A DNA stretch of 64,000 nt from Odiellus spinosus (Eukaryota > Arthropoda > Arachnida > Opiliones > Phalangiidae), in NCBI GenBank assembly GCA_963920705.1, contig CAWUCO010000268.1:5890001-5954000 (forward strand), given 5' to 3'. The notes under the pieces are model-generated. The model was not told the DNA's origin and did no database searches. It was given only the letters and a program-made list of their open reading frames with translations. The first letter of the stretch is position 1. The number at the start of each line of letters is the position of its first letter. Shown here in pieces: positions 1 to 64,000 of this stretch. A program made the translations under genes and the position numbers.

Positions 1-3000
1 TAATCTTGGATTTTTAAGTGTTTTTGCTTAATTTTAACCAATTTTATATTTGTCACAATTTTGCAATTTAGACAAAACCAAAGTCATTCGAAAGAGCAAT
101 TAATGGACAGTCTAAATAATAAGAGTTTTCAAAAATCCGTTGAAAAACAAGAAAAATATGGCCAATTCAAGAAATCATAGAATATCAAAATAGTCAAATT
201 TCAGATTTTCAAAATTCGCTTTTTGATATTAGATGTTTTTTGAATTGTCCATATTTTCCATGTTTTTCAACGGATTTTCCAAAACTCTTGTTTTTTAGAT
301 AGACCAATATTTGCTCTTTCGAGTAGTCTTAATTTTGTCTAAATCGCTTAAAAATCAAAAGTTTTGTGTCCATTTTAATCCAATAATCTTGGATTTTTAA
401 GTGTTTTTGCTTAATTTTAACCAATTTTATATTTGTCACAATTTTGCAATTTAGACAAAACCAAAGTCATTCGAAAGAGCAATTCATGGACAGTCTAAAT
501 AATAAGAGTTTTCAAAAATCCGTTGAAAAACAAGAAAAATATGGCCAATTCAAGAAATCATAGAATATCAAAATAGTCAAATTTCAGATTTTCAAAATTC
601 GCTTTTTGATATTAGATGTTTTTTGAATTGTCCATATTTTCCATGTTTTTCAACGGATTTTCCAAAACTCTTGTTTTTTAGATAGACCAATATTTGCTCT
701 TTCGAGTAGTCTTAATTTTGTCTAAATCGCTTAAAAATCAAAAGTTTTGTGTCCATTTGAATAAAATAATCTTGGATTTTTAAGTGTTTTTGCTTTATTT
801 TAACCAATTTTATATTTGTCACAATTTTGCAATTTAGACAAAACCAAAGTCATTCGAAAGAGCAATTAATGGACAGTCTAAATAACAAGAGTTTTCAAAA
901 ATCCGTTGAAAAACAAGAAAAATTATGCCAATTCAAGAAATCATACAATATCAAGATAGTCAAATTTCAGATTTTAAAAATTCGCTTTTTGATATTAGAT
1001 GTTTTTTGAATTGTCCATATTTTCCATGTTTTTCAACGGATTTTCCAAAACTCATGTTTTTTAGATAGACCAATATTTGCTCTTTCGAGTGGTCTTAATT
1101 TTGTCTAAATCGCTTAAAAATCAAAAGTTTTGTGTCCATTTTAATCCAATAATCTTGGATTTTTAAGTGTTTTTGCTTAATTTTAACCAATTTTATATTT
1201 GTCACAATTTTGCAATTTAGACAAAACCAAAGTCATTCGAAAGAGCAATTAATGGACAGTCTAAATAATAAGAGTTTTCAAAAATCCGTTGAAAAACAAG
1301 AAAAATATGGCCAATTCAAGAAATCATAGAATATCAAAATAGTCAAATTTCAGATTTTCAAAATTCGCTTTTTGATATTAGATGTTTTTTGAATTGACCA
1401 TATTTTCCATGTTTTTCAAGGGATTTTCCAAAACTCATGTTTTTTAGATAGACCAATATTTGCTCTTTCGAGTGGTCTAATTTTGTCTAAATCGCTTAAA
1501 AATCAAAAGTTTTGTGTCCATTTGAATCCAATAATCTTGGATTTTTATGTGTTTTTGCTTAATTTTAACCAATTTTATAATTGTCACAATTTTGCAATTT
1601 AGACAAAACCAAAGTCATTCGAAAGAGCAATTTAAGGGACAGTCTAAATAATAAGAGTTTTCAAAAATCCGTTGAAAAACAAGAAAAATATGGCCAATTC
1701 AAGAAACCATACAATATCAAAATAGTCAAATTTCAGATTTTAAAAATTCGCTTTTTGATATTAGATGTTTTTTGAATTGGCTATATTTTCCATGTTTTTC
1801 AACGGATTTTCCAAAACTCATGTTTTTTAGATAGACCAATATTTGCTCTTTCGAGTGGTCTTAATTTTGTCTAAATCGCTTAAAAATCAAAAGTTTTGTG
1901 TCCATTTTAATCCAATAATCTTGGATTTTTAAGTGTTTTTGCTTAATTTTAACCAATTTTATATTTGTCACAATTTTGCAATTTAGACAAAACCAAAGTC
2001 ATTCGAAAGAGCAATTCATGGACAGTCTAAATAATAAGAGTTTTCAAAAATCCGTTGAAAAACAAGAAAAATATGGCCAATTCAAGAAATCATAGAATAT
2101 CAAAATAGTCAAATTTCAGATTTTCAAAATTCGCTTTTTGATATTAGATGTTTTTTGAATTGTCCATATTTTCCATGTTTTTCAACGGATTTTCCAAAAC
2201 TCTTGTTTTTTAGATAGACCAATATTTGCTCTTTCGAGTAGTCTTAATTTTGTCTAAATCGCTTAAAAATCAAAAGTTTTGTGTCCATTTGAATCCAATA
2301 ATCTTGGATTTTTATGTGTTTTTGCTTTATTTTAACCAATTTTATATTTGTCACAATTTTGCAATTTAGACAAAACCAAAGTCATTCGAAAGAGCAATTA
2401 ATGGACAGTCTAAATAACAAGAGTTTTCAAAAATCCGTTGAAAAACAAGAAAAATATGGCCAATTCAAGATATCATACAATATCAAAATAGTCAAATTTC
2501 AGATTTTAAAAATTCGCTTTTTGATATTAGATGTTTTTTGAATTGTCCATATTTTGCATGTTTTTCAACGGATTTTCCAAAACTCATGTTTTTTAGATAG
2601 ACCAATATTTGGTCTTTCGAGTGGTGTTAATTTTGTCTAAATCGCTTAAAAATCAAAAGTTTTGTGTCCATTTTAATCCAATAATCTTGGATTTTTAAGT
2701 GTTTTTGCTTAATTTTAACCAATTTTATATTTGTCACAATTTTGCAATTTAGACAAAACCAAAGTCATTCGAAAGAGCAATTAATGGACAGTCTAAATAA
2801 TAAGAGTTTTCAAAAATCCGTTGAAAAACAAGAAAAATATGGCCAATTCAAGAAATCATAGAATATCAAAATAGTCAAATTTCAGATTTTCAAAATTCGC
2901 TTTTTGATATTAGATGTTTTTTGAATTGTCCATATTTTCCATGTTTTTCAACGGATTTTCCAAAACTCTTGTTTTTTAGATAGACCAATATTTGCTCTTT

Positions 3001-4974
3001 CGAGTAGTCTTAATTTTGTCTAAATCGCTTAAAAATCAAAAGTTTTGTGTCCATTTTAATCCAATAATCTTGGATTTTTAAGTGTTTTTGCTTAATTTTA
3101 ACCAATTTTATATTTGTCACAATTTTGCAATTTAGACAAAACCAAAGTCATTCGAAAGAGCAATTCATGGACAGTCTAAATAATAAGAGTTTTCAAAAAT
3201 CCGTTGAAAAACAAGAAAAATATGGCCAATTCAAGAAATCATAGAATATCAAAATAGTCAAATTTCAGATTTTCAAAATTCGCTTTTTGATATTAGATGT
3301 TTTTTGAATTGTCCATATTTTCCATGTTTTTCAACGGATTTTCCAAAACTCTTGTTTTTTAGATAGACCAATATTTGCTCTTTCGAGTAGTCTTAATTTT
3401 GTCTAAATCGCTTAAAAATCAAAAGTTTTGTGTCCATTTGAATAAAATAATCTTGGATTTTTAAGTGTTTTTGCTTTATTTTAACCAATTTTATATTTGT
3501 CACAATTTTGCAATTTAGACAAAACCAAAGTCATTCGAAAGAGCAATTAATGGACAGTCTAAATAACAAGAGTTTTCAAAAATCCGTTGAAAAACAAGAA
3601 AAATATGGCCAATTCAAGAAATCATACAATATCAAGATAGTCAAATTTCAGATTTTAAAAATTCGCTTTTTGATATTAGATGTTTTTTGAATTGTCCATA
3701 TTTTCCATGTTTTTCAACGGATTTTCCAAAACTCATGTTTTTTAGATAGACCAATATTTGCTCTTTCGAGTGGTCTTAATTTTGTCTAAATCGCTTAAAA
3801 ATCAAAAGTTTTGTGTCCATTTTAATCCAATAATCTTGGATTTTTAAGTGTTTTTGCTTAATTTTAACCAATTTTATATTTGTCACAATTTTGCAATTTA
3901 GACAAAACCAAAGTCATTCGAAAGAGCAATTAATGGACAGTCTAAATAATAAGAGTTTTCAAAAATCCGTTGAAAAACAAGAAAAATATGGCCAATTCAA
4001 GAAATCATAGAATATCAAAATAGTCAAATTTCAGATTTTCAAAATTCGCTTTTTGATATTAGATGTTTTTTGAATTGACCATATTTTCCATGTTTTTCAA
4101 GGGATTTTCCAAAACTCATGTTTTTTAGATAGACCAATATTTGCTCTTTCGAGTGGTCTAATTTTGTCTAAATCGCTTAAAAATCAAAAGTTTTGTGTCC
4201 ATTTGAATCCAATAATCTTGGATTTTTATGTGTTTTTGCTTAATTTTAACCAATTTTATAATTGTCACAATTTTGCAATTTAGACAAAACCAAAGTCATT
4301 CGAAAGAGCAATTTAAGGGACAGTCTAAATAATAAGAGTTTTCAAAAATCCGTTGAAAAACAAGAAAAATATGGCCAATTCAAGAAACCATACAATATCA
4401 AAATAGTCAAATTTCAGATTTTAAAAATTCGCTTTTTGATATTAGATGTTTTTTGAATTGGCTATATTTTCCATGTTTTTCAACGGATTTTCCAAAACTC
4501 ATGTTTTTTAGATAGACCAATATTTGCTCTTTCGAGTGGTCTTAATTTTGTCTAAATCGCTTAAAAATCAAAAGTTTTGTGTCCATTTTAATCCAATAAT
4601 CTTGGATTTTTAAGTGTTTTTGCTTAATTTTAACCAATTTTATATTTGTCACAATTTTGCAATTTAGACAAAACCAAAGTCATTCGAAAGAGCAATTCAT
4701 GGACAGTCTAAATAATAAGAGTTTTCAAAAATCCGTTGAAAAACAAGAAAAATATGGCCAATTCAAGAAATCATAGAATATCAAAATAGTCAAATTTCAG
4801 ATTTTCAAAATTCGCTTTTTGATATTAGATGTTTTTTGAATTGTCCATATTTTCCATGTTTTTCAACGGATTTTCCAAAACTCTTGTTTTTTAGATAGAC
4901 CAATATTTGCTCTTTCGAGTAGTCTTAATTTTGTCTAAATCGCTTAAAAATCAAAAGTTTTGTGTCCATTTGAA
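1..4974 (+). repeat. 2681-bp higher-order repeat (7 units), two copies
   Basis: Base 1 onward matches base 2682 onward: rare markers recur 2681 bp apart, such as CATTTGAATAAAATAATC (about 758 and 3439), TCAAGGGATTTTCC (about 1417 and 4098) and GCAATTTAAGGGAC (1627 and 4308). The second copy stops matching near 4974, where it reads GAATAAAATAATC and the first has GAATCCAATAATC. One difference between copies is AAATTATGCC (about 920) against AAATATGGCC (3601). Confidence 0.85.
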
Positions 4975-6177
4975 TAAAATAATCTTGGATTTTTAAGTGT
5001 TTTTGCTTAATTTTAACCAATTTTATAATTGTCACAATTTTGCAATTTAGACAAAACCAAAGTCATTCGAAAGAGCAATTTAAGGGACAGTCTAAATAAT
5101 AAGAGTTTTCAAAAATCCGTTGAAAAACAAGAAAAATATGGCCAATTCAAGAAACCATACAATATCAAAATAGTCAAATTTCAGATTTTAAAAATTCGCT
5201 TTTTGATATTAGATGTTTTTTGAATTGGCTATATTTTCCATGTTTTTCAACGGATTTTCCAAAACTCATGTTTTTTAGATAGACCAATATTTGCTCTTTC
5301 GAGTGGTCTTAATTTTGTCTAAATCGCTTAAAAATCAAAAGTTTTGTGTCCATTTTAATACAATAATCTTGGATTTTTAAGTGTTTTTGCTTAATTTTAA
5401 CCAATTTTATATTTGTCACAATTTTGCAATTTAGACAAAACCAAAGTCATTCGAAAGAGCAATTCATGGACAGTCTAAATAATAAGAGTTTTCAAAAATC
5501 CGTTGAAAAACAAGAAAAATATGGCCAATTCAAGAAATCATAGAATATCAAAATAGTCAAATTTCAGATTTTCAAAATTCGCTTTTTGATATTAGATGTT
5601 TTTTGAATTGTCCATATTTTCCATGTTTTTAAACGGATTTTCCAAAACTCTTGATTTTCAGATAGACCAATATTTGCTCTTTCGAGTGGTCTTAATTTTG
5701 TCTAAATCGCTTAAAAATCAAAAGTTTTGTGTCCATTTTAATCCAATAATCTTGGATTTTTAAGTGTTTTTGCTTAATTTTAACCAATTTTATATTTGTC
5801 ACAATTTTGCAATTTAGACAAAACCAAAGTCATTCGAAAGAGCAATTAATGGACAGTCTAAATAATAAGAGTTTTCAAAAATCCGTTGAAAAACAAGAAA
5901 AATATGGCCAATTCAAGAAACCATAGAATATCAAAATAGTCAAATTTCAGATTTTAAAAATTCGCTTTTTGATATTAGATGTTTTTTGAATTGTCCATAT
6001 TTTCCATGTTTTTCAACGGATGTTCCAAAACTCTTGTTTTTTAGATAGACCAATATTTGCTCTTTCGAGTGGTCTAATTTTGTCTAAATCGCTTAAAAAT
6101 CAAAAGTTTTGTGTCCATTTGAATCCAATAATCTTGGATTTTTATGTGTTTTTGCTTAATTTTAACCAATTTTATAA

Positions 6178-7709
6178 TTGTCACAATTTTGCAATTTAGA
6201 CAAAACCAAAGTCATTCGAAAGAGCAATTTAAGGGACAGTCTAAATAATAAGAGTTTTCAAAAATCCGTTGAAAAACAAGAAAAATATGGCCAATTCAAG
6301 AAACCATACAATATCAAAATAGTCAAATTTCAGATTTTAAAAATTCGCTTTTTGATATTAGATGTTTTTTGAATTGGCTATATTTTCCATGTTTTTCAAC
6401 GGATTTTCCAAAACTCTTGATTTTCAGATAGACCAATATTTGCTATTTCGAGTGGTCTTAATTTTGTCTAAATCGCTTAAAAATCAAAAGTTTTGTGTCC
6501 ATTTGAATCCAATAATCTTGGATTTTTAAGTGTTTTTGCTTAATTTTAACCAATTTTATATTTGTCACAATTTTGCAATTTAGACAAAACCAAAGTCATT
6601 CGAAAGAGCAATTAATGGACAGTCTAAATAATAAGAGTTTTCAAAAATCCGTTGAAAAACAAGAAAAATATGGCCAATTCAAGAAACCATAGAATATCAA
6701 AATAGTCAAATTTCAGATTTTAAAAATTCGCTTTTTGATATTAGATGTTTTTTGAATTGTCCATATTTTCCATGTTTTTCAACGGATTTTCCAAAACTCT
6801 TGATTTTCAGATAGACCAATATTTGCTCTTTCGAGTGGTCTAATTTTGTCTAAATCGCTTAAAAATCAAAAGTTTTGTGTCCATTTGAATCCAATAATCT
6901 TGGATTTTTATGTGTTTTTGCTTAATTTTAACCAATTTTATAATTGTCACAATTTTGCAATTTAGACAAAACCAAAGTCATTCGAAAGAGCAATTTAAGG
7001 GACAGTCTAAATAATAAGAGTTTTCAAAAATCCGTTGAAAAACAAGAAAAATATGGCCAATTCAAGAAACCATACAATATCAAAATAGTCAAATTTCAGA
7101 TTTTAAAAATTCGCTTTTTGATATTAGATGTTTTTTGAATTGGCTATATTTTCCATGTTTTTCAACGGATTTTCCAAAACTCTTGATTTTCAGATAGACC
7201 AATATTTGCTATTTCGAGTGGTCTTAATTTTGTCTAAATCGCTTAAAAATCAAAAGTTTTGTGTCCATTTGAATCCAATAATCTTGGATTTTTAAGTGTT
7301 TTTGCTTAATTTTAACCAATTTTATATTTGTCACAATTTTGCAATTTAGACAAAACCAAAGTCATTCGAAAGAGCAATTAATGGACAGTCTAAATAATAA
7401 GAGTTTTCAAAAATCCGTTGAAAAACAAGAAAAATATGGCCAATTCAAGAAACCATAGAATATCAAAATAGTCAAATTTCAGATTTTAAAAATTCGCTTT
7501 TTGATATTAGATGTTTTTTGAATTGTCCATATTTTCCATGTTTTTCAACGGATTTTCCAAAACTCTTGATTTTCAGATAGACCAATATTTGCTCTTTCGA
7601 GTGGTCTTAATTTTGTCTAAATCGCTTAAAAATCAAAAGTTTTGTGTCCATTTGAATCCAATAATCTTTGATTTTTAAGTGTTTTTGCTTAATTTTAACC
7701 AATTTTATA
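6178..7709 (+). repeat. 766-bp dimer repeat, two copies
   Basis: A unit with AATTTAAGGGAC, CCATACAATATC and TGCTATTTCGAG is followed by one with CCATAGAATATC and CTCTTGATTTTCAG. The pair recurs 766 bp later with the same marker alleles. Confidence 0.75.
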
Positions 7710-9439
7710 TTTGTCACAATTTTGCAATTTAGACAAAACCAAAGTCATTCGAAAGAGCAATTAATATACAGACTAAATAATAAGAGTTTTCAAAAATCCG
7801 TTGAAAAACAAGAAAAATATGGCCAATTCAAGAAACCATAGAATATCAAAATAGTCAAATTTCAGATTTTAAAAATTCGCTTTTAGATATTAGATGTTTT
7901 TTGAATTGTCCATATTTTCCATGTTTTTCAACGGATTTTCCAAAACTCTTGATTTTCAGATAGACCAATATTTGCTCTTTCGAGTGGTCTAATTTTGTCT
8001 AAATCGCTTAAAAATCAAAAGTTTTGTGTCCATTTGAATCCAATAATCTTGGATTTTTAAGTGTTTTTGCTTAATTTTAACCAATTTTATATTTGTCACA
8101 ATTTTGCAATTTAGACAAAACCAAAGTCATTCGAAAGAGCAATTAATGGACAGTCTAAATAATAAGAGTTTTCAAAAATCCGTTGAAAAACAAGAAAAAT
8201 ATGGCCAATTCAAGAAACCATATAATATCAAAATAGTCAAATTTCAGATTTTAAAAATTGGCTTTTTGATATTAGATGTTTTTTGAATTGGCCATATTTT
8301 TCTTGTTTTTCAACGTATTTTTAAAAACTCTTGATTTTCAGATAGACCAATATTTGCTATTTCGAGTGGTCTTAATTTTGTCTAAATCGCTTAAAAATCA
8401 AAAGTTTTGTGTCCATTTGAATCCAATAATCTTGGATTTTTAAGTGTTTTTGCTTAATTTTAACCAATTTTATATTTGTCACAATTTTGCAATTTAGACA
8501 AAACCAAAGTCATTCGAAAGAGCAATTAATGGACAGTCTAAATAATAAGAGTTTTCAAAAATCCGTTGAAAAACAAGAAAAATATGGCCAATTCAAGAAA
8601 CCATAGAATATCAAAATAGTCAAATTTCAGATTTTAAAAATTCGCTTTTTGATATTAGATGTTTTTTGAATTGTCCATATTTTCCATGTTTTTCAACGGA
8701 TTTTCCAAAACTCTTGATTTTCAGATAGACCAATATTTGCTCTTTCGAGTGGTCTTAATTTTGTCTAAATCGCTTAAAAATCAAAAGTTTTGTGTCCATT
8801 TGAATCCAATAATCTTTGATTTTTAAGTGTTTTTGCTTAATTTTAACCAATTTTATATTTGTCACAATTTTGCAATTTAGACAAAACCAAAGTCATTCGA
8901 AAGAGCAATTAATGGACAGACTAAATAATAAGAGTTTTCAAAAATCCGTTGAAAAACAAGAAAAATATGGCCAATTCAAGAAACCATAGAATATCAAAAT
9001 AGTCAAATTTCAGATTTTAAAAATTCGCTTTTAGATATTAGATGTTTTTTGAATTGTCCATATTTTCCATGTTTTTCAACGGATTTTCCAAAACTCTTGA
9101 TTTTCAGATAGACCAATATTTGCTCTTTCGAGTGGTCTTAATTTTGTCTAAATCGCTTAAAAATCAAAAGTTTTGTGTCCATTTGAATCCAATAATCTTG
9201 GATTTTTAAGTGTTTTTGCTTAATTTTAACCAATTTTATATTTGTCACAATTTTGCAATTTAGACAAAACCAAAGTCATTCGAAAGAGCAATTAATGGAC
9301 AGTCTAAATAATAAGAGTTTTCAAAAATCCGTTGAAAAACAAGAAAAATATGGCCAATTCAAGAAACCATATAATATCAAAATAGTCAAATTTCAGATTT
9401 TAAAAATTGGCTTTTTGATATTAGATGTTTTTTGAATTG
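7339..9439 (+). repeat. About 1149-bp trimer repeat, two copies; second copy runs into the first reverse block
   Basis: Units at 7339, 7722 and 8104 correspond to units at 8487, 8870 and 9253. The shared markers are CAGACTAAATAATAAG with CTTTTAGATATT in the middle unit, and CCATATAATATC with AAAATTGGCTTTTTG in the third. The copies differ at their right ends: the 8104 unit returns to normal R sequence after a 42-bp patch, whereas the 9253 unit continues on the opposite strand. Confidence 0.8.
8291..8332 (-). other. Mosaic patch of inverted L sequence inside an R arm
   Basis: After TTGAATTG the sequence GCCATATTTTTCTTG and CAACGTATTTTTAAAAACTC is reverse-complement L, identical to the entry of reverse block 1 at 9440-9481. 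It then switches back to R allele sequence (CTTGATTTTCAGATAGACC) within AAAACTCTT, a 9-bp word common to both arms. It looks like the trace of an excised reverse block or a short conversion tract. Confidence 0.75.
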
Positions 9440-10234
9440 GCCATATTTTTCTTGTTTTTCAACGTATTTTTAAAAACTCTTATTATTTAGACTGTCCATT
9501 TATTGCTCTTTCGAATGACTTTGGTTTTGTCTAAATTGCAAAATTGTGACAAATATAAAATTGGTTAAAATTAAGCAAAAACGCTTAAAAATCCAAGATT
9601 ATTGAATTCAAATGGACACAAAACTTTTGATTTTTAAGCGATTTAGACAAAATTAAGACCACTCGAAAGAGCAAATATTGGTCTATCTGAAAATCAAGAG
9701 TTTTGGAAAATCCGTTGAAAAACATGGAAAATATGGACAATTCAAAAAACATCTAATATCAAAAAGCGAATTTTTAAAATCTTTAATTTGACTATTTTGA
9801 TATTGTATGATTTCTTGAATTGGCCATATTTTTCTTGTTTTTCAACGGATTTTTGAAAACTCTTATTATTTAGACTGTCCATTAATTGCTCTTTCGAATG
9901 ACTTTGGTTTTGTCTAAATTGCAAAATTGTGACAATTATAAAATTGGTTAAAATTAAGCAAAAACACTTAAAAATCCAAGATTATTGGATTCAAATGGTC
10001 ACAAAACTTTTGATTTTTAAGCGATTTAGAAAAATTAGACCACTCGAAAGAGCAAATATTGGTCTATCTAAAAAACATGAGTTTTGGAAAATCCCTTGAA
10101 AAACATGGAAAATTTGGACAATTCAAAAAACATCTAATATCAAAAAGCGAATTTTTAAAATCTGAAATTTGACTATTTTGATATTGTATGATTTCTTGAA
10201 TTGGCCATATTTTTCTTGTTTTTCAACGGATTTT
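9440..10234 (-). repeat. Reverse block 1 (two units)
   Basis: Entry follows TTGAATTG (9432-9439) and exit is at CAACGGATTTT (to 10234), where R allele CTCTTGATTTTCAG resumes. Markers are CAACGTATTTTTAAAAACTC at entry, ATCTTTAATTTG in the first unit, and in the second unit ATGGTCACAAAAC, TTTAGAAAAATTAGACC and TGGAAAATTTGGAC. A private change TTATTGAATTC is at about 9600. The second unit is two bases short, shifting spacing to 1147 for three units. Confidence 0.9.
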
Positions 10235-10968
10235 CGAAAACTCTTGATTTTCAGATAGACCAATATTTGCTCTTTCGAGTGGTCTTAATTTTGTCTAAAT
10301 CGCTTAAAAATCAAAAGTTTTGTGTCCATTTGAATCCAATAATCTTTGATTTTTAAGTGTTTTTGCTTAATTTTAACCAATTTTATATTTGTCACAATTT
10401 TGCAATTTAGACAAAACCAAAGTCATTCGAAAGAGCAATTAATGGACAGACTAAATAATAAGAGTTTTCAAAAATCCGTTGAAAAACAAGAAAAATATGG
10501 CCAATTCAAGAAACCATAGAATATCAAAATAGTCAAATTTCAGATTTTAAAAATTCGCTTTTAGATATTAGATGTTTTTTGAATTGTCCATATTTTCCAT
10601 GTTTTTCAACGGATTTTCCAAAACTCTTGATTTTCAGATAGACCAATATTTGCTCTTTCGAGAGGTCTTAATTTTGTCTAAATCGCTTAAAAATCAAAAG
10701 TTTTGTGTCCATTTGAATCCAATAATCTTGGATTTTTAAGTGTTTTTGCTTAATTTTAACCAATTTTATATTTGTCACAATTTTGCAATTTAGACAAAAC
10801 CAAAGTCATTCGAAAGAGCAATTAATGGACAGTCTAAATAATAAGAGTTTTCAAAATCCGTTGAAAAACAAGAAAAATATGGCCAATTCAAGAAACCATA
10901 TAATATCAAAATAGTCAAATTTCAGATTTTAAAAATTGGCTTTTTGATATTAGATGTTTTTTGAATTG
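10235..10968 (+). repeat. Forward segment 2 (about two units)
   Basis: It begins in R just after the block 1 exit (TTTTCGAAAACTC, a hybrid of the two arm alleles) and contains a unit with AATCTTTGATTTTTAAG and CTTTTAGATATT. It ends in the switching unit with CCATATAATATC and AAAATTGGCTTTTTG. Confidence 0.88.
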
Positions 10969-11763
10969 GCCATATTTTTCTTGTTTTTCAACGTATTTTT
11001 AAAAACTCTTATTATTTAGACTGTCCATTTATTGCTCTTTCGAATGACTTTGGTTTTGTCTAAATTGCAAAATTGTGACAAATATAAAATTGGTTAAAAT
11101 TAAGCAAAAACGCTTAAAAATCCAAGATTATTGGATTCAAATGGACACAAAACTTTTGATTTTTAAGCGATTTAGACAAAATTAAGACCACTCGAAAGAG
11201 CAAATATTGGTCTATCTGAAAATCAAGAGTTTTGGAAAATCCGTTGAAAAACATGGAAAATATGGACAATTCAAAAAACATCTAATATCAAAAAGCGAAT
11301 TTTTAAAATCTTTAATTTGACTATTTTGATATTGTATGATTTCTTGAATTGGCCATATTTTTCTTGTTTTTCAACGGATTTTTGAAAACTCTTATTATTT
11401 AGACTGTCCATTAATTGCTCTTTCGAATGACTTTGGTTTTGTCTAAATTGCAAAATTGTGACAATTATAAAATTGGTTAAAATTAAGCAAAAACACTTAA
11501 AAATCCAAGATTATTGGATTCAAATGGTCACAAAACTTTTGATTTTTAAGCGATTTAGAAAAATTAGACCACTCGAAAGAGCAAATATTGGTCTATCTAA
11601 AAAACATGAGTTTTGGAAAATCCCTTGAAAAACATGGAAAATTTGGACAATTCAAAAAACATCTAATATCAAAAAGCGAATTTTTAAAATCTGAAATTTG
11701 ACTATTTTGATATTGTATGATTTCTTGAATTGGCCATATTTTTCTTGTTTTTCAACGGATTTT
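10969..11763 (-). repeat. Reverse block 2 (two units)
   Basis: It has the same entry word, exit word and internal markers as block 1 (CGTA at entry, ATCTTTAATTTG, ATGGTCACAAAAC, TGGAAAATTTGGAC), with TTGGATTC intact. Its exit leads into a unit with GGATTTTTATGTG and AATTTAAGGGAC rather than the CAGACTAAAT unit that follows block 1. Confidence 0.9.
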
Positions 11764-13648
11764 CGAAAACTCTTGATTTTCAGATAGACCAATATTTGCT
11801 CTTTCGAGTGGTCTTAATTTTGTCTAAATCGCTTAAAAATCAAAAGTTTTGTGTCCATTTGAATCCAATAATCTTGGATTTTTATGTGTTTTTGCTTAAT
11901 TTTAACCAATTTTATAATTGTCACAATTTTGCAATTTAGACAAAACCAAAGTCATTCGAAAGAGCAATTTAAGGGACAGTCTAAATAATAAGAGTTTTCA
12001 AAAATCCGTTGAAAAACAAGAAAAATATGGCCAATTCTAGAAACCATACAATATCAAAATAGTCAAATTTCAGATTTTAAAAATTCGCTTTTTGATATTA
12101 GATGTTTTTTGAATTGGCTATATTTTCCATGTTTTTCAACGGATTTTCCAAAACTCTTGATTTTCAGATAGACCAATATTTGCTATTTCGAGTGGTCTTA
12201 ATTTTGTCTAAATCGCTTAAAAATCAAAAGTTTTGTGTCCATTTGAATCCAATAATCTTGGATTTTTAAGTGTTTTTGCTTAATTTTAACCAATTTTATA
12301 TTTGTCACAATTTTGCAATTTAGACAAAACCAAAGTCATTCGAAAGAGCAATTAATGGACAGTCTAAATAATAAGAGTTTTCAAAAATCCGTTGAAAAAC
12401 AAGAAAAATATGGCCAATTCAAGAAACCATAGAATATCAAAATAGTCAAATTTCAGATTTTAAAAATTCGCTTTTTGATATTAGATGTTTTTTGAATTGT
12501 CCATATTTTCCATGTTTTTCAACGGATTTTCCAAAACTCTTGATTTTCAGATAGACCAATATTTGCTCTTTCGAGTGGTCTTAATTTTGTTTAAATCGCT
12601 TAAAAATCAAAAGTTTTGTGTCCATTTGAATCCAATAATCTTGGATTTTTAAGTGTTTTTGCTTAATTTTAACCAATTTTATATTTGTCACAATTTTGCA
12701 ATTTAGACAAAACCAAAGTCATTCGAAAGAGCAATTAATGGACAGTCTAAATAATAAGAGTTTTCAAAAATCCGTTGAAAAACAAGAAAAATATGGCCAA
12801 TTCAAGAAACCATACAATATCAAAATAGTCAAATTTCAGATTTTAAAAATTCGCTTTTTGATATTAGATGTTTTTTGAATTGGCTATATTTTCCATGTTT
12901 TTCAACGGATTTTCCAAAACTCTTGATTTTCAGATAGACCAATATTTGCTATTTCGAGTGGTCTTAATTTTGTCTAAATCGCTTAAAAATCAAAAGTTTT
13001 GTGTCCATTTGAATCCAATAATCTTTGATTTTTAAGTGTTTTTGCTTAATTTTAACCAATTTTATATTTGTCACAATTTTGCAATTTAGACAAAACCAAA
13101 GTCATTCGAAAGAGCAATTAATGGACAGACTAAATAATAAGAGTTTTCAAAAATCCGTTGAAAAACAAGAAAAATATGGCCAATTCAAGAAACCATAGAA
13201 TATCAAAATAGTCAAATTTCAGATTTTAAAAATTCGCTTTTAGATATTAGATGTTTTTTGAATTGTCCATATTTTCCATGTTTTTCAACGGATTTTCCAA
13301 AACTCTTGATTTTCAGATAGACCAATATTTGCTCTTTCGAGTGGTCTTAATTTTGTCTAAATCGCTTAAAAATCAAAAGTTTTGTGTCCATTTGAATCCA
13401 ATAATCTTGGATTTTTAAGTGTTTTTGCTTAATTTTAACCAATTTTATATTTGTCACAATTTTGCAATTTAGACAAAACCAAAGTCATTCGAAAGAGCAA
13501 TTAATGGACAGTCTAAATAATAAGAGTTTTCAAAAATCCGTTGAAAAACAAGAAAAATATGGCCAATTCAAGAAACCATATAATATCAAAATAGTCAAAT
13601 TTCAGATTTTAAAAATTGGCTTTTTGATATTAGATGTTTTTTGAATTG
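11764..13648 (+). repeat. Forward segment 3 (about five units)
   Basis: It opens with the TTATGTG/TTTAAGGGAC unit, here with a private CCAATTCTAGAAACC at about 12031. A CCATAGAATATC unit, a CCATACAATATC unit and the CAGACTAAAT unit follow, then the switching unit. A TTTTGTTTAAATCGC allele (about 12585) recurs near 24450. Confidence 0.88.
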
Positions 13649-14443
13649 GCCATATTTTTCTTGTTTTTCAACGTATTTTTAAAAACTCTTATTATTTAGA
13701 CTGTCCATTTATTGCTCTTTCGAATGACTTTGGTTTTGTCTAAATTGCAAAATTGTGACAAATATAAAATTGGTTAAAATTAAGCAAAAACGCTTAAAAA
13801 TCCAAGATTATTGGATTCAAATGGACACAAAACTTTTGATTTTTAAGCGATTTAGACAAAATTAAGACCACTCGAAAGAGCAAATATTGGTCTATCTGAA
13901 AATCAAGAGTTTTGGAAAATCCGTTGAAAAACATGGAAAATATGGACAATTCAAAAAACATCTAATATCAAAAAGCGAATTTTTAAAATCTTTAATTTGA
14001 CTATTTTGATATTGTATGATTTCTTGAATTGGCCATATTTTTCTTGTTTTTCAACGGATTTTTGAAAACTCTTATTATTTAGACTGTCCATTAATTGCTC
14101 TTTCGAATGACTTTGGTTTTGTCTAAATTGCAAAATTGTGACAATTATAAAATTGGTTAAAATTAAGCAAAAACACTTAAAAATCCAAGATTATTGGATT
14201 CAAATGGTCACAAAACTTTTGATTTTTAAGCGATTTAGAAAAATTAGACCACTCGAAAGAGCAAATATTGGTCTATCTAAAAAACATGAGTTTTGGAAAA
14301 TCCCTTGAAAAACATGGAAAATTTGGACAATTCAAAAAACATCTAATATCAAAAAGCGAATTTTTAAAATCTGAAATTTGACTATTTTGATATTGTATGA
14401 TTTCTTGAATTGGCCATATTTTTCTTGTTTTTCAACGGATTTT
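13649..14443 (-). repeat. Reverse block 3 (two units)
   Basis: First reverse block of the first 4591-bp copy. Entry carries CAACGTATTTTTAAAAACTC; the exit hybrid TTTTCGAAAACTC leads into GAGAGGTC. The second reverse unit has the two-base loss in TTTAGAAAAATTAGACC. Confidence 0.9.
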
Positions 14444-14795
14444 CGAAAACTCTTGATTTTCAGATAGACCAATATTTGCTCTTTCGAGAGGTCTTAATTT
14501 TGTCTAAATCGCTTAAAAATCAAAAGTTTTGTGTCCATTTGAATCCAATAATCTTTGATTTTTAAGTGTTTTTGCTTAATTTTAACCAATTTTATATTTG
14601 TCACAATTTTGCAATTTAGACAAAACCAAAGTCATTCGAAAGAGCAATTAATGGACAGTCTAAATAATAAGAGTTTTCAAAAATCCGTTGAAAAACAAGA
14701 AAAATATGGCCAATTCAAGAAACCATATAATATCAAAATAGTCAAATTTCAGATTTTAAAAATTGGCTTTTTGATATTAGATGTTTTTTGAATTG
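14444..14795 (+). repeat. Forward island 4, 352 bp between two reverse blocks
   Basis: Only one forward left arm (unit start at 14609) separates block 3 from block 4. It joins an AATCTTTGATTTTTAAG right part to the switching unit (CCATATAATATC, AAAATTGGC). The CAGACTAAAT unit normally present between them is missing, consistent with loss of one unit by unequal exchange. Confidence 0.88.
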
Positions 14796-15590
14796 GCCAT
14801 ATTTTTCTTGTTTTTCAACGTATTTTTAAAAACTCTTATTATTTAGACTGTCCATTTATTGCTCTTTCGAATGACTTTGGTTTTGTCTAAATTGCAAAAT
14901 TGTGACAAATATAAAATTGGTTAAAATTAAGCAAAAACGCTTAAAAATCCAAGATTATTGGATTCAAATGGACACAAAACTTTTGATTTTTAAGCGATTT
15001 AGACAAAATTAAGACCACTCGAAAGAGCAAATATTGGTCTATCTGAAAATCAAGAGTTTTGGAAAATCCGTTGAAAAACATGGAAAATATGGACAATTCA
15101 AAAAACATCTAATATCAAAAAGCGAATTTTTAAAATCTTTAATTTGACTATTTTGATATTGTATGATTTCTTGAATTGGCCATATTTTTCTTGTTTTTCA
15201 ACGGATTTTTGAAAACTCTTATTATTTAGACTGTCCATTAATTGCTCTTTCGAATGACTTTGGTTTTGTCTAAATTGCAAAATTGTGACAATTATAAAAT
15301 TGGTTAAAATTAAGCAAAAACACTTAAAAATCCAAGATTATTGGATTCAAATGGTCACAAAACTTTTGATTTTTAAGCGATTTAGAAAAATTAGACCACT
15401 CGAAAGAGCAAATATTGGTCTATCTAAAAAACATGAGTTTTGGAAAATCCCTTGAAAAACATGGAAAATTTGGACAATTCAAAAAACATCTAATATCAAA
15501 AAGCGAATTTTTAAAATCTGAAATTTGACTATTTTGATATTGTATGATTTCTTGAATTGGCCATATTTTTCTTGTTTTTCAACGGATTTT
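14796..15590 (-). repeat. Reverse block 4 (two units)
   Basis: Same entry and internal markers as block 3. It exits into the GAGTGGTC and AATCTTTGATTTTTAAG unit. Confidence 0.9.
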
Positions 15591-16325
15591 CGAAAACTCT
15601 TGATTTTCAGATAGACCAATATTTGCTCTTTCGAGTGGTCTTAATTTTGTCTAAATCGCTTAAAAATCAAAAGTTTTGTGTCCATTTGAATCCAATAATC
15701 TTTGATTTTTAAGTGTTTTTGCTTAATTTTAACCAATTTTATATTTGTCACAATTTTGCAATTTAGACAAAACCAAAGTCATTCGAAAGAGCAATTAATG
15801 GACAGACTAAATAATAAGAGTTTTCAAAAATCCGTTGAAAAACAAGAAAAATATGGCCAATTCAAGAAACCATAGAATATCAAAATAGTCAAATTTCAGA
15901 TTTTAAAAATTCGCTTTTAGATATTAGATGTTTTTTGAATTGTCCATATTTTCCATGTTTTTCAACGGATTTTCCAAAACTCTTGATTTTCAGATAGACC
16001 AATATTTGCTCTTTCGAGTGGTCTTAATTTTGTCTAAATCGCTTAAAAATCAAAAGTTTTGTGTCCATTTGAATCCAATAATCTTGGATTTTTAAGTGTT
16101 TTTGCTTAATTTTAACCAATTTTATATTTGTCACAATTTTGCAATTTAGACAAAACCAAAGTCATTCGAAAGAGCAATTAATGGACAGTCTAAATAATAA
16201 GAGTTTTCAAAAATCCGTTGAAAAACAAGAAAAATATGGCCAATTCAAGAAACCATATAATATCAAAATAGTCAAATTTCAGATTTTAAAAATTGGCTTT
16301 TTGATATTAGATGTTTTTTGAATTG
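15591..16325 (+). repeat. Forward segment 5 (about two units)
   Basis: It contains the CAGACTAAATAATAAG/CTTTTAGATATT unit and the switching unit, matching the forward parts of the 1529-bp repeat further left. Confidence 0.87.
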
Positions 16326-17120
16326 GCCATATTTTTCTTGTTTTTCAACGTATTTTTAAAAACTCTTATTATTTAGACTGTCCATTTATTGCTCTTTCGA
16401 ATGACTTTGGTTTTGTCTAAATTGCAAAATTGTGACAAATATAAAATTGGTTAAAATTAAGCAAAAACGCTTAAAAATCCAAGATTATTGGATTCAAATG
16501 GACACAAAACTTTTGATTTTTAAGCGATTTAGACAAAATTAAGACCACTCGAAAGAGCAAATATTGGTCTATCTGAAAATCAAGAGTTTTGGAAAATCCG
16601 TTGAAAAACATGGAAAATATGGACAATTCAAAAAACATCTAATATCAAAAAGCGAATTTTTAAAATCTTTAATTTGACTATTTTGATATTGTATGATTTC
16701 TTGAATTGGCCATATTTTTCTTGTTTTTCAACGGATTTTTGAAAACTCTTATTATTTAGACTGTCCATTAATTGCTCTTTCGAATGACTTTGGTTTTGTC
16801 TAAATTGCAAAATTGTGACAATTATAAAATTGGTTAAAATTAAGCAAAAACACTTAAAAATCCAAGATTATTGGATTCAAATGGTCACAAAACTTTTGAT
16901 TTTTAAGCGATTTAGAAAAATTAGACCACTCGAAAGAGCAAATATTGGTCTATCTAAAAAACATGAGTTTTGGAAAATCCCTTGAAAAACATGGAAAATT
17001 TGGACAATTCAAAAAACATCTAATATCAAAAAGCGAATTTTTAAAATCTGAAATTTGACTATTTTGATATTGTATGATTTCTTGAATTGGCCATATTTTT
17101 CTTGTTTTTCAACGGATTTT
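16326..17120 (-). repeat. Reverse block 5 (two units)
   Basis: Third reverse block of the first 4591-bp copy. It exits, as block 2 does, into the GGATTTTTATGTG/AATTTAAGGGAC unit. Confidence 0.9.
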
Positions 17121-18239
17121 CGAAAACTCTTGATTTTCAGATAGACCAATATTTGCTCTTTCGAGTGGTCTTAATTTTGTCTAAATCGCTTAAAAATCAA
17201 AAGTTTTGTGTCCATTTGAATCCAATAATCTTGGATTTTTATGTGTTTTTGCTTAATTTTAACCAATTTTATAATTGTCACAATTTTGCAATTTAGACAA
17301 AACCAAAGTCATTCGAAAGAGCAATTTAAGGGACAGTCTAAATAATAAGAGTTTTCAAAAATCCGTTGAAAAACAAGAAAAATATGGCCAATTCAAGAAA
17401 CCATACAATATCAAAATAGTCAAATTTCAGATTTTAAAAATTCGCTTTTTGATATTAGATGTTTTTTGAATTGGCTATATTTTCCATGTTTTTCAACGGA
17501 TTTTCCAAAACTCTTGATTTTCAGATAGACCAATATTTGCTATTTCGAGTGGTCTTAATTTTGTCTAAATCGCTTAAAAATCAAAAGTTTTGTGTCCATT
17601 TGAATCCAATAATCTTGGATTTTTAAGTGTTTTTGCTTAATTTTAACCAATTTTATATTTGTCACAATTTTGCAATTTAGACAAAACCAAAGTCATTCGA
17701 AAGAGCAATTAATGGACAGTCTAAATAATAAGAGTTTTCAAAAATCCGTTGAAAAACAAGAAAAATATGGCCAATTCAAGAAACCATAGAATATCAAAAT
17801 AGTCAAATTTCAGATTTTAAAAATTCGCTTTTTGATATTAGATGTTTTTTGAATTGTCCATATTTTCCATGTTTTTCAACGGATTTTCCAAAACTCTTGT
17901 TTTTTAGATAGATCAATATTTGCTCTTTCGAGTGGTCTTAATTTTGTCTAAATCGCTTAAAAATCAAAAGTTTTGTGTCCATTTGAATCCAATAATCTTG
18001 GATTTTTAAGTGTTTTTGCTTAATTTTAACCAATTTTATATTTGTCACAATTTTGCAATTTAGACAAAACCAAAGTCATTCGAAAGAGCAATTAATGGAC
18101 AGTCTAAATAATAAGAGTTTTCAAAAATCCGTTGAAAAACAAGAAAAATATGGCCAATTCAAGAAACCATATAATATCAAAATAGTCAAATTTCAGATTT
18201 TAAAAATTGGCTTTTTGATATTAGATGTTTTTTGAATTG
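17121..18239 (+). repeat. Forward segment 6 (about three units)
   Basis: It spans the join of the two 4591-bp copies near 17912. It holds the TTTAAGGGAC unit, a CCATAGAATATC unit whose right arm has CTTGTTTTTTAGATAGATC, and the switching unit. Confidence 0.88.
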
Positions 18240-19034
18240 GCCATATTTTTCTTGTTTTTCAACGTATTTTTAAAAACTCTTATTATTTAGACTGTCCATT
18301 TATTGCTCTTTCGAATGACTTTGGTTTTGTCTAAATTGCAAAATTGTGACAAATATAAAATTGGTTAAAATTAAGCAAAAACGCTTAAAAATCCAAGATT
18401 ATTGGATTCAAATGGACACAAAACTTTTGATTTTTAAGCGATTTAGACAAAATTAAGACCACTCGAAAGAGCAAATATTGGTCTATCTGAAAATCAAGAG
18501 TTTTGGAAAATCCGTTGAAAAACATGGAAAATATGGACAATTCAAAAAACATCTAATATCAAAAAGCGAATTTTTAAAATCTTTAATTTGACTATTTTGA
18601 TATTGTATGATTTCTTGAATTGGCCATATTTTTCTTGTTTTTCAACGGATTTTTGAAAACTCTTATTATTTAGACTGTCCATTAATTGCTCTTTCGAATG
18701 ACTTTGGTTTTGTCTAAATTGCAAAATTGTGACAATTATAAAATTGGTTAAAATTAAGCAAAAACACTTAAAAATCCAAGATTATTGGATTCAAATGGTC
18801 ACAAAACTTTTGATTTTTAAGCGATTTAGAAAAATTAGACCACTCGAAAGAGCAAATATTGGTCTATCTAAAAAACATGAGTTTTGGAAAATCCCTTGAA
18901 AAACATGGAAAATTTGGACAATTCAAAAAACATCTAATATCAAAAAGCGAATTTTTAAAATCTGAAATTTGACTATTTTGATATTGTATGATTTCTTGAA
19001 TTGGCCATATTTTTCTTGTTTTTCAACGGATTTT
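18240..19034 (-). repeat. Reverse block 6 (two units), copy of block 3
   Basis: It lies 4591 bp after block 3 with the same entry, internal and exit alleles, including the following GAGAGGTC. Confidence 0.9.
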
Positions 19035-19386
19035 CGAAAACTCTTGATTTTCAGATAGACCAATATTTGCTCTTTCGAGAGGTCTTAATTTTGTCTAAAT
19101 CGCTTAAAAATCAAAAGTTTTGTGTCCATTTGAATCCAATAATCTTTGATTTTTAAGTGTTTTTGCTTAATTTTAACCAATTTTATATTTGTCACAATTT
19201 TGCAATTTAGACAAAACCAAAGTCATTCGAAAGAGCAATTAATGGACAGTCTAAATAATAAGAGTTTTCAAAAATCCGTTGAAAAACAAGAAAAATATGG
19301 CCAATTCAAGAAACCATATAATATCAAAATAGTCAAATTTCAGATTTTAAAAATTGGCTTTTTGATATTAGATGTTTTTTGAATTG
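19035..19386 (+). repeat. Forward island 7, 352 bp, copy of island 4
   Basis: Single forward left arm (unit start 19200) between blocks 6 and 7, 4591 bp after its counterpart. Confidence 0.87.
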
Positions 19387-20181
19387 GCCATATTTTTCTT
19401 GTTTTTCAACGTATTTTTAAAAACTCTTATTATTTAGACTGTCCATTTATTGCTCTTTCGAATGACTTTGGTTTTGTCTAAATTGCAAAATTGTGACAAA
19501 TATAAAATTGGTTAAAATTAAGCAAAAACGCTTAAAAATCCAAGATTATTGGATTCAAATGGACACAAAACTTTTGATTTTTAAGCGATTTAGACAAAAT
19601 TAAGACCACTCGAAAGAGCAAATATTGGTCTATCTGAAAATCAAGAGTTTTGGAAAATCCGTTGAAAAACATGGAAAATATGGACAATTCAAAAAACATC
19701 TAATATCAAAAAGCGAATTTTTAAAATCTTTAATTTGACTATTTTGATATTGTATGATTTCTTGAATTGGCCATATTTTTCTTGTTTTTCAACGGATTTT
19801 TGAAAACTCTTATTATTTAGACTGTCCATTAATTGCTCTTTCGAATGACTTTGGTTTTGTCTAAATTGCAAAATTGTGACAATTATAAAATTGGTTAAAA
19901 TTAAGCAAAAACACTTAAAAATCCAAGATTATTGGATTCAAATGGTCACAAAACTTTTGATTTTTAAGCGATTTAGAAAAATTAGACCACTCGAAAGAGC
20001 AAATATTGGTCTATCTAAAAAACATGAGTTTTGGAAAATCCCTTGAAAAACATGGAAAATTTGGACAATTCAAAAAACATCTAATATCAAAAAGCGAATT
20101 TTTAAAATCTGAAATTTGACTATTTTGATATTGTATGATTTCTTGAATTGGCCATATTTTTCTTGTTTTTCAACGGATTTT
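19387..20181 (-). repeat. Reverse block 7 (two units), copy of block 4
   Basis: Entry and exit are 4591 bp after those of block 4, with the CGTA entry allele and ATCTTTAATTTG. Confidence 0.9.
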
Positions 20182-20916
20182 CGAAAACTCTTGATTTTCA
20201 GATAGACCAATATTTGCTCTTTCGAGTGGTCTTAATTTTGTCTAAATCGCTTAAAAATCAAAAGTTTTGTGTCCATTTGAATCCAATAATCTTTGATTTT
20301 TAAGTGTTTTTGCTTAATTTTAACCAATTTTATATTTGTCACAATTTTGCAATTTAGACAAAACCAAAGTCATTCGAAAGAGCAATTAATGGACAGACTA
20401 AATAATAAGAGTTTTCAAAAATCCGTTGAAAAACAAGAAAAATATGGCCAATTCAAGAAACCATAGAATATCAAAATAGTCAAATTTCAGATTTTAAAAA
20501 TTCGCTTTTAGATATTAGATGTTTTTTGAATTGTCCATATTTTCCATGTTTTTCAACGGATTTTCCAAAACTCTTGATTTTCAGATAGACCAATATTTGC
20601 TCTTTCGAGTGGTCTTAATTTTGTCTAAATCGCTTAAAAATCAAAAGTTTTGTGTCCATTTGAATCCAATAATCTTGGATTTTTAAGTGTTTTTGCTTAA
20701 TTTTAACCAATTTTATATTTGTCACAATTTTGCAATTTAGACAAAACCAAAGTCATTCGAAAGAGCAATTAATGGACAGTCTAAATAATAAGAGTTTTCA
20801 AAAATCCGTTGAAAAACAAGAAAAATATGGCCAATTCAAGAAACCATATAATATCAAAATAGTCAAATTTCAGATTTTAAAAATTGGCTTTTTGATATTA
20901 GATGTTTTTTGAATTG
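20182..20916 (+). repeat. Forward segment 8 (about two units), copy of segment 5
   Basis: CAGACTAAATAATAAG/CTTTTAGATATT unit, then the switching unit with AAAATTGGCTTTTTG. Confidence 0.87.
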
Positions 20917-21711
20917 GCCATATTTTTCTTGTTTTTCAACGTATTTTTAAAAACTCTTATTATTTAGACTGTCCATTTATTGCTCTTTCGAATGACTTTG
21001 GTTTTGTCTAAATTGCAAAATTGTGACAAATATAAAATTGGTTAAAATTAAGCAAAAACGCTTAAAAATCCAAGATTATTGGATTCAAATGGACACAAAA
21101 CTTTTGATTTTTAAGCGATTTAGACAAAATTAAGACCACTCGAAAGAGCAAATATTGGTCTATCTGAAAATCAAGAGTTTTGGAAAATCCGTTGAAAAAC
21201 ATGGAAAATATGGACAATTCAAAAAACATCTAATATCAAAAAGCGAATTTTTAAAATCTTTAATTTGACTATTTTGATATTGTATGATTTCTTGAATTGG
21301 CCATATTTTTCTTGTTTTTCAACGGATTTTTGAAAACTCTTATTATTTAGACTGTCCATTAATTGCTCTTTCGAATGACTTTGGTTTTGTCTAAATTGCA
21401 AAATTGTGACAATTATAAAATTGGTTAAAATTAAGCAAAAACACTTAAAAATCCAAGATTATTGGATTCAAATGGTCACAAAACTTTTGATTTTTAAGCG
21501 ATTTAGAAAAATTAGACCACTCGAAAGAGCAAATATTGGTCTATCTAAAAAACATGAGTTTTGGAAAATCCCTTGAAAAACATGGAAAATTTGGACAATT
21601 CAAAAAACATCTAATATCAAAAAGCGAATTTTTAAAATCTGAAATTTGACTATTTTGATATTGTATGATTTCTTGAATTGGCCATATTTTTCTTGTTTTT
21701 CAACGGATTTT
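20917..21711 (-). repeat. Reverse block 8 (two units), copy of block 5
   Basis: Last block with the CAACGTATTTTTAAAAACTC entry allele. It exits into the TTATGTG/TTTAAGGGAC unit. Confidence 0.9.
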
Positions 21712-24700
21712 CGAAAACTCTTGATTTTCAGATAGACCAATATTTGCTCTTTCGAGTGGTCTTAATTTTGTCTAAATCGCTTAAAAATCAAAAGTTTTGT
21801 GTCCATTTGAATCCAATAATCTTGGATTTTTATGTGTTTTTGCTTAATTTTAACCAATTTTATAATTGTCACAATTTTGCAATTTAGACAAAACCAAAGT
21901 CATTCGAAAGAGCAATTTAAGGGACAGTCTAAATAATAAGAGTTTTCAAAAATCCGTTGAAAAACAAGAAAAATATGGCCAATTCAAGAAACCATACAAT
22001 ATCAAAATAGTCAAATTTCAGATTTTAAAAATTCGCTTTTTGATATTAGATGTTTTTTGAATTGGCTATATTTTCCATGTTTTTCAACGGATTTTCCAAA
22101 ACTCTTGATTTTCAGATAGACCAATATTTGCTATTTCGAGTGGTCTTAATTTTGTCTAAATCGCTTAAAAATCAAAAGTTTTGTGTCCATTTGAATCCAA
22201 TAATCTTGGATTTTTAAGTGTTTTTGCTTAATTTTAACCAATTTTATATTTGTCACAATTTTGCAATTTAGACAAAACCAAAGTCATTCGAAAGAGCAAT
22301 TAATGGACAGTCTAAATAATAAGAGTTTTCAAAAATCCGTTGAAAAACAAGAAAAATATGGCCAATTCAAGAAACCATAGAATATCAAAATAGTCAAATT
22401 TCAGATTTTAAAAATTCGCTTTTTGATATTAGATGTTTTTTGAATTGTCCATATTTTCCATGTTTTTCAACGGATTTTCCAAAACTCTTGTTTTTTAGAT
22501 AGATCAATATTTGCTCTTTCGAGTGGTCTTAATTTTGTCTAAATCGCTTAAAAATCAAAAGTTTTGTGTCCATTTGAATCCAATAATCTTGGATTTTTAA
22601 GTGTTTTTGCTTAATTTTAACCAATTTTATATTTGTCACAATTTTGCAATTTAGACAAAACCAAAGTCATTCGAAAGAGCAATTAATGGACAGTCTAAAT
22701 AATAAGAGTTTTCAAAAATCCATTGAAAAACAAGAAAAATATGGCCAATTCAAGAAATCATAGAATATCAAAATAGTCAAATTTCAGATTTTCAAAATTC
22801 GCTTTTTGATATTAGATGTTTTTTTAATTGTCCATATTTTCCATGTTTTTCAACGGATTTTCCAAAACTCATGTTTTTTAGATAGACCAATATTTGCTCT
22901 TTCGAGTAGTCTTAATTTTGTCTAAATCGCTTAAAAATCAAAAGTTTTGTGTCCATTTGAATCCAATAATCTTGGATTTTTAAGTGTTTTTTCTTTATTT
23001 TAACCAATTTTATATTTGTAACAATTTTGCAATTTAGACAAAACCAAAGTCATTCGAAAGAGCAATTAATGGACAGTCTAAATAATAAGAGTTTTCAAAA
23101 ATCCGTTGAAAAACAAGAAAAATATGGCCAATTCAATAAATCATAGAATATCAAAATAGTCAAATTTCAGATTTTCAAAATTCGCTTTTTGATATTAGAT
23201 GTTTTTTGAATTGGCTATATTTTCCATGTTTTTCAACGGATTTTCCAAAACTCTTGTTTTTTAGATAGACCAATATTTGTTCTTTCGAGTAGTCTTAATT
23301 TTGTCTAAATCGCTTAAAAATCAAAAGTTTTGTGTCCATTTGAATCCAATAATCTTGGATTTTTAAGTGTTTTTGCTTTATTTTAACCAATTTTATATTT
23401 GTCACAATTTTGCAATTTAGACAAAACCAAAGTCATTCGAAAGAGCAATTAATGGACAGTCTAAATAACAAGAGTTTTCAAAAATCCATTGAAAAACAAG
23501 AAAAATATGGCCAATTCAAGAAATCATACAATATGAAAATAGTCCAATTTCAGATTTTAAAAATTCGCTTTTTGATATTAGATGCTTTTTGAATTGTCCA
23601 TATTTTCCATGTTTTTCAACGGATTTTCCAAAACTCTTGTTTTTTAGATAGACCAATATTTGCTCTTTCGAGTAGTCTTAATTTTGTCTAAATCGCTTAA
23701 AAATCAAAAGTTTTGTGTCCATTTGAATCCAATAATCTTGGATTTTTATGTGTTTTTGCTTAATTTTAACCAATTTTATAATTGTCACAATTTTGCAATT
23801 TAGACAAAACCAAAGTCATTCGAAAGAGCAATTTAAGGGACAGTCTAAATAATAAGAGTTTTCAAAAATCCGTTGAAAAACAAGAAAAATATGGCCAATT
23901 CAAGAAACCATACAATATCAAAATAGTCAAATTTCAGATTTTAAAAATTCGCTTTTTGATATTAGATGTTTTTTGAATTGGCTATATTTTCCATGTTTTT
24001 CAACGGATTTTCCAAAACTCTTGATTTTCAGATAGACCAATATTTGCTATTTCGAGTGGTCTTAATTTTGTCTAAATCGCTTAAAAATCAAAAGTTTTGT
24101 GTCCATTTGAATCCAATAATCTTGGATTTTTAAGTGTTTTTGCTTAATTTTAACCAATTTTATATTTGTCACAATTTTGCAATTTAGACAAAACCAAAGT
24201 CATTCGAAAGAGCAATTAATGGACAGTCTAAATAATAAGAGTTTTCAAAAATCCGTTGAAAAACAAGAAAAATATGGCCAATTCAAGAAACCATAGAATA
24301 TCAAAATAGTCAAATTTCAGATTTTAAAAATTCGCTTTTTGATATTAGATGTTTTTTGAATTGTCCATATTTTCCATGTTTTTCAACGGATTTTCCAAAA
24401 CTCTTGATTTTCAGATAGACCAATATTTGCTCTTTCGAGTGGTCTTAATTTTGTTTAAATCGCTTAAAAATCAAAAGTTTTGTGTCCATTTGAATCCAAT
24501 AATCTTGGATTTTTAAGTGTTTTTGCTTAATTTTAACCAATTTTATATTTGTCACAATTTTGCAATTTAGACAAAACCAAAGTCATTCGAAAGAGCAATT
24601 AATGGACAGTCTAAATAATAAGAGTTTTCAAAAATCCGTTGAAAAACAAGAAAAATATGGCCAATTCAAGAAACCATATAATATCAAAATAGTCAAATTT

Positions 24701-24746
24701 CAGATTTTAAAAATTCGCTTTTTGATATTAGATGTTTTTTGAATTG
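21712..24746 (+). repeat. Forward segment 9 (about eight units)
   Basis: Right of the second 4591-bp copy the units change type: AATCCATTGAAAAAC (about 22717 and 23485), TTTTTTCTTTATTTT (about 22990), CAATAAATCATAG (23134) and AGATGCTTTTTG (about 23580). From 23782 the TTTAAGGGAC unit and its two followers return. The last unit is a switching unit of a second kind, with CCATATAATATC but AAAATTCGCTTTTTG. Confidence 0.88.
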
Positions 24747-25541
24747 GCCATATTTTTCTTGTTTTTCAACGGATTTTTAAAAACTCTTATTATTTAGACT
24801 GTCCATTTATTGCTCTTTCGAATGACTTTGGTTTTGTCTAAATTGCAAAATTGTGACAAATATAAAATTGGTTAAAATTAAGCAAAAACGCTTAAAAATC
24901 CAAGATTATTGGATTCAAATGGACACAAAACTTTTGATTTTTAAGCGATTTAGACAAAATTAAGACCACTCGAAAGAGCAAATATTGGTCTATCTGAAAA
25001 TCAAGAGTTTTGGAAAATCCGTTGAAAAACATGGAAAATATGGACAATTCAAAAAACATCTAATATCAAAAAGCGAATTTTTAAAATCTTTAATTTGACT
25101 ATTTTGATATTGTATGATTTCTTGAATTGGCCATATTTTTCTTGTTTTTCAACGGATTTTTGAAAACTCTTATTATTTAGACTGTCCATTAATTGCTCTT
25201 TCGAATGACTTTGGTTTTGTCTAAATTGCAAAATTGTGACAATTATAAAATTGGTTAAAATTAAGCAAAAACACTTAAAAATCCAAGATTATTGGATTCA
25301 AATGGTCACAAAACTTTTGATTTTTAAGCGATTTAGAAAAATTAGACCACTCGAAAGAGCAAATATTGGTCTATCTAAAAAACATGAGTTTTGGAAAATC
25401 CCTTGAAAAACATGGAAAATTTGGACAATTCAAAAAACATCTAATATCAAAAAGCGAATTTTTAAAATCTGAAATTTGACTATTTTGATATTGTATGATT
25501 TCTTGAATTGGCCATATTTTTCTTGTTTTTCAACGGATTTT
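24747..25541 (-). repeat. Reverse block 9 (two units), second junction lineage
   Basis: The entry word is again TTGAATTG (24739-24746) but the junction carries AAAATTCGC and CAACGGATTTTTAAAAAC, not AAAATTGGC and CGTA. Interior markers (ATCTTTAATTTG, ATGGTCACAAAAC, TGGAAAATTTGGAC) match blocks 1-8, so the interior is shared while the junction is a different or unmutated version. Confidence 0.9.
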
Positions 25542-26660
25542 CGAAAACTCTTGATTTTCAGATAGACCAATATTTGCTCTTTCGAGTGGTCTTAATTTTG
25601 TCTAAATCGCTTAAAAATCAAAAGTTTTGTGTCCATTTGAATCCAATAATCTTGGATTTTTATGTGTTTTTGCTTAATTTTAACCAATTTTATAATTGTC
25701 ACAATTTTGCAATTTAGACAAAACCAAAGTCATTCGAAAGAGCAATTTAAGGGACAGTCTAAATAATAAGAGTTTTCAAAAATCCGTTGAAAAACAAGAA
25801 AAATATGGCCAATTCAAGAAACCATACAATATCAAAATAGTCAAATTTCAGATTTTAAAAATTCGCTGTTTGATATTAGATGTTTTTTGAATTGGCTATA
25901 TTTTCCATGTTTTTCAACGGATTTTCCAAAACTCTTGATTTTCAGATAGACCAATATTTGCTATTTCGAGTGGTCTTAAATTTGTCTAAATCGCTTAAAA
26001 ATCAAAAGTTTTGTGTCCATTTGAATCCAATAATCTTGGATTTTTAAGTGTTTTTGCTTAATTTTAACCAATTTTATATTTGTCACAATTTTGCAATTTA
26101 GACAAAACCAAAGTCATTCGAAAGAGCAATTAATGGACAGTCTAAATAATAAGAGTTTTCAAAAATCCGTTGAAAAACAAGAAAAATATGGCCAATTCAA
26201 GAAACCATAGAATATCAAAATAGTCAAATTTCAGATTTTAAAAATTCGCTTTTTGATATTAGATGTTTTTTGAATTGTCCATATTTTCCATGTTTTTCAA
26301 CGGATTTTCCAAAACTCTTGATTTTCAGATAGACCAATATTTGCTCTTTCGAGTGGTCTTAATTTTGTCTAAATCGCTTAAAAATCAAAAGTTTTGTGTC
26401 CATTTGAATCCAATAATCTTGGATTTTTAAGTGTTTTTGCTTAATTTTAACCAATTTTATATTTGTCACAATTTTGCAATTTAGACAAAACCAAAGTCAT
26501 TCGAAAGAGCAATTAATGGACAGTCTAAATAATAAGAGTTTTCAAAAATCCGTTGAAAAACAAGAAAAATATGGCCAATTCAAGAAACCATATAATATCA
26601 AAATAGTCAAATTTCAGATTTTAAAAATTCGCTTTTTGATATTAGATGTTTTTTGAATTG
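25542..26660 (+). repeat. Forward segment 10 (about three units)
   Basis: The first unit has private changes ATTCGCTGTTTGATATT (about 25862) and GGTCTTAAATTTGTC (about 25974). It is otherwise the TTTAAGGGAC, CCATAGAAT, CCATATAAT succession seen after blocks 2, 5 and 8. Confidence 0.87.
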
Positions 26661-27074
26661 GCCATATTTTTCTTGTTTTTCAACGGATTTTTAAAAACTC
26701 TTATTATTTAGACTGTCCATTTATTGCTCTTTCGAATGACTTTGGTTTTGTCTAAATTGCAAAATTGTGACAAATATAAAATTGGTTAAAATTAAGCAAA
26801 AACGCTTAAAAATCCAAGATTATTGGATTCAAATGGACACAAAACTTTTGATTTTTAAGCGATTTAGACAAAATTAAGACCACTCGAAAGAGCAAATATT
26901 GGTCTATCTGAAAATCAAGAGTTTTGGAAAATCCGTTGAAAAACATGGAAAATATGGACAATTCAAAAAACATCTAATATCAAAAAGCGAATTTTTAAAA
27001 TCTTTAATTTGACTATTTTGATATTGTATGATTTCTTGAATTGGCCATATTTTTCTTGTTTTTCAACGGATTTT
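26661..27074 (-). repeat. Reverse block 10 (one unit, 414 bp)
   Basis: The shortest block form runs from the L position facing TTGAATTG once round the monomer to word 2. It has ATCTTTAATTTG like the first unit of the longer blocks, lacks the ATGGTCACAAAAC unit, and exits with the normal R allele TTTTCCAAAACTC. Confidence 0.9.
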
Positions 27075-27809
27075 CCAAAACTCTTGATTTTCAGATAGAC
27101 CAATATTTGCTCTTTCGAGTGGTCTTAATTTTGTCTAAATCGCTTAAAAATCAAAAGTTTTGTGTCCATTTGAATCCAATAATCTTTGATTTTTAAGTGT
27201 TTTTGCTTAATTTTAACCAATTTTATATTTGTCACAATTTTGCAATTTAGACAAAACCAAAGTCATTCGAAAGAGCAATTAATGGACAGACTAAATAATA
27301 AGAGTTTTCAAAAATCCGTTGAAAAACAAGAAAAATATGGCCAATTCAAGAAACCATAGAATATCAAAATAGTCAAATTTCAGATTTTAAAAATTCGCTT
27401 TTTGATATTAGATGTTTTTTGAATTGTCCATATTTTCCATGTTTTTCAACGGATTTTCCAAAACTCTTGATTTTCAGATAGACCAATATTTGCTCTTTCG
27501 AGTGGTCTTAATTTTGTCTAAATCGCTTTAAAATCAAATGTTTTGTGTCCATTTGAATCCAATAATCTTGGATTTTTAAGTGTTTTTGCTTAATTTTAAC
27601 CAATTTTATATTTGTCACAATTTTGCAATTTAGACAAAACCAAAGTCATTCGAAAGAGCAATTAATGGACAGTCTAAATAATAAGAGTTTTCAAAAATCC
27701 GTTGAAAAACAAGAAAAATATGGCCAATTCAAGAAACCATATAATATCAAAATAGTCAAATTTCAGATTTTAAAAATTGGCTTTTTGATATTAGATGTTT
27801 TTTGAATTG
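27075..27809 (+). repeat. Forward segment 11 (about two units)
   Basis: It contains the CAGACTAAAT unit, here with CTTTTTGATATT instead of CTTTTAGATATT. A CGCTTTAAAATCAAATG variant is near 27524. It ends in a switching unit with AAAATTGGC but CAACGGATTTTTAAAAAC, intermediate between the two junction lineages. Confidence 0.87.
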
Positions 27810-28986
27810 GCCATATTTTTCTTGTTTTTCAACGGATTTTTAAAAACTCTTATTATTTAGACTGTCCATTTATTGCTCTTTCGAATGACTTTGGTTTTGT
27901 CTAAATTGCAAAATTGTGACAAATATAAAATTGGTTAAAATTAAGCAAAAACGCTTAAAAATCCAAGATTATTGGATTCAAATGGACACAAAACTTTTGA
28001 TTTTTAAGCGATTTAGACAAAATTAAGACCACTCGAAAGAGCAAATATTGGTCTATCTGAAAATCAAGAGTTTTGGAAAATCCGTTGAAAAACATGGAAA
28101 ATATGGACAATTCAAAAAACATCTAATATCAAAAAGCGAATTTTTAAAATCTTTAATTTGACTATTTTGATATTAGATGTTTTTTGAATTGGCCATATTT
28201 TTCTTGTTTTTCAACGGATTTTTAAAAACTCTTATTATTTAGACTGTCCATTTATTGCTCTTTCGAATGACTTTGGTTTTGTCTAAATTGCAAAATTGTG
28301 ACAAATATAAAATTGGTTAAAATTAAGCAAAAACGCTTAAAAATCCAAGATTATTGGATTCAAATGGACACAAAACTTTTGATTTTTAAGCGATTTAGAC
28401 AAAATTAAGACCACTCGAAAGAGCAAATATTGGTCTATCTAAAAAACAAGAGTTTTGGAAAATCCGTTGAAAAACATGGAAAATATGGACAATTCAAAAA
28501 ACATCTAATATCAAAAAGCGAATTTTTAAAATCTTTAATTTGACTATTTTGATATTGTATGATTTCTTGAATTGGCCATATTTTTCTTGTTTTTCAACGG
28601 ATTTTTGAAAACTCTTATTATTTAGACTGTCCATTAATTGCTCTTTCGAATGACTTTGGTTTTGTCTAAATTGCAAAATTGTGACAATTATAAAATTGGT
28701 TAAAATTAAGCAAAAACACTTAAAAATCCAAGATTATTGGATTCAAATGGTCACAAAACTTTTGATTTTTAAGCGATTTAGAAAAATTAGACCACTCGAA
28801 AGAGCAAATATTGGTCTATCTAAAAAACATGAGTTTTGGAAAATCCCTTGAAAAACATGGAAAATTTGGACAATTCAAAAAACATCTAATATCAAAAAGC
28901 GAATTTTTAAAATCTGAAATTTGACTATTTTGATATTGTATGATTTCTTGAATTGGCCATATTTTTCTTGTTTTTCAACGGATTTT
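27810..28986 (-). repeat. Reverse block 11 (three units) with a nested junction
   Basis: The block is one monomer longer than the standard form. Near 28172-28191 the reverse sequence carries ATTAGATGTTTTTTGAATTG, which is forward R sequence of the kind found at block entries, then returns to inverted L (ATTTTTAAAAACTC, CCATTTATTGCTC). The entry junction has thus been duplicated inside the block, adding a unit. The last unit is the ATGGTCACAAAAC/TGGAAAATTTGGAC type and the exit is TTTTCGAAAACTC. Confidence 0.87.
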
Positions 28987-29002
28987 CGAAAACTCTTGAT
29001 TT

Positions 29003-32000
29003 TCAGATAGACCAATATTTGCTCTTTCGAGTGGTCTTAATTTTGTCTAAATCGCTTAAAAATCAAAAGTTTTGTGTCCATTTGAATCCAATAATCTTGG
29101 ATTTTTAAGTGTTTTTGCTTAATTTTAACCAATTTTATATTTGTCACAATTTTGCAATTTAGACAAAACCAAAGTCATTCGAAATAGCAATTAATGGACA
29201 GTCTAAATAATAAGAGTTTTCAAAAATCCGTTGAAAAACAAGAAAAATATGGCCAATTCAAGAAACCATAGAATATCAAAATAGTCAAATTTCAGATTTT
29301 AAAAATTCGCTTTTTGATATTAGATGTTTTTTGAATTGTCCATATTTTCCATGTTTTTCAACGGATTTTCCAAAACTCTTGATTTTCAGATAGACCAATA
29401 ATTGCTCTTTCGAGTGGTCTTAATTTTGTCTAAATCGCTTAAAAATCAAAAGTTTTGTGTCCATTTGAATCCAATAATCTTGGATTTTTAAGTGTTTTTG
29501 CTTAATTTTAACCAATTTTATATTTGTCACAATTTTGCAATTTAGACAAAACCAAAGTCATTCGAGAGAGCAATTAATGGACAGTCTAAATAATAAGAGT
29601 TTTCAAAAATCCGTTGAAAAACAAGAAAAATATGGCCAATTCAAGAAATCATACAATATCAAAATAGTCAAATTTCAGATTTTAAAAATTCGCTTTTTGA
29701 TATTAGATGCTTTTTGAATTGTCCATATTTTCCATGTTTTTCAACGGATTTTCCAAAACTCTTGTTTTTTAGATAGACCAATATTTGCTCTTTCGAATGG
29801 TCTTAATTTTGTCTAAATCGCTTAAAAATCAAAAGTTTTGTGTCCATTTGAATCCAATAATCTTGGATTTTTAAGTGTTTTTGCTTTATTTTAACCAATT
29901 TTATATTTGTCACAATTTTGCAATTTAGACAAAACCAAAGTCACTCGAAAGAGCAATTAATGGACAGTCTAAATAATAAGAGTTTTCAAAAATCCGTTGA
30001 AAAACAAGAAAAATATGGCCAATTCAAGAAACCATAGAATATCAAAATAGTCAAATTTCAGATTTTAAAAATTCGCTTTTTGATATTAGATGTTTTTTGA
30101 ATTGTCCATATTTTCCATGTTTTTCAACGGATTTTCCAAAACTCTTGATTTTCAGATAGACCAATATTTGCTCTTTCGAGTGGTCTTAGTTTTGTCTAAA
30201 TCGCTTAAAAATCAAAAGTTTTGTGTCCATTTGAATCCAATAATCTTGGATTTTTAAGTGTTTTTGCTTAATTTTAACCAATTTTATATTTGTCACAATT
30301 TTGCAATTTAGACAAAACCAAAGTCATTCGAAAGAGCAATTAATGGACAGTCTAAATAATAAGAGTTTTCAAAAATCCGTTGAAAAACAAGAAAAATATG
30401 GCCAATTCAAGAAACCATAGAATATCAAAATAGTCAAATTTCAGATTTTAAAAATTCGCTTTTTGATATTAGATGTTTTTTGAATTGTCCATATTTTCCA
30501 TGTTTTTCAACGGATTTTCCAAAACTCTTGTTTTTCAGATAGACCAATATTTGCTCTTTCGAGTGGTCTTAATATTGTCTAAATCGCTTAAAAATCAAAA
30601 GTTTTGTGTCCATTTTAATCCAATAATCTTGGATTTTTAAGCGTTTTTGCTTAATTTTAACCAATTTTATATTGGTCACAATTTTGCAATTTAGACAAAA
30701 CCAAAGTCATTCGAAAGAGCAATTAATGGACAGTCTAAATAACAAGAGTTTTCAAAAATCCGTTGAAAAACAAGAAAAATATGGCTAATTCAAGAAATCA
30801 TACAATATCAAAATAGTCAAATTTCAGATTTTAAAAATTCGCTTTTTGATATTAGATGCTTTTTGAATTGTCCATATTTTCCATGTTTTTCAACGGATTT
30901 TCCAAAACTGTTGTTTTTTAGATAGACCAATATTTGCTCTTTCGAGTGGTCTTAATTTTGTCTAAATCGCTTAAAAATCAAAAGTTTTGTGTCCATTTGA
31001 ATCCAATAATCTTGGATTTTTAAGTGTTTTTGCTTTATTTTAACCAATTTTATATTTGTCACAATTTTGCAATTTAGACAAAACCAAAGTCATTCGAAAG
31101 AGCAATTAATGGACAGTCTAAATAACAAGAGTTTTCAAAAATCCGTTGAAAAACAAGAAAAATATGGCCAATTCAAGAAATCATACAATATCAAAATAGT
31201 CAAATTTCAGATTTTAAAAATTCGCTTTTTGATATTAGATGTTTTTTGAATTGTCCATATTTTCCATGTTTTTCAACGGATTTTCCAAAACTCTTGTTTT
31301 TTAGATAGACCAATATTTGCTCTTTCGAGTAGTCTTAATTTTGTCTAAATCGCTTAAAAATCAAAAGTTTTGTGTCCATTTGAATCCAATAATCTTGATT
31401 TTTAAGTGTTTTTGCTTTATTTTAACCAATTTTATATTTGTCACAATTTTGCAATTTAGACAAAACCAAAGTCATTCGAAAGAGCAATTAATGGACAGTC
31501 TAAATAACAAGAGTTTTCAAAAATCCGTTGAAAAACAAGAAAAATATGGCCAATTCAAGAAATCATACAATATCAAAATAGTCAAATTTCAGATTTTAAA
31601 AATTCGCTTTTTGATATTAGATGTTTTTTGAATTGTCCATATTTTCCATGTTTTTCAACGGATTTTCCAAAACTCTTGTTTTTTAGATAGACCAATATTT
31701 GCTCTTTCGAGTGGTCTTAATTTTGTTTAAATCGCTTAAAAATCAAAAGTTTTGTGTCCATTTGAATCCAATAATCTTGGATTTTTAAGTTTTTTTGCTT
31801 TATTTTAACCAATTTTATATTTGTCACAATTTTGCAATTTAGACAAAACCAAAGTCATTCGAAAGAGCAATTAATGGACAGTCTAAATAACAAGAGTTTT
31901 CAAAAATCCGTTGAAAAACAAGAAAAATATGGCCAATTCAAGAAATCATACAATATCAAAATAGTCAAATTTCAGATTTTAAAAATTCGCTTTTTGATAT

Positions 32001-35000
32001 TAGATGCTTTTTGAATTGTCCATATTTTCCATGTTTTTCAACGGATTTTCCAAAACTCTTGTTTTATAGATAGACCAATATTTGCTCTTTCGAGTGGTCT
32101 TAATTTTGTCTAAATCGCTTAAAAATCAAAAGTTTTGTGTCCATTTGAATCCAATAATCTTGGATTTTTAAGTGTTTTTGCTTTATTTTAACCAATTTTA
32201 TATTTGTCACAATTTTGCAATTTAGACAAAACCAAAGTCACTCGAAAGAGCAATTAATGGACAGTCTAAATAATAAGAGTTTTCAAAAATCCGTTGAAAA
32301 ACAAGAAAAATATGGCCAATTCAAGAAACCATAGAATATCAAAATAGTCAAATTTCAGATTTTAAAAATTCGCTTTTTGATATTAGATGTTTTTTGAATT
32401 GTCCATATTTTCCATGTTTTTCAACGGATTTTCCAAAACTCTTGATTTTCAGATAGACCAATAATTGCTCTTTCGAGTGGTCTTAATTTTGTCTAAATCG
32501 CTTAAAAATCAAAAGTTTTGTGTCCATTTGAATCCAATAATCTTGGATTTTTAAGTGTTTTTGCTTAATTTTAACCAATTTTATATTTGTCACAATTTTG
32601 CAATTTAGACAAAACCAAAGTCATTCGAGAGAGCAATTAATGGACAGTCTAAATAATAAGAGTTTTCAAAAATCCGTTGAAAAACAAGAAAAATATGGCC
32701 AATTCAAGAAATCATACAATATCAAAATAGTCAAATTTCAGATTTTAAAAATTCGCTTTTTGATATTAGATGCTTTTTGAATTGTCCATATTTTCCATGT
32801 TTTTCAACGGATTTTCCAAAACTCTTGTTTTTTAGATAGACCAATATTTGCTCTTTCGAATGGTCTTAATTTTGTCTAAATCGCTTAAAAATCAAAAGTT
32901 TTGTGTCCATTTGAATCCAATAATCTTGGATTTTTAAGTGTTTTTGCTTTATTTTAACCAATTTTATATTTGTCACAATTTTGCAATTTAGACAAAACCA
33001 AAGTCACTCGAAAGAGCAATTAATGGACAGTCTAAATAATAAGAGTTTTCAAAAATCCGTTGAAAAACAAGAAAAATATGGCCAATTCAAGAAACCATAG
33101 AATATCAAAATAGTCAAATTTCAGATTTTAAAAATTCGCTTTTTGATATTAGATGTTTTTTGAATTGTCCATATTTTCCATGTTTTTCAACGGATTTTCC
33201 AAAACTCTTGATTTTCAGATAGACCAATATTTGCTCTTTCGAGTGGTCTTAGTTTTGTCTAAATCGCTTAAAAATCAAAAGTTTTGTGTCCATTTGAATC
33301 CAATAATCTTGGATTTTTAAGTGTTTTTGCTTAATTTTAACCAATTTTATATTTGTCACAATTTTGCAATTTAGACAAAACCAAAGTCATTCGAAAGAGC
33401 AATTAATGGACAGTCTAAATAATAAGAGTTTTCAAAAATCCGTTGAAAAACAAGAAAAATATGGCCAATTCAAGAAACCATAGAATATCAAAATAGTCAA
33501 ATTTCAGATTTTAAAAATTCGCTTTTTGATATTAGATGTTTTTTGAATTGTCCATATTTTCCATGTTTTTCAACGGATTTTCCAAAACTCTTGATTTTCA
33601 GATAGACCAATAATTGCTCTTTCGAGTGGTCTTAATTTTGTCTAAATCGCTTAAAAATCAAAAGTTTTGTGTCCATTTGAATCCAATAATCTTGGATTTT
33701 TAAGTGTTTTTGCTTAATTTTAACCAATTTTATATTTGTCACAATTTTGCAATTTAGACAAAACCAAAGTCATTCGAGAGAGCAATTAATGGACAGTCTA
33801 AATAATAAGAGTTTTCAAAAATCCGTTGAAAAACAAGAAAAATATGGCCAATTCAAGAAATCATACAATATCAAAATAGTCAAATTTCAGATTTTAAAAA
33901 TTCGCTTTTTGATATTAGATGCTTTTTGAATTGTCCATATTTTCCATGTTTTTCAACGGATTTTCCAAAACTCTTGTTTTTTAGATAGACCAATATTTGC
34001 TCTTTCGAATGGTCTTAATTTTGTCTAAATCGCTTAAAAATCAAAAGTTTTGTGTCCATTTGAATCCAATAATCTTGGATTTTTAAGTGTTTTTGCTTTA
34101 TTTTAACCAATTTTATATTTGTCACAATTTTGCAATTTAGACAAAACCAAAGTCACTCGAAAGAGCAATTAATGGACAGTCTAAATAATAAGAGTTTTCA
34201 AAAATCCGTTGAAAAACAAGAAAAATATGGCCAATTCAAGAAACCATAGAATATCAAAATAGTCAAATTTCAGATTTTAAAAATTCGCTTTTTGATATTA
34301 GATGTTTTTTGAATTGTCCATATTTTCCATGTTTTTCAACGGATTTTCCAAAACTCTTGATTTTCAGATAGACCAATATTTGCTCTTTCGAGTGGTCTTA
34401 GTTTTGTCTAAATCGCTTAAAAATCAAAAGTTTTGTGTCCATTTGAATCCAATAATCTTGGATTTTTAAGTGTTTTTGCTTAATTTTAACCAATTTTATA
34501 TTTGTCACAATTTTGCAATTTAGACAAAACCAAAGTCATTCGAAAGAGCAATTAATGGACAGTCTAAATAATAAGAGTTTTCAAAAATCCGTTGAAAAAC
34601 AAGAAAAATATGGCCAATTCAAGAAACCATAGAATATCAAAATAGTCAAATTTCAGATTTTAAAAATTCGCTTTTTGATATTAGATGTTTTTTGAATTGT
34701 CCATATTTTCCATGTTTTTCAACGGATTTTCCAAAACTCTTGTTTTTCAGATAGACCAATATTTGCTCTTTCGAGTGGTCTTAATATTGTCTAAATCGCT
34801 TAAAAATCAAAAGTTTTGTGTCCATTTTAATCCAATAATCTTGGATTTTTAAGCGTTTTTGCTTAATTTTAACCAATTTTATATTGGTCACAATTTTGCA
34901 ATTTAGACAAAACCAAAGTCATTCGAAAGAGCAATTAATGGACAGTCTAAATAACAAGAGTTTTCAAAAATCCGTTGAAAAACAAGAAAAATATGGCCAA

Positions 35001-36400
35001 TTCAAGAAATCATACAATATCAAAATAGTCAAATTTCAGATTTTAAAAATTCGCTTTTTGATATTAGATGCTTTTTGAATTGTCCATATTTTCCATGTTT
35101 TTCAACGGATTTTCCAAAACTGTTGTTTTTTAGATAGACCAATATTTGCTCTTTCGAGTGGTCTTAATTTTGTCTAAATCGCTTAAAAATCAAAAGTTTT
35201 GTGTCCATTTGAATCCAATAATCTTGGATTTTTAAGTGTTTTTGCTTTATTTTAACCAATTTTATATTTGTCACAATTTTGCAATTTAGACAAAACCAAA
35301 GTCATTCGAAAGAGCAATTAATGGACAGTCTAAATAACAAGAGTTTTCAAAAATCCGTTGAAAAACAAGAAAAATATGGCCAATTCAAGAAATCATACAA
35401 TATCAAAATAGTCAAATTTCAGATTTTAAAAATTCGCTTTTTGATATTAGATGTTTTTTGAATTGTCCATATTTTCCATGTTTTTCAACGGATTTTCCAA
35501 AACTCTTGTTTTTTAGATAGACCAATATTTGCTCTTTCGAGTAGTCTTAATTTTGTCTAAATCGCTTAAAAATCAAAAGTTTTGTGTCCATTTGAATCCA
35601 ATAATCTTGATTTTTAAGTGTTTTTGCTTTATTTTAACCAATTTTATATTTGTCACAATTTTGCAATTTAGACAAAACCAAAGTCATTCGAAAGAGCAAT
35701 TAATGGACAGTCTAAATAACAAGAGTTTTCAAAAATCCGTTGAAAAACAAGAAAAATATGGCCAATTCAAGAAATCATACAATATCAAAATAGTCAAATT
35801 TCAGATTTTAAAAATTCGCTTTTTGATATTAGATGTTTTTTGAATTGTCCATATTTTCCATGTTTTTCAACGGATTTTCCAAAACTCTTGTTTTTTAGAT
35901 AGACCAATATTTGCTCTTTCGAGAGGTCTTAATTTTGTTTAAATCGCTTAAAAATCAAAAGTTTTGTGTCCATTTGAATCCAATAATCTTGGATTTTTAA
36001 GTTTTTTTGCTTTATTTTAACCAATTTTATATTTGTCACAATTTTGCAATTTAGACAAAACCAAAGTCATTCGAAAGAGCAATTAATGGACAGTCTAAAT
36101 AACAAGAGTTTTCAAAAATCCGTTGAAAAACAAGAAAAATATGGCCAATTCAAGAAATCATACAATATCAAAATAGTCAAATTTCAGATTTTAAAAATTC
36201 GCTTTTTGATATTAGATGCTTTTTGAATTGTCCATATTTTCCATGTTTTTCAACGGATTTTCCAAAACTCTTGTTTTATAGATAGACCAATATTTGCTCT
36301 TTCGAGTGGTCTTAATTTTGTCTAAATCGCTTAAAAATCAAAAGTTTTGTGTCCATTTGAATCCAATAATCTTGGATTTTTAAGTGTTTTTGCTTTATTT
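29003..36400 (+). repeat. 4212-bp higher-order repeat (11 units), about 1.8 copies
   Basis: Markers recur at +4212: CATTCGAGAGAGC (29563/33775), TATTGGTCAC (30671/34883), the lost-base AATCTTGATTTTTAAG (31391/35603), TTTTTAAGTTTTTTTGC (about 31787/35999) and CTTGTTTTATAG (about 32060/36272). The copies differ at AAATATGGCTAATTC (30778) against AAATATGGCCAATTC, and at GAGTGGTC (about 31709) against GAGAGGTC (about 35921). The match fails after about 36.4 kb. Confidence 0.84.
32598..34895 (+). repeat. 1149-bp trimer within the 4212-bp repeat
   Basis: Units at 32598, 32981 and 33364 correspond to those at 33747, 34130 and 34513, and to 29535, 29918 and 30301. The order is the GAGAGAGC unit, the GTCACTCG unit, then a CCATAGAAT unit. 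The nesting shows that the trimer and the 11-unit repeat formed in separate events. Confidence 0.78.
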
Positions 36401-36826
36401 TAACCAATTTTATATTTGTCACAATTTTGCAATTTAGACAAAACCAAAGTCATTCGAAAGAGCAATTAATGGACAGTCTAAATAACAAGAGTTTTCAAAA
36501 ATCCGTTGAAAAACAAGAAAAATATGGCCAATTCAAGAAATCATACAATATCAAAATAGTCAAATTTCAGATTTTAAAAATTCGCTTTTTGATATTAGAT
36601 GTTTTTTGAATTGTCCATATTTTCCATGTTTTTCAACGGATTTTCCAAAACTCTTGTTTTATAGATAGACCAATATTTGCTCTTTCGAGTAGTCTTAATT
36701 TTGTCTAAATCGCTTAAAAATCAAAAGTTTTGTGTCCATTTGAATCCAATAATCTTGGATTTTTAAGTGTTTTTGCTTTATTTTAACCAATTTTATATTT
36801 GTCACAATTTTGCAATTTAGACAAAA

Positions 36827-37081
36827 CCAAAGTCATTCGAAAGAGCAATTAATGGACAGTCTAAATAATAAGAGTTTTCAAAAATCCGTTGAAAAACAAG
36901 AAAAATATGGCCAATTCAAGAAACCATATAATATCAAAATAGTCAAATTTCAGATTTTAAAAATTCGCTTTTTGATATTAGATGTTTTTTGAATTGGCCA
37001 TATTTTTCTTGTTTTTCAACGGATTTTTAAAAACTCTTATTATTTAGACTGTCCATTTATTGCTCTTTCGAATGACTTTGG
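36827..37081. repeat. Near-perfect palindrome at the entry of reverse block 12
   Basis: The 91 bases 36827-36917 and 36991-37081 are reverse complements with two mismatches seen (CAATTAATGG against CAATAAATGG, TTTTCAAAAA against TTTTTAAAAA), around a 73-bp centre. The match continues outward through TTTAGACAAAAC, TTGCAA and the unpaired segment, so the inverted repeat is much longer than the part measured here. Equivalent structures occur at every block entry, because a forward L faces an inverted L there. Confidence 0.85.
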
Positions 37082-37791
37082 TTTTGTCTAAATTGCAAAA
37101 TTGTGACAAATATAAAATTGGTTAAAATTAAGCAAAAACGCTTAAAAATCCAAGATTATTGGATTCAAATGGACACAAAACTTTTGATTTTTAAGCGATT
37201 TAGACAAAATTAAGACCACTCGAAAGAGCAAATATTGGTCTATCTGAAAATCAAGAGTTTTGGAAAATCCGTTGAAAAACATGGAAAATATGGACAATTC
37301 AAAAAACATCTAATATCAAAAAGCGAATTTTTAAAATCTGAAATTTGACTATTTTGATATTGTATGATTTCTTGAATTGGCCATATTTTTCTTGTTTTTC
37401 AACGGATTTTTGAAAACTCTTATTATTTAGACTGTCCATTAATTGCTCTTTCGAATGACTTTGGTTTTGTCTAAATTGCAAAATTGTGACAATTATAAAA
37501 TTGGTTAAAATTAAGCAAAAACACTTAAAAATCCAAGATTATTGGATTCAAATGGTCACAAAACTTTTGATTTTTAAGCGATTTAGAAAAATTAGACCAC
37601 TCGAAAGAGCAAATATTGGTCTATCTAAAAAACATGAGTTTTGGAAAATCCCTTGAAAAACATGGAAAATTTGGACAATTCAAAAAACATCTAATATCAA
37701 AAAGCGAATTTTTAAAATCTGAAATTTGACTATTTTGATATTGTATGATTTCTTGAATTGGCCATATTTTTCTTGTTTTTCAACGGATTTT
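36997..37791 (-). repeat. Reverse block 12 (two units)
   Basis: Entry at TTGAATTG (36989-36996), junction alleles AAAATTCGC and CAACGGATTTTTAAAAAC. Unlike blocks 1-11 its first unit has ATCTGAAATTTG. The second unit is the ATGGTCACAAAAC/TGGAAAATTTGGAC form and the exit is TTTTCGAAAACTC. Confidence 0.9.
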
Positions 37792-40700
37792 CGAAAACTC
37801 TTGATTTTCAGATAGACCAATATTTGCTCTTTCGAGTGGTCTTAATTTTGTCTAAATCGCTTAAAAATCAAAAGTTTTGTGTCCATTTGAATCCAATAAT
37901 CTTGGATTTTTAAGTGTTTTTGCTTAATTTTAACCAATTTTATATTTGTCACAATTTTGCAATTTAGACAAAACCAAAGTCATTCGAAAGAGCAATTAAT
38001 GGACAGTCTAAATAATAAGAGTTTTCAAAAATCCGTTGAAAAACAAGAAAAATATGGCCAATTCAAGAAATCATAGAATATCAAAATAGTCAAATTTCAG
38101 ATTTTCAAAATTCGCTTTTTGATATTAGATGTTTTTTGAATTGTCCATATTTTCCATGTTTTTCAACGGATTTTCCAAAACTCTTGTTTTTTAGATAGAC
38201 CAATATTTGCTCTTTCGAGTAGTCTTAATTTTGTCTAAATCGCTTAAAAATCAAAAGTTTTGTGTCCATTTGAATAAAATAATCTTGGATTTTAAGTGTT
38301 TTTGCTTTATTTTAACCAATTTTATATTTGTCACAATTTTGCAATTTAGACAAAACCAAAGTCATTCGAAAGAGCAATTAATGGACAGTCTAAATAACAA
38401 GAGTTTTCAAAAATCCGTTGAAAAACAAGAAAAATATGGCCAATTCAAGATATCATACAATATGAAAATAGTCAAATTTCAGATTTTAAAAATTCGCTTT
38501 TTGATATTAGATGTTTTTTGAATTGTCCATATTTTCCATGTTTTTCAACGGATTTTCCAAAACTCATGTTTTTTAGATAGACCAATATTTGCTCTTTCGA
38601 GTGGTCTTAATTTTGTCTAAATCGCTTAAAAATCAAAAGTTTTGTGTCCATTTTAATCCAATAATCTTGGATTTTTAAGTGTTTTTGCTTAATTTTAACC
38701 AATTTTATATTTGTCACAATTTTGCAATTTAGACAAAACCAAAGTCATTCGAAAGAGCAATTAATGGACAGTCTAAATAATAAGAGTTTTCAAAAATCCG
38801 TTGAAAAACAAGAAAAATATGGCCAATTCAAGAAATCATAGAATATCAAAATAGTCAGATTTCAGATTTTCAAAATTCGCTTTTTGATATTAGATGTTTT
38901 TTGAATTGTCCATATTTTCCATGTATTTCAACGGATTTTCCAAAACTCTTGTTTTTTAGATAGACCAATATTTGCTCTTTCGAGTAGTCTTAATTTTGTC
39001 TAAATCGCTTAAAAATCAAAAGTTTTGTGTCCATTTGAATAAAATAATCTTGGATTTTTAAGTGTTTTTGCTTTATTTTAACCAATTTTATATTTGTCAC
39101 AATTTTGCAATTTAGACAAAACCAAAGTCATTCGAAAGAGCAATTAATGGACAGTCTAAATAACAAGAGTTTTCAAAAATCCGTTGAAAAACAAGAGAAA
39201 TATGGCCAATTCAAGAAATCATACAATATCAAGATAGTCAAATTTCAGATTTTAAAAATTCGCTTTTTGATATTAGATGTTTTTTGAATTGTCCATATTT
39301 TCCATGTTTTTCAACGGATTTTCCAAAACTCATGTTTTTTAGATAGACCAATATTTGCTCTTTCGAGTGGTCTTAATTTTGTCTAAATCGCTTAAAAATC
39401 AAAAGTTTTGTGTCCATTTGAATCCAATAATCTTGGATTTTTAAGCGTTTTTGCTTAATTATAACCAATTTTATATTGGTCACAATTTTGCAATTTAGAC
39501 AAAACCAAAGTCATTCGAAAGAGCAATTAATGGACAGTCTAAATAACAAGAGTTTTCAAAAATCCGTTGAAAAACAAGAAAAATATGGCCAATTCAAGAA
39601 ACCATACAATATCAAAATAGTCAAATTTCAGATTTTAAAAATTCGCTTTTTGATATTAGATGTTTTTTGAATTGGCTATATTTTCCATGTTTTTCAACGG
39701 ATTTTCCAAAACTCTTGATTTTCAGATAGACCAATATTTGCTCTTTCGAGGGGTCTTAATTTTGTCTAAATCGCTTAAAAATCAAAAGTTTTGTGTCCAT
39801 TTGAATCCAATAATCTTGGATTTTTAAGTGTTTTTGCTTTATTTTAACCAATTTTATATTTGTCACAATTTTGCAATTTAGACAAAACCAAAGTCATTCG
39901 AAAGAGCAATTAATGGACAGTCTAAATAACAAGAGTTTTCAAAAATCCGTTGAAAAACAAGAGAAATATGGCCAATTCAAGAAATCATACAATATCAAGA
40001 TAGTCAAATTTCAGATTTTAAAAATTCGCTTTTTGATATTAGATGTTTTTTGAATTGTCCATATTTTCCATGTTTTTCAACGGATTTTCCAAAACTCATG
40101 TTTTTTAGATAGACCAATATTTGCTCTTTCGAGTGGTCTTAATTTTGTCTAAATCGCTTAAAAATCAAAAGTTTTGTGTCCATTTGAATCCAATAATCTT
40201 GGATTTTTAAGCGTTTTTGCTTAATTATAACCAATTTTATATTGGTCACAATTTTGCAATTTAGACAAAACCAAAGTCATTCGAAAGAGCAATTAATGGA
40301 CAGTCTAAATAACAAGAGTTTTCAAAAATCCGTTGAAAAACAAGAAAAATATGGCCAATTCAAGAAACCATACAATATCAAAATAGTCAAATTTCAGATT
40401 TTAAAAATTCGCTTTTTGATATTAGATGTTTTTTGAATTGGCTATATTTTCCATGTTTTTCAACGGATTTTCCAAAACTCTTGATTTTCAGATAGACCAA
40501 TATTTGCTCTTTCGAGGGGTCTTAATTTTGTCTAAATCGCTTAAAAATCAAAAGTTTTGTGTCCATTTGAATCCAATAATCTTGGATTTTTAAGTGTTTT
40601 TGCTTTATTTTAACCAATTTTATATTTGTCACAATTTTGCAATTTAGACAAAACCAAAGTCATTCGAAAGAGCAATTAATGGACAGTCTAAATAATAAGA

Positions 40701-40823
40701 GTTTTCAAAAATCCGTTGAAAAACAAGAAAAATATGGCCAATTCAAGAAACCATATAATATCAAAATAGTCAAATTTCAGATTTTAAAAATTCGCTTTTT
40801 GATATTAGATGTTTTTTGAATTG
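37792..40823 (+). repeat. Forward segment 13 (about eight units)
   Basis: Units near 38.0-39.3 kb return to the types seen in the first 5 kb: ATCATAGAATATC with CAGATTTTCAAAATTC, CATTTGAATAAAATAATC (38270, 39036) and CTCATGTTTTTTAG. Private changes include GTCAGATTTCAG (38866) and CATGTATTTCAACGG (38922). Confidence 0.88.
39105..40636 (+). repeat. 766-bp dimer repeat, two copies
   Basis: A unit with AACAAGAGAAATATGG (39190, 39956) and CTCATGTTTTTTAG is followed by a unit with TTAATTATAACC, TATTGGTCAC, CCATACAATATC and GAGGGGTC (39747, 40513). The pair repeats after 766 bp. Confidence 0.82.
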
Positions 40824-41235
40824 GCCATATTTTTCTTGTTTTTCAACGGATTTTTAAAAACTCTTATTATTTAGACTGTCCATTTATTGCTCTTTCGAAT
40901 GACTTTGGTTTTGTCTAAATTGCAAAATTGTGACAATTATAAAATTGGTTAAAATTAAGCAAAAACACTTAAAAATCCAAGATTATTGGATTCAAATGGT
41001 CACAAAACTTTTGATTTTTAAGCGATTTAGAAAAATTAGACCACTCGAAAGAGCAAATATTGGTCTATCTGAAAATCAAGAGTTTTGGAAAATCCGTTGA
41101 AAAACATGGAAAATATGGACAATTCAAAAAACATCTAATATCAAAAAGCGAATTTTTAAAATCTGAAATTTGACTATTTTGATATTGTATGATTTCTTGA
41201 ATTGGCCATATTTTTCTTGTTTTTCAACGGATTTT
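40824..41235 (-). repeat. Reverse block 13 (one unit), hybrid interior
   Basis: A one-unit block whose left part has alleles of the second unit of the long blocks (TGACAATTATAAAATTGG, ATGGTCACAAAAC, TTTAGAAAAATTAGACC) and whose right part has first-unit alleles (GTCTATCTGAAAATCAAGAG, TGGAAAATATGGAC). It therefore looks like a two-unit block collapsed by exchange between its units. Two bases short, as expected from TTTAGAAAAATTAG. Confidence 0.87.
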
Positions 41236-41970
41236 CCAAAACTCTTGATTTTCAGATAGACCAATATTTGCTCTTTCGAGTGGTCTTAATTTTGTCTAAA
41301 TCGCTTAAAAATCAAAAGTTTTGTGTCCATTTGAATCCAATAATCTTGGATTTTTAAGTGTTTTTGCTTAATTTTAACCAATTTTATATTTGTCACAATT
41401 TTGCAATTTAGACAAAACCAAAGTCATTCGAAAGAGCAATTAATGGACAGTCTAAATAATAAGAGTTTTCAAAAATCCGTTGAAAAACAAGAAAAATATG
41501 GCCAATTCAAGAAACCATAGAATATCAAAATAGTCAAATTTCAGATTTTAAAAATTCGCTTTTTGATATTAGATGTTTTTTGAATTGTCCATATTTTCCA
41601 TGTTTTTCAACGACTTTTCCAAAACTCTTGATTTTCAGATAGACCAATATTTGCTCTTTCGAGTGGTCTTAATTTTGTATAAATCGCTTAAAAATCAAAA
41701 GTTTTGTGTCCATTTGAATCCAATAATCTTGGATTTTTAAGTGTTTTTGCTTAATTTTAACCAATTTTATATTTGTCACAATTTTGCAATTTAGACAAAA
41801 CCAAAGTCATTCGAAAGAGCAATTAATGGACAGTCTAAATAATAAGAGTTTTCAAAAATCCGTTGAAAAACAAGAAAAATATGGCCAATTCAAGAAACCA
41901 TATAATATCAAAATAGTCAAATTTCAGATTTTAAAAATTCGCTTTTTGATATTAGATGTTTTTTGAATTG
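41236..41970 (+). repeat. Forward segment 14 (about two units)
   Basis: It carries CAACGACTTTTCC (about 41609) and TTTTGTATAAATCGC (about 41675), the marker pair of the 1149-bp repeat, then a switching unit with CCATATAATATC and AAAATTCGC. Confidence 0.87.
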
Positions 41971-42384
41971 GCCATATTTTTCTTGTTTTTCAACGGATTT
42001 TTAAAAACTCTTATTATTTAGACTGTCCATTAATTGCTCTTTCGAATGACTTTGGTTTTGTCTAAATTGCAAAATTGTGACAAATATTAAATTGGTTAAA
42101 ATTAAGCAAAAACGCTTAAAAATCCAAGATTATTGGATTCAAATGGACACAAAACTTTTGATTTTTAAGCGATTTAGACAAAATTAAGACCACTCGAAAG
42201 AGCAAATATTGGTCTATCTGAAAATCAAGAGTTTTGGAAAATCCGTTGAAAAACATGGAAAATATGGACAATTCAAAAAACATCTAATATCAAAAAGCGA
42301 ATTTTTAAAATCTGAAATTTGACTATTTTGATATTGTATGATTTCTTGAATTGGCCATATTTTTCTTGTTTTTCAACGGATTTT
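41971..42384 (-). repeat. Reverse block 14 (one unit)
   Basis: Block of the first 1149-bp copy: ATCTGAAATTTG, CCATTAATTGCTC (not CCATTTATTGCTC as in blocks 1-13) and CAAATATTAAATTGG. Exits with TTTTCCAAAACTC. Confidence 0.9.
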
Positions 42385-43119
42385 CCAAAACTCTTGATTT
42401 TCAGATAGACCAATATTTGCTCTTTCGAGTGGTCTTAATTTTGTCTAAATCGCTTAAAAATCAAAAGTTTTGTGTCCATTTGAATCCAATAATCTTGGAT
42501 TTTTAAGTGTTTTTGCTTAATTTTAACCAATTTTATATTTGTCACAATTTTGCAATTTAGACAAAACCAAAGTCATTCGAAAGAGCAATTAATGGACAGT
42601 CTAAATAATAAGAGTTTTCAAAAATCCGTTGAAAAACAAGAAAAATATGGCCAATTCAAGAAACCATAGAATATCAAAATAGTCAAATTTCAGATTTTAA
42701 AAATTCGCTTTTTGATATTAGATGTTTTTTGAATTGTCCATATTTTCCATGTTTTTCAACGACTTTTCCAAAACTCTTGATTTTCAGATAGACCAATATT
42801 TGCTCTTTCGAGTGGTCTTAATTTTGTATAAATCGCTTAAAAATCAAAAGTTTTGTGTCCATTTGAATCCAATAATCTTGGATTTTTAAGTGTTTTTGCT
42901 TAATTTTAACCAATTTTATATTTGTCACAATTTTGCAATTTAGACAAAACCAAAGTCATTCGAAAGAGCAATTAATGGACAGTCTAAATAATAAGAGTTT
43001 TCAAAAATCCGTTGAAAAACAAGAAAAATATGGCCAATTCAAGAAACCATATAATATCAAAATAGTCAAATTTCAGATTTTAAAAATTCGCTTTTTGATA
43101 TTAGATGTTTTTTGAATTG
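42385..43119 (+). repeat. Forward segment 15 (about two units)
   Basis: Same unit succession and marker pair as segment 14, 1149 bp later. Confidence 0.86.
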
Positions 43120-43533
43120 GCCATATTTTTCTTGTTTTTCAACGGATTTTTAAAAACTCTTATTATTTAGACTGTCCATTAATTGCTCTTTCGAATGACT
43201 TTGGTTTTGTCTAAATTGCAAAATTGTGACAAATATTAAATTGGTTAAAATTAAGCAAAAACGCTTAAAAATCCAAGATTATTGGATTCAAATGGACACA
43301 AAACTTTTGATTTTTAAGCGATTTAGACAAAATTAAGACCACTCGAAAGAGCAAATATTGGTCTATCTGAAAATCAAGAGTTTTGGAAAATCCGTTGAAA
43401 AACATGGAAAATATGGACAATTCAAAAAACATCTAATATCAAAAAGCGAATTTTTAAAATCTGAAATTTGACTATTTTGATATTGTATGATTTCTTGAAT
43501 TGGCCATATTTTTCTTGTTTTTCAACGGATTTT
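43120..43533 (-). repeat. Reverse block 15 (one unit)
   Basis: Copy of block 14 at +1149, with the same CAAATATTAAATTGG allele. Confidence 0.9.
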
Positions 43534-44268
43534 CCAAAACTCTTGATTTTCAGATAGACCAATATTTGCTCTTTCGAGTGGTCTTAATTTTGTCTAAATC
43601 GCTTAAAAATCAAAAGTTTTGTGTCCATTTGAATCCAATAATCTTGGATTTTTAAGTGTTTTTGCTTAATTTTAACCAATTTTATATTTGTCACAATTTT
43701 GCAATTTAGACAAAACCAAAGTCATTCGAAAGAGCAATTAATGGACAGTCTAAATAATAAGAGTTTTCAAAAATCCGTTGAAAAACAAGAAAAATATGGC
43801 CAATTCAAGAAACCATAGAATATCAAAATAGTCAAATTTCAGATTTTAAAAATTCGCTTTTTGATATTAGATGTTTTTTGAATTGTCCATATTTTCCATG
43901 TTTTTCAACGACTTTTCCAAAACTCTTGATTTTCAGATAGACCAATATTTGCTCTTTCGAGTGGTCTTAATTTTGTATAAATCGCTTAAAAATCAAAAGT
44001 TTTGTGTCCATTTGAATCCAATAATCTTGGATTTTTAAGTGTTTTTGCTTAATTTTAACCAATTTTATATTTGTCACAATTTTGCAATTTAGACAAAACC
44101 AAAGTCATTCGAAAGAGCAATTAATGGACAGTCTAAATAATAAGAGTTTTCAAAAATCCGTTGAAAAACAAGAAAAATATGGCCAATTCAAGAAACCATA
44201 TAATATCAAAATAGTCAAATTTCAGATTTTAAAAATTCGCTTTTTGATATTAGATGTTTTTTGAATTG
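43534..44268 (+). repeat. Forward segment 16 (about two units)
   Basis: Third occurrence of the CAACGACTTTTCC/TTTTGTATAAATC unit plus the switching unit. Confidence 0.86.
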
Positions 44269-44682
44269 GCCATATTTTTCTTGTTTTTCAACGGATTTTT
44301 AAAAACTCTTATTATTTAGACTGTCCATTAATTGCTCTTTCGAATGACTTTGGTTTTGTCTAAATTGCAAAATTGTGACAAATATAAAATTGGTTAAAAT
44401 TAAGCAAAAACGCTTAAAAATCCAAGATTATTGGATTCAAATGGACACAAAACTTTTGATTTTTAAGCGATTTAGACAAAATTAAGACCACTCGAAAGAG
44501 CAAATATTGGTCTATCTGAAAATCAAGAGTTTTGGAAAATCCGTTGAAAAACATGGAAAATATGGACAATTCAAAAAACATCTAATATCAAAAAGCGAAT
44601 TTTTAAAATCTGAAATTTGACTATTTTGATATTGTATGATTTCTTGAATTGGCCATATTTTTCTTGTTTTTCAACGGATTTT
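44269..44682 (-). repeat. Reverse block 16 (one unit)
   Basis: Copy of block 14 with the common CAAATATAAAATTGG allele. The forward arm that follows has private changes TTTTCATGTAGACC (about 44696) and AAAAGTTATGTGTCC (about 44760). Confidence 0.9.
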
Positions 44683-46183
44683 CCAAAACTCTTGATTTTC
44701 ATGTAGACCAATATTTGCTCTTTCGAGTGGTCTTAATTTTGTCTAAATCGCTTAAAAATCAAAAGTTATGTGTCCATTTGAATCCAATAATCTTGGATTT
44801 TTAAGTGTTTTTGCTTAATTTTAACCAATTTTATATTTGTCACAATTTTGCAATTTAGACAAAACCAAAGTCATTCGAAAGAGCAATTAATGGACAGTCT
44901 AAATAATAAGAGTTTTCAAAAATCCGTTGAAAAACAAGAAAAATATGGCCAATTCAAGAAACCATAGAATATCAAAATAGTCAAATTTCAGATTTTAAAA
45001 ATTCGCTTTTTGATATTAGATGTTTTTTGAATTGTCCATATTTTCCATGTTTTTCAACGACTTTTCCAAAACTCTTGATTTTCAGATAGACCAATATTTG
45101 CTCTTTCGAGTGGTCTTAATTTTGTATAAATCGCTTAAAAATCAAAAGTTTTGTGTCCATTTGAATCCAATAATCTTGGATTTTTAAGTGTTTTTGCTTA
45201 ATTTTAACCAATTTTATATTTGTCACAATTTTGCAATTTAGACAAAACCAAAGTCATTCGAAAGAGCAATTAATGGACAGTCTAAATAATAAGAGTTTTC
45301 AAAAATCCGTTGAAAAACAAGAAAAATATGGCCAATTCAAGAAACCATAGAATATCAAAATAGTCAAATTTCAGATTTTAAAAATTCGCTTTTTGATATT
45401 AGATGTTTTTTGAATTGTCCATATTTTCCATGTTTTTCAACGGATTTTCCAAAACTCTGGTTTTTTAGATAGACCAATATTTACTCTTTCGAGTGGTCTT
45501 AATTTTGTATAAATCGCTTAAAAATCAAAAGTTTTGTGTCCATTTGAATCCAATAATCTTGGATTTTTAAGTGTTTTTGCTTAATTTTAACCAATTTTAT
45601 ATTTGTCACAATTTTGCAATTTAGACAAAACCAAAGTCATTCGAAAGAGCAATTAATGGACAGTCTAAATAATAAGAGTTTTCAAAAATCCGTTGAAAAA
45701 CAAGAAAAATATGGCCAATTCAAGAAACCATAGAATATCAAAATAGTCAAATTTCAGATTTTAAAAATTCGCTTTTTGATATTAGATGTTTTTTGAATTG
45801 TCCATATTTTCCATGTTTTTCAACGGATTTTCCAAAACTCTGGTTTTTTAGATAGACCAATATTTACTCTTTCGAGTGGTCTTAATTTTGTCTAAATCGC
45901 TTAAAAATCAAAAGTTTTGTGTCCATTTGAATCCAATAATCTTGGATTTTTAAGTGTTTTTGCTTTATTTTAACCAATTTTATATTTGTCACAATTTTGC
46001 AATTTAGACAAAACCAAAGTCATTCGAAAGAGCAATTAATGGACAGTCTAAATAATAAGAGTTTTCAAAAATCCGTTGAAAAACAAGAAAAATATGGCCA
46101 ATTCAAGAAACCATATAATATCAAAATAGTCAAATTTCAGATTTTAAAAATTCGCTTTTTGATATTAGATGTTTTTTGAATTG
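44683..46183 (+). repeat. Forward segment 17 (about four units)
   Basis: Two neighbouring units share CTCTGGTTTTTTAG and CAATATTTACTC (about 45455 and 45838, 383 bp apart), a single-unit duplication. It ends in a switching unit preceded by TTTTTGCTTTATTTT. Confidence 0.87.
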
Positions 46184-46597
46184 GCCATATTTTTCTTGTT
46201 TTTCAACGGATTTTTAAAAACTCTTATTATTTAGACTGTCCATTAATTGCTCTTTCGAATGACTTTGGTTTTGTCTAAATTGCAAAATTGTGACAAATAT
46301 AAAATTGGTTAAAATTAAGCAAAAACGCTTAAAAATCCAAGATTATTGGATTCAAATGGACACAAAACTTTTGATTTTTAAGCGATTTAGACAAAATTAA
46401 GACCACTCGAAAGAGCAAATATTGGTCTATCTGAAAATCAAGAGTTTTGGAAAATCCGTTGAAAAACATGGAAAATATGGACAATTCAAAAAACATCTAA
46501 TATCAAAAAGCGAATTTTTAAAATCTGAAATTTGACTATTTTGATATTGCATGATTTCTTGAATTGGCCATATTTTTCTTGTTTTTCAACGGATTTT
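46184..46597 (-). repeat. Reverse block 17 (one unit), last reverse block in the window
   Basis: Same form as blocks 14-16, with a private GATATTGCATGATTTC (about 46543). No reverse-oriented unit is found to the right of 46597. Confidence 0.9.
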
Positions 46598-47911
46598 CCA
46601 AAACTCTTGATTTTCAGATAGACCAATATTTGCTCTTTCGAGTGGTCTTAATTTTGTCTAAATCGCTTAAAAATCAAAAGTTTTGTGTCCATTTGAATCC
46701 AATAATCTTGGATTTTTAAGTGTTTTTGCTTAATTTTAACCAATTTTATATTTGTCACAATTTTGCAATTTAGACAAAACCAAAGTCATTCGAAAGAGCA
46801 ATTAATGGACAGTCTAAATAATAAGAGTTTTCAAAAATCCGTTGAAAAACAAGAAAAATATGGCCAATTCAAGAAACCATAGAATATCAAAATAGTCAAA
46901 TTTCAGATTTTAAAAATTCGCTTTTTGACATTAGATGTTTTTTGAATTGTCCATATTTTCCATGTTTTTCAACGGATTTTCCAAAACTCTTGATTTTCAG
47001 ATAGACCAATATTTGCTCTTTCGAGTGGTCTTAATTTTGTCTAAATCGCTTAAAAATCAAAAGTTTTGTGTCCATTTGAATCCAATAATCTTGGATTTTT
47101 AAGTGTTTTTGCTTAATTTTAACCAATTTTATATTTGTCACAATTTTGCAATTTAGACAAAACCAAAGTCATTCGAAAGAGCAATTAATGGACAGTCTAA
47201 ATAATAAGAGTTTTCAAAAATCCGTTGAAAAACAAGAAAAATATGGCCAATTCAAGAAACAATAGAATATCAAAATAGTCAAATTTCAGATTTTAAAAAT
47301 TCGCTTTTTGATATTAGATGTTTTTTGAATTGTCCATATTTTTCTTGTTTTTCAACGGATTTTCCAAAACTCTTGTTTTTTAGATAGACCAATATTTGCT
47401 CTTTCGAGTGGTCTTAATTTTGTCTAAATCGCTTAAAAATCAAAAGTTTTGTGTCCATTTGAATCCAATAATCTTGAATTTTTAAGTGTTTTTGCTTTAT
47501 TTTAACCAATTTTATATTTGTCACAATTTTGCAATTTAGACAAAACCAAAGTCATTCGAAAGAGCAATTAATGGACAGTCTAAATAATAAGAGTTTTCAA
47601 AAATCCGTTGAAAAACAAGAAAAATATGGCCAATTCAAGAAACCATACAATATCAAAATAGTCAAATTTCAGATTTTAAAAATTCGCTTTTTGATATTAG
47701 ATGTTTTTTGAATTGGCTATATTTTCCATGTTTTTCAACGGATTTTCCAAAACTCTTGTTTTTTAGATAGACCAATATTTGCTCTTTCGAGTAGTCTTAA
47801 TTTTGTCTAAATCGCTTTAAAATCAAAAGTTTTGTGTCCATTTGAATCCAATAATCTTGGATTTTTAAGTGCTTTTGCTTTATTTTAACCAATTTTATAT
47901 TTGTCACAATT

Positions 47912-50900
47912 TTGCAATTTAGACAAAACCAAAGTCATTCGAAAGAGCAATTAATGGACAGTCTAAATAACAAGAGTTTTCAAAAATCCGTTGAAAAACA
48001 AGAAAAATATGGCCAATTCAAGAAACCATACAATATCAAAATAGTCAAATTTCAGATTTTAAAAATTCGCTTTTTGATATTAGATGTTTTTTGAATTGTC
48101 CATATTTTCCATGTTTTTCAACGGATTTTCCAAAACTCTTGATTTTCTGATAGACCAATATTTGGTCTTTCGAGTGGTCTTAATTTTGTCTAAATCGCTT
48201 AAAAATCAAAAGTTTTGTGTCCATTTGAATCCAATAATCTTGGATTTTTAAGTGTTTTTGCTTAATTTTAACCAATTTTATAATTGTCACAATTTTGCAA
48301 TTTAGACAAAACCAAAGTCATTCGAAAGAGCAATTAATGGACAGTCTTAATAATAAGGGTTTTCAAAAATCCGTTGAAAAACAAGAAAAATATGGCCAAT
48401 TCAAGAAACCATACAATATCAAAATAGTCAAATTTCAGATTTTAAAAATTCGCTTTTTGATATTAGATGTTTTTTGAATTGGCTATATTTTCCATGTTTT
48501 TCAACGAATTTTCCAAAACTCTTGTTTTTTAGATAGACCAATATTTGCTCTTTCGAGTGGTCTTAATTTTGTCTAAATCGCTTAAAAATCAAAAGTTTTG
48601 TGTCCATTTGAATCCAATAATCTTGGATTTTTAAGTGTTTTTGCTTAATTTTAACCAATTTTATAATTGTCACAATTTTGCAATTTAGACAAAACCGAAG
48701 TCATTCGAAAGAGCAATTAATGGACAGTCTAAATAATAAGAGTTTTCAAAAATCCGTTGAAAAACAAGAAAAATATGGCCAATTCAAGAAACCATACAAT
48801 ATCAAAATAGTCAAATTTCAGATTTTAAAAATTCGCTTTTTGATATTAGATGTTTTTTGAATTGGCTATATTTTCCATGTTTTTCAACGGATTTTCCAAA
48901 ACTCTTGTTTTTTAGATAGTCCAATATTTGCTCTTTCGAGTAGTCTTAATTTTGTCTAAATCGCTTAAAAATCAAAAGTTTTGTGTCCATTTGAATCCAA
49001 TAATCTTGGATTTTTAAGTGCTTTTGCTTTATTTTAACCAATTTTATATTTGTCACAATTTTGCAATTTAGACAAAACCAAAGTCATTCGAAAGAGCAAT
49101 TAATGGACAGTCTAAATAACAAGAGTTTTCAAAAATCCGTTGAAAAACAAGAAAAATATGGCCAATTCAAGAAACCATACAATATCAAAATAGTCAAATT
49201 TCAGATTTTAAAAATTCGCTTTTTGATATTAGATGTTTTTTGAATTGTCCATATTTTCCATGTTTTTCAACGGATTTTCCAAAACTCTTGATTTTCTGAT
49301 AGACCAATATATGCTCTTTCGAGTGGTCTTAATTTTGTCTAAATCGCTTAAAAATCAAAAGTTTTGTGTCCATTTGAATCCAATAATCTTGGATTTTTAA
49401 GTGTTTTTGCTTAATTTTAACCAATTTTATAATTGTCACAATTTTGCAATTTAGACAAAACCAAAGTCATTCGAAAGAGCAATTAATGGACAGTCTAAAT
49501 AATAAGGGTTTTCAAAAATCCGTTGAAAAACAAGAAAAATATGGCCAATTCAAGAAACCATACAATATCAAAATAGTCAAATTTCAGATTTTAAAAATTC
49601 GCTTTTTGATATTAGATGTTTTTTGAATTGGCTATATTTTCCATGTTTTTCAACGAATTTTCCAAAACTCTTGTTTTTTAGATAGACCAATATTTGCTCT
49701 TTCGAGTGGTCTTAATTTTGTCTAAATCGCTTAAAAATCAAAAGTTTTGTGTCCATTTGAATCCAATAATCTTGGATTTTTAAGTGTTTTTGCTTAATTT
49801 TAACCAATTTTATAATTGTCACAATTTTGCAATTTAGACAAAACCAAAGTCATTCGAAAGAGCAATTAATGGACAGTCTAAATAATAAGATTTTTCAAAA
49901 ATCCGTTGAAAAACAAGAAAAATATGGCCAATTCAAGAAACCATACAATATCAAAATAGTCAAATTTCAGATTTTAAAAATTCGCTTTTTGATATTAGAT
50001 GTTTTTTGAATTGGCTATATTTTCCATGTTTTTCAACGGATTTTCCAAAACTCTTGTTTTTTAGATAGACCAATATTTGCTCTTTCGAGTAGTCTTAATT
50101 TTGTCTAAATCGCTTAAAAATAAAAAGTTTTGTGTCCATTTGAATCCAATAATCTTGGATTTTTAAGTGTTTTTGCTTTATTTTAACCAATTTTATATTT
50201 GTCACAATTTTGCAATTTAGACAAAACCAAAGTCATTCGAAAGAGCAATTAATGGACAGTCTAAATAACAAGAGTTTTCAAAAATCCGTTGAAAAACAAG
50301 AAAAATATGGCCAATTCAAGAAACCATACAATATCAAAATAGTCAAATTTCAGATTTTAAAAATTCGCTTTTTGATATTAGATGTTTTTTGAATTGTCCA
50401 TATTTTCCATGTTTTTCAACGGATTTTCCAAAACTCTTGATTTTCTGATAGACCAATATTTGCTCTTTCGAGTGGTCTTAATTTTGTCTAAATCGCTTAA
50501 AAATCAAAAGTTTTGTGTCCATTTGAATCCAATAATCTTGGATTTTTAAGTGTTTTTGCTTTATTTTAACCAATTTTATATTTGTCACAATTTTGCAATT
50601 TAGACAAAACCAAAGTCATTCGAAAGAGCAATTAATGGACAGTCTAAATAATAAGGGTTTTCAAAAATCCGTTGAAAAACAAGAAAAATATGGCCAATTC
50701 AAGAAACCATACAATATCAAAATAGTCAAATTTCAGATTTTAAAAATTCGCTTTTTGATATTAGATGTTTTTTGAATTGGCTATATTTTCCATGTTTTTC
50801 AACGAATTTTCCAAAACTCTTGTTTTTTAGATAGACCAATATTTGCTCTTTCGAGTGGTCTTAATTTTGTCTAAATCGCTTAAAAATCAAAAGTTTTGTG

Positions 50901-51358
50901 TCCATTTGAATCCAATAATCTTGGATTTTTAAGTGTTTTTGCTTAATTTTAACCAATTTTATAATTGACACAATTTTGCAATTTAGACAAAACCAAAGTC
51001 ATTCGAAAGAGCAATTAATGGACAGTCTAAATAATAAGAGTTTTCAAAAATCCGTTGAAAAACAAGAAAAATATGGCCAATTCAAGAAACCATACAATAT
51101 CAAAATAGTCAAATTTCAGATTTTAAAAATTCGCTTTTTGATATTAGATGTTTTTTGAATTGGCTATATTTTCCATGTTTTTCAACGGATTTTCCAAAAC
51201 TCTTGTTTTTTAGATAGACCAATATTTGCTCTTTCGAGTAGTCTTAATTTTGTCTAAATCGCTTAAAAATAAAAAGTTTTGTGTCCATTTGAATCCAATA
51301 ATCTTGGATTTTTAAGTGTTTTTGCTTTATTTTAACCAATTTTATATTTGTCACAATT
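47912..51358 (+). repeat. A-B-C trimer higher-order repeat, 1149 bp, three copies
   Basis: A units (47912, 49061, 50210) have AATAACAAGAG, GAATTGTCC and TTTTCTGATAG. B units (48295, 49444, 50593) have AATAAGGGTTTTC, GAATTGGCTATATTTT and CAACGAATTTTCC. C units (48678, 49827, 50976) have AATAAGAGTTTTC (AAGATTTTTC at 49827), CAACGGATTTTCC and GAGTAGTC. From 51359 the order becomes A, C, C. Private changes include TTTTGATAGTCC-like ATAGTCCAATATT (48916) and ACCGAAGTC (48696). Confidence 0.85.
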
Positions 51359-54039
51359 TTGCAATTTAGACAAAACCAAAGTCATTCGAAAGAGCAATTA
51401 ATGGACAGTCTAAATAACAAGAGTTTTCAAAAATCCGTTGAAAAACAAGAAAAATATGGCCAATTCAAGAAACCATACAATATCAAAATAGTCAAATTTC
51501 AGATTTTAAAAATTCGCTTTTTGATATTAGATGTTTTTTGAATTGTCCATATTTTCCATGTTTTTCAACGGATTTTCCAAAACTCTTGATTTTCTGATAG
51601 ACCAATATTTGCTCTTTCGAGTGGTCTTAATTTTGTCTAAATCGCTTAAAAATCAAAAGTTTTGTGTCCATTTGAATCCAATAATCTTGGATTTTTAAGT
51701 GTTTTTGCTTAATTTTAACCAATTTTATAATTGTCACAATTTTGCAATTTAGACAAAACCAAAGTCATTCGAAAGAGCAATTAATGGACAGTCTAAATAA
51801 TAAGATTTTTCAAAAATCCGTTGAAAAACAAGAAAAATATGGCCAATTCAAGAAACCATACAATATCAAAATAGTCAAATTTCAGATTTTAAAAATTCGC
51901 TTTTTGATATTAGATGTTTTTTGAATTGGCTATATTTTCCATGTTTTTCAACGGATTTTCCAAAACTCTTGTTTTTTAGATAGACCAATATTTGCTCTTT
52001 CGAGTAGTCTTAATTTTGTCTAAATCGCTTAAAAATAAAAAGTTTTGTGTCCATTTGAATCCAATAATCTTGGATTTTTAAGTGTTTTTGCTTTATTTTA
52101 ACCAATTTTATAATTGTCACAATTTTGCAATTTAGACAAAACCAAAGTCATTCGAAAGAGCAATTAATGGACAGTCTAAATAATAAGAGTTTTCAAAAAT
52201 CCGTTGAAAAACAAGAAAAATATGGCCAATTCAAGAAACCATACAATATCAAAATAGTCAAATTTCAGATTTTAAAAATTCGCTTTTTGATATTAGATGT
52301 TTTTTGAATTGGCTATATTTTCCATGTTTTTCAACGGATTTTCCAAAACTCTTGTTTTTTAGATAGACCAATATTTGCTCTTTCGAGTAGTCTTAATTTT
52401 GTCTAAATCGCTTAAAAATCAAAAGTTTTGTGTCCATTTGAATCCAATAATCTTGGATTTTTAAGTGTTTTTGCTTTATTTTAACCAATTTTATATTTGT
52501 CACAATTTTGCAATTTAGACAAAACCAAAGTCATTCGAAAGAGCAATTAATGGACAGTCTAAATAACAAGAGTTTTCAAAAATCCGTTGAAAAACAAGAA
52601 AAATATGGCCAATTCAAGAAACCATACAATATCAAAATAGTCAAATTTCAGATTTTCAAAATTCGCTTTTTGATATTAGATGTTTTTTGAATTGGCTATA
52701 TTTTCCATGTTTTTCAACGGATTTTCCAAAACTCTTGATTTTCAGATAGACCAATATTTGCTCTTTCGAGTGGTCTTAATTTTGTCTAAATCGCTTAAAA
52801 ATCAAAAGTTTTGTGTCCATTTGAATCCAATAATCTTGGATTTTTAAGTGTTTTTGCTTAATTTTAACCAATTTTATATTTGTCACAATTTTGCAATTTA
52901 GACAAAACCAAAGTCATTCGAAAGAGCAATTAATGGACAGTCTAAATAATAAGAGTTTTCAAAAATCCGTTGAAAAACAAGAAAAATATGGCCAATTCAA
53001 GAAATCATAGAATATCAAAATAGTCAAATTTCAGATTTTCAAAATTCGCTTTTTGATATTAGATGCTTTTTGAATTGTCCATATTTTCCATGTTTTTCAA
53101 CGGATTTTCCAAAACTCTTGTTTTTTAGATAGACCAATATTTGCTCTTTCGAGTGGTCTTAATTTTGTCTAAATCGCTTAAAAATCAAAAGTTTTGTGTC
53201 CATTTGAATCCAATAATCTTGGATTTTTAAGCGTTTTTGCTTAATTATAACCAATTTTATATTGGTCACAATTTTGCAATTTAGACAAAACCAAAGTCAT
53301 TCGAAAGAGCAATTAATGGACATTCTAAATAATAAAAATTTTAAAAAAATAGTTGAAAAACAAGAAAAATATGGCCAATTCAAGAAACCATACAATATCA
53401 AAAAAGTCAAATTTCAGATTTTAAAAATTCGCTTTTTGATATTAGATGTTTTTTGAATTGGCTATATTTTCCATGTTTTTCAACGGATTTTCCAAAACTC
53501 TTGATTTTCAGATAGACCAATATTTGCTCTTTCGAGTGGTCTTAATTTTGTCTAAATCGCTTAAAAATCAAAAGTTTTGTGTCCATTTGAATCCAATAAT
53601 CTTGGATTTTTAAGTGTTTTTGCTTAATTTTAACCAATTTTATATTTGTCACAATTTTGCAATTTAGACAAAACCAAAGTCATTCGAAAGAGCAATTAAT
53701 GGACAGTCTAAATAATAAGAGTTTTCAAAAATCCGTTGAAAAACAAGAAAAATATGGCCAATTCAAGAAATCATAGAATATCAAAATAGTCAAATTTCAG
53801 ATTTTAAAAATTCGCTTTTTGATATTAGATGTTTTTTGAATTGGCTATATTTTCCATGTTTTTCAACGGATTTTCCAAAACTCTTGATTTTCAGATAGAC
53901 CAATATTTGCTCTTTCGAGTGGTCTTAATTTTGTCTAAATCGCTTAAAAATCAAAAGTTTTGTGTCCATTTGAATCCAATAATCTTGGATTTTTAAGTGT
54001 TTTTGCTTAATTTTAACCAATTTTATATTTGTCACAATT

Positions 54040-54370
54040 TTGCAATTTAGACAAAACCAAAGTCATTCGAAAGAGCAATTAATGGACAGTCTAAATATCA
54101 AGAGTTTTCAAAAATCCGTTGAAAAACAAGAAAAATATGGCCAATTCAAGAAACCATACAATATCAAAATAGTCAAATTTCAGATTTTCAAAATTCGCGG
54201 ATTTTCCAAAACTCTTGATTTTCAGATAGACCAATATTTGCTCTTTCCAGTGGTCTTAATTTTGTCTAAATCGCTTAAAAATCAAAAGTTTTGTGTCCAT
54301 TTGAATCCAATAATCTTGGATTTTTAAGTGTTTTTGCTTAATTTTAACCAATTTTATATTTGTCACAATT
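54040..54370 (+). repeat. E monomer 1 (331 bp, 52-bp internal deletion)
   Basis: CAGATTTTCAAAATTCGC joins directly to GGATTTTCCAAAACTC (junction 54198/54199), deleting monomer positions 160-211 or so, from the start of R through most of word 2. The right copy of word 1 is also changed (CTCTTTCCAGTGG). The left arm reads AAATATCAAGAG instead of AAATAATAAGAG. Microhomology at the join is at most one base. The unit can no longer form the main dyad. Confidence 0.9.
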
Positions 54371-54752
54371 TTGCAATTTAGACAAAACAAAGTCATTCGA
54401 AAGAGCAATTAATGGACATTCTAAATAATAAAAATTTTAAAAAAATAGTTGAAAAACAAGAAAAATATGGCCAATTCAAGAAACCATACAATATCAAAAA
54501 AGTCAAATTTCAGATTTTAAAAATTCGCTTTTTGATATTAGATGTTTTTTGAATTGGCTATATTTTCCATGTTTTTCAACGGATTTTCCAAAACTCTTGA
54601 TTTTCAGATAGACCAATATTTGCTCTTTCGAGTGGTCTTAATTTTGTCTAAATCGCTTAAAAATCAAAAGTTTTGTGTCCATTTGAATCCAATAATCTTG
54701 GATTTTTAAGTGTTTTTGCTTAATTTTAACCAATTTTATATTTGTCACAATT

Positions 54753-55083
54753 TTGCAATTTAGACAAAACCAAAGTCATTCGAAAGAGCAATTAATGGAC
54801 AGTCTAAATATCAAGAGTTTTCAAAAATCCGTTGAAAAACAAGAAAAATATGGCCAATTCAAGAAACCATACAATATCAAAATAGTCAAATTTCAGATTT
54901 TCAAAATTCGCGGATTTTCCAAAACTCTTGATTTTCAGATAGACCAATATTTGCTCTTTCCAGTGGTCTTAATTTTGTCTAAATCGCTTAAAAATCAAAA
55001 GTTTTGTGTCCATTTGAATCCAATAATCTTGGATTTTTAAGTGTTTTTGCTTAATTTTAACCAATTTTATATTTGTCACAATT
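54753..55083 (+). repeat. E monomer 2 (331 bp)
   Basis: Same deletion join (54911/54912) and same TTTCCAG and AAATATCAAGAG markers, 713 bp after copy 1. A 713-bp unit made of one E and one D monomer was therefore duplicated. Confidence 0.9.
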
Positions 55084-55848
55084 TTGCAATTTAGACAAAA
55101 CCAAAGTCATTCGAAAGAGCAATTAATGGACAGTCTAAATAATAAGAGTTTTCAAAAATCCGTTGAAAAACAAGAAAAATATGGCCTATTCAAGAAATCA
55201 TAGAATATCAAAATAGTCAAATTTCAGATTTTCAAAATTCGCTTTTTGATATTAGATGCTTTTTGAATTGTCCATATTTTCCATGTTTTTCAACGGATTT
55301 TCCAAAACTCTTGTTTTTTAGATAGACCAATATTTGCTCTTTCGAGTGGTCTTAATTTTGTCTAAATCGCTTAAAAATCAAAAGTTTTGTGTCCATTTGA
55401 ATCCAATAATCTTGGATTTTTAAGCGTTTTTGCTTAATTTTAACCAATTTTATATTTGTCACAATTTTGCAATTTAGACAAAACAAAGTCATTCGAAAGA
55501 GCAATTAATGGACATTCTAAATAATAAAAATTTTAAAAAAATAGTTGAAAAACAAGAAAAATATGGCCAATTCAAGAAACCATACAATATCAAAAAAGTC
55601 AAATTTCAGATTTTAAAAATTCGCTTTTTGATATTAGATGTTTTTTGAATTGGCTATATTTTCCATGTTTTTCAACGGATTTTCCAAAACTCTTGATTTT
55701 CAGATAGACCAATATTTGCTCTTTCGAGTGGTCTTAATTTTGTCTAAATCGCTTAAAAATCAAAAGTTTTGTGTCCATTTGAATCCAATAATCTTGGATT
55801 TTTAAGTGTTTTTGCTTAATTTTAACCAATTTTATATTTGTCACAATT

Positions 55849-56179
55849 TTGCAATTTAGACAAAACCAAAGTCATTCGAAAGAGCAATTAATGGACAGTC
55901 TAAATATCAAGAGTTTTCAAAAATCCGTTGAAAAACAAGAAAAATATGGCCAATTCAAGAAACCATACAATATCAAAATAGTCAAATTTCAGATTTTCAA
56001 AATTCGCGGATTTTCCAAAACTCTTGATTTTCAGATAGACCAATATTTGCTCTTTCCAGTGGTCTTAATTTTGTCTAAATCGCTTAAAAATCAAAAGTTT
56101 TGTGTCCATTTGAATCCAATAATCTTGGATTTTTAAGTGTTTTTGCTTAATTTTAACCAATTTTATATTTGTCACAATT
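55849..56179 (+). repeat. E monomer 3 (331 bp)
   Basis: Same join (56007/56008) and markers, 1096 bp after copy 2; the extra 383 bp is an inserted unit with CAGATTTTCAAAATTC and AGATGCTTTTTG. Confidence 0.9.
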
Positions 56180-59100
56180 TTGCAATTTAGACAAAACCAA
56201 AGTCATTCGAAAGAGCAATTAATGGACAGTCTAAATAATAAGAGTTTTCAAAAATCCGTTGAAAAACAAGAAAAATATGGCCAATTCAAGAAATCATAGA
56301 ATATCAAAATAGTCAAATTTCAGATTTTCAAAATTCGCTTTTTGATATTAGATTCTTTTTGAATTGTCCATATTTTCCATGTTTTTCAACGGATTTTCCA
56401 AAACTCTTGTTTTTTAGATAGACCAATATTTGCTCTTTCGAGTGGTCTTAATTTTGTCTAAATCGCTTAAAAATCAAAAGTTTTGTGTCCATTTGAATCC
56501 AATAATCTTGGATTTTTAAGCGTTTTTGCTTAATTATAACCAATTTTATATTGGTCACAATTTTGCAATTTAGACAAAACCAAAGTCATTCGAAAGAGCA
56601 ATTAATGGACAGTCTAAATAATAAAAATTTTAAAAAAATAGTTGAAAAACAAGAAAAATATGGCCAATTCAAGAAACCATACAATATCAAAAAAGTCAAA
56701 TTTCAGATTTTAAAAATTCGCTTTTTGATATTAGATGTTTTTTGAATTGGCTATATTTTCCATGTTTTTCAACGGATTTTCCAAAACTCTTGATTTTCAG
56801 ATAGACCAATATTTGCTCTTTCGAGTGGTCTTAATTTTGTCTAAATCGCTTAAAAATCAAAAGTTTTGTGTCCATTTGAATCCAATAATCTTGGATTTTT
56901 AAGTGTTTTTGCTTAATTTTAACCAATTTTATATTTGTCACAATTTTGCAATTTAGACAAAACCAAAGTCATTCGAAAGAGCAATTAATGGACAGTCTAA
57001 ATAACAAGAGTTTTCAAAAATCCGTTGAAAAACAAGAAAAATATGGCATATTCAAGAAACCATACAATATCAAAATAGTCAAATTTCAGATTTTCAAAAT
57101 TCGCTTTTTGATATTAGATGTTTTTTGAATTGGCTATATTTTCCATGTTTTTCAACGGATTTTCCAAAACTCTTGATTTTCAGATAGACCAATATTTGCT
57201 CTTTCGAGTGGTCTTAATTTTGTCTAAATCGCTTAAAAATCAAAAGTTTTGTGTCCATTTGAATCCAATAATCTTGGATTTTTAAGTGTTTTTGCTTAAT
57301 TTTAACCAATTTTATATTTGTCACAATTTTGCAATTTAGACAAAACCAAAGTCATTCGAAAGAGCAATTAATGGACAGTCTTAATAATAAGAGTTTTCAA
57401 AAATCCGTTGAAAAACAAGAAAAATATGGCCTATTCAAGAAATCATAGAATATCAAAATAGTCAAATTTCAGATTTTCAAAATTCGCTTTTTGATATTAG
57501 ATGCTTTTTGAATTGTCCATATTTTCCATGTTTTTCAACGGATTTTCCAAAACTCTTGTTTTTAGATAGACCAATATTTGCTCTTTCGAGTGGTCTTAAT
57601 TTTGTCTAAATCGCTTAAAAATCAAAAGTTTTGTGTCCATTTGAATCCAATAATCTTGGATTTTTAAGCGTTTTTGCTTAATTTTAACCAATTTTATATT
57701 TGTCACAATTTTGCAATTTAGACAAAACAAAGTCATTCGAAAGAGCAATTAATGAACAGTCTAAATAATAAGAGTTTTCAAAAATCCGTTGAAAAACAAG
57801 AAAAATATGGCCAATTCAAGAAACCATACAATATCAAAATAGTCAAATTTCAGATTTTAAAAATTCGCTTTTTGATATTAGATGTTTTTTGAATTGGCTA
57901 TATTTTCCATGTTTTTCAACAGATTTTCCAAAACTCTTGATTTTCAGATAGACCAATATTTGCTCTTTCGAGTGGTCTTAATTTTGTCTAAATCGCTTAA
58001 AAATCAAAAGTTTTGTGTCCATTTGAATCCAATAATCTTGGATTTTTAAGTGTTTTTGCTTAATTTTAACCAATTTTATATTTGTCACAATTTTGCAATT
58101 TAGACAAAACCAAAGTCATTCGAAAGAGCAATTAATGGACAGTCTAAATAATAAGAGTTTTCAAAAATCCGTTGAAAAACAAGAAAAATATGGCCAATTC
58201 AAGAAATCATAGAATATCAAAATAGTCAAATTTCAGATTTTCAAAATTCGCTTTTTGATATTAGATGCTTTTTGAATTGTCCATATTTTCCATGTTTTTC
58301 AACGGATTTTCCAAAACTCTTGTTTTTTAGATAGACCAATATTTGCTCTTTCGAGTGGTCTTAATTTTGTCTAAATCGCTTAAAAATCAAAAGTTTTGTG
58401 TCCATTTGAATCCAATAATCTTGGATTTTTAAGCGTTTTTGCTTAATTATAACCAATTTTATATTGGTCACAATTTTGCAATTTAGACAAAACCAAAGTC
58501 ATTCGAAAGAGCAATTAATGGACATTCTAAATAATAAAAATTTTAAAAAAATAGTTGAAAAACAAGAAAAATATGGCCAATTCAAGAAACCATACAATAT
58601 CAAAAAAGTCAAATTTCAGATTTTAAAAATTCGCTTTTTGATATTAGATGTTTTTTGAATTGGCTATATTTTCCATGTTTTTCAACGGATTTTCCAAAAC
58701 TCTTGATTTTCAGATAGACCAATATTTGCTCTTTCGAGTGGTCTTAATTTTGTCTAAATCGCTTAAAAATCAAAAGTTTTGTGTCCATTTGAATCCAATA
58801 ATCTTGGATTTTTAAGTGTTTTTGCTTAATTTTAACCAATTTTATATTTGTCACAATTTTGCAATTTAGACAAAACCAAAGTCATTCGAAAGAGCAATTA
58901 ATGGACAGTCTAAATAACAAGAGTTTTCAAAAATCCGTTGAAAAACAAGAAAAATATGGCCAATTCAAGAAACCATACAATATCAAAATAGTCAAATTTC
59001 AGATTTTCAAAATTCGCTTTTTGATATTAGATGTTTTTTGAATTGGCTATATTTTCCATGTTTTTCAACGGATTTTCCAAAACTCTTGATTTTCAGATAG

Positions 59101-62100
59101 ACCAATATTTGCTCTTTCGAGTGGTCTTAATTTTGTCTAAATCGCTTAAAAATCAAAAGTTTTGTGTCCATTTGAATCCAATAATCTTGGATTTTTAAGT
59201 GTTTTTGCTTAATTTTAACCAATTTTATATTTGTCACAATTTTGCAATTTAGACAAAACCAAAGTCATTCGAAAGAGCAATTAATGGACAGTCTAAATAA
59301 CAAGAGTTTTCAAAAATCCGTTGAAAAACAAGAAAAATATGGCCAATTCAAGAAACCATACAATATCAAAATAGTCAAATTTCAGATTTTAAAAATTCGC
59401 TTTTTGATATTAGATGTTTTTTGAATTGTCCATATTTTCCATGTTTTTCAACGGATTTTCCAAAACTCTTGATTTTCTGATAGACCAATATTTGCTCTTT
59501 CGAGTGGTCTTAATTTTGTGTAAATCGCTTAAAAATCAAAAGTTTTGTGTCCATTTGAATCCAATAATCTTGGATTTTTAAGTGTTTTTGCTTAATTTTA
59601 ACCAATTTTATAATTGTCACAATTTTGCAATTTAGACAAAACCAAAGTCATTCGAAAGAGCAATTAATGGACAGTCTAAATAATAAGGGTTTTCAAAAAT
59701 CCGTTGAAAAACAAGAAAAATATGGCCAATTCAAGAAACCATACAATATCAAAATAGTCAAATTTCAGATTTTAAAAATTCGCTTTTTGATATTAGATGT
59801 TTTTTGAATTGGCTATATTTTCCATGTTTTTCAACGAATTTTCCAAAACTCTTGTTTTTTAGATAGACCAATATTTGCTCTTTCGAGTGGTCTTAATTTT
59901 GTCTAAATCGCTTAAAAATCAAAAGTTTTGTGTCCATTTGAATCCAATAATCTTGGATTTTTAAGTGTTTTTGCTTAATTTTAACCAATTTTATAATTGT
60001 CACAATTTTGCAATTTAGACAAAACCAAAGTCATTCGAAAGAGCAATTAATGGACAGTCTAAATAATAAGAGTTTTCAAAAATCCGTTGAAAAACAAGAA
60101 AAATATGGCCAATTCAAGAAACCATACAATATCAAAATAGTCAAATTTCAGATTTTAAAAATTCGCTTTTTGATATTAGATGTTTTTTGAATTGGCTATA
60201 TTTTCCATGTTTTTCAACGGATTTTCCAAAACTCTTGTTTTTTAGATAGACCAATATTTGCTCTTTCGAGTAGTCTTAATTTTGTCTAAATCGCTTAAAA
60301 ATCAAAAGTTTTGTGTCCATTTGAATCCAATAATCTTGGATTTTTAAGTGTTTTTGCTTTATTTTAACCAATTTTATATTTGTCACAATTTTGCAATTTA
60401 GACAAAACCAAAGTCATTCGAAAGAGCAATTAATGGACAGTCTAAATAACAAGAGGTTTCAAAAATCCGTTGAAAAACAAGAAAAATATGGCCAATTCAA
60501 GAAACCATAGAATATCAAAATAGTCAAATTTCAGATTTTAAAAATTCGCTTTTTGATATTAGATGTTTTTTGAATTGTCCATATTTTCCATGTTTTTCAA
60601 CGGATTTTCCAAAACTCTTGATTTTCTGATAGACCAATATTTGCTCTTTCGAGTGGTCTTAATTTTGTCTAAATCGCTTAAAAATCAAAAGTTTTGTGTC
60701 CATTTGAATCCAATAATCTTGGATTTTTAAGTGTTTTTGCTTAATTTTAACCAATTTTATAATTGTCACAATTTTGCAATTTAGACAAAACCAAAGTCAT
60801 TCGAAAGAGCAATTAATGGACAGTCTAAATAATAAGAGTTTTCAAAAATCCGTTGAAAAACAAGAAAAATATGGCCAATTCAAGAAACCATACAATATCA
60901 AAATAGTCAAATTTCAGATTTTAAAAATTCGCTTTTTGATATTAGATGTTTTTTGAATTGGCTATATTTTCCATGTTTTTCAACGGATTTTCCAAAACTC
61001 TTGTTTTTTAGATAGACCAATATTTGCTCTTTCGAGTAGTCTTAATTTTGTCTAAATCGCTTAAAAATCAAAAGTTTTGTGTCCATTTGAATCCAATAAT
61101 CTTGGATTTTTAAGTGCTTTTGCTTTATTTTAACCAATTTTATATTTGTCACAATTTTGCAATTTAGACAAAACCAAAGTCATTCGAAAGAGCAATTAAT
61201 GGACAGTCTAAATAACAAGAGTTTCAAAAATCCGTTGAAAAACAAGAAAAATATGGCCAATTCAAGAAACCATACAATATCAAAATAGTCAAATTTCAGA
61301 TTTTAAAAACTCGCTTTTTGATATTAGATGTTTTTTGAATTGGCTATATTTTCCATGTTTTTCAACGAATTTTCCAAAACTCTTGTTTTTTAGATAGACC
61401 AATATTTGCTCTTTCGAGTGGTCTTAATTTTGTCTAAATCGCTTAAAAATCAAAAGTTTTGTGTCCATTTGAATCCAATAATCTTGGATTTTTAAGTGTT
61501 TTTGCTTAATTTTAACCAATTTTATAATTGTCACAATTTTGCAATTTAGACAAAACCAAAGTCATTCGAAAGAGCAATTAATGGACAGTCTAAATAATAA
61601 GGGTTTTCAAAAATCCGTTGAAAAACAAGAAAAATATGGCCAATTCAAGAAACCATACAATATCAAAATAGTCAAATTTCAGATTTTAAAAATTCGCTTT
61701 TTGATATTAGATGTTTTTTGAATTGGCTATATTTTCCATGTTTTTCAACGAATTTTCCAAAACTCTTGTTTTTTAGATAGACCAATATTTGCTCTTTCGA
61801 GTGGTCTTAATTTTGTCTAAATCGCTTAAAAATCAAAAGTTTTGTGTCCATTTGAATCCAATAATCTTGGATTTTTAAGTGTTTTTGCTTAATTTTAACC
61901 AATTTTATAATTGTCACAATTTTGCAATTTAGACAAAACCAAAGTCATTCGAAAGAGCAATTAATGGACAGTCTAAATAATAAGGGTTTTCAAAAATCCG
62001 TTGAAAAACAAGAAAAATATGGCCAATTCAAGAAACCATACAATATCAAAATAGTCAAATTTCAGATTTTAAAAATTCGCTTTTTGATATTAGATGTTTT

Positions 62101-62331
62101 TTGAATTGGCTATATTTTCCATGTTTTTCAACGAATTTTCCAAAACTCTTGTTTTTTAGATAGACCAATATTTGCTCTTTCGAGTGGTCTTAATTTTGTC
62201 TAAATCGCTTAAAAATCAAAAGTTTTGTGTCCATTTGAATCCAATAATCTTGGATTTTTAAGTGTTTTTGCTTAATTTTAACCAATTTTATAATTGTCAC
62301 AATTTTGCAATTTAGACAAAACCAAAGTCAT

Positions 62332-62342
62332 TCGAAAGAGCA
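62332..62342 (+). other. Arm-conserved word 1 (TCGAAAGAGCA), left copy
   Basis: This 11-bp word is present in L here and inverted in R at 62556-62566, with diverged bases on both sides. It is kept in the great majority of units. Exceptions seen include 29183 (TCGAAATAGCA), 29563 with its copies (TCGAGAGAGCA), the R copy with TGCTATTTCGA in several 6-26 kb units, and TTTCCAG in the deletion monomers. It could be a protein-binding site, but this is inferred only from its survival in both arms. Confidence 0.55.
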
Positions 62343-62375
62343 ATTAATGGACAGTCTAAATAATAAGAGTTTTCA

Positions 62376-62393
62376 AAAATCCGTTGAAAAACA
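62376..62393 (+). other. Arm-conserved word 2 (AAAATCCGTTGAAAAACA), left copy
   Basis: This is the longest perfect match between the arms (18 bp); the R copy is at 62505-62522. The R copy has local alleles that alter the base after the CpG but keep the CpG: CAACGAATTTT (B monomers), CAACGACTTTT (41-45 kb) and CAACGTATTTT (reverse-block junctions 1-8). Strand switches from minus back to plus fall at its edge. The 5' half resembles a CENP-B box but the 3' half does not. Confidence 0.55.
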
Positions 62394-62434
62394 AGAAAAA
62401 TATGGCCAATTCAAGAAACCATACAATATCAAAA

Positions 62435-62462
62435 TAGTCAAATTTCAGATTTTAAAAATTCG
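62435..62462. other. C1, central spacer of the main dyad
   Basis: This is the 28-bp loop region between the arms, TAGTCAAATTTCAGATTTT followed by AAAATTCGC. It has two main alleles in the array: CAGATTTTAAAAATTCGC, and CAGATTTTCAAAATTCGC (common in units whose left arm reads ATCATAGAAT). Reverse blocks 1-11 carry a further allele in their first complete unit, ATCTTTAATTTGAC instead of ATCTGAAATTTGAC, which is useful for tracing ancestry. Confidence 0.8.
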
Positions 62463-62590
62463 CTTTTTGATATTAGATGTTTTTTGAATTGTCCATATTT
62501 TCCATGTTTTTCAACGGATTTTCCAAAACTCTTGATTTTCTGATAGACCAATATTTGCTCTTTCGAGTGGTCTTAATTTTGTCTAAATCG
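62463..62590 (-). repeat. Right arm (R) of the monomer dyad, inverted copy of L
   Basis: Read on the minus strand, this segment reproduces the left arm: TTTAGACAAAATTAAGACC, then TCGAAAGAGCA, GAGTTTTGGAAAATCCGTTG, CATGGAAAATATGGAC, and AATATCAAAAAG. It is separated from L by 28 bp, so the monomer could fold into a hairpin of about 125-bp arms with mismatches. All strand switches in the array fall in this arm, at TTGAATTG (monomer 180-187) and in or just after TGTTTTTCAACGGATTTT (201-218). Confidence 0.88.
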
Positions 62591-62645
62591 CTTAAAAATC
62601 AAAAGTTTTGTGTCCATTTGAATCCAATAATCTTGGATTTTTAAG
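62591..62645. repeat. C2, second dyad between right arm and next left arm
   Basis: CTTAAAAATCAAAAG (62591-62605) pairs with CTTGGATTTTTAAG (62632-62645); the reverse complement of the latter is CTTAAAAATCCAAG. The 26-bp loop holds TTTTGTGTCCATTTGAATCC. C2 lies about 170 bp after the middle of C1 and about 214 bp before the next C1, so the repeat is an alternation of two inverted half-units of unequal length. Confidence 0.8.
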
Positions 62646-62687
62646 TGTTTTTGCTTAATTTTAACCAATTTTATAATTGTCACAATT
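62646..62687 (+). other. Unpaired segment, about 44 bp, that makes the two half-units unequal
   Basis: TGTTTTTGCTTAATTTTAAC, CAATTTTATAATTGTCAC and the AATTTTGC that follows have no counterpart in the other half-unit, where AAATCGC runs straight into the C2 stem. It accounts for the 214 versus 170 bp difference. Two alleles dominate: TTATATTTGTCAC and TTATAATTGTCAC. Others are TTATATTGGTCAC (for example 34881, 39471, 53251) and a TTTTTGCTTTATTTT versus TTTTTGCTTAATTTT split. Confidence 0.75.
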
Positions 62688-64000
62688 TTGCAATTTAGAC
62701 AAAACCAAAGTCATTCGAAAGAGCAATTAATGGACAGTCTAAATAATAAGGGTTTTCAAAAATCCGTTGAAAAACAAGAAAAATATGGCCAATTCAAGAA
62801 ACCATACAATATCAAAATAGTCAAATTTCAGATTTTAAAAATTCGCTTTTTGATATTAGATGTTTTTTGAATTGGCTATATTTTCCATGTTTTTCAACGA
62901 ATTTTCCAAAACTCTTGTTTTTTAGATAGACCAATATTTGCTCTTTCGAGTGGTCTTAATTTTGTCTAAATCGCTTAAAAATCAAAAGTTTTGTGTCCAT
63001 TTGAATCCAATAATCTTGGATTTTTAAGTGTTTTTGCTTAATTTTAACCAATTTTATAATTGTCACAATTTTGCAATTTAGACAAAACCAAAGTCATTCG
63101 AAAGAGCAATTAATGGACAGTCTAAATAATAAGAGTTTTCAAAAATCCGTTGAAAAACAAGAAAAATATGGCCAATTCAAGAAACCATACAATATCAAAA
63201 TAGTCAAATTTCAGATTTTAAAAATTCGCTTTTTGATATTAGATGTTTTTTGAATTGTCCATATTTTCCATGTTTTTCAACGGATTTTCCAAAACTCTTG
63301 ATTTTCTGATAGACCAATATTTGCTCTTTCGAGTGGTCTTAATTTTGTCTAAATCGCTTAAAAATCAAAAGTTTTGTGTCCATTTGAATCCAATAATCTT
63401 GGATTTTTAAGTGTTTTTGCTTAATTTTAACCAATTTTATAATTGTCACAATTTTGCAATTTAGACAAAACCAAAGTCATTCGAAAGAGCAATTAAAGGA
63501 CAGTCTAAATAATAAGGGTTTTCAAAAATCCGTTGAAAAACAAGAAAAATATGGCCAATTCAAGAAACCATACAATATCAAAATAGTCAAATTTCAGATT
63601 TTAAAAATTCGCTTTTTGATATTAGATGTTTTTTGAATTGGCTATATTTTCCATGTTTTTCAACGAATTTTCCAAAACTCTTGTTTTTTAGATAGACCAA
63701 TATTTGCTCTTTCGAGTGGTCTTAATTTTGTCTAAATCGCTTAAAAATCAAAAGTTTTGTGTCCATTTGAATCCAATAATCTTGGATTTTTAAGTGTTTT
63801 TGCTTAATTTTAACCAATTTTATAATTGTCACAATTTTGCAATTTAGACAAAACCAAAGTCATTCGAAAGAGCAATTAATGGACAGTCTAAATAATAAGA
63901 GTTTTCAAAAATCCGTTGAAAAACAAGAAAAATATGGCCAATTCAAGAAACCATACAATATCAAAATAGTCAAATTTCAGATTTTAAAAATTCGCTTTTT

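Follow-up and report, generated by a model that had tools for sequence, protein, structure and literature searches.

The satellite array and its orientation flips

The window (the whole stretch of 64,000 nucleotides analysed here) is occupied from end to end (1..64000, no strand assigned) by an AT-rich satellite array with a period of 383 bp (TRF, consensus and self-alignment). The consensus monomer is an imperfect dyad, composed of an L arm (337-383 plus 1-145) and an R arm (146-336) of ~191 bp each; L and inverted R agree in 142 of the 200 columns of their alignment. The best-matching ~50 bp of the arms, here called the core, is present in both arms in opposite orientation and harbors the longest run of inter-arm identity (18 bp). 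Two runs are identical between L and inverted R, TTGAATTG (R180-187 = L103-110) and TGTTTTTCAACGGATTTT (R201-218 = L72-89). Among monomers, the core showed no unusual conservation (ranks 56 and 82 of 383), and in-register use of two further inter-arm runs (12 bp each) was not seen. Two quasi-palindromic modules, linked through the core, make up the satellite chain: P (~141 bp, around the intra-monomer axis) and D (~242 bp, around the inter-monomer axis).

Flips were called by Viterbi decoding with a two-strand profile of the 383-bp monomer. Seventeen reverse blocks (all on the minus strand) with 29 reverse monomers were found. Ten contain two monomers (blocks 1 to 9 at 9440..10229, 10969..11758, 13649..14438, 14796..15585, 16326..17115, 18240..19029, 19387..20176, 20917..21706, and 24747..25536, and block 12 at 36997..37786), six a single one (block 10 at 26661..27069 and blocks 13 to 17 at 40824..41230, 41971..42379, 43120..43528, 44269..44677, and 46184..46592), and one contains three (block 11, 27810..28981). 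The latter also carries an extra 27-bp forward R-type tract (about 28165-28191) within a reverse L arm. No switch was called in 500 forward units drawn at random (191 kb); thus, the flips in the window are not due to chance.

All 17 forward-to-reverse switches fell at R180-187, adjoining L102 (+187|-102 in the Viterbi path), and the 17 reverse-to-forward switches lay without exception at R201-218 (-77..-74|+214..217), which bears out the claim of the initial annotation that 17 flips occur at two constant points of the monomer. The switch points can slide within R179-197, an interval reaching that far because R188 is polymorphic, and within R201-219, respectively. The annotated in-register joining via words common to L and inverted R was likewise found: both runs are identical, and register is preserved at every flip, with spacings of 235 (once 234) and 529/531, the 2-base shortfall being due to a deletion within the last reverse monomer (at 270/277). 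All 34 switches occupy one arm slot, from R to inverted L and from inverted L to R. For example, the arm at 9432..9480 (+) is R-type through TTGAATTG, then inverted L-type, and carries the lineage marker TTTTTAAAAACTC; the returning arm at 10200..10247 (+) is inverted L-type through TTCTTG and R-type past the 18-bp shared run. In 11 of the 17 reverse-to-forward junctions, the C at 219 is followed by a G, an L-type base; the right edge is, therefore, not perfectly clean there.

That such flips stem from collapsed or chimeric reads is very unlikely, even though this is a satellite contig and several contigs have lengths of exact thousands (6,235,000; 678,000; 336,000; 119,000), resembling cuts made by a scaffolding tool. 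Of the reverse monomers, 25 differ from the preceding forward monomer at 7-14 positions, and the other four at 38-39 when positions missing from the split unit are counted, so fold-back copying of neighbors does not account for them. Moreover, the same junctions are present on other contigs, with other near-private variants.

Descent of the junctions in the window and in the genome

The initial annotation had treated the use of the same two sites by 17 inversions as something in need of explanation. However, the blocks share private variants: a T at L70 is present in 17/17 first reverse monomers and in 0/138 forward units, and the second reverse monomer, with four private sites, is the same at all 383 positions in 11/11 blocks containing that unit type. 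The window has 19 copies of the marker (G/T)ATTTTTAAAAACTC, compared with a single one in the further 265.7 kb fetched, and a 4,591-bp duplication contains blocks 3-5 and 6-8. The 17 blocks are copies from one local lineage, not 17 events, and the argument from site reuse consequently fails.

Scattered breakpoints elsewhere, which the initial annotation regarded as evidence against its reading, were mostly absent nearby: in 200 kb of flank, 15 of 19 flips fell within the two intervals of the window, and four fell outside. Across the 443-Mb genome, exact-match pattern counts yielded 3,151 copies of the forward-to-reverse form with the switch point of the window versus 6,070 of a form switching at 201-218. 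The former number excludes the window's own copies, which have a private base, and becomes 3,039 with a stricter left end and patched arms (see below) included. The reverse-to-forward form was counted 1,008 times, excluding that with A227. In the 51-mers used, one base separates L-type from R-type proximal ends, and they end short of the distal diagnostic bases; in a sample, the two forward-to-reverse 51-mers ran on into L-type sequence in 30/30 and 14/14 cases, and R-type sequence followed the reverse-to-forward 51-mer in 15/16. The LRR count of 185 includes runs spaced at single monomers, so it probably contains plain R arms with one change.

On contig C6, 9/9 forward-to-reverse copies checked were real flips. 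All nine carry TTATTATTAAGAC, which across the whole sample was confined to 14 hybrid arms and two near-standard L arms located in the window. TTTAAAC was present in 20/20 arms with an R-type middle and an L-type distal part, versus three exact standard L arms. A227 was found in 24/29 arms outside C261 with an L-type middle and an R-type distal part, versus 3/536 standard R arms of the sample; across the genome, A227 occurs in 227 standard R arms, and 23,274 were counted of the C227 form. Judged from these near-private variants, the sampled copies elsewhere belong mostly to a few lineages, whose spread between contigs is traceable through such private and near-private markers.

At least three forward-to-reverse and several reverse-to-forward sequence forms switch within R161-233. 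This diversity would also be expected of a recurrent hot spot, at which the core flips independently many times, e.g., at a nick site or a protein-bound site, and a CENP-B-box-like motif has been linked to satellite rearrangement in nematodes (according to the available text of PMC3694981). Still, we consider a hot spot decidedly unlikely, as the main forms are tagged by near-private variants. The best match of the monomer to the CENP-B box (17-bp consensus) was 10/17, which was reached by 199/200 shuffles, and the seven matches among the nine essential bases were equalled in 45/200; a CENP-B-box nick site at the core is, thus, unsupported.

Probable origin of the junctions in arm-to-arm exchange

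Within the core and in register, R-type sequence meets inverted L-type sequence at all flips of the window and at most of those nearby. Probably, homologous exchange between the inverted dyad arms at the core founded a few junction lineages, which were then amplified. Each lineage would have started when an L arm and an R arm recombined, either by crossover or by gap repair that copied a number of inverted monomers before returning. The edges of this founding exchange, located in neighboring homology runs (of 8-17 bp and of 18 bp) that flank the L-type bases at 188-200, would then be the two constant points, and ordinary repeat recombination (unequal exchange, conversion) may subsequently have multiplied and shuffled the junctions, altering block length. 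An arm-to-arm origin is supported, since the homology at the junctions falls where the arms match best and register is maintained. The initial annotation had proposed arm exchange or template switching followed by amplification; amplification and the arm-exchange origin are supported, and the proposal as a whole holds in part.

The other mechanism it named, replication template switching, is unlikely. A fork stalled at a hairpin would jump to the complementary arm via 8-18 bp of homology, copy 1-3 monomers backwards, and switch back; the inverted block thus inserted would then be amplified. Consistent with such a course, the two ends of each block in the window share one arm slot and there fall within about 40 bp, the blocks comprise whole numbers of monomers, as copying out and returning would give, and the monomer folds far better than its shuffles (−82.2 versus −32.7 kcal/mol; z −14.7). 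However, a 33.8-kb reverse segment in the left flank, bounded by the junction pair expected from simple inversion, and lone half-monomer flips elsewhere fit simple reciprocal exchange equally well or better. Template switching leaves no sequence mark separating it from reciprocal exchange; both would yield the same junctions and are indistinguishable by sequence. One-step inversion as the source of the window blocks was rejected: it predicts an inverted-R-to-L end, but 34/34 switches lie in the same arm slot, which requires a later exchange or copying with return.

As a point against this origin, a founder test by locus, using modal alleles at nine sites (P values uncorrected), gave mixed results. 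The modal allele was overrepresented at L60 (12/12 loci; P = 0.002), L120 (14/15; P = 0.002), and R265 (15/15; P = 0.04) and weakly so at R176 (11/12; P = 0.08) and L115 (12/15; P = 0.08); no excess was observed at R150, R231, R236, and L2. At locus C261:1.92M, a differing R allele lies 4 bp from the edge, a likely sign of one or more additional events or of an exchange at a later stage. Because near-private markers differ by lineage, the common form does not go back to one single founder.

Arms carrying an L-type patch without being flipped also exist, e.g., the forward R arm at 8285..8331 (+), whose left edge and private bases match the forward-to-reverse junctions of the window. In C261:5800001-5840000, a regex count gave 28 exact forward arms that are unflipped and have the patch edges at both flip points; genome-wide, there are 146, versus the 3,151 flipped exact copies. 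Their R-side alleles are unlike those of the reverse-to-forward arms of the window, and they are more likely recombinants between the two junction types. A model in which the patch came first, the crossovers occurring in a pre-made 39-bp identity, was not adopted and is retained only as possible. L alleles were found in R arms at 188 (36%), 198 (7%), and 200 (6%), falling to 0-0.2% at 179, 219, and 220; inter-arm tracts, therefore, end at the same edges.

Modules, recombinases, and related satellites

Outside the window, half-monomers flip alone, and these sub-monomer flips use the same 18-bp run; at C6:83851-84850, P+ and D− alternate every 141/242 bp. Inverted copies of one 18-bp word bound the invertible modules P and D, which would fit shufflon-like inversion by a recombinase acting at this repeat. 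Site-specific inversion is nevertheless extremely unlikely here. Crossovers occurred in several homology runs (179-197, 201-219, and 220-233), also outside the 18-bp word; arm-to-arm patches are also present; a recombinase would use one exact point; and with switches in at least four homology runs, a single fixed crossover point of the shufflon type was not found.

The closest known case is that of the conserved inversion sites in satellites of Tribolium madens, as described in the available text of PMC13081366, to which the following comparisons refer. There, arrays reorient at few sequence-conserved sites, thousands of times across contigs; likewise, the three junction forms counted here amount to 3,151, 6,070, and 1,008 exact copies. 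TmSat2 monomers are long inverted repeats, for which ectopic recombination between similar inverted subunits has been proposed, and a Tribolium brevicornis satellite cited in the same source has ~470-bp inverted segments in a 1061-bp monomer; long inverted arms also form most of the monomer studied here, albeit one of a different length (383 bp). The inverted sub-arrays of T. madens span several kb, are mostly two per array, and tend toward symmetry, whereas the window blocks comprise 1-3 monomers, with half-monomer flips elsewhere; in the 264 kb read continuously, the left flank contains one reverse segment of 33.8 kb. Site conservation in T. madens was read as hinting at a structural or functional role. 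In contrast, the near-private variants found here let descent from few events explain much of this conservation: a few exchanges between palindrome arms, together with amplification, can produce very many identical switch points, and this offers a testable null model for conserved inversion sites. In Meloidogyne satellites, rearrangement occurs at the CENP-B-box-like Box 1 (PMC3694981, available text). As there, monomer junctions lie at a short motif that is conserved although the repeats otherwise diverge, but in Meloidogyne, they join different satellites, whereas here they are orientation flips, and no CENP-B-like box was found in the monomer.

More tentatively, and with somewhat less than even confidence, the modular chain may be a homology-driven counterpart of a shufflon, in which P and D flip alone or in runs via the shared core and the flips then found new monomer families. 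If so, it would provide a neutral account of conserved inversion sites, and orientation change would be a routine route to new satellite types. The tandem P+D− monomers on C6 are an example of a family possibly founded by a flip.

Switch points in a dyad satellite

The entire 64-kb window is a single AT-rich tandem array with a 383-bp monomer. This monomer is an imperfect dyad, its L arm (337–383 plus 1–145) being an inverted relative of its R arm (146–336), with 142 of 200 aligned columns identical between L and inverted R. Folding of one forward monomer as single-stranded DNA gave −82.2 kcal/mol, against a mean of −32.7 for 100 shuffles (z −14.7). Because of this dyad structure and folding, both strands are alike in appearance, and "orientation" denotes which arm type fills which slot of an alternating chain. 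A two-strand profile Viterbi analysis of the window yielded 29 reverse monomers in 17 reverse blocks. The forward-to-reverse switches (R-type to inverted L-type) were placed at +187|−102 in all 17 cases, and the reverse-to-forward switches, again 17 of 17, at −77..−74|+214..217; allowing for sliding of the switch point, the intervals are R179–197 and R201–219, respectively (letter and number giving arm and monomer position). A control array of 500 real forward units drawn at random (191,447 bases) contained no switch. Within the window, the initial annotation was thus right that all flips use the same two points of the monomer. In the 3-monomer block, a reverse L arm is broken by 27 bp of R-type sequence (~28165–28191), and the right flank holds four further 27-bp tracts of that type. 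A forward R arm at 47368 carries the L bases TCTT alone (~197–200; tract at most ~30 bp).

Runs of 8, 9, 18 and 9 bp identical between the arms lie almost end to end at R180–229, the 18-bp run being the longest inter-arm identity in the monomer; two 12-bp runs are found further out. L-type bases occur in R arms at 188 (36%), 198 (7%) and 200 (6%), and at 179, 219 and 220 in 0–0.2%, which indicates that inter-arm tracts stop where the flips stop. The core showed no special conservation among monomers, and no CENP-B box was found in it. Homology alone could explain where the flips lie. At positions 60 and 115 of the L arm and 188 of the R arm, alleles of one arm reach 36–43% in the other, possibly a sign of frequent inter-arm conversion. 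Three 331-bp monomers (54198, 54911 and 56007) lack the same 52 bases (monomer 159–210), including much of the flip core, probably through a single deletion that was then copied. A higher-order repeat of three monomers (unit clusters 28-29-30) without flips occupies ~47300–52000.

Descent of the reverse blocks from one lineage

In all 17 blocks, position 70 of the first reverse monomer is T, an allele carried by none of 138 forward units. The second reverse monomer does not vary at any of its 383 positions among the 11 blocks that contain this unit type, and four of its sites are private. Blocks 3–5 recur 4,591 bp further on as blocks 6–8 (13649–18239 and 18240–22830; 12 monomers and three reverse blocks per copy), with equal unit order save for one end unit. 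The cluster-label module '<8 <9 >7 >6' and its relatives also recur. The 17 blocks descend from one lineage, and the proposal that flipped units spread by amplification is supported in the window by the shared T70, the identical second monomers and the duplication. Unequal exchange would account for the neighboring 1- and 3-monomer blocks (26661 and 27810). Reverse monomers differed from the preceding forward monomer by 7–14 positions in 25 of 29 comparisons (the other four, with 38–39 differences, count positions absent from a split unit), which rules out that they are fold-back read artefacts of their neighbor.

Switch points beyond the window

The window spans C261:5,890,001–5,954,000 in an assembly that comprises 443 Mb in 286 contigs. 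In 200 kb of flank, 31 switches were found, 12 of which were set aside by hand (two 7-bp micro-tracts, four switches; four 27-bp tracts, eight). Counted by hand, 15 of the 19 remaining flips use the same two intervals as the window and four lie elsewhere. One 33.8-kb segment (5,851,527–5,885,301) is reversed and has one junction of each kind at its ends, as a simple inversion involving one L arm and one R arm should leave; stretches of 61.5, 55.9 and 29.5 kb are free of flips. Inside the array, ~510 bp (C261:6041820–6042333, C261 being the window's contig; L027:7820–8333) do not fit the satellite profile. Ten further sites, which are biased toward the window's reverse block because a similarity search with it retrieved them, showed the same two intervals, plus others. 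Together with the 264 kb of window and flank, they gave 122 switches: the two main intervals hold 45 of each kind, eight forward-to-reverse switches lie at 200–218, smaller classes at 161–171, 180–198 and 220–233, and a few are odd. No flip was seen in nine of 12 additional sites, these nine being partial matches to the query.

Junctions were counted genome-wide as exact 51-mers on both strands of the whole assembly. Forward-to-reverse junctions with an L-type middle (L-type bases at 188–200) numbered 3,151, excluding the window's own copies, which have a private base, and those with an R-type middle 6,070. Reverse-to-forward junctions numbered 1,008 with an L-type middle, an undercount since A227, present in 24 of the 29 arms of this form sampled from contigs other than C261, prevents a match, and at most 185 with an R-type middle. 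The unflipped R arm with an L-type patch was found 146 times and one allele of the standard R arm 23,274 times. Sampled matches continued as true flips in 30 of 30 (forward-to-reverse, L-type middle), 14 of 14 (R-type middle) and 15 of 16 cases (reverse-to-forward, L-type middle). Thus, across the genome the window's two points are not the sole ones, and its forward-to-reverse point is not the commonest.

Single modules can also be flipped. At C6:83,851–84,850 (another contig), strand alternates every 141 and 242 bp, with the module of one axis forward and that of the other reversed throughout, and C59, C100, C138 and C6 hold lone 114–141-bp segments bounded by switches. Exchange between neighboring arms can accordingly invert either module alone, and on C6 one such flipped form now repeats in tandem as a short monomer in its own right.

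Proposed founding and spread of the junctions

Nine forward-to-reverse places on C6, hand-chosen among the first 100 matches listed, were all true flips and all carried TTATTATTAAGAC. In a 329.7-kb sample, this word was present in 14 hybrid arms (R-type joined to inverted L-type), in two window L arms with one further change each, and in no exact standard L arm. TTTAAAC was present in 20 of 20 arms with an R-type middle and an L-type distal part (two of which, both in sampled sequence L031, have an L-type proximal end), and also in three exact standard L arms. A227 was carried by 24 L-type-middle arms (C59, C6, C100 and C138) versus 3 of 536 standard R arms in the sample, and by 227 standard R arms genome-wide. 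Lying within ~50 bp of the switch, these sequence markers speak for a small number of founding junctions. A locus-by-locus test for common alleles (nine sites, without correction) gave a mixed result, with over-representation at L60, L120 and R265, a weak one at R176 and L115, and none at R150, R231, R236 and L2. Some later exchange or extra events must have taken place besides founding.

The proposed course begins with a dyad that has a homologous core and with junctions inside this core that keep register, both observed here, as is the single lineage of the 17 blocks. These in-register junctions fit the initial proposal of homologous exchange or template switching between the arms; the founding exchange itself would have been homologous, by either crossover or template switching. 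Unequal exchange and conversion may then have spread the junctions, also between contigs, as suggested by identical modules and shared near-private variants. A study on T. madens satellites reports conserved inversion sites, suggests ectopic recombination between inverted subunits for TmSat2, and takes their conservation to hint at a structural or functional role (Veseljak et al, 2026; PMC13081366). The present array behaves similarly, but at a finer scale. Among the open-licence papers listed, no title or abstract opening mentioned flips of single or half monomers within a dyad satellite. Several contigs are sized in exact thousands (C261, 6,235,000; C229, 336,000; C100, 678,000; C138, 119,000; C116, 82,000), which suggests cutting by a scaffolding tool.
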